A stretch of DNA of 64,000 nt, taken from an uncultured Paracoccaceae bacterium (lineage in GTDB: Bacteria; Pseudomonadota; Alphaproteobacteria; Rhodobacterales; Rhodobacteraceae). The position numbers and the translations under genes are program-made. Each line of letters starts with the position of its first letter. The first letter of the stretch is position 1. Positions 1 through 64,000 of this stretch are shown piece by piece. Location: positions 62,001 through 126,000 of the forward strand of contig CATOSU010000001.1 in the NCBI GenBank assembly GCA_951812615.1. The letters run 5' to 3'. The notes beneath the pieces are model-generated. The model did not search any database and was not told the DNA's origin. It saw only the letters and a program-made list of their open reading frames with translations.

Positions 1-464
1 ATGCGCCACACTAGCTCTGCATTTGAGACCTGGAATCTACCTGCCTGAGACGCGAGACGCAGGTCTCGAATAGCGAAGGGTCCCATTCTCTTGAACATCG
101 CATCAGAGATGATTTCGGGTCGATGTAGCAACTGTTTCCAACGAACATCGCCGGTCGCGGTCTCTAGGACTGTCCTGATGCCAAAGGCATAAACTTGTGC
201 CGGGTCATCAAAAGTGTCTGTGACTTCTTCGATTCTCAACGCCAAATCGTGCATCAGATCTTCAAGCACCGCGATCGCAAGTTCTTCTTTGGACTTGAAG
301 TAATTGTAAACAGTGCCGGCGCCGACATCTGCCTTATCGGCAATTTCCAGCATTGTGGTCGCGTCGACCCCCCTGTCGATCATCAACTCGCGAGCAGCTT
401 CAATCAAAGCTTGGCGATTCCGCTTTTGACGCCTCGCTACTCTGCCTTCTGGTTTGGGAACCAT
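1..464 (-). CDS. TetR/AcrR-family transcriptional regulator (3' end cut by window edge)
   Basis: This is a probable ligand-responsive repressor of the divergent aromatic-degradation operon. The reverse strand reads from ATG at 464 with an N-terminal TetR-type helix-turn-helix, containing ADVGAGTVYNYFKSKEEL at about residues 45-62, followed by the start of an all-helical ligand domain. The frame is still open at base 1, so the C-terminus lies outside the window (154 codons seen). Two in-frame GTG codons directly upstream are alternative starts. The arrangement of a TetR gene divergent from a hydroxylase and a maleylacetate reductase matches the resorcinol (rolRHMD) locus of Corynebacterium glutamicum. 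The regulatory role is inferred from that arrangement. Confidence 0.85.
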   Translation of the reverse strand, partial: MVPKPEGRVARRQKRNRQALIEAARELMIDRGVDATTMLEIADKADVGAGTVYNYFKSKEELAIAVLEDLMHDLALRIEEVTDTFDDPAQVYAFGIRTVLETATGDVRWKQLLHRPEIISDAMFKRMGPFAIRDLRLASQAGRFQVSNAELVWR

Positions 465-792
465 ATCAATCACCACTCAATTTCTTCGTTAAGCGAATCA
501 TATTTATGTTTGATTCCCCTCGCAACCGAATTGCAAATTGGTTCGGCAAGGTCGTCCCGACCGTGGAGCACATTCTTACATTGGAAGATGCTGCAGAACA
601 TTTCTCGCCAAGTAATGGAATTTGCGGCGATTTTTCCGATGTCTCGTCAGATTTAAATTGTGGCTATTACTCAAACTTGACGTTGATTCACTTACGATCT
701 AAGTTCACCTAACCCGGCAACCACTTGCGACCGTGCAAGGCAATCATCAAAGCGCCGCTCGTAAAGGCATGCAAATCCAGAAGGAGATCGAA
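465..792. promoter_or_regulatory. Divergent promoter region with candidate TetR operator
   Basis: This is the gene-free stretch between the TetR gene and the catabolic operon, and it is A+T-richer than its flanks. An imperfect 20-bp palindrome, AACCGAATTGCAAATTGGTT at 524-543, matches in 8 of 10 positions per half and is a reasonable operator for the neighbouring regulator. A good ribosome binding site (AAGGAG at 780-785) ends the region and decides the ATG at 793. I could not pick convincing -35/-10 boxes. Confidence 0.5.
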
Positions 793-2439
793 ATGACCGT
801 TCCAGAAAATGAGACTTCCCACGATACGGATGTTGCTATCGTGGGCGCTGGCCCGGTTGGCACGATGCTGGCAATTCTTCTGGGTCAGCAGGGCAAGAAG
901 GTGACGCTGATTGAGCGGTGGACAACGCACTATAGTCTACCGCGAGCGGTTACTTACGATCACGAAATCGCCCGCATACTTGCGACACTTGATATTGACT
1001 CGGAAACAGATCCCGCGATCAGTTTCCATGATGAGCTGTATTACTGGCGCAATCGGGATGGTGAGAACCTCCAGATTGTTGATTGGCAGAGTCAGTCCGC
1101 CAGCGGCTGGCGTGTTCGTTACTGGTTCAATCAGCCCATGCTTGAAAAACGCCTGTTGAAGATCGCAGGAGGTATTCCCGAAATTACCATTTTGCGCGGC
1201 TATGATGGCGTTGCACTTGAACAGGATGACGCAGGTGTCACTCTGTCTCTCAAGCAGAATCCTGAAGAGTTTGGATCGGATGGCGAGCGAATGGTGCTTC
1301 GGGCCAAATTTGCCGCTGGTACTGACGGTGCAAACAGTTTCGTTCGAGAGAGTCTCGGCATCGAGAACGAAGACAAGGGTTACTTCTTTGACTGGTTGAT
1401 CTTGGACATGCTTCCCAACTTTGACTATTGCGCATCGAGGTCTCAGGATCCTGCGCAATGGCAACTGTGTGATCCCCAGCGTCCTACGACCGTTGTGCCT
1501 GGTGGGCCCGGCCCTGTTGAAGGTGGTCCCGATCGCCGTCGCTGGGAGTTCATGGTTCTTCCCGAAGAATCTGTCGAAGATATCCAGAAAGAAGACAATG
1601 CTTGGAACCTGTTGAAGCCATGGGGTGTTACCCCAAAGAATTCAGAACTTGAGCGCGCAGCCGTTTATAGGTTCCAGGCCCGTTGGGCAAAGCAATGGCA
1701 CAGCGGTCGCTGCGTCATTGGCGGTGACGCCGCACATCTGATGCCGCCGTTTGCAGGCGAGGGGATGTGTGCTGGCTTGCGCGACGCCGTGGCGATGGCA
1801 TGGCGTCTGAATGCCATCCTCGAAGGCAAAAGCGGCCTTGAAGTTCTTGAGAGCTACACCAGTGAGCGCAAAGAACACGCCAAGCATTATGTCAGCTTCA
1901 GCCAGGATTTGGGCAGCATCATCTGTATCAGTGACGAGCAAGAGGCGGCCGATCGTGACAGCCGCATGATTGCTGACCTGAAGGAACGCAACAACGAACC
2001 CGTCCCAACCGATGTTTGCCAGCTTGGATCAGGGGTTTGGTGCGCCGAGAGTGCCCATGCAGGAGAACTGTCAGTACAGGGAGTGGTTGAGCACAATGGC
2101 CATCACGGTCGCTTTGATCAGGCTGTGGGACGTGGTTGGGTGCTTATTGGATATGAAACCGATCCAATGGCTGCGTTGACCGAAAAGCAGAGACAGCAAC
2201 TGGAACATTTGAATGGTTTTGGCGCTCAAATCTGCGCTCCGGGTGGGAACTGCGACGTCATCGACACGGAAGGCACCTACAAAACCTGGCTTGAAGAAAT
2301 AGACGCCAAATACGTGCTGGTTAGGCCCGATTTCTACGTAGCTGTTACAGCGAAAACGCCTGAGATGCTACAACACCGCTTTGACAAGGTTATGGCATCG
2401 ATGCACCTGAAACATGCCACGGCTTTGGCCGCAGAGTGA
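793..2439 (+). CDS. FAD-dependent aromatic monooxygenase (MhpA/phenol-hydroxylase-like)
   Basis: This single-component flavoprotein hydroxylase is predicted to add one hydroxyl group to a phenolic ring using NAD(P)H and O2. The 548-residue product has the FAD dinucleotide motif GAGPVG at residues 18-23, a DG motif (GTDGANSF) near residue 176 and the GD motif (GGDAAHLMPPFAGEGMCAG) near residue 309, in the order expected for class A hydroxylases. The start at 793 is chosen because AAGGAG lies just upstream; an in-frame ATG at 733 has no such site. With maleylacetate reductase and hydroxyquinol dioxygenase in the same operon, the likely product is hydroxyquinol, so resorcinol or a related phenol is a plausible substrate. 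The MhpA resemblance also allows a 3-hydroxyphenyl acid, but no meta-cleavage genes are nearby. Confidence 0.85.
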   Translation: MTVPENETSHDTDVAIVGAGPVGTMLAILLGQQGKKVTLIERWTTHYSLPRAVTYDHEIARILATLDIDSETDPAISFHDELYYWRNRDGENLQIVDWQSQSASGWRVRYWFNQPMLEKRLLKIAGGIPEITILRGYDGVALEQDDAGVTLSLKQNPEEFGSDGERMVLRAKFAAGTDGANSFVRESLGIENEDKGYFFDWLILDMLPNFDYCASRSQDPAQWQLCDPQRPTTVVPGGPGPVEGGPDRRRWEFMVLPEESVEDIQKEDNAWNLLKPWGVTPKNSELERAAVYRFQARWAKQWHSGRCVIGGDAAHLMPPFAGEGMCAGLRDAVAMAWRLNAILEGKSGLEVLESYTSERKEHAKHYVSFSQDLGSIICISDEQEAADRDSRMIADLKERNNEPVPTDVCQLGSGVWCAESAHAGELSVQGVVEHNGHHGRFDQAVGRGWVLIGYETDPMAALTEKQRQQLEHLNGFGAQICAPGGNCDVIDTEGTYKTWLEEIDAKYVLVRPDFYVAVTAKTPEMLQHRFDKVMASMHLKHATALAAE

Positions 2440-2450
2440 TAGCCAGCAAA

Positions 2451-3509
2451 ATGACCATTCAGTTCACATACAACGTCAATCCTTCCCGGATCGTGTTCGG
2501 GCAGGGAACGTCGACCCAAGTCGCTGACCAGATCACATCTCTTGGTTGTAAACGGGCTCTGGTGCTATCCACCGCGTTCCAAGCGGACGACGCCAAGAAG
2601 CTGGCTGCCGATCTGGGGAATTTGTCTGCAGGCAACTTCACCGAGGCGACTATGCACACGCCGGTTCATGTGACCGAACAGGCAATGCAGGTTTACACCA
2701 GCTCAGGTGCAGATTGTGTCGTTGCACTGGGAGGAGGTTCGACGATCGGATTGGGCAAGGCAATTGCCTACCGGAACGATGCGCCGCAGATTGTGGTAGC
2801 CACCACTTACGCTGGCTCCGAAGTGACGCCAATCCTTGGGCAGACAGAAAATGATCTTAAGACCACTGTCAGGGGAGCTAATATCCTACCTGAGGTGGTG
2901 ATCTACGACCCCGATCTGACGATTGGTTTGCCAGTCTCAATGAGCGTGACTTCGGGGCTGAATGCGATGGCCCATGCGGTCGAGGCAGTTTACGCCGAAA
3001 ACCGAAACCCGGTCACATCTCTTATGGCGGTTGAAGGTGTTCGCGCGCTGCACGAAGCCCTTCCCAAAATCGTAGAAAATCCAACAAATACCGATGCTCG
3101 AAGCCAAGCTCTCTATGGGGCCTGGTTGTGTGGCACGGTGTTGGGCACGGTGGGAATGGCCTTGCATCACAAGCTTTGCCACACGCTTGGCGGGACATAC
3201 AACCTGCCTCACGCGGAAACACACGCGATCATGTTGCCGCACACTTCAGCTTACAATGCACCAGCTGCGGCTGAAGAAATGCAGCCTTTGATCGACCTTT
3301 TTGGTGGCTCGATCGGCGGCGGTCTCTGGGATTTTGCAAAATCCCTGAACGCACCTCTGGCTCTGCGCGATCTGGGCGTCGACGAGACCGACATGGACCG
3401 CGCCGCCGACATCGCCGTGACCAACCCGTACTGGAACCCGCGCCCCGTCGAACGCGAAGCCATCCGAGGATTGTTGCAACGCGCTTTGGACGGAAGCCGG
3501 CCGGAGTGA
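2451..3509 (+). CDS. Maleylacetate reductase
   Basis: This iron-containing alcohol dehydrogenase-family enzyme reduces maleylacetate to 3-oxoadipate with NAD(P)H, the step after hydroxyquinol ring cleavage. The roughly 352-residue protein shows the cofactor motif GGGSTIGLGKA, the subfamily motif ATTYAGSEVTPI and the metal/active-site stretch HHKLCHTLGGTYNLPHAETH, all characteristic of maleylacetate reductases rather than of general alcohol dehydrogenases. The gene nearly abuts the monooxygenase. A GTG at 2436 overlapping the previous stop would add five residues and is an alternative start; neither start has a strong ribosome binding site, which fits translational coupling. Confidence 0.9.
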   Translation: MTIQFTYNVNPSRIVFGQGTSTQVADQITSLGCKRALVLSTAFQADDAKKLAADLGNLSAGNFTEATMHTPVHVTEQAMQVYTSSGADCVVALGGGSTIGLGKAIAYRNDAPQIVVATTYAGSEVTPILGQTENDLKTTVRGANILPEVVIYDPDLTIGLPVSMSVTSGLNAMAHAVEAVYAENRNPVTSLMAVEGVRALHEALPKIVENPTNTDARSQALYGAWLCGTVLGTVGMALHHKLCHTLGGTYNLPHAETHAIMLPHTSAYNAPAAAEEMQPLIDLFGGSIGGGLWDFAKSLNAPLALRDLGVDETDMDRAADIAVTNPYWNPRPVEREAIRGLLQRALDGSRPE

Positions 3510-3554
3510 CGGTCAACAACACAAATCTGTCAATGCTTTAAGGAGGAAACCAAA

Positions 3555-4817
3555 ATGCTGACAAGACGCACACTTTTGAAATCAGGGGCCGCCGCCGCCG
3601 CCACGCTTGCGACGCCTGCCATCGCCGGGAATTCCACAATCAAGATCGGGTATGTCAGCCCGCAATCGGGACCGCTCAGCGCGTTTTCCGAAGCAGATTC
3701 CTACATGATAGACAAGTTCGTCAAAACGGCATCCGCACAGGGCCTTAATGTTGACGTGGTGGTCAAGGACAGCCAGTCCAACCCTAACCGAGCCGCCGAA
3801 GTTGCCCGCGAGCTGATCGTGCGCGACGAAGTCAACCTGATTTGTGTGGCATCCACGCCTGAGACCACAAATCCAGTCTGCACAATTGCAGAGGCAGAAG
3901 AAGTGCCGGTGATTTCGTCAGTTGCACCATGGCAGCCTTGGTTCATTGGCCAACAGGGCAACCCCGGTGACCCGTCCACGTGGCAAGAATTTGACTATGT
4001 CCACCACTTCTTCTGGGGGCTGGAAGACAACGTGTCGGTGTTCCTCAATATGTGGAACAGCATCGAAAGCAACAAAGTTCTGAGTGCGCTCTGGCCGAAT
4101 GACGGTGATGGAAACGCTTGGGCCAGTGATGTGGGTATGCCACCTGCCGCCGCTGCGGCGGGATTTCAACTTGTCGACCCGGGTCGATACCAGAACCTGA
4201 CCGACGATTTCAGCGCGCAGATCAACGCCTTCAAACAAGCGAACGCCGAAATTTTCACCGGAATTCCGATTCCACCGGATTTCACGACTTTCTGGACCCA
4301 GGCAAAACAGCAGGGATACAACCCGAAAATGGCGTCTATTGCGAAGGCACTCTTGTTCCCGGAAAGCGTTCAGCAATTGGGCGACTTGGGGCACAACCTG
4401 ACTTGTGAAGTCTACTGGACGCCGTCCTTCCCGTTCAAATCGTCGCTGACCGGCGAAAGCAACGCCGACCTGGCCGCCGGATTTGAAGAAGCTGAAGGCC
4501 GCCAGTGGACCCAGCCCGTTGGCTTTACCCACGCGCTGTTTGAGGTTGCCGCCAACGCCATCAAGCGGGCCGGAGACCCCACAAACGGGGATAGCCTGGC
4601 AGAGGCGGTCGGAGCGACAAGCCTTGATACAGTGGTCGGCAACATTGGCTGGGGCAAAGACAACCTGCCGCCATTCGCCCGCAAAAACGTGGCCAAGACT
4701 CCTCTGGTCGGTGGGCAATGGCGACGCCAGGACGATGGCGGCTTCGACCTCAAAATCGTTGAAAACGGCAATGCGCCTGAGATCCCACTCGAAGGAACAC
4801 TTGAGACGCTTGGCTGA
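3555..4817 (+). CDS. ABC transporter substrate-binding protein, branched-chain amino acid (Leu/Ile/Val) family
   Basis: This is a periplasmic binding protein of the type I (LivK-like) fold, 420 residues. The N-terminus TRRTLLKSGAAAAATLATPA carries a twin-arginine export signal, so the protein is probably exported folded. The mature part starts near the IKIGYVSPQSGPLS strand typical of the family. A strong AAGGAGG precedes the ATG. Its place between maleylacetate reductase and the transporter genes, inside an aromatic-degradation operon, suggests that it binds an aromatic substrate of the pathway rather than an amino acid. Binding proteins of this family for aromatic acids are known, but the ligand here is inferred. 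Confidence 0.9.
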   Translation: MLTRRTLLKSGAAAAATLATPAIAGNSTIKIGYVSPQSGPLSAFSEADSYMIDKFVKTASAQGLNVDVVVKDSQSNPNRAAEVARELIVRDEVNLICVASTPETTNPVCTIAEAEEVPVISSVAPWQPWFIGQQGNPGDPSTWQEFDYVHHFFWGLEDNVSVFLNMWNSIESNKVLSALWPNDGDGNAWASDVGMPPAAAAAGFQLVDPGRYQNLTDDFSAQINAFKQANAEIFTGIPIPPDFTTFWTQAKQQGYNPKMASIAKALLFPESVQQLGDLGHNLTCEVYWTPSFPFKSSLTGESNADLAAGFEEAEGRQWTQPVGFTHALFEVAANAIKRAGDPTNGDSLAEAVGATSLDTVVGNIGWGKDNLPPFARKNVAKTPLVGGQWRRQDDGGFDLKIVENGNAPEIPLEGTLETLG

Positions 4818-4823
4818 ATGTGG

Positions 4824-4852
4824 GGGCGCCAGACCTCTTACCTCTGGCGCCC
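4824..4852 (+). terminator. Intercistronic hairpin after the binding-protein gene
   Basis: A perfect 10-bp inverted repeat (GGGCGCCAGA at 4824-4833, TCTGGCGCCC at 4843-4852) with a 9-base loop is followed by TACTTTTCC. It lies between the binding-protein stop and the next ribosome binding site. This is the usual position of an attenuating or mRNA-stabilising stem that keeps binding protein in excess over the membrane complex. Confidence 0.75.
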
Positions 4853-4875
4853 TACTTTTCCTTCGGAGAATTCAC

Positions 4876-5595
4876 ATGTCTATCCTGACACTAAAATCTT
4901 TGTCCAAATCCTTTGGCGCGCTCACGGTGACAGATGACGTATCCCTTGATGTCATGGCTGGAGAAGCCCTGGGGATCATCGGACCCAACGGTGCCGGGAA
5001 ATCGACGCTCTTCAACCTGATTGCAGGGAATATCAAGCCTGATTCAGGGCATGTTCTACTGGATGGTGTGGACGTGACTCGGGCCTCTCCGATGGAACGC
5101 GTCCATGCAGGCGTCGGTCGCTCGTTCCAGATTCCGCAGCCATTCAGCCATCTAAGCGTCTTTGAGAACCTTATGGTCGCGGCCCAATTCGGAGGCGGAC
5201 ATCGCGGTGCAGAAGCTGAGTGTTCTTGCATGTCCATCATTGAGCAAACCGGTTTGGGACCAGTGGCGAATGATTTGTCCGGCGGACTGTCGCTTCTGCA
5301 GCGCAAGCGCCTGGAACTGGCCCGCGCCATGTCGACATCGCCAAAACTGATCCTGCTGGATGAAATCGCAGGCGGGCTCACAGATGGCGAGTGTGTCGCT
5401 CTGATCAAAACAATCAAATCCATTCACGCTCAAGGCACGACGATTATCTGGATCGAGCACGTACTGCACGCGCTGAACTCGGTGGTCGAGCGGCTTATGG
5501 TGCTGAATTTTGGCAAAATGTTGATGGTTGGCGACGTGGACGAAGTCATGAACGCTCCGGCGGTCAAAGAGATTTATTTGGGGATAGAGATATGA
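4876..5595 (+). CDS. livG: ABC transporter ATP-binding protein, LivG type
   Basis: This is one of the two cytoplasmic ATPases of the importer, 239 residues. The Walker A motif GPNGAGKST is at residues 36-44, the signature LSGGLSLLQRKRLELARA follows near residue 135, and the Walker B LILLDEIAGG follows that. GGAGA upstream of 4876 supports this start; the open frame extends far upstream without a better start. The stop overlaps the next start (ATGA), so the two ATPases are translationally coupled. Length and motifs fit the LivG subfamily. Confidence 0.9.
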   Translation: MSILTLKSLSKSFGALTVTDDVSLDVMAGEALGIIGPNGAGKSTLFNLIAGNIKPDSGHVLLDGVDVTRASPMERVHAGVGRSFQIPQPFSHLSVFENLMVAAQFGGGHRGAEAECSCMSIIEQTGLGPVANDLSGGLSLLQRKRLELARAMSTSPKLILLDEIAGGLTDGECVALIKTIKSIHAQGTTIIWIEHVLHALNSVVERLMVLNFGKMLMVGDVDEVMNAPAVKEIYLGIEI

Positions 5596-6305
5596 CCGAG
5601 ACATTGCTATCCACACACGATCTTACGGCCCACTACGGAGATTTTAAGGCTCTGTTCGGCGTCGATATCGAGGTGAACAAGGGCGAGACCATTGCGATCA
5701 TCGGTGCCAACGGCGCTGGCAAGTCAACGTTGATGAGAGCAATCACAGGCCTATTGCCGCACGCGCCTGACGCCATCCGGTTCAAAGGTGAAAGCATCGG
5801 CGCGCTTTCCGCGCCCGAAGTCCTAGATCGCGGAATTGCGATGGTTCCCGAAGGACGCAGGCTTTTCCCGTCCTTGACGGTCGAAGAGAACCTGCTCATC
5901 GGGGCGCATTCCCGTACTGGCAACGGCTATTGGACCCTAGAGTCGGTCTACGACATCGTGCCGATCTTGCGGGAACGCAAAGATCATCCGGCAACGGCCC
6001 TGTCGGGTGGCCAGCAACAGATGGTTGCAATCGGCCGCGCGCTTATGTCCAACCCCGAAGCGTTGTTGTGTGACGAGATCAGCCTTGGTCTCGCACCGGT
6101 TGTCATTAAGGAAATCTACGCGTCGTTTCCAAAGATCAAGGAAAGCGGCGCGTCGGTCATCGTCGTTGAACAAGATATCGGTCAGGCGATGAAAGTCGCA
6201 GACCGCGTTTACTGCATGATGGAAGGTCGCGTCACACTTCAGGGCACGCCAGAAGAATTGTCGCGCGACGACATCCACAACGCCTATTTCGGAGTAAGCT
6301 CATGA
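5592..6305 (+). CDS. livF: ABC transporter ATP-binding protein, LivF type
   Basis: This is the second ATPase of the importer, 237 residues, with Walker A GANGAGKST at residues 38-46, signature LSGGQQQMVAIGRAL, and a Walker B region with LLCDEISLGLAP. The phrase VPEGRRLFPSLTVEENL is typical of LivF. The gene overlaps its neighbours by four bases at both ends (ATGA), which indicates tight co-translation and equal subunit amounts. Confidence 0.9.
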   Translation: MTETLLSTHDLTAHYGDFKALFGVDIEVNKGETIAIIGANGAGKSTLMRAITGLLPHAPDAIRFKGESIGALSAPEVLDRGIAMVPEGRRLFPSLTVEENLLIGAHSRTGNGYWTLESVYDIVPILRERKDHPATALSGGQQQMVAIGRALMSNPEALLCDEISLGLAPVVIKEIYASFPKIKESGASVIVVEQDIGQAMKVADRVYCMMEGRVTLQGTPEELSRDDIHNAYFGVSS

Positions 6306-7165
6306 TCTGGGTTGATACACTTGTGCAGGGCATCCTGCTTGGCGGTCTGTATGCACTTTTTGCAGCTGGGCTAAGCCTTGTCTTCGGGGTGATGCGCTTG
6401 GTTAATCTTGCGCATGGCGATCTCATCGTTCTCGCCGCCTTTGTGATACTGACGATTGCCACTACCTTGGGGCTACATCCCTTCGTTGCGGTTTTCCTCG
6501 CCATGCCAATCATGTTCGCCGTCGGGTGGGGGCTGCAGACATACATTCTCAACCGGGTGCTGGGCGATGACATTCTGCCACCGCTTCTGGTGACGTTCGG
6601 GCTGTCGGTGGTCATTCAGAACACATTGCTTGAAACCTTCTCGGCAGACAGTCAGAAACTAACCGCCGGGCCGATCGAAGCCCAATCGGTGGCGCTTGGA
6701 CCCACTACTGTCGGGTTGACGCCGCTTTTGACGCTCGCTTCTGCAATTTTGGTCATTTTCGCGCTCAATCAGCTGTTTTATCGCACCAAACTGGGCCGAG
6801 CGTTCCGGGCAACATCAGATGACCCCGTGACTGTTGGCTTGATGGTAATCCGCCCCAATAACGTGTTTGCGATCGCCACCGGGATTGCGATGGTCGTCGC
6901 AACCATCGCCGCACTCTATCTCGGAGTCCGTGCCAATTTCGATCCGACTATTGGCCCGGCCCGACTGCTCTACGCATTCCAGGCCGTGATCATCGGCGGT
7001 CTCGGATCGCTTTGGGGTACTCTTGCTGGTGGCATTATTATTGGGGTCGCGCAGGCACTGGGGGCCGCCGTCAATCCCGAGTGGCAACTCTTATCTGGTC
7101 ACGTCGCCTTTGTGCTTGTCCTTCTTTTCCGCCCGCGGGGACTGTTCCCGCGCGCCAATGACTGA
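6302..7165 (+). CDS. livH: ABC transporter permease, LivH type
   Basis: This inner-membrane permease has 287 residues and about eight hydrophobic segments. The N-terminal pattern GGLYALFAAGLSLVFGVMRLVNLAHGD is the LivH signature region. It pairs with the LivM-type protein to form the translocation channel. It overlaps livF by four bases. The substrate is presumably set by the binding protein encoded upstream. Confidence 0.9.
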   Translation: MIWVDTLVQGILLGGLYALFAAGLSLVFGVMRLVNLAHGDLIVLAAFVILTIATTLGLHPFVAVFLAMPIMFAVGWGLQTYILNRVLGDDILPPLLVTFGLSVVIQNTLLETFSADSQKLTAGPIEAQSVALGPTTVGLTPLLTLASAILVIFALNQLFYRTKLGRAFRATSDDPVTVGLMVIRPNNVFAIATGIAMVVATIAALYLGVRANFDPTIGPARLLYAFQAVIIGGLGSLWGTLAGGIIIGVAQALGAAVNPEWQLLSGHVAFVLVLLFRPRGLFPRAND

Positions 7166-7175
7166 GGTGTCCACC

Positions 7176-8225
7176 ATGCTTGATCAAAAGACCATCAACC
7201 GCATTCTCATGGCCTTCGGCATCGTCGGTGTGGCACTTCTGTTTGCCGTTCCTATCATCGGTTCGCGCGCCATGGTGCAGGACTTGTTTGGCGTGCTGAC
7301 CCTATTGATCCTGGCCCAGAATTGGAACCTGCTGGCAGGTTTTGCCGGGCTTGTCTCGGTTGGTCAGCAAGCCTTTGTGGGCGTTGGCGCCTACGCGATG
7401 TTTGCCTGTGTCATCCTGCTGGGGCTAGACCCGCTGGTTGGAATTCTGGTTGGGGGCTTTGTGGCGATGGCTCTTGCGGTGCCCATGGCTTTCTTCGCCT
7501 TTCGATTGGCCGGCGCATATTTCGCGATAGGAACCTGGGTTGTCGCCGAAATCGTTCGGTTGTGCTTCGCACAATGGAAAGCGCTTGGTGGAGGAACCGG
7601 TACGTCGCTGCCCAAGGGCACGACCAAGAACATGTTTGGCGTTCCCGAAATCAAGGAATTGCTTGGTGTCAGCTCCTCTGCGGCCTCTGATGCACTGACC
7701 TACTGGCTGGCTCTGGTCCTGGCGTTGGCGACCTTGGGCGCGGGGTACTTCTTTCTGCGCTCCCGAATGGGGCTGGGGCTGCAGGCAATTCGTGACAATG
7801 ATGAAGCCGCACGTTCTGTTGGCGTGAATCCAACGCGCCTCAAGGCCTGGGTGTTTATGCTGACCGCTTTTGGTACCGGGATCTGCGGTGCGCTTCTCTT
7901 TATTCAGATCACCCGCGTCACACCCGAAGCCGCCTTTTCGGTGCTCGACTGGACGGCGTTTGTGATCTTCATCACTGTCATCGGCGGTATCGGAACATTG
8001 CCTGGGCCGATAGTCGGGGTGGTTTTCTTCTACATCCTGCAACGCGCGCTGTCTGACTACGGCACAGTCTACCTGATCGTTCTGGGTAGCATCGGGATCA
8101 TCGTAATGCTGTTTGCTCGTCGCGGTCTTTGGGGGCTGTTCTCAGACAAGACCGGGATCGAGCTTCTGTCTTTGCGACAATACGCCCCTGAAACCAAGCC
8201 AAATCCCCTAGCACAAATCAAATGA
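7176..8225 (+). CDS. livM: ABC transporter permease, LivM type
   Basis: This second permease subunit has 349 residues and many hydrophobic segments, including the conserved NWNLLAGFAGLVSVGQQAF and the cytoplasmic coupling stretch GLQAIRDNDEAARSVGVNP that contacts an ATPase. The start at 7176 is preferred because GAGGT lies at the right distance; an ATG at 7158 overlapping livH is possible. The stop lies 11 bases before the dioxygenase start, so transporter and ring-cleavage genes are one transcript. Confidence 0.9.
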   Translation: MLDQKTINRILMAFGIVGVALLFAVPIIGSRAMVQDLFGVLTLLILAQNWNLLAGFAGLVSVGQQAFVGVGAYAMFACVILLGLDPLVGILVGGFVAMALAVPMAFFAFRLAGAYFAIGTWVVAEIVRLCFAQWKALGGGTGTSLPKGTTKNMFGVPEIKELLGVSSSAASDALTYWLALVLALATLGAGYFFLRSRMGLGLQAIRDNDEAARSVGVNPTRLKAWVFMLTAFGTGICGALLFIQITRVTPEAAFSVLDWTAFVIFITVIGGIGTLPGPIVGVVFFYILQRALSDYGTVYLIVLGSIGIIVMLFARRGLWGLFSDKTGIELLSLRQYAPETKPNPLAQIK

Positions 8226-8236
8226 AAGGACGTCCA

Positions 8237-9118
8237 ATGACCAAGCTGATTGACCTGTCCAAGATCGATTACTTCACCGAAGAGTCTTCTGTTGAGGCCG
8301 TTGTTGGCAGAACCGGAGCAGAAGCGCAGGAACGTTTGGCCGTGGTTTGGTCATCGCTCGTAAAGCACTTGCACGACTTTGCCAAAGATATTGAGCTTCG
8401 TCAGGAGGAATGGGACATCGCCGTTCAGTTCCTCACGGCTACGGGCCAGATATGCGACGAAAACCGGCAAGAGTTCATTCTGCTGAGTGACGTCATGGGC
8501 CTGTCGATGCTGACGGATGCGATCAATAATAGACGGCCGTCTGGCGCTACGGAAAACACAGTGCTGGGGCCATTCCACGTTGAGAACGCACCTGAATACG
8601 AGATGGGGGCCAATATCTCACTGGATGGAAAAGGCCAAAGCTGTTTGTTCGAAGGGCGAGTAATAGACACTGACGGCAATCCGATTGAAGGCGCGCGTGT
8701 CGATGTCTGGTGCGACAACGAAGACGGCTACTACGATGTCCAACAGCCCGGCATCCAGCCCAAGTGGAACAATCGCGGAGTATTCACTTCCGGAGCTGAC
8801 GGGTCGTACAGCTTTCGGGGCAGCAAGCCCGTGTCGTACCCAATTCCGCATGACGGACCTGTCGGGCAATTGCTGGTCCAACTCGACCGGCATCCATACC
8901 GCCCCGCGCACATGCACTATATTGTCACCGCACCCGGGCACGAAAAAATTGTTACGCACACGTTCGTCGGCGACGACGAATACCTCAAGTCTGACGCCGT
9001 GTTCGGGGTCAAGGCGACACTTGTGGCATCGTTTGAAAAGAATGTAGACGGAGACACGGAATGGCGCTCGCCCTTTGATTTTGTCATGGTCCCCGTGATG
9101 ACCAAAGAGGCAGACTGA
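8237..9118 (+). CDS. Hydroxyquinol 1,2-dioxygenase (intradiol)
   Basis: This non-haem Fe(III) enzyme cleaves hydroxyquinol (1,2,4-trihydroxybenzene) between the two adjacent hydroxyls to give maleylacetate. The 293-residue protein has an N-terminal helical dimerisation domain (about residues 1-105, with TGQICDENRQEFILLSDVMG) and an intradiol catalytic beta domain. Predicted iron ligands are Tyr165 or Tyr166 (DGYYDVQ), Tyr201 (PVSYPIPHDG), His225 and His227 (RPAHMHY). Length and the N-terminal domain fit the catechol/hydroxyquinol class rather than protocatechuate dioxygenase, and the neighbouring maleylacetate reductase favours hydroxyquinol. AAAGGA precedes the ATG at 8237. The stop overlaps the next start. 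Confidence 0.9.
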   Translation: MTKLIDLSKIDYFTEESSVEAVVGRTGAEAQERLAVVWSSLVKHLHDFAKDIELRQEEWDIAVQFLTATGQICDENRQEFILLSDVMGLSMLTDAINNRRPSGATENTVLGPFHVENAPEYEMGANISLDGKGQSCLFEGRVIDTDGNPIEGARVDVWCDNEDGYYDVQQPGIQPKWNNRGVFTSGADGSYSFRGSKPVSYPIPHDGPVGQLLVQLDRHPYRPAHMHYIVTAPGHEKIVTHTFVGDDEYLKSDAVFGVKATLVASFEKNVDGDTEWRSPFDFVMVPVMTKEAD

Positions 9119-9948
9119 TGCAGTCTAAACCTTGCATCATATGCGTTGCGATTACAGGTTCGCTGCCGCAGAAATCTGACAATCCTGCGGTGCCGATCTC
9201 GGTGGTTGAACAAATTGAAAGCACCCAGGAAGCGTTCGAGGCCGGCGCGACAATCACACATTGCCATGTGCGCAACGATGACGGCAGTTCAACGTCGGAT
9301 CCAGGGAGGTTCGGCCAACTGCTAGAAGGCCTCAGAAAGAACTGCCCGGGAATGATCGTCCAATTCTCGACTGGCGGGCGCTCCGGCGCCGGGACAGAGC
9401 GGGGTGCCATGTTGCCGCTTCGCCCGGACATGGCGTCGCTGGCGGTCGGTTCAAACAATTTCCCGACACGGGTTTATGAGAACAGCCCGGATCTGGTCGA
9501 TTGGTTGGCATCAGAGATGCTGAGCAACGACGTAAGGCCCGAGATCGAGGCATTTGACCTGAGCCACATATTCCAGGCCGCGCAAATGGTTGCCGACAAG
9601 CGGCTGCACGGGCCTCTTCACGTGCAATTTGTGATGGGGATCAAGAACGCCATGCCCGTGGACCGGGCCGCGTTTGAGTTCATGGTGGAAACAACCAAGC
9701 GACTGATGCCCGACGCAACCTGGTGTGCGGCTGGGATAGGCCGGTATCAATCGACGTTGAACGAATGGTGTGCTGAGCTCGGAGGGCATTGCCGGACCGG
9801 GCTGGAAGACAATATTCGCCTTGATCGGGAGACGCTTGCGCCCTCAAATGCGGCGCTCGTGCGCCAATGCGTGCAAATACTCGAAAACCATGAGCGCGCG
9901 CCAGCATCTAGCGCAGAGGCCCGCGCTCTGTTGGGTTTGCCAGCGTAG
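9118..9948 (+). CDS. Beta-keto acid cleavage enzyme (BKACE, DUF849 family)
   Basis: BKACE enzymes condense a beta-keto acid with acetyl-CoA and release acetoacetate plus the shortened acyl-CoA; the founding member is the 3-keto-5-aminohexanoate cleavage enzyme Kce. In this 276-residue protein the zinc ligands are visible as His48 and His50 (ITHCHVR) and Glu230 (GLEDNIRL), the same spacing as in Kce. The gene overlaps the dioxygenase stop by one base (TGATG). In this operon the natural substrate would be 3-oxoadipate, the product of maleylacetate reductase, giving succinyl-CoA and acetoacetate. That would replace the usual 3-oxoadipate CoA-transferase and thiolase, neither of which is seen here. 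The family assignment is firm; the substrate is inference. Confidence 0.85.
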   Translation: MQSKPCIICVAITGSLPQKSDNPAVPISVVEQIESTQEAFEAGATITHCHVRNDDGSSTSDPGRFGQLLEGLRKNCPGMIVQFSTGGRSGAGTERGAMLPLRPDMASLAVGSNNFPTRVYENSPDLVDWLASEMLSNDVRPEIEAFDLSHIFQAAQMVADKRLHGPLHVQFVMGIKNAMPVDRAAFEFMVETTKRLMPDATWCAAGIGRYQSTLNEWCAELGGHCRTGLEDNIRLDRETLAPSNAALVRQCVQILENHERAPASSAEARALLGLPA

Positions 9949-10016
9949 GTACGGTGAATGACATATACGGGTCATCGCCGAGCGATAGGTTGATATAGTG
10001 AAAAGAGGGACTTACG

Positions 10017-11780
10017 ATGTCAGAGACGTTCAAAACCTTACGCGCCGCCTGGCCGATGCTGCGCCGGGCCATCCGCAGCGGACAGCTCTTCCGCCCGCAG
10101 TGCAAACTGGTTGAACCTGACGCGGACATACTCTGCGCGTACGATGTTGAGGTGCCGATCGGCGCGGGCAAGGTTCTGACCTGCAACGTCTTTCGGTCGA
10201 AAACGCGCGCAGCCGAGGGCATCATCGACCCGGTCGTGATGTGTGCCCACCCCTATGACAATCACCTGACCCCCGCGCTGAAGAAGACGCCGCTCGGGGG
10301 GCCGCCGCAGCAATACCGCCTGATCCCGCAGGCCGGCGGCACGCCTGAGTTTTCCACACTTACGAGCTGGGAATCGCCCGATCCGAACTTCTGGGTGCCA
10401 GCCGGTTACACGCTGGTGAACCTCAACCTGACCGGCTACGCAAACTCGGTCGGCGAGGCCGGGCTCTTGTCCCGTCAGCAGGGCGAGGAGTATTACGCTG
10501 CAATCAAATGGGTCGCCGCACAGAATTGGTGCGACGGCAATGTCGGGCTGAGCGGGGTGAGCTATCTTGCGATCAGCCAGTACCATGCCGCCGTGGCGGC
10601 GTCTGCCGATGGCGACGCCTCGCCCCTCAAATGCATCTCGCCATGGGAGGGCATATCCGATCTCTACCGCGATCTCGCCTGCCGAGGCGGCGTGGAGGAT
10701 TCTACCTTCCTGAATTTCTGGTGGCACACCGAAGTCAAGGAAACTCTCAATAATCCATCCGAAGATCTGGCGGCGCGCGAAGGGGCCCTGCCACCGCAGC
10801 TTCTCAAAGTGCATCCGCTTTTCGATGCCTATTGGGCGGAAAAGGCCGTAGATTTCTCGAAAGTCCGCACGCCGATGCTGGTCTGCGCTTCCTTCTCCGA
10901 TCACGAGTTGCACACGCCGGGCTCGATGCGCGCCTTTCAGGAGGCAGCCTCGAGGCGCAAATGGCTCTACACACACCGGACCGGCAAATGGGTCTCCTAC
11001 TATTCCGACGAGGTGAAGGCGCTGCTCAAGGATTTCATGGATCATCACCTGAAAGGCATGTCCAACCGTTTCGACGAACTTGCGCCCGTCCGGCTGGAGG
11101 TCCACTCCAGCCGCGACGCGGTTCACGATGTGCGCCATGAGACCACCTGGCCGTTGCCTGGCACAGAGTTCTGCAAGATATTCCTGTCCGAGGACCAGCT
11201 TGTCCCTGAGAAGCCAGAAGCGGCGGGAGAGGTCTCCTACACCATAGACGGCTCCGCAGCTTTTGACGTGACGTTTCTTGAGGATACCGAACTCAGCGGC
11301 CCCATGAAACTGCGCCTATGGGTCGAAGCCCGGGCGGAGGTCGGGGCGGTTCCGGACGACATGATCCTGTGCTGCTTCCTCGACAAGCGCGACCGGCAGG
11401 GGCGGTCTGTCCGATTCAATGGTTCGGTCGGCACAACCCACGATATGGTTACACGCGGTTACATCCGGGTGTCGCGGCGGGCTCTGGACACGGAGCGGTC
11501 GACGAGCTGGTGCCCGGTTGCGCAAGGGGACAGTGTCGAGAAACTCGAGCCCGGAGACATCGTCCCGGTGGACATCGCCCTTTGCCCTGCGAGCACCTTC
11601 TTCGCCGCCGGGGAAGGGCTCAGGTTGATCGTTTCGCCAACAGAGATTGTTCATGCACCAATCTTCGGTAAGGACACCAGCCTCAACGCCGGCCGCCATG
11701 TATTGCATTTCGGCGGCAAGTTTGACTCTCACCTTCTTTTGCCCGTCATTTCCGCAGACAGAGATTTAACATCCACTTAA
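10017..11780 (+). CDS. CocE/NonD family alpha/beta hydrolase
   Basis: This is a serine hydrolase of the cocaine-esterase/X-prolyl peptidase (S15) superfamily, 587 residues. The nucleophile elbow GLSGVSYLAISQ places the catalytic serine near residue 180, and an all-beta C-terminal domain follows (from about residue 360). No signal peptide is seen, so it is cytoplasmic. GAGGGA precedes the ATG. It lies 68 bases after BKACE on the same strand and its base composition is richer in G+C, so it may have its own history. It could release the phenolic substrate from an ester or amide, but nothing in the sequence fixes the substrate. Confidence 0.8.
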   Translation: MSETFKTLRAAWPMLRRAIRSGQLFRPQCKLVEPDADILCAYDVEVPIGAGKVLTCNVFRSKTRAAEGIIDPVVMCAHPYDNHLTPALKKTPLGGPPQQYRLIPQAGGTPEFSTLTSWESPDPNFWVPAGYTLVNLNLTGYANSVGEAGLLSRQQGEEYYAAIKWVAAQNWCDGNVGLSGVSYLAISQYHAAVAASADGDASPLKCISPWEGISDLYRDLACRGGVEDSTFLNFWWHTEVKETLNNPSEDLAAREGALPPQLLKVHPLFDAYWAEKAVDFSKVRTPMLVCASFSDHELHTPGSMRAFQEAASRRKWLYTHRTGKWVSYYSDEVKALLKDFMDHHLKGMSNRFDELAPVRLEVHSSRDAVHDVRHETTWPLPGTEFCKIFLSEDQLVPEKPEAAGEVSYTIDGSAAFDVTFLEDTELSGPMKLRLWVEARAEVGAVPDDMILCCFLDKRDRQGRSVRFNGSVGTTHDMVTRGYIRVSRRALDTERSTSWCPVAQGDSVEKLEPGDIVPVDIALCPASTFFAAGEGLRLIVSPTEIVHAPIFGKDTSLNAGRHVLHFGGKFDSHLLLPVISADRDLTST

Positions 11781-12054
11781 GAGGCGTGGCGAATTTGCGA
11801 TAGCTGCGCCCAAGATGAATGGCCGGTCTTTTTCCTGCGCGGCGGAACAGAGTTTTTAGCTAGTGTCGCATTTCTCGCGCTGCGAGCGCACGCAGCACGA
11901 AATCACAAGGACCGGAGTGGGCTCGAGGACTAAGCCGCTCTCGCGGCAACGGCGCTTGTTGCTGAGGTAGCGAGCGGAACAATATGTAGGCGCATTTTGC
12001 GATGTGACGGACCTGCCTGACGATTGAGGTTTCTCAATTGGACAGGAGGTTCCC

Positions 12055-12915
12055 ATGACACAGGAGAAGATGAGCCCGCTGCGTGCGCGGATGATCGAGG
12101 ACATGCGCATTCGCGGGTTGGCTGAGACATCGCAGAAAGCGCATATCCGGGCGCTGAAGGATTTCACAGCGTTTCTGGGGCGTGCGCCGGATACGGCGAC
12201 GCCAGATGAGCTGCGCGCCTATCAGCTTCATATGACCGACACTGAGGTGACGCCGTCGGTCTACAATTCGCGGATCACGGCACTGCGGTTCTTCTTCGGC
12301 ATGACATGCAATCGGGAGGATATGAAGAAGTACATGCAGTTCCGCACCGAGCCGCGGAAGCTGCCGATTGTGCTGAGCTTCGAGGAGGTCTCGGCGGTTT
12401 TGTCCGCGGCCCCTGGGCCCGGTCTCAAGTATCGGGCGGCACTCGGCATCGGGTATGGCGCAGGGCTGCGTGCCTCCGAGGTCACCAATCTCAAGGTTCG
12501 GGACATCGACAGTGACCGCATGCTGATCCATGTCGAGCGCGGTAAGGGCGGCAAGGATCGCGATGTGATGCTTTCGCCGTCCTTGCTGGAACTCCTTCGC
12601 GACTATTGGCGTGAGGCTCGCCCGCAGGGCTGGCTGTTTCCTGGGCAGAGCCGGGTTGAACCCCTGTCTCCACGGTCCTTGAATCGTGCCTTCAACTCGG
12701 CAAAGGCGATGGCCGGCATCAAGAAGCCTGCAACATTGCACTCGCTCCGGCACAGCTTTGCTACGCATTTGTTGGAGGCCGATACGGATGTGCGGGTGAT
12801 CCAGGTTCTCCTCGGCCACGCCAAGTTGACCACGACGGCACGATATACACATGTGGCGACCAAGACGTTGCGCAATGTGTCCAGCCCGTTCGAGCACATC
12901 CAGGATGTGACCTGA
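12055..12915 (+). CDS. Tyrosine recombinase/integrase (IS91-associated)
   Basis: This is a site-specific recombinase of 286 residues with an N-terminal SAM-like core-binding domain (about residues 1-90) and a catalytic domain. The catalytic set is visible: Arg in GAGLRASEVTNL, His-x-x-Arg in HSLRHSFATHLL, a second His in LLGHAKL, and the nucleophile Tyr in TTTARYTHV. GGAGG precedes the ATG. It ends 13 bases before the transposase gene, which suggests co-expression and a shared function in movement of the element. Its precise role in IS91-type transposition is not established. Confidence 0.9.
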   Translation: MTQEKMSPLRARMIEDMRIRGLAETSQKAHIRALKDFTAFLGRAPDTATPDELRAYQLHMTDTEVTPSVYNSRITALRFFFGMTCNREDMKKYMQFRTEPRKLPIVLSFEEVSAVLSAAPGPGLKYRAALGIGYGAGLRASEVTNLKVRDIDSDRMLIHVERGKGGKDRDVMLSPSLLELLRDYWREARPQGWLFPGQSRVEPLSPRSLNRAFNSAKAMAGIKKPATLHSLRHSFATHLLEADTDVRVIQVLLGHAKLTTTARYTHVATKTLRNVSSPFEHIQDVT

Positions 12916-12928
12916 CGGGGGCTGCAGC

Positions 12929-14122
12929 GTGCCGCGGCACGCGCTGGAGGTTGCCGACATCTTCCGTGATCATGGGCCTGCCTATCGGCGGGCCAATGCA
13001 GGGCGTCTGAGCCTTGGGCAACTCAAAGTGATGTCCGCCATTGAAGCCTGCCGGACCGAAGCACTCGGTGGGCATGTGGCAGCTTGCACCAAATGTGATC
13101 ACCAGCATATCGCCTACAACAGTTGCAAGAACCGGCACTGCCCGAAGTGCCAGGGACCGGCGGCGCGCGATTGGATGGCGGCGCGGGCAGACGACTTGTT
13201 GCCCGTGGAATATTTCCACGTCGTCTTCACATTGCCGGCCGAGATCGCCCGCATCGCCTACTGGAACAAGCGGGCAATGTACGGCCTCTTGTTCAAGGCA
13301 TCAGCCGAGACGGTGATGACCATCGTCGCTGACCCCAGGCACCTTGGTGCCCGCGTCGGCATGACCTGCGTTCTCCACACCTGGGGATCGGCGATGACGC
13401 ATCATCCCCACATCCACATGATCGTGCCCGGCGGCGGGTTGTCGCTTGATGGCATCCGATGGATCGGCTGCAAGCCCGGGTTCTTTCTGCCGGTCCGGGT
13501 GCTGTCTCGGCTGTTCAGACGCCTGTTCCTTGAGGGCCTGGTCAACTTGCACCGCGCCGGGCAGCTCACCTTCTTCAGTGATCTTGCCGGGCTGGCCGAT
13601 GCAGATGCCTTCACTGCTTACCTCGCACCGCTGCGCAAAACCGAATGGGTGGTCTATGCCAAACCGCCCTTTGGCGGACCCGAGCAGGTTCTGGCCTATC
13701 TCAGCCGCTACACCCACCGGGTCGCGATCTCCAACCATCGCCTCGTCAGCGCAGATGCCGACACCGTTTCCTTCCGCTGGAAGGATTACCGCATCAAGCG
13801 CGGCGACCGGATGAAGGTCATGCGGCTCGACACGGGCGAGTTCATCCGCCGGTTCCTCATGCATGTCCTGCCCGATGGATTCCATCGCATCCGCCACTAC
13901 GGCCTGCTGGCAAGCGCCGCCCGCAAGGCCAACATCGCGAAGATCCGCACATTGCTCGGTGCGGAACCGACCAGGCAGGAAGACGCACCCTCTGCCGAGA
14001 TCATCCCTCTAATCTTGCGCGAGCCATGCCCCGACTGCGGCGGACCCATGCGTATCACCGAGACGTTCCGGCGCGGCGAGGTTCCGCAATCCCGCGCCCC
14101 ACCGAGGAGACAGGCCGCATGA
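12929..14122 (+). CDS. IS91-family transposase (HUH, Y1/Y2 type)
   Basis: This is a rolling-circle-type transposase of 397 residues. An N-terminal zinc-binding region (CTKCDH, then CKNRHCPKC, about residues 53-75) is followed by the HUH metal site in MTHHPHIHMIVPGGG and the catalytic tyrosine region AYLSRYTHRVAISNHRLV. A C-terminal CPDCGG may bind another zinc. Translation probably starts at GTG 12929, close behind the recombinase. The length is normal for the family and no frameshift is seen, so it may be active. Confidence 0.9.
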   Translation: MPRHALEVADIFRDHGPAYRRANAGRLSLGQLKVMSAIEACRTEALGGHVAACTKCDHQHIAYNSCKNRHCPKCQGPAARDWMAARADDLLPVEYFHVVFTLPAEIARIAYWNKRAMYGLLFKASAETVMTIVADPRHLGARVGMTCVLHTWGSAMTHHPHIHMIVPGGGLSLDGIRWIGCKPGFFLPVRVLSRLFRRLFLEGLVNLHRAGQLTFFSDLAGLADADAFTAYLAPLRKTEWVVYAKPPFGGPEQVLAYLSRYTHRVAISNHRLVSADADTVSFRWKDYRIKRGDRMKVMRLDTGEFIRRFLMHVLPDGFHRIRHYGLLASAARKANIAKIRTLLGAEPTRQEDAPSAEIIPLILREPCPDCGGPMRITETFRRGEVPQSRAPPRRQAA

Positions 14123-14840
14123 CCGGGCGCGCGCTCATCCCAACCGCTACCAACCGGGTGACTCAGCCACACCGGTCGAGCCCCCTTGTCCAAAGTGAGT
14201 TGGAAAGCCACACAAAAGGCACAACACGGCTACTACCCGGGCTAAATCCAGGCCAAACCCTCTCGCGAAACATGGAAGCGGTCGACATCGCGCCCCACAC
14301 CAACGTATCCGTCGCGGTCACAGACCCAGCCGACAACGCTCTTTCCCCATAGACACCGCCCAGTCCCCGCGGCTTCCTCCCTGAGAGGTTTGTCAACGCG
14401 GGCCACGCTCACGCCCGGCCGATATCCCGCGCAATGGCCCGCGTCGAAAAACCTTCATCGATCCGGTCACTTGAGCGTTTTTGTCGAATGTCGGCTCGAC
14501 GGCGGATTGCAGATACCCGCGCGGCCCTTCGCTTGATTCAACCCGCCGCAAGCCGCGGTAAACGTGGATGGTGAGGTCTATAACAGCAGACGCACCATTG
14601 AGCTGCTCGGCGGTGGCCAGCAGTGCTGCTGTGAGTTTGAGATCGCGGCCCGGGCATCAGATCTGGAGAATACCCCCGATCCATTCGACGAAAACGCTGA
14701 GCATGCTCACCCAGCGGCTTTCAGGAATCCCCAGAAGGTACATGACGACTTTCAAAAATGTCAGTAATATGATCACACACGATCTGCATGGCGGGGAGTA
14801 GCGCCCGACTGACAGAAAGCTCCGAAACTGGAGGCCGATC
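14123..14840. other. Transposon tail and degenerate DNA without a clear gene
   Basis: The part up to about 14395 looks like the non-coding 3' tail of the IS91 element. From there to 14840 I see only fragments. On the minus strand, about 14420-14480, the phrase DEGFSTRAIARDIGRA resembles the helix-turn-helix of a resolvase-type recombinase and ends in a stop; neighbouring minus-strand pieces lie in other frames. Plus-strand open frames at about 14564-14801 have no ribosome binding site and no family resemblance. I read this as a scar of degraded mobile genes. Confidence 0.4.
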
Positions 14841-15425
14841 ATGAACGACTTGAGCGACACCTTTGAGCCGGCGGGGCGAGAAGACAGCACCGGCCGCTTC
14901 CTTCCGGGCAATGACTTCTGGAAGGCCAGATCCAGCGCGGGGCGCAATCCCACCTTCACCCGCCCAGATCAGCTGGAAGCCGCCTGTCATGAGTACTTCG
15001 GGTGGAATGATGATCACCCGCTTTACGAAACCAAGCTGGTGACCCACCAAGGCCACGTCACTCAAGTGGCCGTGCCGAAGCCGCGGGCCATGACGCTCGC
15101 CGGATTGTGCAACTTCCTCAGCATCGCGCGATCCACATGGAACGAGTGGCGGGCATCCCGTCCGGATTTGTCGGAAGTCATCGAGCGGGTGGAACAGGTG
15201 ATCTGGCAGCAGAAGTACGAGGGTGCCGCAGCGAACCTGTTCAACTCCAACATCATCGCGCGGGAGCTCGGCCTGTCAGAAAAGAACGAGATCACCGGGC
15301 AAGATGGTGCTCCGATCAAGGTCGAACCAGTTTCCCGGCTGGAGATAGCCCGACGGGTCGCCCAACTCCTTGAGGCTGGAATGCTGGAAAAAGAGGCCGC
15401 CGACGATCTTGGACATGAGCGGTAA
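14841..15425 (+). CDS. Phage terminase small subunit / DNA-packaging protein (gp3-like)
   Basis: The 194-residue protein resembles phage small terminase subunits, which recognise viral DNA for packaging. The central part MTLAGLCNFLSIARSTWNEW looks like the DNA-binding helix-turn-helix, and AAANLFNSNIIARELGLSEK is typical of this terminase group. GGAGG lies 6 bases before the ATG. No large terminase, portal or capsid gene follows; the next feature is a tRNA. It is therefore an orphan, probably left from a prophage that used the tRNA as its attachment site. Confidence 0.7.
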   Translation: MNDLSDTFEPAGREDSTGRFLPGNDFWKARSSAGRNPTFTRPDQLEAACHEYFGWNDDHPLYETKLVTHQGHVTQVAVPKPRAMTLAGLCNFLSIARSTWNEWRASRPDLSEVIERVEQVIWQQKYEGAAANLFNSNIIARELGLSEKNEITGQDGAPIKVEPVSRLEIARRVAQLLEAGMLEKEAADDLGHER

Positions 15426-15632
15426 GTCCGGCTTCAGGCCGAAGCGTGACCGTCCGCACCGTTTGCCAAGCGATACGTTCCTGCGTCACGCCCCGCCTAC
15501 CCGAATTGCCCGTCGTTGAAGTCGACAATTGATTTGTCGCAGAGCGTCACAACTAGGCGCAAAGGAGTTGGCGGGCTTTTGGGCGGGTGTTTCCCAGAAT
15601 GCGCAGATATTTCTTTTAATATCAATGATGTG

Positions 15633-15722
15633 TGGCGGAGAGGAAGGGATTCGAACCCTCGAGACGGTTTCCCGCCTACACACTTTCCAGGCGTGCGCCT
15701 TCGACCACTCGGCCACCTCTCC
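15633..15722 (-). tRNA. tRNA-Ser (anticodon GGA)
   Basis: On the minus strand a 90-nt cloverleaf can be drawn. The acceptor stem GGAGAGG pairs with CCTCTCC, followed by G and an encoded CCA. The anticodon loop CTGGAAA gives GGA. There is a long variable arm typical of tRNA-Ser, and a T arm containing GGTTCGAATCC. Its 3' end points left, toward the phage gene and the IS element, which is the orientation expected if an island inserted into the tRNA 3' end. Confidence 0.93.
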
Positions 15723-15792
15723 GCCGGCCGGTCTACAGCCAAGCGTGGGGCGGTTGCAAGGGGCGGAATTCAATTTCCGGGACCTGCGACGC

Positions 15793-16515
15793 TCAGGTTT
15801 CCAGGTGGACATAGACGCGGCGGTTCATCCGGCCCTTCTTTTCGATCTTGCCCAGCCGGATGCGGCCGATCTCGCCGGTTTTGCGCACATGGGTGCCGCC
15901 GCAGGGCTGCAGGTCAACCTGGCTTTCGCCCTGCCCGATCCGGACCAGCCTGATCCGCCCGGCCCCGCGCGGCGGTGCGACGGACATGGTTTTGACCAGC
16001 CCCGGGCTGGCCTCCAGTTCGGCGTTGGTGATCCAGTCTTCGCCCACCTCCAGATCGCGGTCGATCAGCGCCTGCAGCGCGGCCTCCAGCCCGGGTTTGT
16101 CTTCCGGCGGATCGGGCATGGCGAAGTCCAGCCGGCCCTTGCCGGCCGAGATGGCGCCGCCGGACACCGGTAGATGAATGACCACCGACAACAGATGCAG
16201 ACAGGTATGCACCTTCATGTGGCTGAACCGGCGGGTCCAGTCGATCTCCTGCACCACCGCCGCGCCGACCGGCGGCAGCGCCGCGCCCTCGACCGGGATC
16301 AGGTCGATGGCTCCGTCTTCGCCCTTGCGCGCCTCGGCAATCGCGGTTTCCTGCCCGTCCCAGCGCAGCACGCCGCCATCGCCGGGCTGACCGCCGCCGG
16401 TGGGGTAAAACAGGCTCTGGTCCAGCACAATTGCCCCGGCCTCTGTGACAGAGACAACCGTGCCGGGAGCGTCACGGCGGTAGGCATCCGCGGCATAAAG
16501 CGGTTCAGTGATCAT
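15793..16515 (-). CDS. AlaX-type alanyl-tRNA editing protein
   Basis: This is a free-standing homologue of the alanyl-tRNA synthetase editing domain, predicted to hydrolyse mischarged Ser- or Gly-tRNA(Ala). The 240-residue protein has the two zinc-binding motifs HxxxH (HTCLH) and CxxxH (CGGTH), plus the FYPTGGGQPGDGG stretch conserved in the family. The start at 16515 lies inside the end of the upstream channel gene (11-base overlap), so it is the last gene of the cysK-channel-alaX operon. Reading further upstream gives a tail with no family resemblance. Confidence 0.85.
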   Translation of the reverse strand: MITEPLYAADAYRRDAPGTVVSVTEAGAIVLDQSLFYPTGGGQPGDGGVLRWDGQETAIAEARKGEDGAIDLIPVEGAALPPVGAAVVQEIDWTRRFSHMKVHTCLHLLSVVIHLPVSGGAISAGKGRLDFAMPDPPEDKPGLEAALQALIDRDLEVGEDWITNAELEASPGLVKTMSVAPPRGAGRIRLVRIGQGESQVDLQPCGGTHVRKTGEIGRIRLGKIEKKGRMNRRVYVHLET

Positions 16516-18937
16516 CCGGTCCCTCCTCGGGTGGTGCGAGGTCCTGCAGCTCGGGCGGAACCGGGCGGCCGGCGTAATCCGACAGCGGCTCCGACGCGGC
16601 ATCGCGCAGGGTTTCGGGATTGCGCAGCCACACGTCGCGCTGTGCAAACGGGATCTCGATCCCGGCTTCGGCAAAGCGGGCGTTGATCTGGTGGTTCATC
16701 TCGGACCGGACGGACAGGACCCAGTTGACGTCGCGCAGGATCGCGCGCACCTCGAAATTCAGGCTGTCGGCGCCGAACTCCTTGAACACGATGAACGGCG
16801 CGGGGTTCGACAGCACCATGGGATGCGCCTCGGCCACCTCGCGCAGGATCGTTTCAACAAGCTTGGTGTCGGTGCCATAGGCCACGCCGACCGGCAGGAT
16901 CAGCCGGCCGATGGTGTTGCCGCGGGTGTAACTCGTGACCGTACCGCTCACCAGATCGGCGTTCGGAACGATGACGTCGGTGCGATCGAAGGTTTCGATC
17001 CGGGTCGAGCGGACGGAAATGTCGCGCACATATCCCATGTTCCCGCCGACTTCGATCCAGTCGCCTTCGGCCACCGGGCGTTCGATCAGCAGGATGATGC
17101 CACTGACGAAGTTCGACACGATGTTCTGCAGCCCGAACCCGATCCCGACCGACAGCGCCCCGGCCACGATGGCCAGCGACGACAGGTCGATGCCGGCCAT
17201 GGACACGGCCACCAGTGCCGCGAGGAAAATGCCGACATAGCCGGTGCCCGACACCACCGCGTTCTGCCCGCCCTGATCCAGCGTGGTCCGCGGCAGCAGG
17301 CTGTTCTTCAGCGCGTTCTGGAACATGCGGGTCAGTGTGTAGCCAATGGCAAACGCTACCGCGAAGGTCAGGAAATCGACGGGCGAGATGGTGCTGTCAC
17401 CAATTTCCACACCCTTCAGGAACCGGTCCCAGACTTCCGTCAGATCCGCCTCGCGCGCGCCCCAGACCAGCGCCAGAATCGGCAGCGATCCGATGGCCAG
17501 CACGAAACCGATCAGGATCGGAATGACACTGTCATCGGCGGCTTCGGTCCCGGCGCCGGACAACCAAGCATACAGGTCCCTCAGGAACACCTGCAACACC
17601 AGCAGCAGGCCATAAAGCCCCACGGTCTTGATGAACGGGATCAGGATCGCCTCGGCCATGGCGCCGTAACCGGCCGCGGCCAGCAGCGGTGTCGCCAGCG
17701 CAACCGCCCCGGACGACCATCGGAACAGCGGCCCGATCCATGTCAACCCGGTCCGGCGCGCCGCGTCTTCGCCCTCGGTCCGGCGGGCCTGTTCCTCTTT
17801 CAGTGCCAGCGCTCGCAGCCGGAAGATGACAAAGGCCCCCAAAAGAACAACGGGAAATCCGACCACCCCGCGCACATTATAGGACACGTGCTCGATCTGT
17901 TCAAACAGATCGACAAGGTCGTGAAGCACCAGAACCAGCCCCATCCACAGCACGCTGAGCCGCGCCGCTGACCGGTTTTCCGGCCGGGTTCCGAAGGTCA
18001 TGTCGTCTTCTCTGCGCGGATAAAGCCGCTCGGCAAGCCACTGAAAGCCAAAAACCAGGGCGGCCCAGTACGGCACGGACTTCAGCACCAATTCGCCCCG
18101 CAGGCCCAATATGCCGGATACGGCCACCCCGTGCACGATCAGGTACACGCCGCCCAGCGGCAGGATGATCCGCCCCAGCGATATCAGAAAGCCCCACACG
18201 CCCGATCCGCGCCCGCCCAGCGTGCGCATATAGGCGCCGATCTGTTCCGCCCACCTGCGTCCCCGGATCAGCAGGATCAGCCCCATAGCCAGATACAGAC
18301 TCGCCTCGGGCAGGGTTGCGCGCAGGCGGTTCATTTCGGTCTGGTTGGTCCAGTTTATGCTGGTTTCGCTGCCGACATCGGTGACGGCATCCACAAGGTT
18401 ACGCCACGCCGGCAGCCAGAATTGCGGGTCCAGCGGCGTGTCGGTCCGCCGCATCAGTTCCTGCCGCTGGCGTTCGCGAATGATCCTGTCGATCTCGTTG
18501 ATGATGCCGTCCGCGCGGTTATAGGCCTCGAAGGACACCACCACCGGCACCCGCAGCGTATCGATGCGGTCGTTCAGGTCCGCCCGCAGCAATGCAATTT
18601 CCTCGGGCTCGGTTTCCCCCTCCTCCGGCGGCGGTCCCAACGCCTCCAACTGAGAGGTCAGCGTCGAGATCCGGGCGGAATTCTGAGTCCGGGCCTCTTC
18701 GAACCGGTCCCGGTAGGACGCGATTTCCGCGCGCAGCAACTCCAGCGCCACGTTCGACGCGCGCCCGGCCTCAACCGCCTCTTCCGCCCGCGTGGCAGTG
18801 TCGAGACAGCTTTCGAAATAGTCGCGCTGCTGCTGTGTGATCTGTGCCTGCGCCACGTCCGAGGTCAGAAAAACCGCCACCAGCGCGACGAACAGCGTCC
18901 GCAGGCAGGCGTTCAGGATCGTGGCGCCGCGTATCAT
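16505..18937 (-). CDS. Large mechanosensitive channel, MscS family with DUF3772-type N-terminus
   Basis: This inner-membrane channel of 810 residues is predicted to open under hypo-osmotic tension. A signal peptide (TLFVALVAVFLTSDVAQAQ) is followed by a periplasmic helical region of about 200 residues. A series of membrane segments then leads to the MscS core: the pore helix around LSVGIGFGLQNIVSNFVSG and the beta domain with GDWIEVGGNMGYVRDISVRS. It overlaps cysK by four bases (ATGA), so it belongs to the tellurite/cysteine operon by translation as well as transcription. Confidence 0.88.
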   Translation of the reverse strand: MIRGATILNACLRTLFVALVAVFLTSDVAQAQITQQQRDYFESCLDTATRAEEAVEAGRASNVALELLRAEIASYRDRFEEARTQNSARISTLTSQLEALGPPPEEGETEPEEIALLRADLNDRIDTLRVPVVVSFEAYNRADGIINEIDRIIRERQRQELMRRTDTPLDPQFWLPAWRNLVDAVTDVGSETSINWTNQTEMNRLRATLPEASLYLAMGLILLIRGRRWAEQIGAYMRTLGGRGSGVWGFLISLGRIILPLGGVYLIVHGVAVSGILGLRGELVLKSVPYWAALVFGFQWLAERLYPRREDDMTFGTRPENRSAARLSVLWMGLVLVLHDLVDLFEQIEHVSYNVRGVVGFPVVLLGAFVIFRLRALALKEEQARRTEGEDAARRTGLTWIGPLFRWSSGAVALATPLLAAAGYGAMAEAILIPFIKTVGLYGLLLVLQVFLRDLYAWLSGAGTEAADDSVIPILIGFVLAIGSLPILALVWGAREADLTEVWDRFLKGVEIGDSTISPVDFLTFAVAFAIGYTLTRMFQNALKNSLLPRTTLDQGGQNAVVSGTGYVGIFLAALVAVSMAGIDLSSLAIVAGALSVGIGFGLQNIVSNFVSGIILLIERPVAEGDWIEVGGNMGYVRDISVRSTRIETFDRTDVIVPNADLVSGTVTSYTRGNTIGRLILPVGVAYGTDTKLVETILREVAEAHPMVLSNPAPFIVFKEFGADSLNFEVRAILRDVNWVLSVRSEMNHQINARFAEAGIEIPFAQRDVWLRNPETLRDAASEPLSDYAGRPVPPELQDLAPPEEGPDDH

Positions 18938-19968
18938 GTGTCCACGAAGACGCCCGGGATGCTGGCTGGCGGTGACGTCATCCAGTCCGGCACCGGCAGG
19001 TTCTTTCCGCGCAGGAATTCGGGATTGAACAGCTTGGACTGATAGCGCGTGCCATAGTCGCACAGCAGGGTCACGATGGTGTGCCCCGGACCCATTTCAC
19101 GCGCCAGCCGCACGGCGCCTGCAATATTGATTCCGGTCGATCCGCCCATACACAGGCCCTCGTCCTTCAGCAGGTCGAACACGTATGGCAGCGCCTCTTC
19201 GTCCGGGACCTGATACAACATGTCGGGCGTGAACCCTTCGAGGTTCGCGGTGATCCGCCCCTGCCCGATACCTTCGGTGATCGAACTGCCTTCCGGCTTG
19301 GCCTCGCCGTCGCGGTAGAGGCTGAACACGCCCGACCCCATCGGATCCGCCAGCGCGATTTTCACCCCTTTCGGCTGCAGCGCCATGCCCACGCCGGCCA
19401 GCGTACCACCGGACCCGACGGCGCTGACAAAGCCATCAACCTTGCCCCCGGTCTGCTCCCAGATCTCGGGGCCGGTGGTTTCGACATGTGCCTGCCGGTT
19501 GGCCACGTTGTCGAACTGGTTCGCCCAGATCGCGCCGTTGGGTTCGCTCTTGGCCAGCTTCTGCGCCAAACGGTCGGAATAGCGCACATAGTTGTTCGGG
19601 TTGCGATAGGGCGCCGCCGGCACCTGAACCAGCTCGGCCCCCGCCAGCCGCAGCATATCCTTCTTTTCTTCACTCTGGGTCTCGGGGATCACGATCACTG
19701 TCTTGAACCCCATCGACGCCCCGACCAGCGCCAGCCCGATACCGGTATTGCCGGCGGTGCCTTCGACGATTGTCCCGCCCGGCTTGAGATCCCCCCGCGC
19801 AACCGCGTCGCGGGTGATGAACAGCGCCGCCCGGTCCTTCACGGACTGACCGGGGTTCATGAACTCCGCTTTACCGAGGATTTCGCAGCCGGTTTCCTCG
19901 CTGGCTTTTCTGAGCCGGATCAGTGGTGTGTGTCCGACCGCATCGGCAAGGTCGCGTGCAATGCGCAT
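18934..19968 (-). CDS. cysK: Cysteine synthase A (O-acetylserine sulfhydrylase)
   Basis: This PLP enzyme makes cysteine from O-acetylserine and sulfide. It has 344 residues; the PLP lysine is Lys44 in NPGQSVKDRAA, and the phosphate/substrate loop is EGTAGNTGIGLA. It lies directly downstream of trgA and trgB, the arrangement reported for the Rhodobacter sphaeroides tellurite-resistance locus, where cysK contributes to resistance. The C-terminus is slightly longer than in typical CysK. Confidence 0.92.
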   Translation of the reverse strand: MRIARDLADAVGHTPLIRLRKASEETGCEILGKAEFMNPGQSVKDRAALFITRDAVARGDLKPGGTIVEGTAGNTGIGLALVGASMGFKTVIVIPETQSEEKKDMLRLAGAELVQVPAAPYRNPNNYVRYSDRLAQKLAKSEPNGAIWANQFDNVANRQAHVETTGPEIWEQTGGKVDGFVSAVGSGGTLAGVGMALQPKGVKIALADPMGSGVFSLYRDGEAKPEGSSITEGIGQGRITANLEGFTPDMLYQVPDEEALPYVFDLLKDEGLCMGGSTGINIAGAVRLAREMGPGHTIVTLLCDYGTRYQSKLFNPEFLRGKNLPVPDWMTSPPASIPGVFVDT

Positions 19969-20019
19969 GATGCCTCCAAAGAAGATACAATTCAGATGTA
20001 GCCGCGCCTCCGCGCGACC

Positions 20020-21108
20020 TCAAGCCATCGCGCGCAACCGATCACGGTGCCGGGCCAGGTAATGGCCCAGCGCAATGACCGGCAGGATGCTGTATTTCTG
20101 CCTGTCGATCCCGTCGATAAACGTGTCGAAGCCGAGCACCTCGCGCCGGATATCTTCGCCTTCGCTCTCCACGCCAACCGCATCGACCATGTGCGACAGG
20201 TCCGTCAGCCCGACAAACAGATGCAACCGGTCTGACAGCACCCCGGGGCTGGCATGGGTCGGACCCAGCAATTCGAGATGCCACAGCGTCAGCCCCGCCT
20301 CCTCCATCGCCTCGCGATGTGCGGTCTCTTCCGGGGTTTCGCCCGGATCGACCAGACCGGCCACCGGCTCCCACGCCCAGGGCGAATTGGAACCGCCGAT
20401 GAACAGGGGCGCGCGAAACTGCTGGATCAGCAACACCTGATCCGTCACCGGATCATATGGCAACACGCCTGATGCCTCGCCCAGCATCATCGCACCCCGG
20501 TTGACGACAGCGCTCATGGTGCCGTCCTGCTTGCGGAACTGCAGGTCCATTTCACGCACGGAGAAGAAATTCAGATAGGGCTGATGCAGCGCGTGCACGA
20601 TCACGTCGGTATCAGGATCGTGGCCGGGTTCCGGCGGCAGCGCCTGCGCCCGGTCCCACAGTTCGGCCCGCGACAGGATCGGCGCCAGACGCTGCGCCAG
20701 CCCCCCGGCACCATAGCTGTGCCGGTGCGCCATGATCTCCTGCGCGGCCCATCTGGTTTTGCCGGCCCGGTGCGCCCGCCACTCTGCCTGCGACCAGTCC
20801 GCTCCACCCGGATCTTCCGCCGCCGGCGCCAGCGCCGGCTGCCCCGCAATCGTCACCGGGGCCAGCATCACACCAAACACGTCAAGGTAATAGGTCAGCC
20901 GCGCCCGCGCCGCTTCCGGCAGGTCCGGATACAGGGTTCCCGGCGTGGTCCGCCCGGCGGCCGGTGCAGCCACGGCAAGATCGCCACCGGCAACCTGCAC
21001 GGGCCGGTGATCCGAAAGCACGGCTTCGGTGCACGCACCGGTGTCCGGCCCCAGAACAAGCGCGGCAAGGGGCGCGTCGCTCAACGCGCCGCACAGGAAA
21101 ATATTCAT
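20020..21108 (-). CDS. trgB: TrgB-like Nudix hydrolase with N-terminal cyclotransferase-like domain
   Basis: This is a two-domain protein of 362 residues. The C-terminal part has a canonical Nudix box (GLVDPGETPEETAHREAMEE at residues 251-270, continuing AGL) and resembles ADP-ribose pyrophosphatases. Residues 1 to about 150 start FLCGALSDAPLAALVLG, resembling the gamma-glutamylcyclotransferase-like fold. Its position between trgA and cysK matches TrgB of R. sphaeroides, which is linked to tellurite resistance. The actual substrate is not known from sequence. Confidence 0.85.
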   Translation of the reverse strand: MNIFLCGALSDAPLAALVLGPDTGACTEAVLSDHRPVQVAGGDLAVAAPAAGRTTPGTLYPDLPEAARARLTYYLDVFGVMLAPVTIAGQPALAPAAEDPGGADWSQAEWRAHRAGKTRWAAQEIMAHRHSYGAGGLAQRLAPILSRAELWDRAQALPPEPGHDPDTDVIVHALHQPYLNFFSVREMDLQFRKQDGTMSAVVNRGAMMLGEASGVLPYDPVTDQVLLIQQFRAPLFIGGSNSPWAWEPVAGLVDPGETPEETAHREAMEEAGLTLWHLELLGPTHASPGVLSDRLHLFVGLTDLSHMVDAVGVESEGEDIRREVLGFDTFIDGIDRQKYSILPVIALGHYLARHRDRLRAMA

Positions 21109-21135
21109 GAAATCAACGGTCCGTGTTTTTGCGGA

Positions 21136-21576
21136 TCAACGGAACCGTTTTGCCGCGAACTCTCCGGCAAGGCCAGCCAAAACCCCGCCAACCAACAGCG
21201 TGACAACGATGTTCTGCACGAAAATCATCGCCCCGTATTCGAAACCCAGCTCGAAAATCGCGATGACCGATTCGAATGGCCCGTCATACCGGCGGTCCAT
21301 GGCCCGCGAAAACATCTCCAGCGCGCCGTAGATGAACAGGCACCAGAACATCATCGCCAGCATCCCGGTCAGACCGTTGGTGATCCCCGTCAGGATCCCC
21401 CGGCCCGTCCGCGGCCCCATCACGACCCAGCCCATCACCAGCCCCGCGGCGATATTGACATAGGTGAACATGCCGAAATCCGTGCCCTCCGGCATCAGCG
21501 GCATAACCTGCCCGGACACGATAAACGCCAGTATCCCCAGTGCCACGGCTGAAAACAGGCGGCCACCCGTTGGCAT
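21136..21576 (-). CDS. trgA: TrgA family membrane protein (tellurite resistance)
   Basis: This is a small integral membrane protein of 146 residues with about four hydrophobic segments, for example FSAVALGILAFIVSGQVMPL near the N-terminus. It matches the TrgA family found almost only in Rhodobacteraceae and lies next to trgB and cysK. Its ATG overlaps the stop of the upstream cfa gene (TGATG), so it is translated with it. The molecular function is unknown. Confidence 0.85.
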   Translation of the reverse strand: MPTGGRLFSAVALGILAFIVSGQVMPLMPEGTDFGMFTYVNIAAGLVMGWVVMGPRTGRGILTGITNGLTGMLAMMFWCLFIYGALEMFSRAMDRRYDGPFESVIAIFELGFEYGAMIFVQNIVVTLLVGGVLAGLAGEFAAKRFR

Positions 21577-22784
21577 CAGGCGGGCCTCTGCACAGTGATC
21601 TGGGTCACGTCCACATTGGCGTTGTCAAAGGCTGCGGCACAGGAGGTCAGATAGAAATTCCACATCCGGCGGAACCGGTCATCAAACCCCATCGCCGAAA
21701 CCTGATCCCATTTCGCGTTGAAAGTATCATGCCAGCGCCGGAGCGTCAGATCATAGCTTGCCCCGAACTCCCGCGACCGGACAAATCCCAGCCCCGCGGC
21801 ATTCACCTGCTCGCGCAGAACCGTCGGGCTGGGCAGCATCCCGCCCGGAAAGATGTATTTCTGAATGAAGTCGACCCCGCGCCGGTACACCTCCCACCGC
21901 CGGTCCGCGATAGTGATGATCTGCAGCGTTGCGTTGCGGCCCGGTTTCAGGCGGTCGCGCAGCGTGCTGAAATAGACCGGCCAGTATTTCTCGCCCACGG
22001 CTTCGAACATCTCGATGCTGGCGATGCCGTCATAAACGCCTTTTTCGTCGCGATAATCCTGCAGTTTCAACTCAACGGAATCCGACAGGCCCGCCCGCTC
22101 GATCCGTTCGCGGGCGAATTTCAGCTGCTCCTTGCTGATCGTCAGGCCGGTGACCTTCAGACCGCGCTCCTTGGCTGCGTATTCCGCGAATCCGCCCCAG
22201 CCACAGCCGATTTCCAGCACATGGTCCCCGGGCTTTGCACCCATCTGATCGACCATCGACGCGTATTTGGCGATCTGGGCCGCTTCCATGCTTTCCTGGC
22301 CGGTCTCGAACAGGGCGCTGGAATAGGTCATCGTATCGTCGAGCCAAAGACCATAGAAATCATTGCCCAGATCGTAGTGGTAGGAAATGTTCTTGCGCGC
22401 CTGCGCCTTGTGATTGCGCTGCAGCCAGAACCGGAACCGCTCCAGCGCCCGGATCAGCGGGCGCGCAGCAATGTCATCATAGATGGTGTCGTCGTCCATA
22501 TGGACCTTGTCCATCAACGCCTGCAAATCCGGCGTGCTCCACCAGCCATCCAGATACGCGTCGCAAAATCCCAGCTCACCTTCCCGGATCAGCCGCCCGA
22601 ACACATCCGGATTGCGGATCTCGATCTGGGTCGCCGGGCCGGGATGCTCTCCCTGAGCGCGGAACACGCGGCCATCCGGCAACACGATATCCAGCCGTCC
22701 GTGGTCCATGCGTTTTGCAAAGGCGAAAGCCTGAACGAAGTAGCGGGGCAAGTTCTTTTGCCCTTCAGTTGAAGTCAGGATCAT
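21576..22784 (-). CDS. cfa: Cyclopropane-fatty-acyl-phospholipid synthase family methyltransferase
   Basis: This SAM-dependent enzyme is predicted to methylenate unsaturated acyl chains of membrane phospholipids. The SAM-binding motif VLEIGCGWGGFAEYAA lies near residue 175, and family motifs YHYDLGNDFYGLWLDDTMTY and GLTISKEQLKFA are present; about 402 residues. Start 22784 is preferred by spacing from AGGGA, with ATG at 22790 as an alternative. It heads the tightly packed cfa-trgA-trgB-cysK-mscS-alaX series, which suggests a membrane and oxidant stress operon. Confidence 0.88.
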   Translation of the reverse strand: MILTSTEGQKNLPRYFVQAFAFAKRMDHGRLDIVLPDGRVFRAQGEHPGPATQIEIRNPDVFGRLIREGELGFCDAYLDGWWSTPDLQALMDKVHMDDDTIYDDIAARPLIRALERFRFWLQRNHKAQARKNISYHYDLGNDFYGLWLDDTMTYSSALFETGQESMEAAQIAKYASMVDQMGAKPGDHVLEIGCGWGGFAEYAAKERGLKVTGLTISKEQLKFARERIERAGLSDSVELKLQDYRDEKGVYDGIASIEMFEAVGEKYWPVYFSTLRDRLKPGRNATLQIITIADRRWEVYRRGVDFIQKYIFPGGMLPSPTVLREQVNAAGLGFVRSREFGASYDLTLRRWHDTFNAKWDQVSAMGFDDRFRRMWNFYLTSCAAAFDNANVDVTQITVQRPA

Positions 22785-22844
22785 AAGCATTCCCTGTTTT
22801 TCTTTTTTCGCAGGCTAGGTTGGGATGCGCGATCAGGCAAGTAT

Positions 22845-24278
22845 TCACAGAACCGAACTTGCGGCTTTGAATGCCCCGTAGGCCTGCAGAGCACGCTCGC
22901 GGCCCTCGGCCAGCGGCACAACCGGGGCCGGATAAGGTGCATCCGGGCGCATCCGCCACGCGCGCGGCACGGCTTCGAAATAGCTCAGCGCGGTGTCCTC
23001 CGGCACCCTTGCCCCCTCGGCGATCCACCGCCGCCGGTATTGCCCGTCCGGGTCGAACTTCGCCGCCTGCGTGGCCGGATTGAACACCCGGAAATAGGGC
23101 GCGGCGTCCGGCCCACAGCCCGCAACCCACTGCCAGCCCAGCGCGTTCGAGGCCGGATCCCAGTCCGTCAGGCAGTCCGCTAACCAGTCCATCCCGATTT
23201 TCCAGTGTGCCCCCAGATGCTTGGTCAGGTAGCTGGCAACGATCATCCTGACCCGGTTGTGCATCCTGCCGGTCACGTACATTTCCCGCAGCCCGGCATC
23301 CACGATGTCGACACCGGTCCGGGCCTGACGCCACGCTGCGACCTCGGGCCGGGCGGGATCCGCTGACCACAGGAACCTGTCCCAGTCGCTGCGCCAGCTG
23401 CGGGTCAGGATATGCGGCGTGTGATACATCAGGTGGCAGGCAAATTCGCGCCAGACCAGTTCCCGCTGGAACGGTTCCGCCCCGCCCCGGCCCTCGGCCT
23501 GCGCCCGCACCCCCGCGTGCCACGCCTGATGCGGAGAGATTTCGCCAAGCGTCAGATGTTCCGACAGGCCCGAGGTTGCCGCCCGGCCCGGCAAGTCCCG
23601 GTCCGCGCCATACCGGTCAATTGCTTCGGCCATGAACCGGCCCAACCGGTCCTGCGCGGCCTCCTCTCCGACGCGCTGATGCGGCGCCAACACTGCGGCC
23701 CCCCGGCCCATCGCGGCACCCAGCCGCCAGTCCGCCAAGTCCTCGCTCGCCGGCCAGACCGACGGTGCCGGAATTGCGCGCGGGACCGGCAGCGGTGTTT
23801 CCACGGGACGCGCGCGCACCGCTTTCCACATCGGCGTAAAAACCCGGTAATATCCGCCGTCCCGGTTGCGCACGCTGTCAGGCTCGAACAGAACGTGCCC
23901 GCCAAAAGACCGCGCACCGATCCCCTGATGTTTCAGTTCCACCCGGATCTCGGCGTCCCGCACGATGGATGCCGGATCATATAGCCGGGACCAGAACACC
24001 TCTGACGCGCCGGTTTGCCGGATCAGCTCGCGCAACACCTCCAGCGCCGGGCCCCGCCGGAACACCATCCGCGATCCGACATGTGCAAACCTGTCGCGCA
24101 GGTGTTCCAGCGCCAGACCCAACCGCCACAGCGGCGCCGACCCGATGGCCTCGGTTTCCGGGTCGAGAATAAAAACCGGGATCACCGGGCGGCCGCCGGC
24201 ACAGGCAGCCGTCAGCGCCGGATGATCACTCAGCCGCAGGTCCCTGCGCAACCACAGCAGGATGGGACGGTCGGACAT
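22845..24278 (-). CDS. phrB: Deoxyribodipyrimidine photo-lyase (class I cryptochrome/photolyase)
   Basis: This light-driven enzyme repairs cyclobutane pyrimidine dimers using FADH- and an antenna chromophore. The 477-residue protein has the N-terminal photolyase alpha/beta domain (ILLWLRRDLRLSDHPAL) and the FAD-binding helical domain with the conserved region TGRMHNRVRMIVASYLTKHL and DWLADCLTDWDPASNALGWQ. The start at 24278 begins the conserved N-terminus; a start 15 bases upstream is possible. It is separated from cfa by about 60 bases and may share its transcript. Confidence 0.92.
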   Translation of the reverse strand: MSDRPILLWLRRDLRLSDHPALTAACAGGRPVIPVFILDPETEAIGSAPLWRLGLALEHLRDRFAHVGSRMVFRRGPALEVLRELIRQTGASEVFWSRLYDPASIVRDAEIRVELKHQGIGARSFGGHVLFEPDSVRNRDGGYYRVFTPMWKAVRARPVETPLPVPRAIPAPSVWPASEDLADWRLGAAMGRGAAVLAPHQRVGEEAAQDRLGRFMAEAIDRYGADRDLPGRAATSGLSEHLTLGEISPHQAWHAGVRAQAEGRGGAEPFQRELVWREFACHLMYHTPHILTRSWRSDWDRFLWSADPARPEVAAWRQARTGVDIVDAGLREMYVTGRMHNRVRMIVASYLTKHLGAHWKIGMDWLADCLTDWDPASNALGWQWVAGCGPDAAPYFRVFNPATQAAKFDPDGQYRRRWIAEGARVPEDTALSYFEAVPRAWRMRPDAPYPAPVVPLAEGRERALQAYGAFKAASSVL

Positions 24279-24326
24279 ATCGCTCTCGCGCATTTGCGAA
24301 AGATACGTGCCCCCGCCCCGGGCGGA

Positions 24327-25550
24327 TCACAAAACCGCGTCCAGCGCCTCCAGCAACTGATCGATCTCCGCCCGCGACGTATAATGCACAAAGCTCAGCC
24401 GCAGCACCCCACGCTCCGGGGACACGCCCAGCGCGTCCAGCGGCCGGACCGCGTAAAAGTCACCGCCGCAGGCCATGATGCCATGCCCGGCCAGTTCTGC
24501 GGCCACCGGCTCGGCCGGGCGGTTCAGCGCGACCGCAACGGTCGGCGCACGATCCACCGCATCCGACGGGCCGATCAGGCGCAGGTCGTTGCGATCCGCC
24601 AGCGCGTCCAGCACCGGCTGCAACAACGTCACCTCCTGCTCACGCATCAGGTCGTGGACAAAACCGGCGCGGTCGGCACCTGATCCGCCCGGGCCGCCAT
24701 GATGGTCGTGCAGCAGGTCGATGTAATCCGCCATCCCCGCCGACGCCGCCACCTGCGCGTGATCGGGACCGGCCGGCGTGAACCGTTTGAACAGTGTGTC
24801 CGCGTTGAAATAATGCGCCTGGTTCGGCAGCATTTCTGCCAGCGCCCGCCGCATCACCATCAGCCCCTGATGCGGGCCATAGGTCTTGTAAGCCGAGAAC
24901 AGGTAGATATCCGGCCCCATCTGCCCGACATTCGGCAGCCCGTGCGGCGCATAAGACACCCCGTCGACACAGACAAACGCCCCGGCGGCATGCGCGATCG
25001 CGGTAATCTCGGTCACCGGGTTGATCTCCCCGATCACGTTCGAACAATGCGGGAAACAGACCAGCCGGACCCGCTCGTCCAGCAGCGGTTCCAGATCTTC
25101 GGGGTTCAGATGCCCGGTGCCCGGGTCGATACGCCATTCCCGGATCTCGATCCCGTCTGCCTGCAGCCGCCGCCAGCAGCCCGAATTTGCCTCGTGATCC
25201 TGATTGGTCACCACGATGGCCTCGCCCGGCGACATCCATTGCCGGAACGCCTGTGACAGCACATAGGTGTTTTGCGAGGTCGACGGACCAAAGCTCAGCT
25301 CGTCCGTGTCCACCCCGAGGATCGCCGCCAGACGGGTCTGCGCCTCGTCCATCTCCTCCCCGGCCAGCCGGCTGACTTCGAACGGCGCATAGGGCTGGAC
25401 CTTGCGCTCCGTGTAGAACCGGGTCAGCCGGTCCACGACCTGCCGGCAGGGATAGGACCCACCGGCATTTTCAAAAAACGCCTGCCCCTGCAATGCGGGC
25501 TGGGCGAAGGCCGGGAATTGCGCCCGGACGAAGTCGAGATCAAGCGTCAT
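24327..25550 (-). CDS. Class V aminotransferase, cysteine desulfurase-like
   Basis: This is a PLP-dependent fold type I enzyme of 407 residues. Lys in LFSAYKTYGPHQG is the expected PLP lysine, and PHCSNVIGEINPV is the region conserved in SufS/CsdA-like proteins. No SUF or ISC genes are adjacent. The absence of a clear catalytic-cysteine loop means it may be a lyase or aminotransferase related to desulfurases rather than a true cysteine desulfurase. It starts 43 bases downstream of the His-rich periplasmic protein gene. Confidence 0.8.
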   Translation of the reverse strand: MTLDLDFVRAQFPAFAQPALQGQAFFENAGGSYPCRQVVDRLTRFYTERKVQPYAPFEVSRLAGEEMDEAQTRLAAILGVDTDELSFGPSTSQNTYVLSQAFRQWMSPGEAIVVTNQDHEANSGCWRRLQADGIEIREWRIDPGTGHLNPEDLEPLLDERVRLVCFPHCSNVIGEINPVTEITAIAHAAGAFVCVDGVSYAPHGLPNVGQMGPDIYLFSAYKTYGPHQGLMVMRRALAEMLPNQAHYFNADTLFKRFTPAGPDHAQVAASAGMADYIDLLHDHHGGPGGSGADRAGFVHDLMREQEVTLLQPVLDALADRNDLRLIGPSDAVDRAPTVAVALNRPAEPVAAELAGHGIMACGGDFYAVRPLDALGVSPERGVLRLSFVHYTSRAEIDQLLEALDAVL

Positions 25551-25593
25551 GCGCCGCACTCAACCGCAATCGGCGCGGGCGCACAAGGGCCGG

Positions 25594-26151
25594 TCAGTGT
25601 GGGGATTTCCCGACCGCCATTGCCAGATGATGGGCCTGATGGTGCATGCCGTCCGCCATCACCCCGAAAAAACCCAGTGCCCGGATCTTGGCCGCGTCCT
25701 CCTCTGCCCCGGTAACCTCCAGCACCGCCCCGGCGGCGTCCGTCAGCGCGGTCAGACGCCAGCCGCCGACACCATCCATCACCGCCGCATGCGCCGGCAC
25801 CATCCGGTGCAGCGAGGCAACGACATCCGGCGCGCCGGTCACCTCGAAGCGGGCTCCGCCGGGCAGGTCGCTGGTGGTGACCTCGGCCAGCAGGGTGACA
25901 TTGTTCATGTCCACCAGATGTTCGCGAAGCGCGGCGATGTTCACCTCCGCCCAGTCGGTCTCCGGGTCCGCCAGCAGGATCGCCACGATCTCGCCAATCG
26001 CGGCAAAGGCGCCCTGCCCCGGTTCCAGCGGCGCGGCTTCGGGCGCGGAATGCGCAGCGTGCGCGGCTGAATGATCATGCGTCTGGCCCAGCGCGGCCAT
26101 CGGGGCCAAAGACAGGCCAAGCACAAGAATGGCGGTTTTGGGTCTGAACAT
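25594..26151 (-). CDS. Secreted histidine-rich protein of unknown function
   Basis: The 185-residue protein begins with a signal peptide (TAILVLGLSLAPMAALGQ) followed by a His-rich stretch, HDHSAAHAAHSAPEAA, and ends with another His cluster (GMHHQAHHLAMAVGKSPH). The His-rich ends suggest metal binding in the periplasm. The body shows no domain I recognise. It is divergent from a Crp-type regulator 53 bases away, which may control it. Confidence 0.7.
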   Translation of the reverse strand: MFRPKTAILVLGLSLAPMAALGQTHDHSAAHAAHSAPEAAPLEPGQGAFAAIGEIVAILLADPETDWAEVNIAALREHLVDMNNVTLLAEVTTSDLPGGARFEVTGAPDVVASLHRMVPAHAAVMDGVGGWRLTALTDAAGAVLEVTGAEEDAAKIRALGFFGVMADGMHHQAHHLAMAVGKSPH

Positions 26152-26204
26152 CGCAAGCTCCTGACTGTGCTCCGGTCAATTGCCACGGTTCGGCGGATCG
26201 GCAT

Positions 26205-26768
26205 ATGATCATGATCATGCACGATGACCTTGTTGCCCTCTTCGCCTCAGCGCCGGTCCGGACCTTCGCCAAGGGTGATACTCTGTTCTGGCGTGGTGAT
26301 GCGGTTTCGACCGTTTACCTCGTGCGCGGCGGCCGCGTGGCGCTGCAGCGCACGGCCCCGACCGGCCAGGTGCTGACGCTGAACACCGCTGGTCCGGGCG
26401 ACATGGTGGCCGAAGCGGCCGCCTATTCCGACACCTGCCATTGTGACGCCGTCGCGCTTGAGGCCAGCGAACTGGCCTGCCTCGACCGGGCGCGGTTCCT
26501 GCGCCGGTTGGAGGCGGAACCGCAGCTTTTGCATATGTGGGCGGGCGAACTGGCCCACAGCGTCCAGCGCGCACGTATGCGCGCAGAGATACGCGGGCTG
26601 AAAAAGGTCAGCGACCGGCTGGACGCCTGGCTGGAGGCCGGCAACACCCTGCCCGCGCATGGACAATATCAGAGCGTTGCCGCCGAGATCGGCGTAACCC
26701 GCGAGGCGCTTTACCGGGAACTGGCGCGGCGGCGCGGAGGCCGCCGCGATCCCGCGCTCAGGCGTTGA
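26205..26768 (+). CDS. Crp/Fnr-family transcriptional regulator
   Basis: The roughly 187-residue protein has a cyclic-nucleotide-type beta-roll sensor (about residues 10-115, with FAKGDTLFWRGDAVSTVYLV) and a C-terminal winged helix with recognition helix VAAEIGVTREALYRELARR. There is no N-terminal Fnr-type cysteine cluster; CHC in the sensor domain (SDTCHCDAVALE) could bind a metal or act in redox sensing. ATGs at 26205, 26211 and 26217 are all possible starts. Its 3' end overlaps acuI on the other strand by 11 bases. The likely target is the divergent His-rich protein. Confidence 0.85.
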   Translation: MIMIMHDDLVALFASAPVRTFAKGDTLFWRGDAVSTVYLVRGGRVALQRTAPTGQVLTLNTAGPGDMVAEAAAYSDTCHCDAVALEASELACLDRARFLRRLEAEPQLLHMWAGELAHSVQRARMRAEIRGLKKVSDRLDAWLEAGNTLPAHGQYQSVAAEIGVTREALYRELARRRGGRRDPALRR

Positions 26769-27744
26769 CGTCCACGACGACCCTGCCCTTAACCTGACCC
26801 TTCAGGATGTCCGCGCCCAGTTGCGGCAGGTCCGACAGGGTGGCGGGCTGCACCATCGCGTCGAGCTTGTCCATCGGCAGATCCTTCGCGATCCGGCCCC
26901 AGGCCCGCAGGCGGTTGTCATATGGCTGCATCACACTGTCGATGCCCAGCAGGTTCACACCGCGCAGCAGGAACGGGATCACCGTCGCCGGCAGGCCCGC
27001 GCCCCCGGCAAGGCCGACGGCAGCAACGCTGGCGCCATACTTCATCTGACCCAGCACCCGGGCCAGCATCGCGCCGCCCACGGCATCGACACAGCCACCC
27101 CAGGTCTCGCCTTCCAGCGGGCGCTTGACCGTTTCGTTGATCTCTTCGCGCGCCACGATCTGCGTCGCGCCGAGGCCTTTGAGGTAGTCCGCCGTTTCCG
27201 GCCGCCCGGTGACGGCCGCCACCTCGTGGCCCAGATGCGCGAGAATTGCGGTGGCAACGGATCCGACCCCGCCGGCAGCACCGGTGACCAGCACCGGACC
27301 GTCCTTGATGCCGTGATCCTCCAGCGCCATCACCGCCAGCATCGAGGTGAACCCAGCGGTGCCCACCGCCATCGCCTGCCGTGTTGACAGCCCCTCGGGC
27401 AGCGGCACCAGCCAGTCGGCTTTGACCCGCGCCTTCTGGGCATAGCCGCCCCAATGCGCCTCGCCCACGCGCCACCCGGTCAGGACCACCTTGTCGCCGG
27501 GCGTGTAACGGTCATCGTCCGACGCCTCCACGGTCCCGGCGAAATCGATCCCCGGCACATGCGGATACTTGCGCACCAAACCGCCACCCGGCCCGACACA
27601 CAGCCCGTCCTTGTAGTTCACCGTGGTGTATTCCACCGCAACCGTCACATCGCCTTCGGGCAACCGGTCTTCACCGATTTCCTGCACCGCGGCCGCGGTT
27701 TTTCCGGTCTCTTCGTCCTTCTCGACGACCAATGCGTTGAACAT
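26758..27744 (-). CDS. acuI: Acrylyl-CoA reductase (MDR family, AcuI/YhdH type)
   Basis: This NADPH-dependent medium-chain reductase is predicted to convert acryloyl-CoA to propionyl-CoA, which detoxifies acrylate arising from DMSP breakdown. In the 328-residue protein the cofactor motif is VLVTGAAGGVGSVATAILAH, and the YhdH-type features VEYTTVNYKDGL and HVPGIDFAGTVE are present with no catalytic zinc ligands. It lies 76 bases downstream of dmdA on the same strand, the dmdA-acuI order known from roseobacters. Confidence 0.9.
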   Translation of the reverse strand: MFNALVVEKDEETGKTAAAVQEIGEDRLPEGDVTVAVEYTTVNYKDGLCVGPGGGLVRKYPHVPGIDFAGTVEASDDDRYTPGDKVVLTGWRVGEAHWGGYAQKARVKADWLVPLPEGLSTRQAMAVGTAGFTSMLAVMALEDHGIKDGPVLVTGAAGGVGSVATAILAHLGHEVAAVTGRPETADYLKGLGATQIVAREEINETVKRPLEGETWGGCVDAVGGAMLARVLGQMKYGASVAAVGLAGGAGLPATVIPFLLRGVNLLGIDSVMQPYDNRLRAWGRIAKDLPMDKLDAMVQPATLSDLPQLGADILKGQVKGRVVVDVNA

Positions 27745-27820
27745 TTCGATCTCCTTTTCCCGCGGGTCCAGCCCCGCCCGTGTTTGTCATTCCGCCGCCC
27801 CGGGACATCCCCCGCGGCGA

Positions 27821-28924
27821 TCAGTTCCAGAACCCGTCCTGCACCACCGCCGTGCGCGGCCCGTACGGGGTTTCCACCGTAAGTTCCGTACCCGGATCCC
27901 AATGCGTGATCCGCACCATGCCGATTGAGACATTCGTTTTGAAATCCGGCGACCATGCCGCCGAGGTCACCTGACCCACCCGGTTTCCACCGGCAACCAG
28001 CGACCAGGGCCGGTCACAGGGGCCAACCGGATCCCCGCCTATGGCCAGCGGCCGGATCTGCTGAACCGGGCCTTCCTTGGCAACCCGCAACAGCGCGTCC
28101 CGCCCGATACAGCCGATCGCCGTCTGCGTGTCGCAAAACCGGCCCAGCCCGCATTCATGCGGGGTGTTGTCGTCGGTCATGTCGTTGCCATAGCTCAGCA
28201 GTCCGCTCTCGATCCGCTCGATCAGGTTGGGACACCCGGCGCGGACATTCAGGTCCGCACCCGCCTCAAACAGCCGGTTCCACAGCGGCATGCCGATTTC
28301 GGTGCCGTCGACGTAAATCTCGAACCCGCCCTGTTTCGAATACCCCGACCTCGCAATCGCCAGATCCCGGCCCCCGAACTCGAACATGTCGAACTTGAAA
28401 AACCGGATGTCCCGCACCCGGTCCCCGAACACGCGCGACAGCAACTCGTCCGCTTTCGGCCCCTGCACCGCCAGCGGCGACACATCGGGTTCATCCACCA
28501 GCACATCCAGCCTGTAACCGTTGGCGATGCCCTTGACCCAAAGCAGCAGATCGCTGTCGGCGATGGAGATCCAGTACTGGTCCTCCGACAGCTTGACCGC
28601 CACCGGGTCGTTCAGCATCCCACCGGTTTCATCCACGATCGGGACATAGAAACACTGCCCCGGCAGCTTGCCCCTCAGATCGCGCGGCGTCAGCATCTGC
28701 ATCAGCCGCCCGGCATCCGGACCGCGCAGCTCGACCTGCCGCTCACAGGACACGTCCCACACCTGCACATGCTGCTTGAGGTGACGGTAATCCGCCTCGG
28801 GGCTTTCGAACACGGTGGGCAACAGCATCCGGTTATACACCGTGAACGCCTTGACGCCCGCAGCCTCGACACCGGCGGTAAACGGAGTGCGGCGCAACCG
28901 TCGCGAAAAGGAGATATGTGCCAT
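27821..28924 (-). CDS. dmdA: Dimethylsulfoniopropionate demethylase
   Basis: DmdA moves a methyl group from DMSP to tetrahydrofolate, giving methylmercaptopropionate. The 367-residue protein has the GcvT/aminomethyltransferase fold, with FTVYNRMLLPTVFESPEADY near the N-terminus and conserved YVPIVDETGGMLNDPVAVKL, SGYSKQGGFEIYVDG and NDMTDDNTPHECGLGRF. These phrases fit the roseobacter DmdA clade better than glycine-cleavage GcvT. The ATG at 28924 overlaps the DinB stop by one base. The acuI neighbour supports a role in DMSP use. Confidence 0.87.
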   Translation of the reverse strand: MAHISFSRRLRRTPFTAGVEAAGVKAFTVYNRMLLPTVFESPEADYRHLKQHVQVWDVSCERQVELRGPDAGRLMQMLTPRDLRGKLPGQCFYVPIVDETGGMLNDPVAVKLSEDQYWISIADSDLLLWVKGIANGYRLDVLVDEPDVSPLAVQGPKADELLSRVFGDRVRDIRFFKFDMFEFGGRDLAIARSGYSKQGGFEIYVDGTEIGMPLWNRLFEAGADLNVRAGCPNLIERIESGLLSYGNDMTDDNTPHECGLGRFCDTQTAIGCIGRDALLRVAKEGPVQQIRPLAIGGDPVGPCDRPWSLVAGGNRVGQVTSAAWSPDFKTNVSIGMVRITHWDPGTELTVETPYGPRTAVVQDGFWN

Positions 28925-29430
28925 CAGGCGTCCTCCGGCATCAGGAATATGTCGCTGACCGGCGCCTCTGATCCGGCGGCCGTCAGCATCGCGTGGACCT
29001 GCCCGCGGTGATGGGTCTGGTGATTGAACATATGCGCAACGCACAGGCCCAGCGGACGGGACACGTCGGCCTCAAGAACGCCGGAATACCAATGCAGCTC
29101 GCCCCCGAGTTCCACGTCGCTCACCTTTTCCGCCCACCGCGAAATCCGCCCGTCCAGCCGCAGCCGCGCCGCGCTCCATGCGGCGGCAGTCGGATGCAGG
29201 CCCGGGCTGTCCACCATCGTGACCGACGGCGCCGCGCCGCCGTCAAACCGCGCCATCCACATCAGGTCCCCCCACATCAGATGGTTCAGCGTCCCGAGGA
29301 TCGACCCGAAAAACGCGCCGCGCTCCTCAGCCAGCGCCGCGTCCGGCATCGTCCCGGCTGTTCCGAACAACTGCCGGTTCTGCCACGCGTTGTAGCGCGC
29401 CATCATCCGGCAATAGCCGGCGGTGATCAT
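28924..29430 (-). CDS. DinB-family protein
   Basis: This is a four-helix-bundle DinB/YfiT-like protein of 168 residues. Three histidines in the usual metal-binding arrangement are visible: His in LGTLNHLMWGDLMW, and His in CVAHMFNHQTHHRGQVHAML. Family members are often thiol-dependent S-transferases or metal hydrolases. It is translationally coupled at both ends (ATGA with DUF1326, TGATG with dmdA), so a role linked to DMSP-derived sulfur compounds is possible, but that is inference. Confidence 0.85.
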   Translation of the reverse strand: MITAGYCRMMARYNAWQNRQLFGTAGTMPDAALAEERGAFFGSILGTLNHLMWGDLMWMARFDGGAAPSVTMVDSPGLHPTAAAWSAARLRLDGRISRWAEKVSDVELGGELHWYSGVLEADVSRPLGLCVAHMFNHQTHHRGQVHAMLTAAGSEAPVSDIFLMPEDA

Positions 29431-30137
29431 ATCCGACCGGGTCCGGCCCAGTGGATCGGGATGATATCCGCCGATTTGCCCTCGAAATCCCAGACCCAGC
29501 CATAGTCCCGCACCTTGGATTTCAGGCCCACGGCAGGATAGATGGTCGGCCCCATCCAGTATTGCGTGTTCTGCATCGACACCGGCACCTCGGGATCCTT
29601 GCCCGGGATCATCTCGATCTCGCCCTGGATCTTGCGCCCGACGATGATCTTACGCCGCCGCCCGTCGCGTTCGATGATGACCTTTTCGCGCTCTGCCCCG
29701 ATGATCTCGGCCACAAGGAAGTTGAACACTCCGGTATTGCCGCCCGCGGCCCCCGACAGGATTTCCAGCAACCCGTGATAGGCCTTGCCGCTGGCCTGAT
29801 CATCGACATAGGCCGCCACCCGCCAGCCGCCCTCGGCCATGCGGCCTGGAATGTCGATCAGCAGCGCACAGTTCAGGCCCGACAGGTCCTCGTCCTCGAA
29901 AAAGCCCTCGTCGATCTGCAGCGCAAACCATGTCTGGCAATAACCGTAGGTCGGCGGGTGCTTGCCCAGCGAGATCCCGCAGGGGCAGACCACCTCGCAC
30001 GAGCAGTTCATGAACAGCTCGCCCTTGATCTCCCAGTTGGTCGGGCGCATATTGCGCCGCCGGGGGTTCTCCATCCGGCTGTCGATCCTCTGGCTGACCG
30101 GCAACCGGTCTGCATCGGGTCGTTTCCTGAGCGCCAT
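29427..30137 (-). CDS. DUF1326 domain protein
   Basis: The 236-residue protein of the uncharacterised DUF1326 family has conserved cysteines near the N-terminus (MNCSCEVVCPCGISLG) that look like a metal or redox site. ATG 30137 is chosen because GGGAGGA lies 6 bases upstream, which gives a basic N-terminal extension of about 29 residues before RPTNWEIKGELF. An internal ATG at 30050 would remove it. It pairs with the upstream DUF2182 membrane protein (3 bases apart), an association I recognise from other proteobacteria. Confidence 0.85.
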   Translation of the reverse strand: MALRKRPDADRLPVSQRIDSRMENPRRRNMRPTNWEIKGELFMNCSCEVVCPCGISLGKHPPTYGYCQTWFALQIDEGFFEDEDLSGLNCALLIDIPGRMAEGGWRVAAYVDDQASGKAYHGLLEILSGAAGGNTGVFNFLVAEIIGAEREKVIIERDGRRRKIIVGRKIQGEIEMIPGKDPEVPVSMQNTQYWMGPTIYPAVGLKSKVRDYGWVWDFEGKSADIIPIHWAGPGRI

Positions 30138-30140
30138 CGT

Positions 30141-30935
30141 CTATCCTCCCATGACAAGGGGCGCGCCGACCACCGCCACACCGGCGACAATCAGGGCGAG
30201 GCCCATTGGTTTCGTTACATAATGTCCGATCTGCGGCAGCTTTTCGACAACCATGAACAGCGTCGCCAGCCCCATCCACAACAGGCTCATCACACCGCCG
30301 ACAAAGCCCAGCGCCATGAACCCCCAGCAACAGCCGACGCAGAACGCGCCCAGCCCCAGACCCATCCGCAGGCCACCGGCCAGCCCGGTGTGCCAGTTGC
30401 CAAGAAAATAACTCATCGGGCTGTGACACACCCCGTGGCAGACCTCTTTGGCGCGGGTGAACTGAAACGCGCCAACAACGATCAGCAGTCCGGCCGGGAT
30501 CCACCGGTTATGCGCAATGCCCAGCATGTCGATCACGCCGGCAAACAGCAATGCCAGCTGCACGCCGGCAATCACCGCCGCAAAGGCCACCCAGACAATG
30601 AAATACCCCGCCAGAACGCCCAGCCACCCGGCCCGCGTGCCCCCGGCGCTGACCATGAGGTCTTCGTAGGTGCGCAGCGTCGGCACCAGCGTCGGCAGCA
30701 TCATCGCCGCCATCATGACCGCCCACATCAAAAACAGCGGCCCGAACTCGGCCATCGGCATGTACATGTCCATACGCGGATCCATCGCCGCCATCCGCTG
30801 ACCCATCGGTCCGGGCCGGCCGATCAGGTCCAGATCCATGCCCGTGGCCATGGTGTAGAGCCACCACCACGACAGCAGGATGGCGCCGAAAAAGCCCAGC
30901 CACAAAACAGAACGGATCAGGTCGTACGATCGCAT
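30141..30935 (-). CDS. DUF2182 integral membrane protein (predicted metal-binding)
   Basis: The 264-residue protein has about seven hydrophobic segments, the family motif MWAVMMAAMMLPTLVPTL, and a Cys/His patch (EVCHGVCHSPMSYF) that could bind a metal. Methionine-rich stretches (MGQRMAAMDPRMDMYMPM) face one side and could bind copper-like metals; this is inference from composition. GGAGA precedes the ATG. It is the first gene of a four-gene operon ending in dmdA, and faces a GntR regulator. Confidence 0.85.
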   Translation of the reverse strand: MRSYDLIRSVLWLGFFGAILLSWWWLYTMATGMDLDLIGRPGPMGQRMAAMDPRMDMYMPMAEFGPLFLMWAVMMAAMMLPTLVPTLRTYEDLMVSAGGTRAGWLGVLAGYFIVWVAFAAVIAGVQLALLFAGVIDMLGIAHNRWIPAGLLIVVGAFQFTRAKEVCHGVCHSPMSYFLGNWHTGLAGGLRMGLGLGAFCVGCCWGFMALGFVGGVMSLLWMGLATLFMVVEKLPQIGHYVTKPMGLALIVAGVAVVGAPLVMGG

Positions 30936-30960
30936 GATGTCTCCGAATCTTCACTTGCAG

Positions 30961-30990
30961 TTTAAATGTCAGACTTTTAAATGTCAGACA
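30961..30990. promoter_or_regulatory. Tandem operator for the GntR/FCD regulator
   Basis: Two copies of TTTAAATGTCAGAC, at 30961-30974 and 30976-30989, repeat with a 15-bp period between the divergent DUF2182 and GntR genes. Each contains TGTCAGAC, and the second completes TGTC-A-GACA, a symmetric half-site pattern like that of FadR/FCD regulators. The second copy runs to two bases before the regulator start, so binding would repress both directions. Confidence 0.65.
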
Positions 30991-30991
30991 A

Positions 30992-31744
30992 ATGAAAATT
31001 GATCCCTCCAGCCCGGCCGACCTGTCGGTCCAGATCGCGGACGCGATCCGCGACGCCATCGTGTCGGGCGATCTGATCGTTGACGAACGCCTGCCCAGCG
31101 AGGCGGAACTGGCCGATCAGTTCAACGTCTCCCGCCCGACCGTGCGCGAAGCGCTCAAGCGGTTGGCGGCGCAGTCGCTGATCCGCACTCAGCGCGGCGC
31201 GACCGGCGGTGCCTTCGTGAACCGGCTGAGCTACACGGATGCCTATGATCAGCAGGTGACAACGGCGACGCTGCTGCTCAGCATGAATGCCGTCAGTTTC
31301 GAAACCGCCTGCGAGGCCCGCTATGCACTGGAACGCGCCTGCGCCCCGCTATCGGCCCAGCGGCACAGCGCCGACCACATCGCCACCATGCGCACGGAGA
31401 TCTTCCGGCAGGGACAGCCCGGCCTCACCGACGAAGCGTTCTGCGCCTCCGACGTCGCCTTTCACCGCGCGCTTGTCGACGGCGCGGACAATCCAGTGTT
31501 GTCCTACCAGCTTGCCGGTGCGGTCGAGGCGATGCAGCCGCTGATGAACATGATCACCTTCACCGCCCGCTCGCGCGAGGCGATCGTCGCGCTGCACACG
31601 GCCATCGCAGACGCCATCGAAGCCGGGGATGCCGGCGCCGCGCTGACCGGGCTGCACGATCTGGAGGCCGAAACGCTGAAACTGGCGAAAAGCGTGTTCG
31701 AGGCGCGCAACAGGGTCAAGGCCGACGCACAGAGACGCCCCTGA
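30992..31744 (+). CDS. GntR-family regulator, FCD (FadR) subfamily
   Basis: The 250-residue regulator has an N-terminal winged helix (about residues 8-75, LPSEAELADQFNVSRPTVRE) and a C-terminal all-helical FCD ligand domain with metal-site residues of the type D-x3-H and H (SDVAFHRALVDGADN, VALHTAIADAI). It is divergent from the DUF2182-DUF1326-dinB-dmdA operon and is preceded by the tandem operator, so it probably controls that operon and itself. No clear ribosome binding site is present. The ligand, possibly an organic acid, is unknown. Confidence 0.88.
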   Translation: MKIDPSSPADLSVQIADAIRDAIVSGDLIVDERLPSEAELADQFNVSRPTVREALKRLAAQSLIRTQRGATGGAFVNRLSYTDAYDQQVTTATLLLSMNAVSFETACEARYALERACAPLSAQRHSADHIATMRTEIFRQGQPGLTDEAFCASDVAFHRALVDGADNPVLSYQLAGAVEAMQPLMNMITFTARSREAIVALHTAIADAIEAGDAGAALTGLHDLEAETLKLAKSVFEARNRVKADAQRRP

Positions 31745-31756
31745 AACACCTGCTGC

Positions 31757-32161
31757 TCAGCCGACGCTTGCCTGTGGCTCGGGCATCAGGAACACCCGCC
31801 GCGCCGCCTCTGAATTCAACCTGTCGGGCGCATACCACTTCGACAGAACATCTCTCGAAAAAAGGTCCGGGTTCTGCCCGGCAAACGCGTCGAACCCCGA
31901 CACCGGGTGCGCCGCCATCCGCTCGGCGATCAGGCTGAGGAAGGCATAGGTGATCGTCAGGTTGAACTTGTCCGGAATGCCGGCCTTGGCCGCCATGCTC
32001 TGAATGCCCCTGGCATAGATCGAGGCCGCATCGATGAATTCGTATTTGCCCAACAGTTCGAACGCCACCAGCAAATGTTCGCGATGCCCGAAACAGGCGT
32101 CTCCGATGTCATGCGCTTCAAAGGACTGTGTCAGGTCGGAACAGGGTTGTGTGTCGGTCAC
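31757..32161 (-). CDS. Conserved hypothetical protein
   Basis: I do not recognise a named family for this 134-residue soluble protein. It is probably alpha-helical, with the histidine-containing stretch CFGHREHLLVAFELLGKYEF near the N-terminus. The start is GTG 32161, overlapping the stop of the ribbon-helix-helix gene (GTGA), so the two are coupled. Confidence 0.6.
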   Translation of the reverse strand: MTDTQPCSDLTQSFEAHDIGDACFGHREHLLVAFELLGKYEFIDAASIYARGIQSMAAKAGIPDKFNLTITYAFLSLIAERMAAHPVSGFDAFAGQNPDLFSRDVLSKWYAPDRLNSEAARRVFLMPEPQASVG

Positions 32162-32421
32162 CCGGTTTCATCCTTGTGCATGTGGCCGTCCGCTGCGGTC
32201 CAGTCCAGATCGTATACGCTCTTGAGTTGCCCGATTTTTTCGCGGGTCACCCCGGAAAACGGATCGCGGCCCTCGAACGCGTGCAGGGCAATCCCCTCCA
32301 CCAGATCCCCGACGGACATATCCAGATGCTCGGCCAGCGCCTTCAGCACCTTCAGCAACCGTTTTTCAATGCGAATCCCGGTCTGAACCCGGTCAACTTT
32401 GTTCTCCATGTTTTCGTACAT
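32158..32421 (-). CDS. Small ribbon-helix-helix-like DNA-binding protein
   Basis: The roughly 87-residue protein contains the pattern KVDRVQTGIRIEKRLLKVLK followed by ALAEHLDMSVGDLVEGIALH, fitting an Arc/MetJ ribbon-helix-helix fold. ATG at 32421 or ATG at 32409 can start it; neither has a clear ribosome binding site. A perfect 12-bp palindrome overlaps the first, suggesting autoregulation. It is coupled to the downstream hypothetical gene. Confidence 0.6.
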   Translation of the reverse strand: MYENMENKVDRVQTGIRIEKRLLKVLKALAEHLDMSVGDLVEGIALHAFEGRDPFSGVTREKIGQLKSVYDLDWTAADGHMHKDETG

Positions 32422-32427
32422 ATGTAC
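32416..32427. promoter_or_regulatory. Palindrome at the start of the ribbon-helix-helix gene
   Basis: GTACATATGTAC is a perfect 12-bp palindrome. TATATT lies just upstream on the minus strand and may be a -10 box. An operator for the encoded small DNA-binding protein is plausible but untested. Confidence 0.35.
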
Positions 32428-32558
32428 CAATATAGCGGCAGTCAAGCCCATCCCGCCCGCGATGCGATGCCGCGCCCCGCGTGCCGGCCGCGATTTTCCT
32501 TGGCTTCCACCGGGTTTTGCGTGTTTGGTCGCGCAAACTTTTCCCAAGCGAGGCCGTT

Positions 32559-33737
32559 TTGGCGTCCGATACCCCTCTCTTCTGGCCCCGGCTGATCATC
32601 CTGATCTGCGCCGGCGTGGCCGTTGCCCTGCAGATCGGAAAGGTGCCCGCGGCGCTGCCGTTTCTGCAGGCGGACCTGAACCTGTCTCTGGTTCAGGCCG
32701 GCTGGGTCGTGTCGATCTTCAGCCTTGTCGCCGCCGGGTTCGCCGCGTTCATCGGCGCGCTGGCGGACCGCATCGGCCACCTGCGCGCCGCGCTGTCCGG
32801 CCTCGCTGTGACTGCCACGGCGGCCCTGCTGGGCAGTCAGGCGACCGACGGCGCGATGCTTCTGTCGCTGCGGGTGGTCGAAGGCTTCGGCTACCTGCTC
32901 ACGGCCACCTCGATGCCGCCGCTGATCATGCGCTTCGCCCCCGAACACCGGCGCGCGCGATCGCTGGCACTATGGGCGCTCTTTGTACCCATCGGGTCGA
33001 TGCTGATGATGCTTGTCTCCGGCCCGGTGCTCGAACTTTGGGACTGGCGCGTGCTCTGGGTGCTGACCGGGGCGCTGATCCTCGCCGCCTGCGTACCGGT
33101 CTGGGCCGTCGGCCGGACCATCGCAAAACCGCCGCCAATGGCAACCCCCAGTCCGGCCCGGGTCGTTCAGGCCGCGTTCCGTCCGGGTCCGTTGCTGGGC
33201 GCGGCGATCTTCGGCGTGTACGCGGCGAATTATTTCATCCTCACCGGATTTCTGCCCCTGACCCTGATCGGGGAAAACGGCATCTCGCCGCTGATCGGTG
33301 CCAGCCTTGGCGCCCTCGTCATCGCGTTCAACGCCCTCGGCATCCTGATCGGCGGCTGGTTTCTGGGACGCGGAACGCGCCCGTCACACCTGATCATTTG
33401 CGGTGGCGCCGTCATGTTGCTGATCGGTGCCGCGGTCTTCGCCACCGGCCTGCCCGTGCCGGTGCGGGTTGCCGCTGCAATGGCCGTCGTCATGAGCGGC
33501 GGGATGATCCCCTGCGCGCTCTTTGCCGCGATCCCGCATCTTGCCGGCGATACCGCCTCGGTTTCCACCATCAGCGGCCTGCTGGCGCAGGGATCGGGGA
33601 TCGGCCAGCTGATCGGCCCGCCCTCGGCAGCCGCACTGGTCGCCGTCGCGGGGGGATGGTGGGCCGCAACCCCCGTCGTCCTGCTGCTGGCCGCCTGCAC
33701 GCTGGCCATGGGGGTCGCCCTGCGCCGCTATGCCTAG
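32559..33737 (+). CDS. MFS transporter
   Basis: This is a major facilitator with about 12 membrane helices, roughly 392 residues. The loop 2-3 motif is GALADRIGHLRAALSG. It shows the general exporter/uptake pattern of the cyanate permease (CynX)-like or drug-type families; the substrate cannot be told. TTG 32559 is chosen because GAGG lies 7 bases upstream and the protein then starts shortly before helix 1. An ATG at 32481 would add a 26-residue basic tail. Confidence 0.8.
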   Translation: MASDTPLFWPRLIILICAGVAVALQIGKVPAALPFLQADLNLSLVQAGWVVSIFSLVAAGFAAFIGALADRIGHLRAALSGLAVTATAALLGSQATDGAMLLSLRVVEGFGYLLTATSMPPLIMRFAPEHRRARSLALWALFVPIGSMLMMLVSGPVLELWDWRVLWVLTGALILAACVPVWAVGRTIAKPPPMATPSPARVVQAAFRPGPLLGAAIFGVYAANYFILTGFLPLTLIGENGISPLIGASLGALVIAFNALGILIGGWFLGRGTRPSHLIICGGAVMLLIGAAVFATGLPVPVRVAAAMAVVMSGGMIPCALFAAIPHLAGDTASVSTISGLLAQGSGIGQLIGPPSAAALVAVAGGWWAATPVVLLLAACTLAMGVALRRYA

Positions 33738-33753
33738 CGCCCGAAACGAAAAA

Positions 33754-33772
33754 CCCCGGCCACAGGCCGGGG
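33754..33772. terminator. Bidirectional terminator between the MFS and vWA-Hint genes
   Basis: A perfect hairpin CCCCGGCC-ACA-GGCCGGGG is flanked by AAAAA on the left and CTTCTCT on the right. Read on the minus strand it ends in a T-run, so it serves best as the rho-independent terminator of the vWA-Hint gene. It sits between two converging genes. Confidence 0.8.
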
Positions 33773-33800
33773 CTTCTCTGACATAAATTGCAAGTACCAG

Positions 33801-35477
33801 TCAGGCGTCGGGATCAATCGCCAGCAGCGATGCTTCCTTGCCGCGCAGCTCCTTGCGCGCCGCCTCGTAGGCATAGCCTTCCTGAAGCTCCGGGAACAGT
33901 TCCAACAGCTCTTTCTGCTGCGGCCCGCTCAGCCCGGCAATGGTGCGTTCGCCCGGATGGAAACTCTCGGCCTCAACGCCCTCGGCATAAACCACCTCGT
34001 GCTGGTCAAAGGCCATGTGTACATACGTGACCGGCGCGGTCGGACGTTCCTCGATGATCGTGCTGTCATTGCACAGCGTGAAGGCCGGCGTCAGAACCCC
34101 ATCGGGATCGCCGAACATGACCTCTGCCCGCCAGTCGCGCACCAGAATGCGGTGCTGTCGCGACACGCGCAGATCCTGCTCGGGCATATCCGGGCCCAGC
34201 GCACCCTTGCGGATCAGGATCGGACGCAGATGCGGGTTCGCCTTCACATAGGCGGACGGCAACGTGGTCGCCCCGATCCAGCGGATCTTCTGTACCCCGT
34301 GGTCACGGGTCACCACCCGGTCACCGATTTCCAGTTCCTCGATGGCGATCGGGCCGGTCGGCGTCAGGATCTGCGTGCCCAGAGCAAAGCAGATCACCAG
34401 CGGGACATTGTGCACCGTGGTGACGGTCTGCGGTCCGCTGCCCGGATTGCCCGGGTCCTCGGCGAACACGCCTGTCACGGTCACGGTGATATCCTGCGGC
34501 GCCGGCATCTGGTTGTCGGGGTCGATCGGCAGACAATCGATGCTCCAGCCCAGCTGTGTCGTAATCACATTCGGATCATCCTCGGGCAGCGTAATCGCCT
34601 GCGTGAAGGGGTCGCCGTTTTCGTCGATCCCTTCGATCAGGATCTCGAATTGCAGGAAATCGGCCGTGGTCAGGGGCTCGACGATGATATCGACCAGCTC
34701 CTCACCGCTGAACACCTGCTCGGCGCCGTCCGCGGTGTTGTCCAGAATGTTCAGCGCATCGAGGCTGGAGTTCGCGCCCAGCCCGATACCGGAAATCACT
34801 GCGTTCCAGTCATCTTCCAGCGCCTGCGACGCCCCCGCGATATCCTGACCGCCGGGGAACGGGAAACCATCGGACATGAACACAACAACATTGGTGCCGT
34901 TGGGATCAGCCCCGGCCCCGGTGAATGCGTCGCCCGCGGCGTCGAGCCCGGCCTCATAGTTGGTTGCTCCGCCGGGACCGTCATCCGCGATGTCCTGCAA
35001 CGCCTGCGTGAATTCATCCCCCTGGGTCAGGTCGAAACTGCCGACATAGGTCGCGTCCGAACTGTAGGTGACCAGCGAGATATTGATCTCGGACGGGTCA
35101 TAGCCCGCTGCGACATATTCATCGAACAGCACCTGCGCGGCGATCAGTTCCGCCTCGAGAATGGTCTCGTCGTTCCCGTCGCCGGTAAAATCTGTCCCCG
35201 AACTGTCTCCCGTCGAACCGGACGTGTCGATGACGACCGTAATATCGATCCGTTCCTCGACATTGGCCCCGGTGAGGTTGACGGACACTTCGAACCCGTC
35301 CTCACCCACGCCACCGTTTTCAACGGTCTGCAAAGTCGAAGTCTGCGAAACTTCGATCGGATTGTTCGAGGCCGGGTCAATCGGGACACCCGTGACCGAG
35401 GCTTCATCCGTGTTGCCTGTTACATCAACCATATTACCCTCCGGCAGCGCAGCCACAAACGACCCTCGTCGCGGCAT
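33801..35477 (-). CDS. von Willebrand A domain protein with C-terminal Hint (Hedgehog/intein) domain
   Basis: This is a 558-residue acidic protein. Residues of about 80-290 form a vWA domain with a MIDAS-type start (ITVVIDTSGSTGDSSG) and MSDGFPFPGG. A Hint domain begins near residue 360 at CFALGTQILTPTGPIAIEEL, with IGDRVVTRDHGVQKIRWIG and RVSRQHRILVRD. The Cys at the Hint start and the His in the later block are the self-cleavage residues in this fold, so autoprocessing is possible. AGAAAGGG precedes the ATG at 35477. There is no classic signal peptide; composition (Asp/Gly-rich, acidic) resembles type I-secreted proteins. Confidence 0.85.
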   Translation of the reverse strand: MPRRGSFVAALPEGNMVDVTGNTDEASVTGVPIDPASNNPIEVSQTSTLQTVENGGVGEDGFEVSVNLTGANVEERIDITVVIDTSGSTGDSSGTDFTGDGNDETILEAELIAAQVLFDEYVAAGYDPSEINISLVTYSSDATYVGSFDLTQGDEFTQALQDIADDGPGGATNYEAGLDAAGDAFTGAGADPNGTNVVVFMSDGFPFPGGQDIAGASQALEDDWNAVISGIGLGANSSLDALNILDNTADGAEQVFSGEELVDIIVEPLTTADFLQFEILIEGIDENGDPFTQAITLPEDDPNVITTQLGWSIDCLPIDPDNQMPAPQDITVTVTGVFAEDPGNPGSGPQTVTTVHNVPLVICFALGTQILTPTGPIAIEELEIGDRVVTRDHGVQKIRWIGATTLPSAYVKANPHLRPILIRKGALGPDMPEQDLRVSRQHRILVRDWRAEVMFGDPDGVLTPAFTLCNDSTIIEERPTAPVTYVHMAFDQHEVVYAEGVEAESFHPGERTIAGLSGPQQKELLELFPELQEGYAYEAARKELRGKEASLLAIDPDA

Positions 35478-35779
35478 CACCCTTTCTTCCTGCCTGCAAA
35501 CATGGCCTGCGTCAAACCCGACCATCCCCGATTGGTAAACCACCGCCGATGATCCGGCCTATTGTCGCCAAGCCCGGGACAATCCGCGAAAAAAAGTGGT
35601 GTCAACTGGGGATAAGTATGGCGATTCAGCGGCAGAACTCCGTGGAATTGTCCGCCGGACAGGTCCGTTCCGGTTCCGAGAATCGGGGTTTGCCTCTCCG
35701 CGCGGCACCGCCGTGCAACCGGCCGGGACCCCCGAAATACCGCCCGACGGCGATTGCAACCGGCGCCCCGTGCGCCTAT
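35478..35779. other. Gene-free region upstream of ssrA and the vWA-Hint gene
   Basis: This stretch should hold the promoter of the minus-strand vWA-Hint gene and, to the right, that of ssrA. I see no convincing protein start or family resemblance in either strand, and could not assign promoter boxes with confidence. Confidence 0.4.
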
Positions 35780-36105
35780 ATCTGGATTGTCCTTCGGGAC
35801 TATGGACATAAACGCGCTCGTAATAAGCGGATCGGACCCGGGGGCGGTACCCGGCGGCTCCACCAACATCCTTCATTTGGGGATCATGGGGCCGAAATAG
35901 GATCGACGAACGTCTAAAGGGGTTAGCTTTGTCTCGGCGGGGTGCCACCGTATCGGCCCGAACAGTACAATTGCAAATGACAATCGTGCTCCGGTTGCAA
36001 TGGCTGCGTAAGCAGTCGGGTTAACCGAAATCTAAGCCCTTATGCCTAGCCGCGTAAGGCGGGGTTCGCAGGCACCTGGCAACAGAAGCCTGCACTTTAC
36101 CCCCT
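35780..36105 (+). ncRNA. ssrA: Two-piece (circularly permuted) tmRNA
   Basis: tmRNA rescues stalled ribosomes and tags the peptide for proteolysis. The gene order is permuted as in alphaproteobacteria. The acceptor piece comes first and ends CGGCTCC-ACCA at 35855-35865. An intervening segment of about 22 bases follows, then the coding piece starting GGGGCCG at 35888. GGGGCCG pairs with CGGCTCC to form the acceptor stem (one G-U), and the sequence after it, GGATCGACG, is the conserved tmRNA 5' region. The tag reading frame at 35973-36011 encodes ANDNRAPVAMAA and ends in TAA. The outer ends (about 35780 and 36105) are estimates; a hairpin GCAGGC/GCCTGC at 36069-36094 lies in the coding piece. 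Confidence 0.95.
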
Positions 36106-36133
36106 GCCCCGGCATATCCGCCGCCCGTCGTGC

Positions 36134-36709
36134 TCAGAAAGCACGGCCCATCTCCTGCGCGTCAGCCAGATACCTCTGCCGCACCTCCGGCGGCGTCTGG
36201 CCGTGCAGTTCGTGGAAAACATGCAGTTCCGAATGCGCGACCCTGCAAAAGCCCCAGACGCCCTCGCATAACTGCTGGCGCAAGGTGGCTTCGCAGCGGG
36301 CAAACCCCGCCGCGCTGTCGCCGGTTGTCGCCAGCATCAGAACCCGCTTGTCCGCCAGCACCGTGGCCGGTGTGCCGGGCGCGTCACTCCATGCCCAACC
36401 GCTGCGCAATACCCGGTCGAACCACCCTTTCAGAACCGCCGGCACCGACCACCACCAGACCGGAAAGACAAAGATCAGGATATCCGCCCGCGCCACCCGG
36501 TCCATCTCGCGCCGGATCTCCGCGGGCGGGGCCGCGCCCGCATAGTGGCCCATATCGTCCGGTCCCAGCACCGGCTGAAACCCTTCCGCGCACAGATCCG
36601 CCGTCTCCACGCTGCGCCCCGCCGTCTGCGCCCCGGTGCACAGCGCGCCGGCCAGGGCGGCGGTGAAGGACCCGGCCATCGGGTGGGCGGTGACGATCAG
36701 TATGTTCAT
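36134..36709 (-). CDS. NAD(P)H-dependent oxidoreductase, flavodoxin-like fold (NQO/MdaB type)
   Basis: This 191-residue flavoprotein is predicted to reduce quinones by two electrons. It has the N-terminal strand and phosphate loop NILIVTAHPMAGSFTAAL, the conserved VFPVWWWSVPAVLKGWFDRV, and the family motif ATTGDSAAGF. It lies 29 bases downstream of the end of ssrA on the opposite strand and is divergent from the chromate genes. Quinone reductases of this group can also reduce chromate, so a link to the neighbouring chrBA-like genes is possible but unproven. Confidence 0.85.
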   Translation of the reverse strand: MNILIVTAHPMAGSFTAALAGALCTGAQTAGRSVETADLCAEGFQPVLGPDDMGHYAGAAPPAEIRREMDRVARADILIFVFPVWWWSVPAVLKGWFDRVLRSGWAWSDAPGTPATVLADKRVLMLATTGDSAAGFARCEATLRQQLCEGVWGFCRVAHSELHVFHELHGQTPPEVRQRYLADAQEMGRAF

Positions 36710-36849
36710 AGGGCTCCTCCCGGACGCAGGGGCACGGACATTGACAGGCCGGCCCCGGCATCAGATAACCGGATCATGGGGCCAATGCGACCGCCCCGTG
36801 AGGCGTCAGCCCAAGGTTCGCATGTATCCTGCTGTGCAAGGAGCATGCT

Positions 36850-37665
36850 ATGGCTGCGCCCAATGAAATCACCGTTTCACAACTCCTGCGCCTGACCGGC
36901 ACGCCGGGCGGCCCGGCCCTCGTCGATATCCGCACCGACGCGGATTTTGCCGAGGACCCCTACCTGATCCCGCGGTCCTTCCGCCATCCCCATACCGATT
37001 ACCCGGGCCTGCGCGAACGCCTTGCCGGTGGTCCCTGCGTCATTCTCTGCCAGCGCGGGCTCAAGCTGTCGCAGGGGCTCGCCGCCTGCCTGCGCAATGA
37101 CGGCCAGCCGGCAGAATACCTGCAGGGCGGCATGTATGCCTGGCGCGACCACGCCGGCGCGCCCCGCATCCCCGCCGCCGCCATACCCGGGCCCGTGAAC
37201 GGCGCGACCCGATGGGTCACCCGCCACCGGCCCCGGATCGACCGGATCGCCTGCCCATGGCTGATCCGGCGCTTCGTCGATCCCGGCGCCCGCATCCTGT
37301 TCGTGACGCCGGGCGAGGTCCTCGCCGTCGCCGACCGCTTTACCGCCACCCCCTTCGACGTCGAAGATGTGTTCTGGTCCCATCGCGGCGACCGCTGCAC
37401 CTTCGACACGATGCTGGACGAGTTCAGTCTCAGGACCGCCGCGCTCGACCGGCTGTCTGCCGTCATCCGCGGCGCGGACACCAACCGGCACGACCTTGCG
37501 CCGCAATCCGCAGGCCTGCTGGCCCTGTCTGTCGGCTTGTCGCGCCAGCACCGCGACGACCACGAACAGCTTGCAGCCGGCATGATGATTTACGACGCCC
37601 TTTACCGATGGGCCCGAGACGGGCATAGCGAAGGTCACGACTGGCCGGCGGACCGCAGATCATGA
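36850..37665 (+). CDS. Rhodanese-ChrB C-terminal domain fusion (chromate resistance)
   Basis: The 271-residue cytoplasmic protein has two parts. Residues 1 to about 105 form a rhodanese domain with the active-site loop CQRGLKLS (Cys67). Residues of about 120-265 match the ChrB C-terminal domain (RWVTRHRPRIDRIACPWLIR, FDTMLDEFSL, HDLAPQSAGLLALSVGLS). AAGGAG precedes the ATG. It overlaps the chrA start (ATGA). ChrB regulates or assists chromate efflux; the rhodanese part replaces the usual ChrB N-terminus and may have a redox role. Confidence 0.88.
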   Translation: MAAPNEITVSQLLRLTGTPGGPALVDIRTDADFAEDPYLIPRSFRHPHTDYPGLRERLAGGPCVILCQRGLKLSQGLAACLRNDGQPAEYLQGGMYAWRDHAGAPRIPAAAIPGPVNGATRWVTRHRPRIDRIACPWLIRRFVDPGARILFVTPGEVLAVADRFTATPFDVEDVFWSHRGDRCTFDTMLDEFSLRTAALDRLSAVIRGADTNRHDLAPQSAGLLALSVGLSRQHRDDHEQLAAGMMIYDALYRWARDGHSEGHDWPADRRS

Positions 37666-38915
37666 CCCCATCCTATCCCGACATGCTGCGCGTCTTCGGG
37701 CGCATCGGCCTGCTCAGCTTCGGCGGCCCGGCGGCACAGATCGCGCTCATGCACCGCGAACTGGTCGAGCGGCGCCCCTGGCTCGACGAACAGACCTATC
37801 TGCGCGCCCTGTCGCTGTGCATGCTGCTGCCGGGGCCCGAGGCCATGCAGCTGGCCACCTATGCCGGCTGGCGGCTGCGCGGCGTGCCCGGCGGCCTGCT
37901 GGCCGGGGCGCTGTTTGTCCTGCCCGGCGCGCTGGTCATCGCCATACTGGTGGTGCTCTATGCCGCCTACGGCAACCTGCCGCTGGTTCAGGCCGCCTTC
38001 ACCGGCGTCAAGGCCGCGGTGATCGTCATCGTCGTGCAGGCGCTGATCAGGCTTATGGGCAAGGCGCTGACCGGTCCGGCCGCCTATGGCCTCGCCGCGC
38101 TGTCCTTCATCGCCATCTTTGCCTTCAACCTGCCGTTTCCGCTGATCATTGCCGCCGCGGCGGCAATCGGGGCGCTTGGCGCCGCCGCGCCAAACACCAC
38201 ACCGCCGCCCGGCGCCCCGCCCCGCGGCCGGCCGTTGCGCACGCTCGCCATCTGGCTGCCGCTCTGGCTGGGGCCGCTGGTCCTGCTCTCGCTCAGCGGC
38301 GCGGACCTGCTGGCCCGCCTCGGCTGGTTCTTCGCCTGGCTGGCCGTGGTCACCTTCGGCGGCGCCTATGCGGTTCTGGCCTACATGACCCAGACGGTGG
38401 TCGAAACATATGGCTGGATCAGCACCGCCCAGATGATCGACGCGCTGGGCCTTGCCGAAACCACGCCCGGACCGCTGATCCTCGTGACCCAGTTCGTGGC
38501 GATGCTCGCGGGCCAGCTGCAGGGCGGCCCCGGGCTCGCCCTGGCCGCAGGCGCGGTCGCGCTCTGGGCCACCTTCGTGCCCTGTTTCCTGTGGATCTTC
38601 CTCGCCGGTCCCTATCTGGAACGCATCGCCGCCCGTCCGCGGCTCTCCGCGGCAATGAACGGCATCTCGGCGGCCGTGGTCGGCGTCATCCTCAACCTGT
38701 CGGTCTGGTTCGCGCTGCACGTGCTGTTTCGCGAGGTCACCCCGCTGAGCGCCGGCCTGCTCCGCCTGCCGGTGCCGGTACCGGCCAGCCTCGATCCCGC
38801 GGCGCTGGCCCTGACCGCGGTCGCCGCCCTCCTGATGCTGCGGCTGAACTGGGGCCTGCTGCCCGGCCTCGTCGTGCTTGCCGGCTTCGGCGCGGGCCTG
38901 TCGCTGGTTTATTGA
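37662..38915 (+). CDS. chrA: Chromate efflux transporter ChrA
   Basis: This inner-membrane protein of the CHR family expels chromate. The 417-residue form carries two CHR domains, each starting with the signature FGRIGLLSFGGPAAQIALMH (first) and WLAVVTFGGAYAVLAYMTQT (second), with the conserved PGPEAMQLATYAGW and TPGPLILVTQFVAM. It is translated with the rhodanese-ChrB gene. Specificity for chromate is inferred from the ChrB partner; family members can also move sulfate. Confidence 0.92.
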   Translation: MTPSYPDMLRVFGRIGLLSFGGPAAQIALMHRELVERRPWLDEQTYLRALSLCMLLPGPEAMQLATYAGWRLRGVPGGLLAGALFVLPGALVIAILVVLYAAYGNLPLVQAAFTGVKAAVIVIVVQALIRLMGKALTGPAAYGLAALSFIAIFAFNLPFPLIIAAAAAIGALGAAAPNTTPPPGAPPRGRPLRTLAIWLPLWLGPLVLLSLSGADLLARLGWFFAWLAVVTFGGAYAVLAYMTQTVVETYGWISTAQMIDALGLAETTPGPLILVTQFVAMLAGQLQGGPGLALAAGAVALWATFVPCFLWIFLAGPYLERIAARPRLSAAMNGISAAVVGVILNLSVWFALHVLFREVTPLSAGLLRLPVPVPASLDPAALALTAVAALLMLRLNWGLLPGLVVLAGFGAGLSLVY

Positions 38916-38982
38916 GCGCCTTCGGCGCACATGATCTCTCGTCCAAACGCCTCCGGCGTTTCTCCTCGGGTTGCCTCCGGCG

Positions 38983-39047
38983 GAGGTATTTGAAAACAGA
39001 AGAAGACACCGCGATCACACCTGCTTTCTTCTGTTTGAAAATACCTC
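38983..39047. repeat. Long inverted repeat downstream of chrA
   Basis: GAGGTATTTGAAAACAGAAG at 38983-39002 and CTTCTGTTTGAAAATACCTC at 39028-39047 form near-perfect 20-bp arms (two mismatches) around a 25-base loop. Sequences of this type recur at gene ends in Rhodobacteraceae. It probably works as a terminator between the converging chrA and RidA genes. Confidence 0.7.
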
Positions 39048-39075
39048 GGGGGGTCCGGGGGGCTGGCCCCCCGGA

Positions 39076-39127
39076 GGTTGAGGCTGCCCGGGGGTTGAGG
39101 CTGCCCGGGGGTTGAGGCTGCCCGGCG
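39076..39127. repeat. 18-bp tandem repeat, about three copies
   Basis: The unit GGTTGAGGCTGCCCGGGG begins at 39076, 39094 and 39112; the third copy is incomplete. It lies in the spacer between chrA and RidA and probably arose by slippage. Confidence 0.8.
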
Positions 39128-39147
39128 CCGCTGCCTGCGGACCCCGG

Positions 39148-39552
39148 TCACCAAGCGATATTGCCGTCCCTGTCATGCACGATGGCGTCCACGTCGATTT
39201 CCACCATCATTCCCGGCTGGGTCAGGCCGGCAGCGACGCCGGTCAGAACCGGTTCCACCCCGGAAAACACCTCGCCATGGGCGCGGATGAACCCGGCCGA
39301 AGCGGAAAGGTCCGGCAGATAGGCCCGCACCCGCATCACGTGACGCATCTCTGCGCCGACGTCCTTCAGCGCCATCTCGATCCGGCCCAGAATGTAGCGC
39401 GTCTGCGCATAGGCATCGCCCGGTGCATGCAGCTTGCCTGAGGGCTCGACCGCGGTCGTTCCGGCGACATAGACAAAGGGGCCGACCCGTTTGGCCCGGC
39501 TATAGCTGCCGATCTCCTCGAACCGCCCGCCCCCGGATGCCTTGCGGATCAT
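39148..39552 (-). CDS. RidA family protein (enamine/imine deaminase)
   Basis: RidA proteins hydrolyse reactive enamines and imines. This 134-residue member has the fold signature AKRVGPFVYVAGTTAVEPSG, the middle helix YILGRIEMALKDVGA and the family arginine in MRHVMRVRAYLPDL. It is the last gene of the leftward microcompartment operon, two bases after the malate-dehydrogenase-like stop. In this context it may clear imines formed when glutamyl or N-alkyl-glutamate intermediates are oxidised. Confidence 0.88.
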   Translation of the reverse strand: MIRKASGGGRFEEIGSYSRAKRVGPFVYVAGTTAVEPSGKLHAPGDAYAQTRYILGRIEMALKDVGAEMRHVMRVRAYLPDLSASAGFIRAHGEVFSGVEPVLTGVAAGLTQPGMMVEIDVDAIVHDRDGNIAW

Positions 39553-39553
39553 C

Positions 39554-40732
39554 TTACAGCCCCAGCCTTGTCCGGATCGCTTCGGCCGCGGCCTGCAGCG
39601 CGGCCCGCTCGGCCGGCGTCAGGCGCAGTTCTTCGACCCCGATCAACCCGGTTGCGCCCAGATGTGCCGGCACCCCCAGCACCACGCCGGAAATGCCGTA
39701 TTCGCCGTCCAGCATCACCGATACCGGCACCGGCCCTGTCCGCGCCCCGCGCATATGATCCAGCAGCTCCATCGTTGCATGGGCCGGCGCAATCGTCGCC
39801 GATCCGGATTTTTTCAGGGCCACCACCTGACCGCCGCCGGTGACCGCATCCTGCACACAGGCCGCGATCTGATCGTCGCTCAGGAACCGGTCCAGCGCCC
39901 GTCCCCTGATCCGCGCCAGCGACGGGATCGGCGCCATCTCGTCGCCATGGCTGCCCAGCGTGATCGCCTGCACATCCGCTGGCGCCACCGCGGCCGCCCG
40001 GGCCAGCGCATGGCGAAACCGGGAACTGTCCAGCGTCCCGGCCATGCCCAGCACCTGCGCGCGCGGCAGGCCCGAGGCGCGCAGCATCTCGACCGTCATT
40101 TCGTCCAGCGGATTGGTGACCACGATCACAATCGCCCGCGGCGCCGCCGAGCGGATCGCCTCGGCCGCCTGATGAATGACCCGCGCGTTCACCCCGATCA
40201 GGTCCGCCCGCGTCATCCCCGGCCCCCGCGCCCGGCCCGCGGTCACCACGACCACATCCGCGCCGGCCACCAGCGCCAGATCCTCACCGCCGGTACAGCG
40301 CGCCCGCGTGCCGGTGATGCCGCTGGCGTGGTTGAGATCGAGCGCCGTCGCCGCCGCCAGCCCCGGCGCGATATCGATCAGCGCCAGTTCGTCCGCCATA
40401 TCGGCACTGGCCACCAGATGCGCCACGTTGCCGCCCACGCCACCGGCACCGACAAAGGCAATCTTGGAAAACCGCCGCACCCGGGTCGGTGCCGCCCGCG
40501 ACGGCGCCACCCATTTCGGTGAGCGTCTGTGCAACCCGCGCCTGAGCGCCGTCGCCCCGTCGCTGCGCACCGGTGCCGGCTTCTCCAGCGGTCCCTCGAC
40601 CAGCCGGATACCGATCCGCGCCGCGGTCTCCCGCGCCACGTCCGTGACAATGTCGCCCGGCAACAACTCAAACACGATGCGGCCGCGCTGCCGGGCCTCC
40701 TCGATCAGATCACTGCCGACGACGCGGGCCAT
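39554..40732 (-). CDS. Malate/lactate dehydrogenase-like protein with N-terminal extension
   Basis: This NAD-dependent 2-hydroxyacid dehydrogenase has 392 residues. The Rossmann motif FVGAGGVGGN is at residues 93-102. The substrate loop TAGRARGPGMTRADLIGVN keeps both malate-type arginines, and the catalytic His is in LGSHGDEMAPIP. Residues 1 to about 88 are extra: a helical part (SDLIEEARQRGRIVFE), a motif LPGDIVTDVARETAARIGIR that resembles N-termini of other microcompartment proteins such as EutT, then an Arg/Pro/Ala-rich linker. This could be a cargo-targeting tail. The ATG overlaps the BMC-T stop. It may regenerate NAD+ for the aldehyde dehydrogenase. Confidence 0.82.
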   Translation of the reverse strand: MARVVGSDLIEEARQRGRIVFELLPGDIVTDVARETAARIGIRLVEGPLEKPAPVRSDGATALRRGLHRRSPKWVAPSRAAPTRVRRFSKIAFVGAGGVGGNVAHLVASADMADELALIDIAPGLAAATALDLNHASGITGTRARCTGGEDLALVAGADVVVVTAGRARGPGMTRADLIGVNARVIHQAAEAIRSAAPRAIVIVVTNPLDEMTVEMLRASGLPRAQVLGMAGTLDSSRFRHALARAAAVAPADVQAITLGSHGDEMAPIPSLARIRGRALDRFLSDDQIAACVQDAVTGGGQVVALKKSGSATIAPAHATMELLDHMRGARTGPVPVSVMLDGEYGISGVVLGVPAHLGATGLIGVEELRLTPAERAALQAAAEAIRTRLGL

Positions 40733-41355
40733 CAGCCGGCCCGCCCGTCCACGGCCTCGATCGCCCGGGTCGCGGCGTCGATCGCCGTTTTGACCGAATT
40801 TTCGCTGCCCGAAAAGAACAGCCGCCCGAACCGACCCACGGCGCGCACCTCGACAATGTCGATCTCGGCGGCCTTCTCGGCTTCGTTGGTGGCAATGGAA
40901 ATATAGGCCGCCGGCGCGCATTCGACGATGCCCAGCGTCTGCCCGGGCACCAGCAGAGATCCCTTGCGCCACTTGTTCAGAAGCTGCGCCTGGTAGGGCT
41001 CCACGCTGGTGATGATCTGGGTCGATGCGATCTGCGGCTTGATCCGGTCCGACATGGACTTGCCAAGTTCGGCCAGGATCGCATCCCGCGCCATCGATAC
41101 TTCGGCGTTCGAGGGCGAGCGCAGGATGAAAAAGCCGAACTCACGTTCCACCATCTGCGTGGTCGCCTCGACCGAAGACGCCTTCAGCGCCCGGTCGATC
41201 AGCTGGAACACGCCATTGCCGGGCGCCAGCTCGCCAATCAGAACCGTGTCGCCGCTGAGCGGGATCGACCCCTGCACGGTGGCCCCGTTATAGGCCGCGA
41301 ATTTGGGCTGCAGATTGTCGATCTGCATCAGCGCCCGGATGGTAATCTCACTCAT
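40732..41355 (-). CDS. Microcompartment shell protein, tandem-domain BMC-T
   Basis: This 207-residue shell protein has two BMC domains in tandem, about residues 5-95 and 105-200; trimers of such proteins fill hexagonal sites in the shell and often carry gated pores. Recognisable pieces are GDTVLIGELAPGNGVFQLIDRAL in the first repeat, and LGIVECAPAAYISIATNEAEKAA with SENSVKTAIDAATRAIEA in the second. GGGAG precedes the ATG. It follows the aldehyde dehydrogenase gene after a twin hairpin. Confidence 0.88.
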   Translation of the reverse strand: MSEITIRALMQIDNLQPKFAAYNGATVQGSIPLSGDTVLIGELAPGNGVFQLIDRALKASSVEATTQMVEREFGFFILRSPSNAEVSMARDAILAELGKSMSDRIKPQIASTQIITSVEPYQAQLLNKWRKGSLLVPGQTLGIVECAPAAYISIATNEAEKAAEIDIVEVRAVGRFGRLFFSGSENSVKTAIDAATRAIEAVDGRAG

Positions 41356-41383
41356 CGAATTCTCCCTTACCGTGCCGGCGAAA

Positions 41384-41431
41384 GCCGTTTTCTTTCAAAG
41401 AAAACGGCCCGGAATTTTTCAAAAATTCCGG
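41384..41431 (-). terminator. Twin hairpin between the aldehyde dehydrogenase and BMC-T genes
   Basis: Two adjacent perfect hairpins are seen: GCCGTTTTCT..AGAAAACGGC (41384-41408, loop TTCAA) and CCGGAATTTTT-C-AAAAATTCCGG (41409-41431). Neither is followed by a clean T-run, and the genes on both sides are co-directional, so they may reduce rather than stop transcription or protect mRNA ends. Similar pairs occur at 54646-54693 and 62383-62423. Confidence 0.7.
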
Positions 41432-41442
41432 CTCCCGCCCGG

Positions 41443-42822
41443 TCATGCTCCGTATTCCTCGTTGATGTCCCGCCACGGCCGGTTCGCATAGGCCACCCGC
41501 TTGATGTTAATCAGGTGCAGCGCCGTGACGTTGTCCGAGGTGATCGACCCCGACCATGTCCCGGTGCCCAGCATGAAGGACGGTTCCAGATCCGTGGCAT
41601 AGCCCGCGCCGCCATGGATCGCCGGCACATTCACCAGCACGCGTCCGGTGGGTACCGACGCAAAGGCCGCCACTGTCCCGGGATCGTCGCAATGGATCAC
41701 CGCGGAATGGCCCCAGCCCTCGAATTTCGCGATGCCATGCGCCAGCTCCACGCCATGGGCACTGTCGCGGGCCTCGTAGAAGGCCAGCACCGGGTTCAGC
41801 TTTTCGGCACTCAGCGGCCGCTGCCAGCCGATCTCGCTTTCCTCCGACACCAGCACCTTTGTACGCGGCGGCACCGAGAACCCGGCCAGCCCTGCCAGCA
41901 CCTCGGGCGCCTGTCCGACCCGCTCTGGGTTCATCGCCTGCCGGGCGGTGAAAATCACCTGCGCCAGCCGGTCCGCCTCGGCCGGGGTACAGAAATAGGC
42001 GCCGGCCAGTTTCAACGCATGGCGCATGTCGCGCGCGATCTCCGGATCCGCGATCACCGCCTGTTCGCTGACGCAGGCCGTACCATAGTCAAAGCTCTTG
42101 GAGGCGATGATCATCTCCGCCACCTCGTCCAGCTCCTTCGCCTTGGACCGGTGCACGTAGCAGGGCACGTTGCCCGCCCCCACGGCCAGTGTCGGCTTAC
42201 CGCTGGAATAGGCGGCCTTGACCATGGCCGGCCCGCCGGTGGCCATCACCACGGATGTCCGCCGGTGTTTCATCAGCTCGGCCGTTCCCTGGATCGTCAC
42301 CGCATCCAGACACTGGATCAGCCCGCTGGGCGCCCCCATCTGCTCTGCCACGCGGGACATGATCCGCACCACCTCGTTGCCGGTTTTCACCCCACGCGGA
42401 TGCGGCGCGCAGACAATCGCATTGCCCGCCTTCACCGCGCTCAGCACCTTGAAGATCACTGTCGAGGACGGGTTGGTCACCGGAATCAGTGCCGCAACCA
42501 CGCCCATCGGCTCGCCAAAGGCGGCGATCTTGGTGGCATCGTCGCGCCAGAGGCAGCCCAGCGTGGTGATGTCGCGCAGCCAGTCCGCCGTGCCGCGCGC
42601 ATTCATCAGATCCTTCATGCGCTTGTGTTCGGCATTGCCATAGCCGGTTTCTTCCACCGCCATCCGGCCCAGCCGCGCGCATTCCGACTCGATCGCCGCC
42701 GCCATCGCCTCGACAATCGCGTCAACCTGCGCCGGATCGGTGCCCAGAAACTGCTGGTAGGCGTCAAACGCCTTTTCGGCACAGCGCCGGGCCGCGGCCA
42801 CGGATTTCAGGTCGGCATCCAT
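41443..42822 (-). CDS. CoA-acylating aldehyde dehydrogenase (EutE/PduP-like, microcompartment type)
   Basis: This enzyme is predicted to oxidise an aldehyde to acyl-CoA with NAD+ and CoA, the core reaction of catabolic microcompartments. In the 459-residue protein the catalytic Cys is in FDYGTACVSEQAVIA. NPSSTVIFKVLSAVKAGNAIV followed by PHPRGVK is diagnostic for the acylating (EutE/AdhE/PduP) group rather than ordinary aldehyde dehydrogenases. The N-terminus DLKSVAAARRCAEKAFDAYQ could be an amphipathic targeting helix but may be just the normal first helix. Start is ATG 42822, with GTG 42825 possible. No phosphotransacylase or alcohol dehydrogenase gene is nearby. Confidence 0.9.
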   Translation of the reverse strand: MDADLKSVAAARRCAEKAFDAYQQFLGTDPAQVDAIVEAMAAAIESECARLGRMAVEETGYGNAEHKRMKDLMNARGTADWLRDITTLGCLWRDDATKIAAFGEPMGVVAALIPVTNPSSTVIFKVLSAVKAGNAIVCAPHPRGVKTGNEVVRIMSRVAEQMGAPSGLIQCLDAVTIQGTAELMKHRRTSVVMATGGPAMVKAAYSSGKPTLAVGAGNVPCYVHRSKAKELDEVAEMIIASKSFDYGTACVSEQAVIADPEIARDMRHALKLAGAYFCTPAEADRLAQVIFTARQAMNPERVGQAPEVLAGLAGFSVPPRTKVLVSEESEIGWQRPLSAEKLNPVLAFYEARDSAHGVELAHGIAKFEGWGHSAVIHCDDPGTVAAFASVPTGRVLVNVPAIHGGAGYATDLEPSFMLGTGTWSGSITSDNVTALHLINIKRVAYANRPWRDINEEYGA

Positions 42823-42965
42823 CACGGCATGTCCTGTTTCATTTCAATGAGAATACGCGCGTCCGGGCCGGGGCCGCGATTGCCGCGGGCAACGGTCTGT
42901 TCCCAGCGGATGGCTCGGCGGCCATCGCGTTTGGCCCGGTCAACCTGTGCAATCGAACAGGACAT
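42822..42965 (-). CDS. Possible 47-residue protein in the microcompartment operon
   Basis: A short frame fits exactly between two operon genes. Its ATG (42965) lies two bases after the opine-dehydrogenase stop, and its TGA overlaps the aldehyde dehydrogenase ATG (TGATG). The product begins MSCSIAQVDRAKRDGRRAIR and is strongly basic. I recognise no family. It could be a small structural or assembly peptide, or simply a translational-coupling frame. Confidence 0.4.
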   Translation of the reverse strand: MSCSIAQVDRAKRDGRRAIRWEQTVARGNRGPGPDARILIEMKQDMP

Positions 42966-42967
42966 GC

Positions 42968-44158
42968 TCAGCGGCCCTCCATTGCGATCCGGTCCATCGC
43001 CAGACGCGCCTCCGCAATATCGCCGGCCTCGATCCCGATGGTCTGCAGTTTGCGCCCCGCCGCGGCCACATCCGCGCCCAGAACGGCCGAGGCCAGCGTG
43101 ATCATCGATTGCGTCACCGGCACGTCCACGCCGGCAAGCTGTGCTGCCGAACACAGCGGCACCAACGATCCGATCACACCGTCGCGCAATAGCGCCCTGG
43201 CCGCCGCCGCGTCCGGCACGGGCCGCGGCCCGTCTCCCTTCAGGGTTCCGGCATGGGTGGCAATCCAGTCCTCGGTCCCGGACAGTTCCCGCAGACCGAA
43301 ACAGCGCCCGACCGCCCGGCGTTCCTCGGCCAGACGGTCGATGATGCTGCGCTGTTCGGGCCCGATCAGGGCCGCGAAATTTTGGTTCTCCGGCAGCGGC
43401 TGACCGCCCATCGGCACAGCAACAGCCCCCTCGCCCAGCGCCGGCCCGCTCATCAGCAAGGCCGGAAACTCGACCAGCGCGGACCCGTCGGCAAAACCGG
43501 ACGCAAGCACGCTGTCACAGGGCCGCAGGTTCGGCAGAAGCTTTGCCAGCCCGGCCAGAACCGGCGCCCGGCCCGACGGCAGCGTCGCCGCGGCCACCGG
43601 GGCCGCGGCAGAGAGGTTCAGCACCGCCCCCTGCGCATCGATCCAGTAAGGCAGCCCCTGACATTCGACGATGGTCACATCCGCAGTTGCCCCGCCGATG
43701 CGCAGAAACCACGCGGTTTCCAGCGCGCCCAGCGACCGGCCCTGCGGCAGGACCAGAACCTGCCCGTCGGACAGATGATCAGCCAGCACCATCGCGTAAG
43801 TGCGCTGCTTGTGCACCGGCCCGGTCAGAAAGATCACCTCGGCCCCGCGCACCGCACTGTCCAGCTCTGCCGTCAGGCGCACCGAGGGCGCCGCGTCGCG
43901 GTCCACCTGATAAGAGCCCACCGGCCCGGCCCCGCGCAACGCGATGCCGGACGCCGCCCGCATCGTTTCAAGCTCTGCACCATAGGCCGAAAACAGGGTG
44001 ACCTCGCACGCCCCGGCCAGGCTCAGCGCGGCAATCAGCCTTGCATCCGCGCCGCCGCCCAGAACCGCAATGCGGGTATAGTCCGGCACAGTGGCAGGCG
44101 GCGCCGAAACCGAAGACCGGCTCACCGCATCAGCAAAATCTGCGAAAGCGTTCGACAT
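42968..44158 (-). CDS. Octopine/opine dehydrogenase-like protein
   Basis: The 396-residue NAD(P)-dependent protein has an N-terminal Rossmann domain (TRIAVLGGGADARLIAALSL, about residues 28-47) and a C-terminal helical domain of the octopine/nopaline dehydrogenase type. VECQGLPYWIDAQGAVLNLS is the kind of substrate-domain strand seen in that family. Such enzymes interconvert N-(carboxyalkyl) amino acids with an amino acid and a 2-oxo acid. Because this operon probably makes N-substituted glutamates, an oxidative role is possible. GGGAGGG precedes the ATG. Confidence 0.7.
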   Translation of the reverse strand: MSNAFADFADAVSRSSVSAPPATVPDYTRIAVLGGGADARLIAALSLAGACEVTLFSAYGAELETMRAASGIALRGAGPVGSYQVDRDAAPSVRLTAELDSAVRGAEVIFLTGPVHKQRTYAMVLADHLSDGQVLVLPQGRSLGALETAWFLRIGGATADVTIVECQGLPYWIDAQGAVLNLSAAAPVAAATLPSGRAPVLAGLAKLLPNLRPCDSVLASGFADGSALVEFPALLMSGPALGEGAVAVPMGGQPLPENQNFAALIGPEQRSIIDRLAEERRAVGRCFGLRELSGTEDWIATHAGTLKGDGPRPVPDAAAARALLRDGVIGSLVPLCSAAQLAGVDVPVTQSMITLASAVLGADVAAAGRKLQTIGIEAGDIAEARLAMDRIAMEGR

Positions 44159-44229
44159 CTCTGCCCTCCCGTCGATCTCAGGGCGCGCAAGAATTTTTCA
44201 AAGAATTTTGCCCCGCCGAAAGCTCAGGT

Positions 44230-44538
44230 TCAGGCCGCCGAACCGGCGCCCAGCCCCTCGATGATCGCCTCCAGCTCGTCATGCGGCCGTGCGATCACAT
44301 GCACGGACACAACCTCGCCCACCTTGTTGGCCGCCGTCGCGCCGGCATCGGTTGCCGCCTTCACCGCGCCAACCTCGCCGCGTACAAGCGTCGAGACCAG
44401 CCCGCCGCCGGCCTTGGTCTGGCAAACGATGGTCACGCTGGCCGCCTTGACCATCGCGTCCGCTGCTTCGATCGAGGCCACGAGACCACGGGTCTCGATC
44501 ATGCCCAGGGCCGTCTGGCCCGCCGCTGGTTTCGCCAT
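44230..44538 (-). CDS. Microcompartment shell protein, hexameric BMC-H
   Basis: This single BMC-domain protein of 102 residues should form the flat hexameric tiles of the shell. The fold is clear from [20 protein letters not shown], the pore-side segment [20 protein letters not shown] and the C-terminal [20 protein letters not shown] precedes the ATG. It lies 23 bases downstream of the BMC-P gene. A degenerate AT-rich hairpin follows the stop at about 44189-44210. Confidence 0.95.
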
Positions 44539-44561
44539 TTGTGTCTCCTCTGCGTAAACCG

Positions 44562-44831
44562 CTATTTTCCAACTGAAATCTGATCCACGATCGCCACGAT
44601 CGCGGCATCGACCGGAACACCCGTCGCCTGAGCCGGCAGCCGTGCGGCCGAGCCTTCGACGATCAGAACCGTGTCACCAACCCCGGCCCCGCAGGTATCT
44701 GCAGCCGCGCGGGCGGGATCCAGCACCTTACCGGCACCGTCCACATAGTCCACGACCATCAGCTTGAAGCCTGTCAGCCCCGCGTTCTTTACCGTGGCCG
44801 TCACCGTGCCTGTCACCCGCCCGAGCCGCAT
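44562..44831 (-). CDS. Microcompartment vertex protein, BMC-P (EutN/CcmL/CsoS4 family)
   Basis: Pentamers of this 89-residue protein close the twelve vertices of the shell. The family pattern is plain: [21 protein letters not shown] at the N-terminus (first 20 residues and on), then [11 protein letters not shown] and [15 protein letters not shown]. Its ATG overlaps the stop of the glutamine-synthetase-like gene (TGATG). With one BMC-H, one BMC-T and one BMC-P, the operon has the full set of shell types. Confidence 0.93.
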
Positions 44832-46126
44832 CAGAAGTTCACCAGGTAACGCTTGGTCTCGACCGGGGTCACCTGGCCGGCGAGGAATTCCAGCTCGCGT
44901 TCGGCCTGCTGCAGGTAGATTTCATAGGCGTATTCCCCCATGACATCCTTCAGCCAGTCCGACCCGCGCGCCAGTTTCACCGCTTCCTGCGCATCGGTCG
45001 GGATCGGTTCGGCGTTTTCATCCTCGTAGCCGTTGCCTTCGCATATGGCCGAGGGCTCCATGCCCTGCTCGATCCCGTCCAGCCCGGCGGCAATGTCGGT
45101 CGCCAGCAGGTAAAACGGATTGCAATCCGCGCCCGCGTCACGCTTTTCCACGCGCACTGCGCTGTCGGCCCCCTGAATGATGCGGATGCCGACCGTCCGG
45201 TCGTCGATCCCCCAGGTGTTGTTGACCGGACAGAACGAATAGGGCTGGCGCCGGCGGAACCCGTTCGGCGTCGGCGATCCGCAGATGGCCGCCTCGCTCA
45301 TCCGCTTTTGCAGACCGGCCACGAAATTCCGGCCCAGCCCGTTCAGCTTACCATTGTCGGCAAAGGCGTTGCTGCCGTCCTTCCACAGCGAATAATGCGC
45401 GTGGAAGCCGTTGCCGGACTCCTCGAAGAACGGCTTGGCCATGAACGTCGCCCGGTAACCATGCGCATGGGCCAGCTGCTTGACCAGCGAGCGGAACATC
45501 ACCACGCGGTCGGCGGCCAGCAGGGCCTCGTCATAGCGGATATTCACCTCGACCTGACCGGCGGCATATTCCGGGTTCGACTGTTCGATCGGGATGCCGC
45601 ATTCGTTGATCTGCTGCCGGATCGGACCCAGCACATGTTCCAGCTCGGCCGCACGGTCCAGCCCGTAAACGCCGATCCCCTGATCCTTGGGCTTGTTGGT
45701 TTCCGGATCCAGCAGATAAAATTCCAGCTCGGTTCCGACCTGGATTTCGTATCCCATGCCCGACGCCCGTTCGAGCTGCCGGATCAGCGCCTGACGCGGA
45801 TCGACCGGCAGGGGATTGTGATCCATGCCCTCGGCGCGCGCAAAACAGATCGCCACGCCAGGCTCCCATGGCATCGGCACCGGCTTTGACACCGGGAACA
45901 CGTGCATGTCCGGGTAGCCATTGCCGAAATTCACATACGGCGTGTCCCAGACATCGCAAGTCATATCGATGGCGAAAGTCGCGATCGACATGGCATTTCC
46001 GCTTTTGCAGATATTGTCCCAATGGCTTGCCGGAAAGCGCTTGCCGCGCATGATTCCATTGGCATCGCCCAGTCCCATGGCCACGGTATGTGTACCCTCG
46101 GGCAACGAAAAATCGGATCCGGTCAT
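44831..46126 (-). CDS. Glutamine synthetase-like gamma-glutamyl-amide ligase (GmaS type)
   Basis: This is an ATP-dependent ligase of the glutamine synthetase fold, 431 residues, the usual length of gamma-glutamylmethylamide synthetase GmaS. Active-site blocks are visible: GTELEFYLLDPETN, AGQVEVNIRYDEAL, FMAKPFFEESGNGFHAHYSL and RRRQPYSFCPVNNTWGIDDR. It would join glutamate to an amine. GmaS (methylamine) and PuuA-like enzymes share these features, so the amine is not fixed by sequence. GGGAG precedes the ATG at 46126. It heads the microcompartment operon and a regulatory palindrome lies upstream. Confidence 0.85.
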   Translation of the reverse strand: MTGSDFSLPEGTHTVAMGLGDANGIMRGKRFPASHWDNICKSGNAMSIATFAIDMTCDVWDTPYVNFGNGYPDMHVFPVSKPVPMPWEPGVAICFARAEGMDHNPLPVDPRQALIRQLERASGMGYEIQVGTELEFYLLDPETNKPKDQGIGVYGLDRAAELEHVLGPIRQQINECGIPIEQSNPEYAAGQVEVNIRYDEALLAADRVVMFRSLVKQLAHAHGYRATFMAKPFFEESGNGFHAHYSLWKDGSNAFADNGKLNGLGRNFVAGLQKRMSEAAICGSPTPNGFRRRQPYSFCPVNNTWGIDDRTVGIRIIQGADSAVRVEKRDAGADCNPFYLLATDIAAGLDGIEQGMEPSAICEGNGYEDENAEPIPTDAQEAVKLARGSDWLKDVMGEYAYEIYLQQAERELEFLAGQVTPVETKRYLVNF

Positions 46127-46164
46127 CTTTTCTCCCTGTCTTTTCCGGTTCTTGCCATGCGACC

Positions 46165-46197
46165 GTATTCTGTATACAGTATTCACAAATACAGTAT
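46165..46197. promoter_or_regulatory. Operator with CTGTAT/ATACAG half-sites upstream of the microcompartment operon
   Basis: The stretch contains GTATTCTGTATACAGTATTC, with the palindrome CTGTATACAG at 46170-46179, and a further ATACAGTAT at 46189-46197. It lies between the GmaS-like gene and the divergent flavoprotein oxidase gene. The same half-sites occur upstream of the GntR gene and of the split glutamate synthase operon. Confidence 0.6.
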
Positions 46198-46327
46198 CCG
46201 GCAAGGGGTTTCTGATAGGGCTCATCATGTCTTGTTCATTCGATTTCACAACCCGCTCCGAACAAAGCCGGAAACCAAAGGCTGCCGGCATCCGGCCCGT
46301 CACCGCCCTGCCGGGTCCGATCCGGAC

Positions 46328-47470
46328 ATGAGAACAGGGTCGGACATCATCGTCGTCGGCGCCGGCATTGCCGGCGTCATGACCGCCCTGCACCTGCAGC
46401 GCCGGGGCGAACAGGTCACGCTGATCGACCGCTGGGAACCGGGGCATTCCCGCGCCGCCTCGACCGATTACAACCGGGTGATCCGGTCAATCCACGGGCG
46501 CGACGATTTCTATACGCTCTGGGCGCGGGACAGCTGGAACCGCTGGCTCGAACTGCAGGCGGAAACCGGTCAGCAACTGATCTATCAGTGTGGCGCGCTG
46601 ATCCTCGCCACCGAGGGCCACTGCCACTGGGAAGACGACACCGCCGACACGTTCGACCGAATGGGTGTGCCCTATTACAAGTTTTCGCCCTCTGACATCA
46701 CGGCACGGTTTCCCCAGTTCAAGGTCGATGACATCGCATATGGCCTGTTCGAGCCCGAGGCCGGCATGGTCATGGCCCATCGCGGCGTGCGCACGGCGCT
46801 GGACCTGTTCCTTGCCGCCGGCGGCACGCTGAAACGCGGCCGGGTCACCACCGACGGCGAGGAACGCCCGATGCTGGACGGCCACCCGCTGGAGGCGGAC
46901 GTGATCGTGATCGCCACCGGCCCGTGGATGGCGGACATGTTCCCGCGCACGATCAAACCGATCGGAACCGTGGTCGGTGTCAACGTGTTCTACACCTCGA
47001 CCCCCGATGGCGATGACAGCTTCGATCAGGGGCCGATGCCCTGCTGGATCGACCACGGACAGGGCTCGTTTGGCTTGCCCTCGACCGAAGGCTCGGGCGT
47101 CAAGGCCGCGGTGGTCATTCCCAGCCATATCGACATTGATGATAGCGAACGGCTGGTCGATCAGGCCATGCTCAGCCGCACCCGGTCCTATATCCAGCGG
47201 CGCTTCCCGGGACTGGTCGGGGAACGGGTGGTCGATTCCAAGTTCAACCAGATCATCCTGACCCCGGACACGCATTTCATCGTCGACTGGCATCCGCAGC
47301 ACGAAAACGTGCTGTTTGCCGGCGGCTGCTCGGGCCATCTCTACAAACACGGCCCCGTGTTCGGTGATTTCGTCGCTGGGGTGGCCGTGGGCGACTATGG
47401 CACCGCCGACCGGTTCAAGATCGCCGGCCGGCGCAAACTGACCCCGCAGGAAAGCCCGAGCGGACGATAG
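46328..47470 (+). CDS. FAD-dependent amine oxidase, monomeric sarcosine oxidase-like (DAO family)
   Basis: The 380-residue flavoprotein has the FAD motif VVGAGIAGVMTALHLQRRGE near the N-terminus and a C-terminal FAD region TPDTHFIVDWHPQHENVLFA followed by GGCSGHLYKHGP. These match monomeric sarcosine oxidase and related N-alkyl amino acid oxidases; the cysteine that covalently holds FAD in sarcosine oxidase is not at the expected place just before the TPDTHF segment. It could oxidise an N-substituted glutamate or a gamma-glutamyl amine to an aldehyde. It is divergent from the microcompartment operon and shares its operator region. No strong ribosome binding site is seen. Confidence 0.82.
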   Translation: MRTGSDIIVVGAGIAGVMTALHLQRRGEQVTLIDRWEPGHSRAASTDYNRVIRSIHGRDDFYTLWARDSWNRWLELQAETGQQLIYQCGALILATEGHCHWEDDTADTFDRMGVPYYKFSPSDITARFPQFKVDDIAYGLFEPEAGMVMAHRGVRTALDLFLAAGGTLKRGRVTTDGEERPMLDGHPLEADVIVIATGPWMADMFPRTIKPIGTVVGVNVFYTSTPDGDDSFDQGPMPCWIDHGQGSFGLPSTEGSGVKAAVVIPSHIDIDDSERLVDQAMLSRTRSYIQRRFPGLVGERVVDSKFNQIILTPDTHFIVDWHPQHENVLFAGGCSGHLYKHGPVFGDFVAGVAVGDYGTADRFKIAGRRKLTPQESPSGR

Positions 47471-47765
47471 AGGTGCCTGCGGGCCGTGATTTCAGGCCAG
47501 AGGCCCTGACAACCCGTTCAATTTTGAAATGACGCGCCGCGCATCGCCGGGCCGTGGCACGGCGAACCAGTGGTGATGGCGGCCGGTTTATCCCGCAAGC
47601 TCCGTAGACCCTCGAGAGATCGCGGCCCCCTCACCAAATCGCCGTGCCGGGGTACGGCCCGGCGATGCGCGGCGGCCCAGTGGGCCGCGTTCACGCGCGG
47701 GGGAGGTCTTCAGGCGTTTGCAATCGTCAGTGAGGCCGCACAGCCAAATCTCTGCACCCGCGACC

Positions 47766-48515
47766 CTACCGCGCCGGCAACACCGCGCTGGTCTCATAGG
47801 GCCCGTCCAGAGGCGGGTCCTCCGGCATGCGCCCGGCAATCTCCAGTATCAGCTTCCGCCGCAACGCATCGACAAAGCGCGACCGCTCCTCGACCATCAG
47901 CACAAAGGCCCCCGTGCCGCCGATGATCCGCTCGCGATACGCCTTCAGCATCTTGTCGCGCCCGCTCGCCCGGCCCAGGCAATAATGGCACAGCACCGGC
48001 ACTGGCAGCCCGTTGATGGTGATCCCCGCCGCGACCAGCTGATCGCGCGCCTCCTCGGTCGTCGGTTCGCCGCCGCTGCGCGCGTCGTCGCTGGAGATGT
48101 CGACCACCCGGCGCCACCCGTCGAACTCGTTTTCCTCGATCAGCGTCTTGCCCAGCAGCAACGCCGCCCCGATGGCGTTCTTGCCGCCCACCGCGCGAGG
48201 CGGCTTCAGAATGCTGCGGGCAAAGGCATCGGCATCCGCCTGCGTGGCAATCCGCGCCCACGGCGCGATCACCTGCTGGGTTTCCCCCCACTCCACATAA
48301 GTCACCGCGATCGCGCCATAGGCGCTGGCCTCGATCACCCGGACAACCCGCGGATCGCTGATCGCCTCGGCATAGCCCTTGCGCTGAAACTCGACCTCAT
48401 GCTTGTCGATCGAACCGGAGGTGTCAGCCAGCAACACCAGCTCCAGCTCGATATCCTGCGCCCACAGAACCACGGGCCATACCAGAACCATGAAAACACA
48501 GACCGGGATACGCAT
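47766..48515 (-). CDS. DUF1194 domain protein (vWA-like, secreted)
   Basis: The 249-residue protein has a signal peptide (VCVFMVLVWPVVLWAQ) and a vWA-like DUF1194 domain with a MIDAS-type motif LLADTSGSIDKHEV, then VDISSDDARSGG. The function is unknown; such proteins are common in Rhodobacteraceae. The start at 48515 directly precedes the signal peptide. About 295 gene-free bases lie between its end and the flavoprotein oxidase, with nothing I can name. Confidence 0.85.
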   Translation of the reverse strand: MRIPVCVFMVLVWPVVLWAQDIELELVLLADTSGSIDKHEVEFQRKGYAEAISDPRVVRVIEASAYGAIAVTYVEWGETQQVIAPWARIATQADADAFARSILKPPRAVGGKNAIGAALLLGKTLIEENEFDGWRRVVDISSDDARSGGEPTTEEARDQLVAAGITINGLPVPVLCHYCLGRASGRDKMLKAYRERIIGGTGAFVLMVEERSRFVDALRRKLILEIAGRMPEDPPLDGPYETSAVLPAR

Positions 48516-48601
48516 ACCGGACCCTAAGCCGCAAATCCGCCGCGCCGCAAGTTCTGAAATCCCAAGCGCCCGCCGCGCCGCTGAACCCGCTGCCGCGGAT
48601 C

Positions 48602-48967
48602 TCACTTCTTGCCGGCGGCAATCTCGCTGTAGCTTTCCGCGTTCGGGCAATCGGCCTGTCCGAACGATCCGTCGCCCATGCCCGCAAGATACCGGAAACA
48701 GGCTTCCGGCTGGCTGCAGGTCCGGCACTTGTGCACGCATTCCAGCGCCCGCCAGCGCGGCCGCGTCACATCTTCCTCGGACAGGCCGAACTGTTCGGCC
48801 ATGCGCAGCATCTGCATCCGCATCTGCGGCCGGGCCGCGGCGAAATTATAAAGATCGCTCCGGTCCAGCCCGATATCCGCAACCTCGACATCCGACATCG
48901 CTTCGATCTCGGCGCGGGTTCGTTCCTGCGCAAGAAAATCTCTGAGTTTCCGGCTGAACCCGCTCAT
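48602..48967 (-). CDS. Small cysteine-rich protein, probable DUF6455 family
   Basis: The 121-residue protein has an N-terminal helical part rich in charged residues (FLAQERTRAEIEAMSDVEVA) like short DUF1127 proteins, and a C-terminal cysteine cluster CVHKCRTCSQPEACFRYL, about residues 77-95, that could bind a metal. The function is unknown. It is close to but probably separate from the amidotransferase operon upstream. Confidence 0.65.
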   Translation of the reverse strand: MSGFSRKLRDFLAQERTRAEIEAMSDVEVADIGLDRSDLYNFAAARPQMRMQMLRMAEQFGLSEEDVTRPRWRALECVHKCRTCSQPEACFRYLAGMGDGSFGQADCPNAESYSEIAAGKK

Positions 48968-49030
48968 GACATCCTCCTCTTGGATAGGCGGCAGTCTAGC
49001 GGCGCAGACCGGGACCGGCTTTGACCTGAA

Positions 49031-49735
49031 TCAAGCCCGCCGCACTGTCCCGGCCGCCAGATGCGCCCGAAAGAACGCCGCCACTTCCGCGGCATAGAGA
49101 TCCGCCGACACCTCGCCGGTGATCGTGGACCGCGCCGCCTCCATATCCGCCGCATCCATCAGCTCATTGCCGAACATATCCAGCAGATCCTCGGCAAACT
49201 GCGCGTCGTATTCAGGATGGAACTGAACCGAAAGCGCCGGAAAATCATAAGCCAGCGCCGCCGCCGGACAATAGGGCGCCGACGCCACCACTTCGGCCCC
49301 CGGCGGTATCCGCGTCACCTGATCCTGATGCGCCACATAGGCCGGCGTCGCGGCCCCGCCCATATCGAACCGCCGCGACCCGGCGGCAAAGACATGATCC
49401 GCCTTCTCTGCCCGGCCGCCAAACACATCCGCCATCAGCTGATGCCCGAAACAGATCCCGAACAGCGGCGTTCCGTGGTTCCGGTGCGCCTGCAGATTAT
49501 CCCGCAGCGGCTGCATCCATGCGGTCACGTCATATACACCCTTTTCCGAACCCGAGATGATCACCCCGTCAACCGCCCCCGGCGCCGACGGCGCATCCGG
49601 CCCGGCCACATGCACCGGCACGAACGCGGCCTCCGGCAGGTGCGGCGCGATCCAGCGGACCACATGGTCGCCCGTCGGCCCGTATTTTTCGGTCAGCGCG
49701 TCGCCCGCCACGCAATCATACACCGCGATCTTCAT
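49031..49735 (-). CDS. Class I glutamine amidotransferase-like protein (first copy)
   Basis: The 234-residue protein has the catalytic triad of class I amidotransferases: Cys in LFGICFGHQLMA, His and Glu in LSVQFHPEYDAQF. Stand-alone proteins of this type act as gamma-glutamyl hydrolases (as PuuD does in putrescine breakdown) or supply ammonia to a partner. It is one of two such proteins in an operon with split glutamate synthase genes, so splitting a gamma-glutamyl amide is a reasonable guess. The start at 49735 opens the conserved N-terminal strand. Confidence 0.83.
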   Translation of the reverse strand: MKIAVYDCVAGDALTEKYGPTGDHVVRWIAPHLPEAAFVPVHVAGPDAPSAPGAVDGVIISGSEKGVYDVTAWMQPLRDNLQAHRNHGTPLFGICFGHQLMADVFGGRAEKADHVFAAGSRRFDMGGAATPAYVAHQDQVTRIPPGAEVVASAPYCPAAALAYDFPALSVQFHPEYDAQFAEDLLDMFGNELMDAADMEAARSTITGEVSADLYAAEVAAFFRAHLAAGTVRRA

Positions 49736-49839
49736 GTCTCTCCGCTCCGCTTGCCGCGATCCGCCCCCGCGGCGCATCGCCCGCGTGCCGCCGCTTCCCG
49801 GGCTTTACACCCTCCGGCCCGGCCATCGCCACCCGTCTA

Positions 49840-50457
49840 TTACGCCGCACCATAGGCCGCCATGGCCTCCACCGTTTCCTGCAGGCCGCGCCGCGCCCCG
49901 GTCTGCAGATATTCCATTACCCGCAAAGCCGCCTCATGCGCCTCTTCCGAAGACCCGGCCACGCACTCCTCGATCACCCGGCAGAAAAAATCCGACTGGT
50001 GCCCGTCGACAAAGGTGTAATGCACGCAGACATCCGTCAGCCCGCCGACCACTATCAGCGTCTCCACCTTCAGCCCGCGCAGCAGGATCTCGAAATCGGT
50101 CCCGAAAAACGCCGAATAGCGCCGCTTCGGCACCCGGTAGTCCGAGGGCCTGATCCCCATCTGCTCCACCGCCAGCGCGGTGCGCGGATCATCCTCCAGA
50201 CAATGCACCGTCTCGGCCCCGTCCAGCTCCCGGCCGAAATCCACCAGGTCCGCCCGGTGCACCTCCTGAATGAAGATCACCGGGATGCCCGCCGCGCGCG
50301 CCGCGTCGATGGCGCCGCGCGCCTGCCACATCCGGCCGGCATAGCCGTCCTTGTTCGGTATCGCCCTGTCGTCGCTGTGATCGATAAAGGTCGAGGCCTG
50401 AATATCGATGACAATCAGGGCCGGCCTGCCCTCGATCAGCGCCCGCGGCTGGTTCAT
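49840..50457 (-). CDS. Isochorismatase-family cysteine hydrolase
   Basis: The 205-residue protein has the catalytic set Asp (ALIVIDIQAST), Lys (VPKRRYSAFFGTD) and Cys (VVGGLTDVCVHYTF) of amidohydrolases such as nicotinamidase, carbamoylsarcosine amidase and biuret hydrolase. A cis-peptide region VVGGLTD precedes the Cys as usual. Its neighbours suggest that it hydrolyses an amide or carbamoyl compound arising in amine or nitrogen metabolism, but the substrate is unknown. Confidence 0.85.
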   Translation of the reverse strand: MNQPRALIEGRPALIVIDIQASTFIDHSDDRAIPNKDGYAGRMWQARGAIDAARAAGIPVIFIQEVHRADLVDFGRELDGAETVHCLEDDPRTALAVEQMGIRPSDYRVPKRRYSAFFGTDFEILLRGLKVETLIVVGGLTDVCVHYTFVDGHQSDFFCRVIEECVAGSSEEAHEAALRVMEYLQTGARRGLQETVEAMAAYGAA

Positions 50458-50590
50458 GTCAGCTCCTCCCCTTGGCCCTCCCCCGCAGACCGCGACGCCC
50501 TCACCTTCAATCCCGAACGACTCCCGGCACCGCCGGGTCTGTCGCCCGGATCATTGCCCCTCCCGCGTGGCCGGGGCAACACTCCTGCGC

Positions 50591-50619
50591 TTCATCTTTG
50601 TCCAAATACTCAAATCCCG
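50591..50619. repeat. Dispersed TTCATCTTTG-type intergenic repeat
   Basis: TTCATCTTTGTCCAAATACT followed by CAAATCCCG lies between two operon genes. A related sequence, TTCATCTTGCCTCAAATACT, occurs at 62337-62356, again after a stop codon. I recognise this as a common 3'-flanking repeat in roseobacter genomes. Confidence 0.55.
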
Positions 50620-50666
50620 ATAAAAGGATCCCGCGCCCCGTCCGCGGATCTGACGCGCGGCCTGAC

Positions 50667-51395
50667 CTACAGGCCAAAACTCAGCGCCATCCAGTTGTCA
50701 AAAAGCCGTTTCGCATCGGCGTCGAACATCCCCGCCTGCGCCCGGTTCGCGGCCAGAAACGCCGCCACGCCCTCCGGCCCCAGCATCGCGTCGAAATCGG
50801 CCTTGTATTCCGGCAGCTCGAGACAGGCATCGATCATGTCGGGAGTCAGCTCCATGTGAAACTGGACGCCGAAGGCCCGGTCGCCGACCTGAATTGCCTG
50901 CACGCCGCACGATGGCGATTTGGCCAGCGACACCGCGCCCTCCGGCAGTTCGGCCACCTCTGCCCCGTGCCCCTGCACACAGCTCATCACCGGCGACAAC
51001 CCGGCAAACAGCGCCGCTCCGCGCCCGGCCTTCGTCAGCTCCACCGACAGAATGCCCACCTCCGGCGTTGCGCTCGGCCCCACGCGACCACCCGTCGCCT
51101 CGGCCAGCAACTGATGGCCCAGGCACAGCCCCATAAAGGCCATGCCACGCTCCTGCACCGCCTCGCGAATGGCGGCCTTTTCGGCGCGCAGCCATGGATG
51201 ATCGTCTTCCTGCCAGACCTGCTGGGGACCGCCCAGCACCCAAAGCCCGTCGAACCCCGCCAGATCAGGGATTTGCCCGCCCTGATCCAGCTCAACCGTC
51301 ACCGGCGCGATGCCGCGGGCCGCGAACAGGGGCGCGAACCGCCCCAGATGCTCGGGCGGGCAATGCTGAAACACCAGGATGCGGGGCATCTGCAT
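50667..51395 (-). CDS. Class I glutamine amidotransferase-like protein (second copy)
   Basis: The roughly 242-residue protein belongs to the same superfamily as the product of 49031-49735 but to a distinct branch. Cys is in FMGLCLGHQLLA and His/Glu are in GVQFHMELTPDM. GGAGT lies before ATG 51395; GTG 51401 and ATG 51389 are alternatives. It follows the large FMN-binding subunit gene by 24 bases. It may provide gamma-glutamyl hydrolase activity or ammonia to the synthase; that is inference. Confidence 0.83.
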   Translation of the reverse strand: MQMPRILVFQHCPPEHLGRFAPLFAARGIAPVTVELDQGGQIPDLAGFDGLWVLGGPQQVWQEDDHPWLRAEKAAIREAVQERGMAFMGLCLGHQLLAEATGGRVGPSATPEVGILSVELTKAGRGAALFAGLSPVMSCVQGHGAEVAELPEGAVSLAKSPSCGVQAIQVGDRAFGVQFHMELTPDMIDACLELPEYKADFDAMLGPEGVAAFLAANRAQAGMFDADAKRLFDNWMALSFGL

Positions 51396-51419
51396 CCGCA
51401 CGCTACTCCGCTGCCCGGC

Positions 51420-52850
51420 TCACCAGTCGAAGGTCCGGTCGATGCCGGCCATCTTCACACCGGTATAGGCCGACGCCTCGAAGGACAGCGCGCGCAGATC
51501 CTCGACTTCCAGATTGTGCACCGAAGACTTGCCGCAAGCCTTGGCCAGCGCGGTGATTTCCATCGTCATCGCGGTCAGGTAACGGGCCACCCGCTCGGCC
51601 CCGGCATGGGGATCCATCCGCGCCTCCAGATCCGGGTCCTGCGTGCAGATCCCCACCGGGCACAGGCCGGTATGGCAATGGTGGCAGGCCCCGGGCGAGG
51701 TGCCCAGCTTTGCGTAATCCTCGACATAACGCGGCGAATTGCAGCCCATCGCGATCATCGCGGAGTTGCCGATCATCACCGCGTCGGCGCCCAGCGCCAG
51801 ACATTTCGCGGCATCCACGCCCGAGCGGATGCCGCCCGCGGCCACCAGCGACACCTTGCCGGTCATGCCGCATTCATCCAGGCTTTCCCGGGCGGCGCGG
51901 ATCGCGCTCATGGTCGGAATACCGGTGTGGTTGAGCAGCAGCTCGGGGCTGGCCCCGGTGCCGCCCTCAGCGCCGTCGACCACGATGATATCCGCCCCGG
52001 CCTTGGCCGCGATCGCCACGTCGTAACGCGGCCGCGTCGCCCCCATTTTCAGCGAGATCGGCACCTGGTAATTGGTCGCGATCCGAAGCTCCTCGATCTT
52101 CACCGCCAGATCGTCCGCCCCCAGGAAATCCGGGTGCCGGATCGTCGAGCGTTGGTCGACCCCCTCGGGCAGCGTGCGCATCCGGCTCACCCGCTCGGAC
52201 ACTTTCATGCCCAGAAGAAGCCCGCCGGTACCCGGCTTGGCGCCCTGCCCGACAACGATCTCCAGCCCGTCAGCCCGGCGCAAATGGTCCAGATCGATCC
52301 GGTAGCGCGCCGGCGACATCTGGTAGATCAGCAGGTCGGAGGCCGCGCGCTCCTCCTCCAGCATCCCGCCTTCGCCGGTGCAGGTCAGCGTGCCGACCCG
52401 GCTGGCGCCATAGCCCAGCGAGGCCTTGGCGCTGGCGCTGAGCGCCCCGAAAGACATCGACGCGATGTAAATCGGGATCTTCAGCTCCAGCGGCTTGGCC
52501 ACCACGTCCGGTCCGCGGCCACCGCCAAGCACCGTCGTCGCATCACAGCTCTCGCGGTAGCCCTCCAGCGGCAGGCGCGTCATCGTCGCCGGCACGAAGG
52601 TCAGATCATCGAAGGTCGGCAACTGCTTGTTGAACGTGTTGTAGCCGCGCACCTGATAGCGTCCGAGCTGCGCCAGCGCATGCACCTCCGAGATCGCCTC
52701 GGGCGTCCAGCGCGTGGACCCGCCCTCGTCATAGGACGACGGCACACCGGCCGGCCGGCCCTCGACGGCGCCGGCATCCTGAAACCGGATTTCCTCTTCG
52801 GGCGGCAGCTCGAACGGATAGGTGTACCCTTTGGTGTCGTTGTCAGACAT
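51420..52850 (-). CDS. FMN-binding glutamate synthase-like subunit (MgsC/GlxD type)
   Basis: The 476-residue protein corresponds to the FMN/iron-sulfur central domain of glutamate synthase. It shows the TIM-barrel phosphate region VDGAEGGTGASPELLLNHTG, GGIRSGVDAAKCLALGADAV and a cysteine cluster CHTGLCPVGICTQDP for a 3Fe-4S centre. With the two genes upstream it makes a three-part enzyme like N-methylglutamate synthase MgsABC of methylotrophs or GlxBCD of rhizobia. MgsC performs the reductive transfer that builds N-methylglutamate. ATG 52850 is preferred over GTG 52859. Confidence 0.87.
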   Translation of the reverse strand: MSDNDTKGYTYPFELPPEEEIRFQDAGAVEGRPAGVPSSYDEGGSTRWTPEAISEVHALAQLGRYQVRGYNTFNKQLPTFDDLTFVPATMTRLPLEGYRESCDATTVLGGGRGPDVVAKPLELKIPIYIASMSFGALSASAKASLGYGASRVGTLTCTGEGGMLEEERAASDLLIYQMSPARYRIDLDHLRRADGLEIVVGQGAKPGTGGLLLGMKVSERVSRMRTLPEGVDQRSTIRHPDFLGADDLAVKIEELRIATNYQVPISLKMGATRPRYDVAIAAKAGADIIVVDGAEGGTGASPELLLNHTGIPTMSAIRAARESLDECGMTGKVSLVAAGGIRSGVDAAKCLALGADAVMIGNSAMIAMGCNSPRYVEDYAKLGTSPGACHHCHTGLCPVGICTQDPDLEARMDPHAGAERVARYLTAMTMEITALAKACGKSSVHNLEVEDLRALSFEASAYTGVKMAGIDRTFDW

Positions 52851-52870
52851 GTTTGTCACTTCCCTGTCGC

Positions 52871-52928
52871 GGATGGGTGGGAACCACCCATCCTACGCGA
52901 CCCGTAGGATGGGTGCTCGGCACCCATC
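52871..52928. repeat. Pair of GGATGGGTG-type palindromes inside the synthase operon
   Basis: GGATGGGTGG-GAA-CCACCCATCC (52871-52893) is followed by GATGGGTG-CTCGG-CACCCATC (52908-52928). The same core forms the hairpin after the acetyl-CoA synthetase gene (60809-60835). It lies between two co-directional genes and probably acts at the RNA level. Confidence 0.75.
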
Positions 52929-52935
52929 GCCCGTT

Positions 52936-53628
52936 TCAGATCATCAGCCAGGCACTGGCGTCGCGGCTCTCGAAATACCACAGGCGCTCGCCCGAAATCA
53001 TTTTCCGCCAGTTATGCGAACTGTCGGCCAGCCCAAGCGGCTCCAGTATCGCGTTCACCTCGGCCACCTCCTCGGCGGTGGGCTCCTTCACCACCACGTC
53101 GACCCCGTAGCTGTCGACCTCGCCGGCGACCCAGACCTCGGCCGACCACAGCGCATCGGCGCAGCTGTCGCCGGCCCCGCCCAGCGCGATGATCCGGCCG
53201 GAATGGGCCATGAAACCCGACTGGTAACCGATCCTGCCCTCAACCACGATATTGCCGGCCTTCATCGCCACACCGCAGCGCGGTCCGGCATCGCCTTTCA
53301 CATGGATCGTGCCGCCCATCATCGCCGCGCCGACCGACATGCCGGCATAGCCGCCCACGGTGATATGCCCGTCGGACATGCCCTCGCCCACGGCCCAGCC
53401 CGCATTGCGTTCGATCTCGACCGTCGCGCCGGTGTTCAGCCCGCCGCAGTAATAGCCGACCGATCCCTCGAAATAGAGCTCCGCCCCGGGCGGCAGCCCG
53501 ACCCCCAGATTGTGCCGCGACAGCGTGTTGACCACGCGGATGCGGTCGCCGCGCCTGCAGGCCTCCTGGATCTCCTCGTTGACCTCCCGGATGTGGCGCT
53601 GTCCCACATCGACAATATACTCGCTCAT
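52936..53628 (-). CDS. Glutamate synthase-like GXGXG-domain subunit (MgsB/GlxC type)
   Basis: The 230-residue protein corresponds to the C-terminal beta-helix domain of glutamate synthase (GltB3). The repeating pattern is visible: GVGLPPGAELYFEGSVGYYC, AGWAVGEGMSDGHITVGGYA, GMSVGAAMMGGTIHVKGDAG. In split enzymes this subunit is structural and helps to form the ammonia or amine tunnel. Its ATG overlaps the stop of the amidotransferase subunit (ATGA). Confidence 0.88.
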   Translation of the reverse strand: MSEYIVDVGQRHIREVNEEIQEACRRGDRIRVVNTLSRHNLGVGLPPGAELYFEGSVGYYCGGLNTGATVEIERNAGWAVGEGMSDGHITVGGYAGMSVGAAMMGGTIHVKGDAGPRCGVAMKAGNIVVEGRIGYQSGFMAHSGRIIALGGAGDSCADALWSAEVWVAGEVDSYGVDVVVKEPTAEEVAEVNAILEPLGLADSSHNWRKMISGERLWYFESRDASAWLMI

Positions 53629-54569
53629 GCCGCCATTGCCCTGTTGCCGACGCCCCACAGCCCGGTCAGGCTCGGCCCGTCATAATTGATCACGTCGCAT
53701 TCATCCGTGAACACCCGGCGCACCGCCTGTTCCTCGGTCGCCATGGCAATGTCTCCGCCCTGGTCGATCACCACCAGCGGCTTCATCGCGAACCGGTCCT
53801 TGGCAAAGCCGATCCCATCGGTATTGGCAATCATGAAGGTAAATACCCCGTCGATCGAAGTGATCGACTTCTTCAGCGCCTGTTCCATGCTCAGCCCGTC
53901 TTTCATCTGGTCGCTGACCCAGACCGCGATCAGCTCGCTGTCATTGCCGGTCAGGAACCGGTAGCCCTGACGCTCCAGCTTCTCGCGCCACGTGTAATAG
54001 TCGGTGATCTGGCCGTTATGCACGATCGCCACGTCAGAAAACGGCCGCGCCCAGAACGGGTGGCTGGCATTGGGCAGCACGCTCGATTCCGTCGCCAGCC
54101 GTGCATGGCCCAGCCCGTGGGAACCCTCCATCTCGCGCACGCCGTGCTTGTCGGCCACCGCCGCGGCGCCGCCGACATCCTTGATGATCTCCAGCGACCG
54201 GCCGCAGGACTGGATCTCGATCCGATCCGTCAGCGTGTCGGCATCCGCCACCCAGGCCGCCAGATCGCGCGGATCGCTGATTTCCATGCGGAAACAGTAA
54301 TGCGCCGCACTGTCGCTCAGCAGCTGCGGATCCGCCTTCAGATCCGCGCCGTGATCGCGGATGACATGGACCAGATCGGCCACGTCCGCATCGATCGCCG
54401 CCTTGTCAAACCCCATCCCGCGCAGCACATAACCGCTGTCGCGCGGGGGGCCGTAAATGGCGAACCCCGTGCTGTCGACCCCGCGATGCTCCTGCGCATC
54501 CATCAGCTCGACCAGATCCCGGCCCACCTTGCCCGGGGCATTCAGTATACGTCCGGCGATTCCACACAT
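53625..54569 (-). CDS. Class II glutamine amidotransferase subunit (MgsA/GlxB type)
   Basis: The 314-residue N-terminal nucleophile protein has Cys2 immediately after the initiator Met (MCGIAGRIL), and RGVDSTGFAIY and LTGNDSELIAVWVSD match the glutaminase domain of glutamate synthase. In MgsA-type proteins it would process a gamma-glutamyl amide and pass the amine on. GGGAGG precedes the ATG, which is fixed by the Cys requirement. It is the first gene of the leftward operon, with a GTATAC palindrome 26-38 bases upstream. Confidence 0.88.
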   Translation of the reverse strand: MCGIAGRILNAPGKVGRDLVELMDAQEHRGVDSTGFAIYGPPRDSGYVLRGMGFDKAAIDADVADLVHVIRDHGADLKADPQLLSDSAAHYCFRMEISDPRDLAAWVADADTLTDRIEIQSCGRSLEIIKDVGGAAAVADKHGVREMEGSHGLGHARLATESSVLPNASHPFWARPFSDVAIVHNGQITDYYTWREKLERQGYRFLTGNDSELIAVWVSDQMKDGLSMEQALKKSITSIDGVFTFMIANTDGIGFAKDRFAMKPLVVIDQGGDIAMATEEQAVRRVFTDECDVINYDGPSLTGLWGVGNRAMAA

Positions 54570-54594
54570 ATCGCACCTCCCGTTTTCGTGTACC

Positions 54595-54607
54595 GTATAC
54601 TGTATAC
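54595..54607. promoter_or_regulatory. GTATAC-T-GTATAC palindrome upstream of the synthase operon
   Basis: This 13-bp stretch, extended by TACC on the left and ATTG on the right, contains ACTGTATAC, the same half-site seen upstream of the microcompartment operon and of the GntR gene. It sits where a repressor would block transcription of the MgsA-like gene. Confidence 0.6.
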
Positions 54608-54645
54608 ATTGAGGTGCAAGATTTTTCTTTGCCCCACCGGCGGCC

Positions 54646-54693
54646 CCGGAAACTTTCAACGTTTCCGGCCGTTTTCTGTCAAAGAAAACGGCC
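54646..54693 (-). terminator. Twin hairpin at the 3' end of the TetR gene
   Basis: CCGGAAAC-TTTCAAC-GTTTCCGG (54646-54668) and GGCCGTTTTCT-GTCAA-AGAAAACGGCC (54667-54693) overlap slightly. The second includes the TetR stop region. The pair ends TetR transcription before the synthase operon promoter. It is closely similar to the pair at 41384-41431. Confidence 0.75.
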
Positions 54694-55272
54694 CCCCGCC
54701 ACCAGCGTGTCGTGACAGAGCTGCCGGATCACCGCCATGTACCTGTCCTGCGACCAGCCGCATTCCTCGCGCAGCCGCAGCCAGTTTTCCACCGACAACA
54801 GCGTCCACAACAAATCCGTCGCCGTGGCCGGGTCCAGCCCGTCCCGCAGGTCCCCGTCCGCCGCCAGCGCAGCCACCGCCGCCTCGCACCCTTCGCGCAT
54901 GGCCTGCATCCGCCCGCTCCATGCGGCGCGGGCTTCGGCGTCCCCGGCCTGCATCGCCATCAGGGCCCGACCCACCCCCTGTATCTCCGGGATGTACCCG
55001 CCCCAGGCCCCGATGAAGGCCGCCAGCCGGTCGGTGCCCCGTGCAGCCGCCCGGCTTTCTGCCAACCGCGCATCCACCTCCAGCACCTCGTCCACATGCC
55101 GCGTCACGGCGATCAGCAGCTCGGCCCGGCCGGGGAAATGCAAGTACAGCGCCTGCCGGCTGATCCCAACGGCCTTTGCAATGTCGGACATGCGCACCGG
55201 CCTGCCATCCTCCAGCAGACGCCATGCCGTGTCGAGAATGCGGGTGCGGGTGTTCGGATTTTCACTTGACAT
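54679..55272 (-). CDS. TetR-family transcriptional regulator
   Basis: The 197-residue regulator has an N-terminal TetR helix-turn-helix (about residues 10-55, MSDIAKAVGISRQALYLHFP). The rest is helical and has no known ligand. It is divergent from an NAD(P)-binding oxidoreductase gene, and two TTGACA/TGTCAA palindromes lie between them, so it probably represses both. It is not obviously connected with the microcompartment genes. Confidence 0.88.
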   Translation of the reverse strand: MSSENPNTRTRILDTAWRLLEDGRPVRMSDIAKAVGISRQALYLHFPGRAELLIAVTRHVDEVLEVDARLAESRAAARGTDRLAAFIGAWGGYIPEIQGVGRALMAMQAGDAEARAAWSGRMQAMREGCEAAVAALAADGDLRDGLDPATATDLLWTLLSVENWLRLREECGWSQDRYMAVIRQLCHDTLVAGGRFL

Positions 55273-55291
55273 GACGTCAAGGTACTCTTAA

Positions 55292-55322
55292 TTGACACAA
55301 TGTCAACTTTACACAGTGTCAA
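55292..55322. promoter_or_regulatory. Two TetR-type operators
   Basis: TTGACA-CAA-TGTCAA at 55292-55306 is a perfect palindrome, and TTTACA-CAG-TGTCAA at 55308-55322 is a second copy with one changed base, 16 bp further on. They lie between the TetR gene and the divergent oxidoreductase gene. Confidence 0.7.
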
Positions 55323-55350
55323 GTTGATCGACATCCAAGGAGACCCAGAC

Positions 55351-55977
55351 ATGAAAGTCATCATCTTCGGCGCCACCGGAACCGTCGGCCGCCTCGCCGT
55401 TTCGCAAATGCTGGAGGCCGGCCATGACGTCACCGCCTTTGCCCGCAATCCCGGCAAACTCGACCTGCACCCCAACCTGACCCTGCAGCCCGGCGACGCC
55501 ATGCGCTCCGCGGACGTGAACGCAGCGATCCCCGGCCACGACGCCGCCGTCATCACCTTCGGCGCCGGCATGACCCGCAAAAGCCGCATCCGGTCCGGTG
55601 GCACGCTCAACGTCATCAACGCCATGCAGACCCATGGCGTGCGCCGCCTGATCTGCCAGTCGACGCTGGGCGCCCATGAAAGCTGGGGTAATCTCAATTT
55701 CTTCTGGAAGCACATCATGTTCGGCGCCCTGCTGGCCCCGGTCTTCCGCGACCATGAACTGCAGGAACACCTCGTCCGCGCCAGCGGTCTCGACTGGACC
55801 ATCGTGCGGCCCAGCGCCTTTACCGACGGCCCCGCCACCGGCCGTTTCAAGGAAGGGTTTGACACCACGATCAAATTGCTGTCTCTCAACATCGCCCGCG
55901 CCGATGTGGCAGGCTTCCTGACGCGGCAGCTCAGCGAAACGCGCTATCTGGGTCAGGCCGTCGGCATCTCGAATTGA
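55351..55977 (+). CDS. NAD(P)-binding oxidoreductase (NmrA/atypical SDR)
   Basis: The 208-residue protein has the N-terminal Rossmann motif IIFGATGTVGRLAVSQMLEA (residues 4-23) and the rest of an atypical short-chain dehydrogenase, but no YxxxK catalytic pair that I can place. Family members act as redox sensors or reductases. AAGGAG precedes the ATG at 55351. It is probably controlled by the divergent TetR. Confidence 0.83.
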   Translation: MKVIIFGATGTVGRLAVSQMLEAGHDVTAFARNPGKLDLHPNLTLQPGDAMRSADVNAAIPGHDAAVITFGAGMTRKSRIRSGGTLNVINAMQTHGVRRLICQSTLGAHESWGNLNFFWKHIMFGALLAPVFRDHELQEHLVRASGLDWTIVRPSAFTDGPATGRFKEGFDTTIKLLSLNIARADVAGFLTRQLSETRYLGQAVGISN

Positions 55978-56032
55978 TCGCCCCGGCCCCGCCTCCGGGC
56001 CGGCCGGGCGTTCCGACGCAACGCTTGCCATT

Positions 56033-56061
56033 GTATTTCTGTATTCGGTATACAGAAATAC
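56033..56061. promoter_or_regulatory. GntR operator, perfect 12-bp inverted repeat
   Basis: GTATTTCTGTAT (56033-56044) and ATACAGAAATAC (56050-56061) form perfect arms around TCGGT, 20 bases before the GntR start. The CTGTAT/ATACAG core is shared with the palindromes upstream of the microcompartment and synthase operons, pointing to one regulon that includes autoregulation. Confidence 0.7.
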
Positions 56062-56080
56062 GCCGACCCGGAGGTGCACC

Positions 56081-56755
56081 GTGCCGCTCAAATCAATCCA
56101 ACCTGCCCGCCGCCGCCTCGCGGACGAGGTCTACGAGCAGCTCGTTTCCGCCATCATGCAGCGCGAGATTGGCCCGGACGACTGGCTGGTTCAGGAAAAG
56201 CTCGCCGCCGAAATGCAGATTTCCCGCACCCCAGTGCGCGAGGCACTGATGCGGCTGGAACAGGAAGGCGTGCTCGAAGTGTCCAACCGCGGCTCCTTCC
56301 GGCTCTACCGCATGGACGATCAGGAGGTGAAGGACCTGTACCAATCCCGCGCCGCCGTCGAAGGACAGTGCGCCCGCATCCTCGCCGCGCGCCGGGACCC
56401 CGCCGACATCACCTTCCTGCGCGACGTGGTGCATCGCGAAGAAGACCTGGAGACCCAGACCGCCGCGGCCTATTTCGACGCCAACCGCAACATTCACCGC
56501 GCCTTCATCGAACGGGCCGGCAACCGGTTCCTGCTGGAAATGTTCGACATGATCTGGGGCAAGGCCATGGCCTTCCACCTGTTTGCCACGATCGAAAACA
56601 TCGACCTGGCGCATTCGCTTGGCGATCACATGGCGCTGGTCGACACCATCGAAGCCGGCGACCGGGCCAAGGCGCTGGAGGCGTTCACCCGCCACATCCA
56701 GAACGGGTTCGACCTGCAAATGGCCGGGCTGCGCGCCGAAGGCCCCGTGGCGTGA
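56081..56755 (+). CDS. GntR-family regulator, FCD subfamily (candidate regulator of the amine/microcompartment regulon)
   Basis: The 224-residue protein has an N-terminal winged helix (about residues 12-75, LAAEMQISRTPVREALMRLE) and a C-terminal FCD ligand domain (FDANRNIHRAFIERAGN, SLGDHMALVDTIEAGD). The start is GTG 56081 with GGAGG upstream. A strong palindrome precedes it and matches sites upstream of the two amine-metabolism operons. The stop overlaps the start of the peptidase gene (GTGA). Confidence 0.88.
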   Translation: MPLKSIQPARRRLADEVYEQLVSAIMQREIGPDDWLVQEKLAAEMQISRTPVREALMRLEQEGVLEVSNRGSFRLYRMDDQEVKDLYQSRAAVEGQCARILAARRDPADITFLRDVVHREEDLETQTAAAYFDANRNIHRAFIERAGNRFLLEMFDMIWGKAMAFHLFATIENIDLAHSLGDHMALVDTIEAGDRAKALEAFTRHIQNGFDLQMAGLRAEGPVA

Positions 56756-58134
56756 ACCCGCGCGACACCGCACTGGCCCGCGCCGATGCACTGATTGCCG
56801 ACGGCACCTTCACCGACTGGCTGGCAAAACTCGTCGCCTGCCCGACCGAAAGCCAGAACCCCGACCGCCGCGCCGTCTTGCAGCAATACATCCACGACAC
56901 GCTTCCGCCGCTGCTCGCCCCGCTTGGGGCGCAAATCACGCGGTTTGACAACCCCGCCCCGGAGGGCGGCCCGTTCCTGCTGGCGGAACGGATCGAAAAC
57001 CCGGACCTGCCCACCGTCTTCAGCTATGGGCATGGCGACGTCATCCGCGGGCAGGACGATCAGTGGCGGGACGGGCTGACCCCGTTTTCACTGACCGCCG
57101 AGGGCGACCGGCTCTATGGCCGGGGCACCGCCGACAACAAATCCCAGCACCTGATCAACCTGCTGGCGCTGCGATCGGTTCTGGAAACCCGCGGCTGTCT
57201 CGGGTTCAACCTCAAACTTCTGATCGAAATGTCCGAGGAAACCGGATCGCCCGGGCTGGACCGGTTCTGCGCCGACAACCGCGACCGGCTGGCGGCGGAT
57301 GTTCTGATCGCATCGGACGGCCCGCGGCTCGACGCGCAGGTGCCGACCATCTTCATGGGCACACGCGGCGCCATCAATTTCGACCTCGCTATCCGGCTGC
57401 GCGACGGCGCGCATCACTCGGGCAACTGGGGCGGCCTGCTGGCCGACCCTGCCCAGCGCCTGATCCACGCCATTGCCACCATCTGTGACGCCCGTGGCGC
57501 AATCTGCATCCCCGAATGGCGCCCCGACAGCCTGACACCCGACATCCGCGCCCTGATCCGCGACCTGCCCGCCTCGGACGGATCCGGCCCCGCGATCGAC
57601 CCGGACTGGGGCGAACCGGGCCTGACCCCGTCCGAACGGGTGCTGGGCTGGAACAGCTTCGCGGTGCTGGCCATGACCTCGGGCAACCCCGGGGCGCCGG
57701 TCAACGCCATCTCGGGCGAGGCCCGCGCCACCTGCCAGCTGCGCTTTGTCACCGGCACCGACGCCGCCGGCATCCTGCCCGCCCTGCGCCGCCACCTTGA
57801 TGCGCAGGGGTTCACCGACATCCTCATCGAAGGCGCAGACAGGGTGCTGTTTCCCGCCACCCGGCTTGACCCGTCCCACCCCTGGGTGCAAACCGTGCGG
57901 CGCAGCATTGAAACCACCGCCGGGGCGCCGGCCCATGTCGTCCCGAACCTTGCCGGATCGCTGCCCAATCACGTTTTTTCCGACATCCTCGGCCTGCCCA
58001 CCGTCTGGGTGCCGCATTCCTACCGCGGCTGCTCCCAGCACGCGCCGGACGAACACACGCTCCTGTCGCTGTGCCATGACGGCCTGCGCGTGATGACGGG
58101 GCTCTTCTGGGATATCGGCGCGACGGACGGCTGA
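56752..58134 (+). CDS. M20-family metallopeptidase/amidohydrolase
   Basis: The 460-residue two-zinc hydrolase has the metal site signature FSYGHGDVI, then GRGTADNKSQHLINLLAL and LIEMSEETGSPGL, and a dimerisation domain in the middle. It is probably cytoplasmic. M20 enzymes split dipeptides, N-acyl amino acids or N-carbamoyl compounds. It is translated with the GntR regulator, so its substrate may be a glutamyl or N-substituted amino acid of the same regulon; this is inference. Start is GTG 56752. Confidence 0.87.
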   Translation: MNPRDTALARADALIADGTFTDWLAKLVACPTESQNPDRRAVLQQYIHDTLPPLLAPLGAQITRFDNPAPEGGPFLLAERIENPDLPTVFSYGHGDVIRGQDDQWRDGLTPFSLTAEGDRLYGRGTADNKSQHLINLLALRSVLETRGCLGFNLKLLIEMSEETGSPGLDRFCADNRDRLAADVLIASDGPRLDAQVPTIFMGTRGAINFDLAIRLRDGAHHSGNWGGLLADPAQRLIHAIATICDARGAICIPEWRPDSLTPDIRALIRDLPASDGSGPAIDPDWGEPGLTPSERVLGWNSFAVLAMTSGNPGAPVNAISGEARATCQLRFVTGTDAAGILPALRRHLDAQGFTDILIEGADRVLFPATRLDPSHPWVQTVRRSIETTAGAPAHVVPNLAGSLPNHVFSDILGLPTVWVPHSYRGCSQHAPDEHTLLSLCHDGLRVMTGLFWDIGATDG

Positions 58135-58153
58135 TCCGGCAGCCGGGTGCGCA

Positions 58154-58522
58154 TCAGTACAGCGGCGCCCCGATCTGCGGGCTGAGCGACTGGTTGATCC
58201 GCCCCGACAAATCGCGGCTGCGCGACTGGGTACTCTGCTCCAGCCGCAGCCGCTGCGCCGCCTGACCGGCAGAGAAATCCGGGGAATAAGCGGGGGGCAA
58301 CGCCCCGTCCCGCTGCGACAGGTTGAGATCCGGCGCCACCAGCGGCGGCGGCGCGCCCAGTGCATCGCGCTCCAGCGCGCGCAGCGTGGGATCGGTCGTC
58401 CGCGACAACTGCTCGTTCAGGCAGGTCGCATGCGCCGGCGTGCCCTGCAGCGGCTGACAGGCCTGCTGTGCCGACACCGCCGCCGGCCCCGCCAGACACA
58501 TCGCAAAAACCACCACCCGCAC
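58154..58522 (-). CDS. Small secreted hypothetical protein
   Basis: The roughly 122-residue protein starts at GTG 58522 behind GGAG and has a signal peptide (VVVFAMCLAGPAAVSAQQ). The mature part has two cysteines near its start (QACQPLQGTPAHATCLNEQL) and is otherwise rich in Gln, Arg and Pro. No known domain is seen. It converges with the peptidase gene, ending 20 bases from it. Confidence 0.55.
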   Translation of the reverse strand: MRVVVFAMCLAGPAAVSAQQACQPLQGTPAHATCLNEQLSRTTDPTLRALERDALGAPPPLVAPDLNLSQRDGALPPAYSPDFSAGQAAQRLRLEQSTQSRSRDLSGRINQSLSPQIGAPLY

Positions 58523-58850
58523 GCCAAATTCTCCGCAATCGCACAGGCACAGTATGCCACAACGCGGGGGGCCTGTATGCCCTCGCCCCGCCGGTTGCCG
58601 CAACGGCACGACACGTTGACTCCGAAACCCCCGCCCTTACAGGCATTTGAGCCTTTGCCCCGCAAAAAATTTACAATGCCGCACCCAAATCCGAAAAACG
58701 TTGACAAGCAAATCCATCTAAAACCGAGACTTATTCCAATATTTTCATCTCTCGGTATGATCCGTGCTCAAATCTGGCGCAGCGCCGCGCAGCCGGATAG
58801 CATACTCCCAGACGCCGGAACCGGCGCATCACCTGGAGGAGGAGCCCAGA
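58523..58850. other. Divergent region upstream of acetyl-CoA synthetase
   Basis: No gene is supported here. An A+T-rich stretch from about 58660 to 58760 contains TTGACA at 58701-58706, but I found no matching -10 box at the usual distance. GGAGGAGGA at about 58835-58843 is the ribosome binding site of the next gene. Confidence 0.45.
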
Positions 58851-60812
58851 ATGTCGCCCGCGGACACCGCATCCAAAACCTATGCCCCGTCGTCGGAGAT
58901 GATCGCCGGCGCCCATGTGAACGCCGACCAATACGACGAAATGTACGCGGCCTCTGTCGCAGACCCCGATGCATTCTGGGCTGAACACGGCAAGCGCGTC
59001 GACTGGATCAAACCCTTCACCAAGGTCCGCGACGTCGACTTCACGCTCGGCAATGTCAACATCAACTGGTTCGCCGACGGCACGCTGAACGTCGCCGCCA
59101 ACTGCATCGACCGTCACCTCGCCACCCGCGGCGACCAGACGGCGATCATCTGGGAACCCGACGAACCCACCGACGATGCGCTGCACATCACTTACAACCA
59201 GCTCGCCAGCGAAGTCGGCACCTTCGCCAACGTCCTGAAAAAGCTGGGCGTCACCAAGGGCGACCGGGTCATCATCTACCTCCCGATGATCCCCGAGGCC
59301 GCCTATGCGATGCTGGCCTGCGCCCGGATCGGCGCGATCCACTCGATCGTGTTCGCCGGGTTCTCGCCCGACGCGCTGGGCGCCCGGGTCAACGGCTGTG
59401 ACGCCAAGCTGTTGATCACCGCAGACTCCGCCCCGCGCGGCGGCCGCGCCACTAAGCTCAAGGACAACGTCAACCAGGCCCTGCTGAACGATTTCGACGA
59501 GGTCAAATGCCTTGTCGTCCGGCGCACCGGCGATCAGGTTGCCTGGCGCGACGGGCTCGACTTCTGGCTGCACGAAGAGGCCGCAGGCGTGGACGCCAAT
59601 TGCCCGGCCGAAGAGATGAACGCCGAGGATCCGCTGTTCATCCTCTACACCTCCGGCTCCACCGGTCAGCCCAAGGGCGTCGTGCACTCCACCGGCGGAT
59701 ACCTTGTCTACGCGTCGATGACGCAGGAAATCACCTTCGACTACCATGACGGCGACATCTACTGGTGCACCGCGGATGTGGGCTGGGTCACCGGCCACAG
59801 CTACATCGTCTACGGCCCGCTCGCCAATGGCGCCACCACGGTCATGTTCGAAGGTGTGCCCACCTACCCCGATGCCTCGCGGTTCTGGGCCGTGTGCGAA
59901 AAACACAAGGTGAACCAGTTCTACACCGCCCCCACCGCGATCCGCGCGCTGATGGGCCAGGGCACCGAATGGGTCGAGAAATGCGATCTCTCCTCGCTCA
60001 AGGTGCTGGGCACCGTCGGTGAACCGATCAACCCCGAAGCCTGGAATTGGTACAATGACGTGGTCGGCAAGGGCAACTGCCCGATCGTCGACACATGGTG
60101 GCAGACCGAAACCGGCGGCCACATGATGACCCCGCTGCCCGGCGCCCATGCCACCAAGCCCGGCGCCGCCCAGCGCCCGTTCTTCGGCGTCCAGCCCGTG
60201 GTGCTGGAACCGACCTCCGGCGAAGTGATCGAAGGCAACGGCGTCGAAGGCGTGCTGGCCATCCGTGACAGCTGGCCGGGCCAGATGCGCTCGGTCTGGG
60301 GCGACCATGACCGGTTCGAGAAAACTTATTTCTCCGACTACAAGGGCTACTACTTCTCCGGCGACGGCTGCCGCCGCGACGAGGACGGCGATTACTGGAT
60401 CACCGGCCGCGTCGACGACGTGATCAACGTCTCCGGCCACCGCATGGGCACGGCCGAGGTCGAAAGCGCGCTTGTCGCCCACGAAACCGTGGCCGAGGCC
60501 GCCGTGGTCGGCTACCCGCACGACATCAAGGGCCAGGGCATCTATTGCTACGTCACGCTGATGAACGGGGTCGAACCCACCGATGACCTGCGCAAAGCCC
60601 TGCGCACCTGGGTCCGGACCGAAATCGGCCCCATCGCCTCGCCCGACGTGATCCAGTGGGCCCCGGGCCTGCCGAAAACCCGCTCCGGCAAAATCATGCG
60701 CCGCATCCTGCGCAAGATCGCCGAGAACGATTTCGGCGCGCTGGGGGACACTTCAACTCTTGCTGATCCTTCCGTGGTGGACGATCTGATCGAAAACCGC
60801 GCAACAAAGTAG
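58851..60812 (+). CDS. acs: Acetyl-CoA synthetase (AMP-forming)
   Basis: This enzyme activates acetate to acetyl-CoA through acetyl-AMP. The 653-residue protein has the family blocks [20 protein letters not shown] (ATP loop), [38 protein letters not shown] and the acetylation-type lysine region [26 protein letters not shown] precedes the ATG at 58851. Length and motifs fit acetate rather than longer acids. It is followed by a hairpin and a rho-independent terminator, so it is a single-gene transcript. Confidence 0.95.
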
Positions 60813-60835
60813 GATGGGTGAACCACCCATCCTAC
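60809..60835. repeat. GTAGGATGGGTG palindrome after acs
   Basis: GTAGGATGGGTG-AAC-CACCCATCCTAC is a perfect hairpin that begins within the acs stop codon. Its core recurs at 52871-52928. This is a dispersed REP-like element. Confidence 0.8.
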
Positions 60836-60856
60836 CCCTCTCTCCCTGTGACTGGC

Positions 60857-60883
60857 TCCCCCGCTTCGGCGGGGGATTTTTTT
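60857..60883 (+). terminator. Rho-independent terminator of acs
   Basis: The stem TCCCCCGC/GCGGGGGA with loop TTCG-type is followed by TTTTTTT, a textbook terminator. Confidence 0.9.
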
Positions 60884-60997
60884 GCGTCGCCGCGTTCTCC
60901 GGGACATGGCCGTCAGCCAATGTTGGTATTGCCAGGTTGATTTTCCTTCGGCACACTCAACCCGAACACCGATCCGACCTCCGATGCCGGGCACACC

Positions 60998-61672
60998 ATG
61001 TTGACAGAAGATCACAGAAACCAGATTGACGCCTACTTGATCAGGCGCGGAGAGGATTTCGCCGCACGGCAACAACTGATCATACGCGACGAAGTCGAAT
61101 CGAATTTCGAAAGCGCCAGAGCTGCGCGCCGCGACAACCTCCTGTTTGTTCTGGGGGCCGTCGGCATTTCAGGGCTGGCAATCGCCAGCTTTCTCTACAG
61201 CGAGATTACGCAATCCGCAGAAGCCGCGGCCAGATCCGTCGCCAAGGAGGCGGCTGAGGCGCAGGTCGCCGGTGCGGTTGCTGCAGTCGAACGCACCGAA
61301 GCGGAACTGAATTCGGCCCAGGACGAGCTTGCCGACGCGCTGGCCAAGCTGGAGGCCGCAACCGATGAAATCGATGCCCTCAAATCCAAAATTCTGAACA
61401 CCGAAGCCGCCGTCCGCGCCGCTGAAAGCCAGGTCCTGCAAATCAAGGAAGAGGCCCTGGAACTCGTCGGGCAGGTAAACGCCATGAAAGGCGGCATCAT
61501 GGTGCTCGATGGGGTGTCCAGCCTGCTGGAGGACTTTGCAGAACTGCGCCTGCAGGTGGAAAGAAACGAAATGTCACGCCGGTCGGACGGACCGCCCGAT
61601 CCCCGCGATCCCGAAGACAGCTCGGACTTGTCCAGCGGAACGGTCGACCAGCTTTTCCCTGGCGCCGATTGA
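60998..61672 (+). CDS. Membrane-anchored coiled-coil protein, unknown
   Basis: The 224-residue protein has a single membrane segment near residues 48-66 (LLFVLGAVGISGLAIASFLY), then a long alanine/glutamate-rich coiled coil (about residues 75-160), and an acidic Pro/Asp tail. No known domain is seen. It is 21 bases upstream of a secreted tail-collar-like protein, so the two may work together at the envelope. Confidence 0.6.
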   Translation: MLTEDHRNQIDAYLIRRGEDFAARQQLIIRDEVESNFESARAARRDNLLFVLGAVGISGLAIASFLYSEITQSAEAAARSVAKEAAEAQVAGAVAAVERTEAELNSAQDELADALAKLEAATDEIDALKSKILNTEAAVRAAESQVLQIKEEALELVGQVNAMKGGIMVLDGVSSLLEDFAELRLQVERNEMSRRSDGPPDPRDPEDSSDLSSGTVDQLFPGAD

Positions 61673-61693
61673 ACGGCCCGAAAGGAGATCATT

Positions 61694-62305
61694 TTGAAGA
61701 TCATCGCCCTTGTCAGTGCCCTGACGACCTGTCTTGCGGCCTGGGGGACAGCCTCAGACGCCCAGCAAAGCTCACTGGCCTGCGCCGGGAACCTGAGCTC
61801 GAAATCCTCCGGCATCGAACTCCTCGATTGCCTGAAGGAGGTCGCACTGGAAGTGTCCCAGCGCGAACGCGAAATCCGTTACCTTCAAAGCCTGTTGGTC
61901 GAAGCGACGCAAAACGCTGTCCCCTCCGGCGCGGTTCTTGCCTTCGACATCCCCTCTGGGTGCCCGAAAGGCTGGAATAATTTCCCGCTGGCCACTGGCC
62001 GTTTCATCGTTGGCGCCGGGTTGGGGAATTTCGATGAGAACAAGGTGGCCATAGAGGAAAAGAAATTCCGCGATGAAGGCGGCGCAGAGAGAGTGACTCT
62101 AAACTCGGATCAAATCGCCGCTCATACTCACCGAGTCCCGCATGGAGGCGCCGACACAGCTGTGAATATTGAGGGTTTGAGCACCGGCGTGAATTGGGGA
62201 GTACGCAGAACGATTGCGAACGAAGAGACTTTGCTGTCCGGCGGCTCCCAACCCCACAACAACATGCCCCCCTACATCGCGCTCCATTTCTGCAAAAAGG
62301 ACTGA
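61694..62305 (+). CDS. Secreted protein with phage tail-collar-like C-terminal domain
   Basis: The 203-residue protein starts at TTG 61694 (AAAGGAG upstream) and has a signal peptide (ALVSALTTCLAAWGTASDA). A short helical part (ELLDCLKEVALEVSQREREI) leads to a domain resembling the phage tail-fibre collar fold: GAVLAFDIPSGCPKGWNNFP, GRFIVGAG, then SQPHNNMPPYIALHFCKKD at the C-terminus. Such domains trimerise and bind surfaces. There are no phage genes next to it, so it looks like a host-adapted module. Confidence 0.7.
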   Translation: MKIIALVSALTTCLAAWGTASDAQQSSLACAGNLSSKSSGIELLDCLKEVALEVSQREREIRYLQSLLVEATQNAVPSGAVLAFDIPSGCPKGWNNFPLATGRFIVGAGLGNFDENKVAIEEKKFRDEGGAERVTLNSDQIAAHTHRVPHGGADTAVNIEGLSTGVNWGVRRTIANEETLLSGGSQPHNNMPPYIALHFCKKD

Positions 62306-62382
62306 GTGGCCACAAGCGAGTCACCCCTCCCCGGCTTCATCTTGCCTCAAATACTCCGGGGTCCGGCGGCAGCGCCCCCGGG

Positions 62383-62423
62383 GCAAATCATCCATGATTT
62401 GCTCTCAATTCGTCCACGAATTG
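62383..62423. terminator. Twin hairpins with TCCA loops between converging genes
   Basis: GCAAATCA-TCCA-TGATTTGC (62383-62402) and CAATTCG-TCCA-CGAATTG (62406-62423) are both perfect and share the same loop. They lie between the collar-like gene and mrp, which converge, and likely end both transcripts. Confidence 0.75.
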
Positions 62424-62434
62424 TCTGCGCCGCC

Positions 62435-63496
62435 TCAAGCCAGCCCGCGCGCGACCAGCCCCTGCGCCAGCGTCATGAACGCGGCCGCCTGCGCGCTGTC
62501 CGGCGCCGAGGCCACCACCGGTACGCCGCCGTCTCCGGCCAGCCGGATATCCAGATGCAGCGGCACCTCGGCCAGCAGCGGCACGCCCAGCTTCGCGGCC
62601 TCCGCGGCCACGCCGCCATGGCCGAACACGTGCTCCTCGTGTCCGCAATTGGAACAGATATGGGTCGACATGTTCTCGACCATCCCCAGGATCGGCACGT
62701 TCAGCTGACGGAACATGTCCATCCCCTTGCGCGCGTCCAAGAGCGCCACGTCCTGCGGCGTGGACACGATAACCGCGCCGTCCACCGCGAATTTCTGGCT
62801 CAGCGTCAGCTGCACGTCGCCGGTGCCCGGCGGCAGATCCACGATCAGCACGTCCAGACCGCCCCACTGCACCTGGTTCATCATCTGCTGCAGCGCCCCC
62901 ATCAGCATCGGCCCGCGCCAGACAACGGCCTTGCCCTCCTCCATCATCAGCCCGATGGACATCATCGTCACGCCATGCGCCCTGAGCGGCAGGATGGTCT
63001 TTCCATCCGGTGACGCAGGCCGCCCCGAAACGCCCATCATCCGCGGCTGCGACGGCCCGTAAACATCGGCGTCCAGCAGACCCACCCGCCGGCCCTGCGC
63101 CGCCAGCGCCGCCGCCAGGTTCGCGGCTACGGTGGATTTGCCGACCCCGCCCTTGCCGCTGGCCACGGCAATGATCCGGTCAACCCCGGCCACCTTCTGC
63201 GGCCCCTGCGGCGCGGCCGGTTTGCGCGCAGCCTTCAGGTCCGGCGGCGCCTTGGCCGAATGCGCGGTCATCATCGCCGAAACCTGCGCCACGCCCAGCG
63301 CCTTCACCCGGGCCTCGGCCTCGGCCCGGACCGGCTCCATCGCCTGCGACCGCTCCGGATCGATCTCCAGCACGAAACTGACCCGGTCCTCCTCGACCGT
63401 CAGCGCGCGCAGGATCCCTGCGGCAACGATATCCTGCCCCGACGCCGGGTCGGCCACCTGTTTCAGAACTTCCAGTACCGCCTCTTGCGTCGCCAT
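62435..63496 (-). CDS. mrp: Mrp/NBP35-family ATP-binding iron-sulfur cluster carrier
   Basis: This P-loop ATPase of 353 residues binds and delivers Fe-S clusters. An N-terminal MIP18-like (DUF59) domain (about residues 1-85) precedes the deviant Walker A VASGKGGVGKSTVAANLA, and the cluster-binding CxxC is in STHICSNCGHEEHVFG. The start at 63496 begins the DUF59 part. It converges with the collar-like gene. Confidence 0.93.
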   Translation of the reverse strand: MATQEAVLEVLKQVADPASGQDIVAAGILRALTVEEDRVSFVLEIDPERSQAMEPVRAEAEARVKALGVAQVSAMMTAHSAKAPPDLKAARKPAAPQGPQKVAGVDRIIAVASGKGGVGKSTVAANLAAALAAQGRRVGLLDADVYGPSQPRMMGVSGRPASPDGKTILPLRAHGVTMMSIGLMMEEGKAVVWRGPMLMGALQQMMNQVQWGGLDVLIVDLPPGTGDVQLTLSQKFAVDGAVIVSTPQDVALLDARKGMDMFRQLNVPILGMVENMSTHICSNCGHEEHVFGHGGVAAEAAKLGVPLLAEVPLHLDIRLAGDGGVPVVASAPDSAQAAAFMTLAQGLVARGLA

Positions 63497-63644
63497 CCTG
63501 CCCTCGCTTTTCTGCCTGTCTGCGCGCTTACCACCGCTGTCCGCCGGCCAGCAACCTTTCACTTAACCCGCCCGCCCCGGCACGCAAGGGCTTGGCGCAA
63601 TGAGCCCGGCCTGTCACAACTTGTCCAGCACAAGGAGACCGGAC

Positions 63645-64000
63645 ATGACCGCAGGATCGCGCCCGAACATCGTCTTCATCATGGCCGACAATCTGGGCTG
63701 GGGCGAGCTGGGCTGTTACGGCGGCGGCGCGCTGCGCGGCGCACCGACCCCGCGCATCGACGCGCTGGCGCGGCAGGGGCTGATGCTGCAGAATTTCAAC
63801 GTCGAAAGCGACTGCGTGCCAACCCGCTCGGCTTTCATGACCGGCCGGCACCCGGTCCGCACCGGGGCGCTGCAATCGGTGGCGCCGAACCTGCCGCAGG
63901 GCATCGCACCGTGGGAAATCACTCTCGCGCAACAGTTTAAGTCGGCCGGGTACCGCACTGCAATGTACGGCAAATGGCATCTCGGCGACCGCCCCGGCCG
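63645..64000 (+). CDS. Sulfatase, N-terminal part (cut by window edge)
   Basis: The first 118 codons of an alkaline-phosphatase-superfamily sulfatase are visible. The N-terminal metal-binding stretch is RPNIVFIMADNLGWGELGCY, and the modification site CVPTRSAFMTGRH has the CxPxR pattern in which Cys becomes formylglycine. YGKWHLGD is a further family motif. AAGGAG precedes the ATG. No signal peptide is seen. The substrate cannot be told from this part. Confidence 0.9.
   Translation, partial: MTAGSRPNIVFIMADNLGWGELGCYGGGALRGAPTPRIDALARQGLMLQNFNVESDCVPTRSAFMTGRHPVRTGALQSVAPNLPQGIAPWEITLAQQFKSAGYRTAMYGKWHLGDRPG

Follow-up and report, generated by a model that had tools for sequence, protein, structure and literature searches.

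Which substrate would be processed by a bacterial microcompartment whose shell genes and acylating aldehyde dehydrogenase lie beside a GS-like ligase, split glutamate synthase modules and an amine-type flavoprotein? This question is raised by a locus within a window of 64,000 nucleotides (the whole stretch of DNA analysed) from an uncultured Paracoccaceae bacterium. Judging from its genes, we consider it probable, at about 60%, that the locus encodes a metabolosome that uses a small primary amine aerobically, via N-alkylglutamate, an aldehyde and acyl-CoA. A preliminary description had already proposed this N-alkyl-glutamate route, which gains support here from the loss of the ammonia site in the ligase, the co-occurrence of GlxD with the aldehyde dehydrogenase (AldDH), the carboxylate-binding residues of the DAO-family flavoprotein and the gene pairing seen in shell-less relatives.

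Gene content and conservation of the locus

The shell is encoded by three genes:

40732..41355, minus strand, BMC-T shell protein, CcmP-like (NF053796 207 bits, below the cut-off of 340; PF00936 42 bits)
44230..44538, minus strand, BMC-H shell protein (PF00936 87 bits)
44562..44831, minus strand, BMC-P shell vertex protein (PF03319 90 bits)

The BMC-T assignment rests on these profile matches, and BMC-H is 67% identical to E. coli EutM across 84 residues. PF00936 gave two matches in the whole 6.0 Mb genome, both of them at this locus. Re-calling the gene frames by simple codon usage yielded the same set, except that BMC-T, whose frame overlaps the next, was missed. The parts listed in the preliminary description (the shell trio, AldDH, ligase, flavoprotein, GlxBCD, RidA, two amidotransferases and the opine-dehydrogenase-like protein) were all recovered by family scans; a malate-dehydrogenase-like core gene had been overlooked, as had isochorismatase, DUF1194, TetR, NmrA-like and GntR/FCD genes, and the range had been extended to 58134, an M20 peptidase beyond the conserved unit.

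All nine core genes were found in 57 of 74 related loci, with identical order and orientation in 57/57. Such an arrangement is beyond chance expectation. The ligase, opine-dehydrogenase-like and shell genes form a single conserved run across relatives, and the compartment is conserved in dozens of bacteria, many of marine genera. In the window itself, extra genes split the Glx half from the shell half, which we counted against our reading. The core is not that of a complete metabolosome: a PduL-type PTAC was not found in the genome, nor an alcohol dehydrogenase among the scanned locus proteins. The absence of EutBC and PduCDE, also claimed earlier, holds across the whole genome for EutB and among the scanned locus proteins for PduCDE.

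A predicted amine-loading ligase

44831..~46126, minus strand, GS-like organic-amine ligase, predicted gamma-glutamyl amide synthetase (PF00120 291 bits; start placed at MTGSDFSL)

In all 65 ligases compared, including two shell-less ones, ammonia-site residue Asp50 is substituted (S in 62, A in 2, C in 1) and Glu327 is replaced by Phe. As both ammonia-site residues are lost, the protein does not appear to be an ordinary nitrogen-assimilating GS; these losses, together with an extra N-terminal loop like that of PuuA, would place it among the organic-amine glutamyl ligases. GmaS likewise has no equivalents of Asp50 and Glu327, according to the accessible part of PMC7948447. The earlier label "GmaS-like" is supported as to a GS-like ligase, but not as to GmaS identity: the type III glutamate-ammonia ligase model TIGR03105 gave 220.7 bits against a cut-off of 469.6, and GmaS falls in that family (PMC6237917, in the portion available). 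The parallel drawn with the Puu pathway proved weak, the ligase being 31% identical to PuuA and the DAO-family protein sharing just two short matches with PuuB. Among the families listed, the curated equivalog cut-offs were reached by none of GS, DAO and AldDH, so that their substrate cannot be read from profiles, a point counted against the favoured reading.

A GS-like ligase with GlxBCD recalls the methylamine route, and the flavoprotein is akin to sarcosine oxidase; a C1 compartment might then convert methylamine to formaldehyde and formyl-CoA, the shell confining toxic formaldehyde. We regard this as improbable, since the ligase lies far under the model of GmaS's family and the acylating dehydrogenase is closest to acetaldehyde enzymes (see below). 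Moreover, GmaS accepts ethylamine at a kcat equal to that for methylamine and about twice the Km, as given in the excerpted text of PMC7948447, so the gene set is no pointer to C1.

Glutamate synthase modules and their co-occurrence with the compartment

51420..52859, minus strand, GlxD/MgsC-like FMN module of a predicted N-alkylglutamate synthase (PF01645 322 bits)
52936..53658, minus strand, GlxC/MgsB-like module (PF01493 55 bits)
53625..54569, minus strand, GlxB/MgsA-like class II amidotransferase module with N-terminal Met-Cys, start placed at MCGIAG (PF13522/PF13537)

By Pfam, these three modules correspond to a split glutamate synthase of the MgsABC type. GlxD accompanies the compartment even at a distance: 29 loci have no GlxD nearby, and a BMC-type GlxD (72-93% identical) was present elsewhere in 19/19 of the genomes tested. 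Some of these genes sit close by on the same contig as the shell locus. Among 248 genomes of the family, a BMC-type GlxD occurred in 9/9 with the compartment AldDH and in 3/239 without it (Fisher p 2.6e-14, kinship ignored). In the latter three, the GlxD operons were shell-less in the stretch read and contained GlxBCD and RidA (3/3), the same GS ligase at 66-70% identity (2/3) and a DAO with an NAD aldehyde dehydrogenase (2/3). One of them, L136, has acyl-CoA ligases on the same strand, and its GS clusters with a BMC-locus GS in the tree with a local support of 0.997.

Accessory, regulatory and transport genes

47766-48740, DUF1194 gene
49031..49777, minus strand, class I glutamine-amidotransferase-like protein GATa (PF00117)
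49840..50457, minus strand, isochorismatase-family cysteine hydrolase, occasional accessory (PF00857 137 bits)
50667..51401, minus strand, second class I glutamine-amidotransferase-like protein GATb (PF00117)
56081..56755, plus strand, GntR/FCD regulator (PF07729/PF00392)

GATa, whose family occurs in 30 loci including the window, is a conserved accessory near GlxD; GATb had no counterpart in the relatives' gene lists. The isochorismatase has matches at 74% identity in two relatives, L052 and L098, the latter next to GlxD. The GntR/FCD family, present in 37 loci including the window, adjoins GlxB in relatives, and this protein is probably the regulator of the unit. A Liv-type transporter is conserved in relatives (binding protein in 52/74 loci, with the ATPase in 50). 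Its orthologue was not found in the window, which was held against our interpretation; the window's own Liv-type set, at 4876-8180, differs (26-39% identical, no binding-protein match).

Candidate enzymes for aldehyde release

39148..39552, minus strand, RidA/YjgF-type imine hydrolase (PF01042 73 bits)
42968..44158, minus strand, opine-dehydrogenase-like protein (PF02317 36 bits, cut-off 30)
46328..47470, plus strand, DAO-family flavoprotein, monomeric-sarcosine-oxidase-like, divergent gene (PF01266 155 bits)

The DAO retains the carboxylate-binding residues of N-alkyl-amino-acid oxidases and the oxygen-reactive Lys: across 67 aligned rows, the MSOX-equivalent residues K348 (67/67), K265 (66/67), and R49 and R52 (65/67) are conserved. 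The covalent-flavin Cys position holds Asn in 60/67 rows and Cys in 4/67, and the protein scores below the equivalog cut-offs of the monomeric sarcosine oxidase family. No encapsulation signal was visible on the DAO, so the aldehyde would be made outside the shell unless the DAO were carried in; this too weighs against the favoured reading. RidA was found in 63/74 loci.

Among the candidates of the preliminary description, it is on the opine-dehydrogenase-like protein, not the DAO, that an encapsulation-type helix sits. Its AF2 model (pLDDT 89.7) has a helix at residues 4-14 with a floppy linker after it, and the protein, present in 70/74 loci, is probably cargo bearing an encapsulation-peptide (EP)-like N-terminal helix. 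Its nearest fold is that of 1bg6 CENDH (TM 0.73/0.82). Fold and PF02317 match are thus those of an opine dehydrogenase, but the catalytic His is not: at this position of the helical domain, 48 rows show Glu 43, Asp 2, His 2 and a gap 1. The loss of His in the proteobacterial cargo was counted against our reading. In favour of our reading, the shell genes of three Acidimicrobiia loci have no DAO next to them, and these loci encode a His-bearing opine dehydrogenase whose start looks EP-like by eye. The reverse holds in a fourth Acidimicrobiia genome, which has a DAO and a His-less opine-dehydrogenase-like protein. That this apparent swap is based on three plus one Acidimicrobiia, and that those genomes carry other DAO-family proteins, was counted against it.

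The EP-like helix on so widespread a protein, and the Liv-type transporter in many loci, would suit a compartment for an imported N-substituted amino acid, either an opine of marine origin or an N-alkyl amino acid, cut by the opine-dehydrogenase-like cargo or the DAO, with GS and GlxBCD recycling nitrogen only. The products of known opine dehydrogenases are 2-oxo acids, and these would be no substrates for an acylating aldehyde dehydrogenase; this and the lost ammonia site of the ligase, hardly that of a nitrogen-assimilating GS, make such an opine metabolosome unlikely.

Aldehyde dehydrogenase and malate dehydrogenase

39554..40732, minus strand, malate-dehydrogenase-like enzyme with EutQ-like N-terminal domain (PF00056/PF02866; NF004863 308.8 bits, cut-off 283)
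41443..42825, minus strand, CoA-acylating aldehyde dehydrogenase, acetaldehyde-dehydrogenase/AdhE-like (TIGR02518 464 bits, below the cut-off of 620)

The best matches of the AldDH are acylating enzymes, in line with a predicted CoA-acylating activity, and its best solved relative is the acetylating acetaldehyde dehydrogenase 5j78 (411 bits). Inspection of its termini revealed no encapsulation extension, another point against our reading. The malate dehydrogenase active site is complete by sequence, the catalytic His/Asp, three Arg and the malate-specific Arg being present in 72/72 rows, six of them from L077-L082. Its N-domain (about residues 1-85) matches EutQ by profile at 22.3 bits, the best shuffled decoy reaching 5.8, and AF2 predicts a small folded N-domain.

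The loci L077-L082, mostly from Burkholderiales, share the shell, the AldDH (51-53%) and the malate dehydrogenase (38-39%); the stretches read are without GS, DAO, opine-dehydrogenase-like and Glx genes, and their Zn-ADH, HAD and MreB-like genes match the description of MIC1 (a Zn-dependent dehydrogenase, a HAD phosphatase and an MreB-like protein being present in L079). The compartment could accordingly be a relative of MIC1 that handles an aldehyde from elsewhere, the amine genes being just co-regulated. The conserved run joining GS, opine-dehydrogenase-like and shell genes, and the presence of GlxD even in genomes where it is not adjacent, speak against this, and we give it little credence.

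Proposed pathway and its significance

Residue signatures, core conservation and co-occurrence support a route from amine to gamma-glutamylamide, N-alkylglutamate, aldehyde and acyl-CoA. In this N-alkylglutamate scheme, the cytosolic GS-like ligase would couple the amine to glutamate, forming the gamma-glutamylamide, and GlxBCD would transfer the amine to 2-oxoglutarate, forming N-alkylglutamate, as proposed for methylamine with GmaS and MgsABC. A dedicated oxidoreductase (in Proteobacteria the DAO flavoprotein, in some Acidimicrobiia an opine dehydrogenase carrying an EP) would cleave this product into glutamate, to be recycled, and an aldehyde, while RidA may accelerate imine hydrolysis. The shell would retain the aldehyde, the acylating dehydrogenase would turn it into acyl-CoA with NADH, and malate dehydrogenase would regenerate NAD+ via oxaloacetate/malate. 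The substrate amine most likely has two or more carbons. The gene set, its conservation, the residue signatures and the co-occurrence are read directly in the sequences; from them we infer every reaction, which amine is used and where oxidation occurs.

Somewhat short of an even chance, in our judgement, is the further claim that this would be the first case of a microcompartment drawing its aldehyde from a glutamate-tethered amine. It would be B12- and glycyl-radical-free and oxygen-compatible, with NAD+ regenerated by malate dehydrogenase, not alcohol dehydrogenase, and with release by an encapsulated NAD-dependent opine dehydrogenase (some Acidimicrobiia) or by the DAO oxidase (Proteobacteria, where the opine-dehydrogenase-like protein would survive as cargo that carries an EP and has its active site rebuilt with Glu). 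If true, bacteria of several classes would have a new route for turning over the carbon and nitrogen of small amines, NAD+ would be recycled inside shells in a new way, and engineering would gain a new class of encapsulated chemistry.

Comparison with known systems

The DAO resembles monomeric sarcosine oxidase and N-methyltryptophan oxidase in family match and in carboxylate-binding and oxygen-reactive residues, but mostly has Asn where monomeric sarcosine oxidase has its covalent-flavin Cys. With EUT metabolosomes, the locus shares a BMC-H close to EutM, an AldDH matched by TIGR02518 (below cut-off) and the EutQ-like N-domain, whereas EutB is absent from this genome and the amine chemistry and NAD+ recycling differ. 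Like the incomplete-core MIC types, it combines a shell set and an acylating AldDH, and a classical alcohol dehydrogenase was not found in it. MIC1 has the shell, AldDH and a lactate/malate-type dehydrogenase in common with it; the Zn-ADH, HAD phosphatase and MreB-like genes of MIC1 were not seen among the locus proteins scanned and, unlike the locus, the MIC1-like loci read have no GS, DAO, opine-dehydrogenase-like or Glx genes. Many catalogued types, named by Sutter 2021 as ACI, FRAG1-7, HO, MIC2-7 and MUF2-3, have an AldDH but no obvious aldehyde-making enzyme. It is plausible, as the preliminary description suggested, that the locus is one of the catalogued, unexplained incomplete-core types (Axen 2014, Sutter 2021), to which it would offer a specific aldehyde source, a glutamate-carried amine.

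The ligase shares the ammonia-site loss of PuuA and the extra N-terminal loop with the GoaS ligases PuuA, NpaA1 and IpuA (PMC11335346, as far as its available text goes), from which it differs by its 31% identity to PuuA and by having GlxBCD as a neighbour. The N-methylglutamate pathway (GmaS, MgsABC, MgdABCD) likewise has a GS-like ligase and three split glutamate synthase modules. Instead of MgdABCD, not found among the scanned locus proteins, the locus has a single-chain DAO or opine dehydrogenase; its ligase falls under the type III model cut-off, and it adds an acylating AldDH and a shell.

Gene organization and conservation of the locus

The genome that holds the window (6.0 Mb, 22 contigs) contains two PF00936 genes, both at the locus. 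A first leftward run encodes the GS-like amine ligase (GS), BMC-P, BMC-H, the opine-DH-like protein, the CoA-acylating aldehyde dehydrogenase (AldDH), BMC-T, a malate-DH-like protein and RidA, while the gene for the sarcosine-oxidase-like DAO-family flavoprotein (DAO) points rightward; a second leftward run encodes GlxB, GlxC, GlxD, the class I GATase GATb, an isochorismatase and the class I GATase GATa, and a GntR/FCD regulator is located further right of it. Every item of the gene inventory in the preliminary description was upheld by family scans, but its list of core genes was incomplete, the malate-dehydrogenase-like gene having been overlooked. BMC-T was not picked by a simple codon-usage gene call in the window.

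Positions in the window:
36850-38915 (+), ChrB-like (PF09828) and ChrA chromate-efflux genes, just past RidA and convergent with the operon
46127-46327, divergent intergenic stretch, from about which the first leftward run starts
48602-48967 (-), small DUF1127-type gene (25.1 bits), whose frame overlaps that of DUF1194
54679-55977, TetR and NmrA-like genes, between GlxB and the GntR regulator

Counterparts of the DUF1127-type gene were seen in 17 relatives, mostly immediately before the DAO gene. In L003, one of the compared loci, an NmrA-like match (44%) also lies between GlxB and GntR, and GntR adjoins GlxB in many relatives. The M20 peptidase, TetR, NmrA-like and DUF1194 genes were rejected as members of the unit because they fall outside the families conserved among relatives.

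One pattern-based scan of 84,980 species genomes with the AldDH query confirmed 115 relatives, and the 80 best of these were retained; 74 loci (L003-L076) were set against the window genes, and L077-L082, which are of another type, stand outside the 74-locus counts. AldDH was found in 74 of 74 loci, BMC-T in 72, the opine-DH-like protein in 70, BMC-H in 69, GS and malate DH in 68 each, BMC-P in 66, DAO in 65 and RidA in 63, with an adjacent GlxD in 45. The full nine-gene core was present in 57 of 74 loci, with identical order and orientation in all 57. Many of the 17 loci with an incomplete core are interrupted by contig ends; on full-length stretches, L067 has no RidA, and L068 and L069 have neither DAO nor RidA. 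These two are the true absences among the nine loci missing DAO, the other seven being short or cut contigs. Judging by record titles, the hosts among the kept relatives are chiefly Rhodobacteraceae and Rhizobiales-type alphaproteobacteria, and also gammaproteobacteria and Acidimicrobiia; cultured carriers include Ruegeria profundi ZGT108, Hoeflea alexandrii and Sulfitobacter sediminilitoris. In Actinomycetota, at E <= 1e-120, matches occurred in 4/296 class genomes and 5/396 phylum genomes, three of the five being 46-48% identical.

Linkage of GlxBCD to the unit

GlxD was absent from the fetched stretch in 29 of the 74 loci, and all 19 of those checked genome-wide possess it elsewhere. These copies, several of them nearby on the same contig, are 72-93% identical to the window GlxD, other copies in the same genomes reaching at most 56%. 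In the stretch L116, a transporter, GntR and GlxBCD are separated from the L052 shell genes by about 10-20 kb. Among 248 genomes of the window's family, AldDH (E <= 1e-190) was found in 9 and GlxD (E <= 1e-200) in 12, all 9 falling within the 12 (Fisher p 2.6e-14, kinship not corrected; the test counts AldDH and GlxD, not shell genes). That GlxBCD is a chance neighbour was thus ruled out, both by the genome-level presence of GlxD and by its co-occurrence with AldDH, and on sequence evidence these split glutamate-synthase modules are part of the unit.

GlxB retains the N-terminal Met-Cys of class II amidotransferases. For N-methylglutamate (NMG) synthase, it was proposed that methylamine is moved from the glutamylamide onto 2-oxoglutarate (PMC6237917).

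A different DAO-family gene stands beside GlxD in three stretches from relatives (L112, 8255-9418; L115, 10133-11317; L116, 5523-6824); it is 23-25% identical to the window DAO in L112 and L115, and ThiO-like in L116. Genome G000 has a second GS and GlxBCD cluster (L119, G000:C4, about 108485-113214; GlxD 51% identical) beside genes for thiamine-diphosphate enzymes and one resembling an aldehyde dehydrogenase gene, and no MgdABCD was seen among the genes scanned there.

Active-site residues and proposed chemistry

Residue numbering for glutamine synthetase, MSOX and malate dehydrogenase, and the roles of the MSOX residues, are those that we take to apply, positions having been located by alignment. 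Across 65 GS sequences, including those of L135 and L136, the Asp50 position is occupied by Ser (62), Ala (2) or Cys (1), and the Glu327 position by Phe in 65/65; the N-terminal loop is longer and PuuA-like. An ordinary glutamine synthetase is excluded, as both ammonia-site residues are gone. The same two residues are reported to be missing in GmaS, which has a Km of 58 uM for ethylamine vs 27 uM for methylamine and also accepts propylamine (Km 1.8 mM) (PMC7948447); the extra motif has been reported for organic-amine ligases (PMC11335346).

The DAO alignment has 67 rows, including one paralogue (L072, 23%). Counterparts of MSOX R49 and R52 are conserved in 65/67 rows, of K265 in 66/67 and of K348 in 67/67, the covalent-flavin Cys position being Asn in 60/67 and Cys in 4/67. 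Because of these conserved MSOX-equivalent residues, the substrate of DAO is likely an N-substituted alpha-amino acid and its acceptor oxygen. Five active-site residues of malate DH, including the malate-specific Arg, are kept in all 72 rows, L077-L082 among them, and its closest solved relatives are malate dehydrogenases.

What we take to be the catalytic His position of opine dehydrogenases, located by alignment, is Glu or Asp in 45 of 48 rows, a gap in L067 and His in L068 and L069, which are from Acidimicrobiia. The opine DH of L133, a stretch from genome G099 of the same class, also keeps the His and has an N-terminus of the helix-plus-proline-linker type. No DAO lies beside the shell genes in L068, L069 or L133, and the two of these genomes searched with the window-type query have no copy of that DAO at E <= 1e-20; other DAO-family proteins are present in all three. 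In a fourth genome of this class, that of L067, DAO is present and the opine-DH-like protein lacks the His; the L067 GS is placed close to those of the other Acidimicrobiia (internal support is weak), and the L067 AldDH in another part of its tree. With caution, DAO and opine DH may be two enzymes for one step, the release of an aldehyde from N-alkylglutamate, a complementarity that serves as supporting evidence only because it concerns four genomes. At L133 6301-16310, GlxB, GlxC, GlxD, GS, BMC-P, BMC-H, opine DH, AldDH, BMC-T and malate DH form a single run; its opine DH shares 79% identity with that of L069, and its AldDH just 44% with the window's, the L133 branch in the AldDH tree being left out of interpretation.

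Relatives without nearby shell genes and accessory genes

One stretch was examined in each of three GlxD-only genomes. L136 carries GntR, GlxBCD, GS (70%) and RidA (60%), followed by genes for acyl-CoA ligase and NAD aldehyde dehydrogenase and, both below the cut-off, for an MbcS-like acyl-CoA synthetase and an AmaA-like DAO. L137 carries GlxBCD, an aldehyde dehydrogenase and DAO of the L136 kind and RidA, with no GS within the stretch; in L135, near a contig end, GntR, RidA, transporter genes, GlxBCD and GS (66%) were found, and neither DAO nor aldehyde dehydrogenase was seen in the stretch. The L136 GS groups with that of the microcompartment locus L051 (local support 0.997). Given this branching and its gene set, L136 looks like the same pathway without a shell, an aldehyde dehydrogenase and an acyl-CoA synthetase apparently replacing the shell and the acylating enzyme. 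It is the best pointer to the pathway product, which it hints may be an acyl-CoA from an amine-derived aldehyde. The preliminary description had an amine of two or more carbons loaded on glutamate, oxidized to an aldehyde and converted to acyl-CoA inside the shell: in outline this reading is supported and was sharpened, such an amine and oxidation within the shell being putative, as is any role of the altered opine DH.

A Liv-type binding protein follows the locus in 52/74 relatives (with the ATPase in 50), among them 44 of the 51 loci with more than 6 kb remaining beyond RidA. This transporter has no orthologue in the window, where a different Liv-type ABC set, 26-39% identical to it, is encoded:
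4876-8180 (+), Liv-type ABC transporter genes

The substrate could not be named from the binding protein of locus L027, whose only matches are to binding proteins of a general amino-acid type (22-45 bits), nor from F36, a gene near the transporter in three loci, which led nowhere; its L037 copy, the sole one scanned, is a D-cysteate sulfo-lyase above the cut-off, on the opposite strand. Past the transporter genes of L004 come two amidase genes (18358-21248), the first with homologues in L024 and L051; such amidases may feed amides into the pathway.

Predicted shell cargo

At the N-terminus of the opine-DH-like protein, a helix (residues 4-14) and a low-confidence linker (13-21 below pLDDT 50) are predicted, past which comes a confident fold, closest to CENDH. 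In a helix shuffle test, anchored on an F..F motif and so biased towards a positive result, 0.22 and 0.55 of shuffles were as good for the two Acidimicrobiia rows, in which the segment was mischosen. A small folded N-domain is predicted for malate DH, so that its N-terminus is modelled as more than a simple peptide. By profile this domain is related to the E. coli EutQ N-terminus (22.3 bits; best of 1000 shuffled decoys, 5.8), the match by plain BLAST not being significant (E 0.39). No terminal extension of the encapsulation kind was seen in AldDH or DAO; the tail of DAO is conserved.

Place among known microcompartments

Judged by its shell genes and AldDH, the locus is a predicted metabolosome. 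It is not EUT; the EutBC absence noted in the preliminary description holds genome-wide for EutB, and a PduL-type PTAC is likewise absent from the genome. The literature base consisted of PMC8217296, PMC4207490, PMC9052549, PMC12478193, PMC6237917, PMC7948447 and PMC11335346; in open-licence literature, supplements aside, no paper was found that links a microcompartment with a GS-like ligase and N-alkylglutamate chemistry. Among metabolosomes with incomplete core (MIC), the locus is related to MIC1, yet is not MIC1. It is L077-L082, mostly from Burkholderiales by record title, that resemble MIC1: they form a related microcompartment with shell, AldDH and malate-DH-like enzyme, and the Zn-ADH, HAD, MreB-like and PucR-type genes of L079 agree with the MIC1 description. 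For MIC2-7, the main text of the catalogue gives no obvious aldehyde-generating enzyme (Sutter 2021, PMC8217296). The locus is probably one of these later MIC types.
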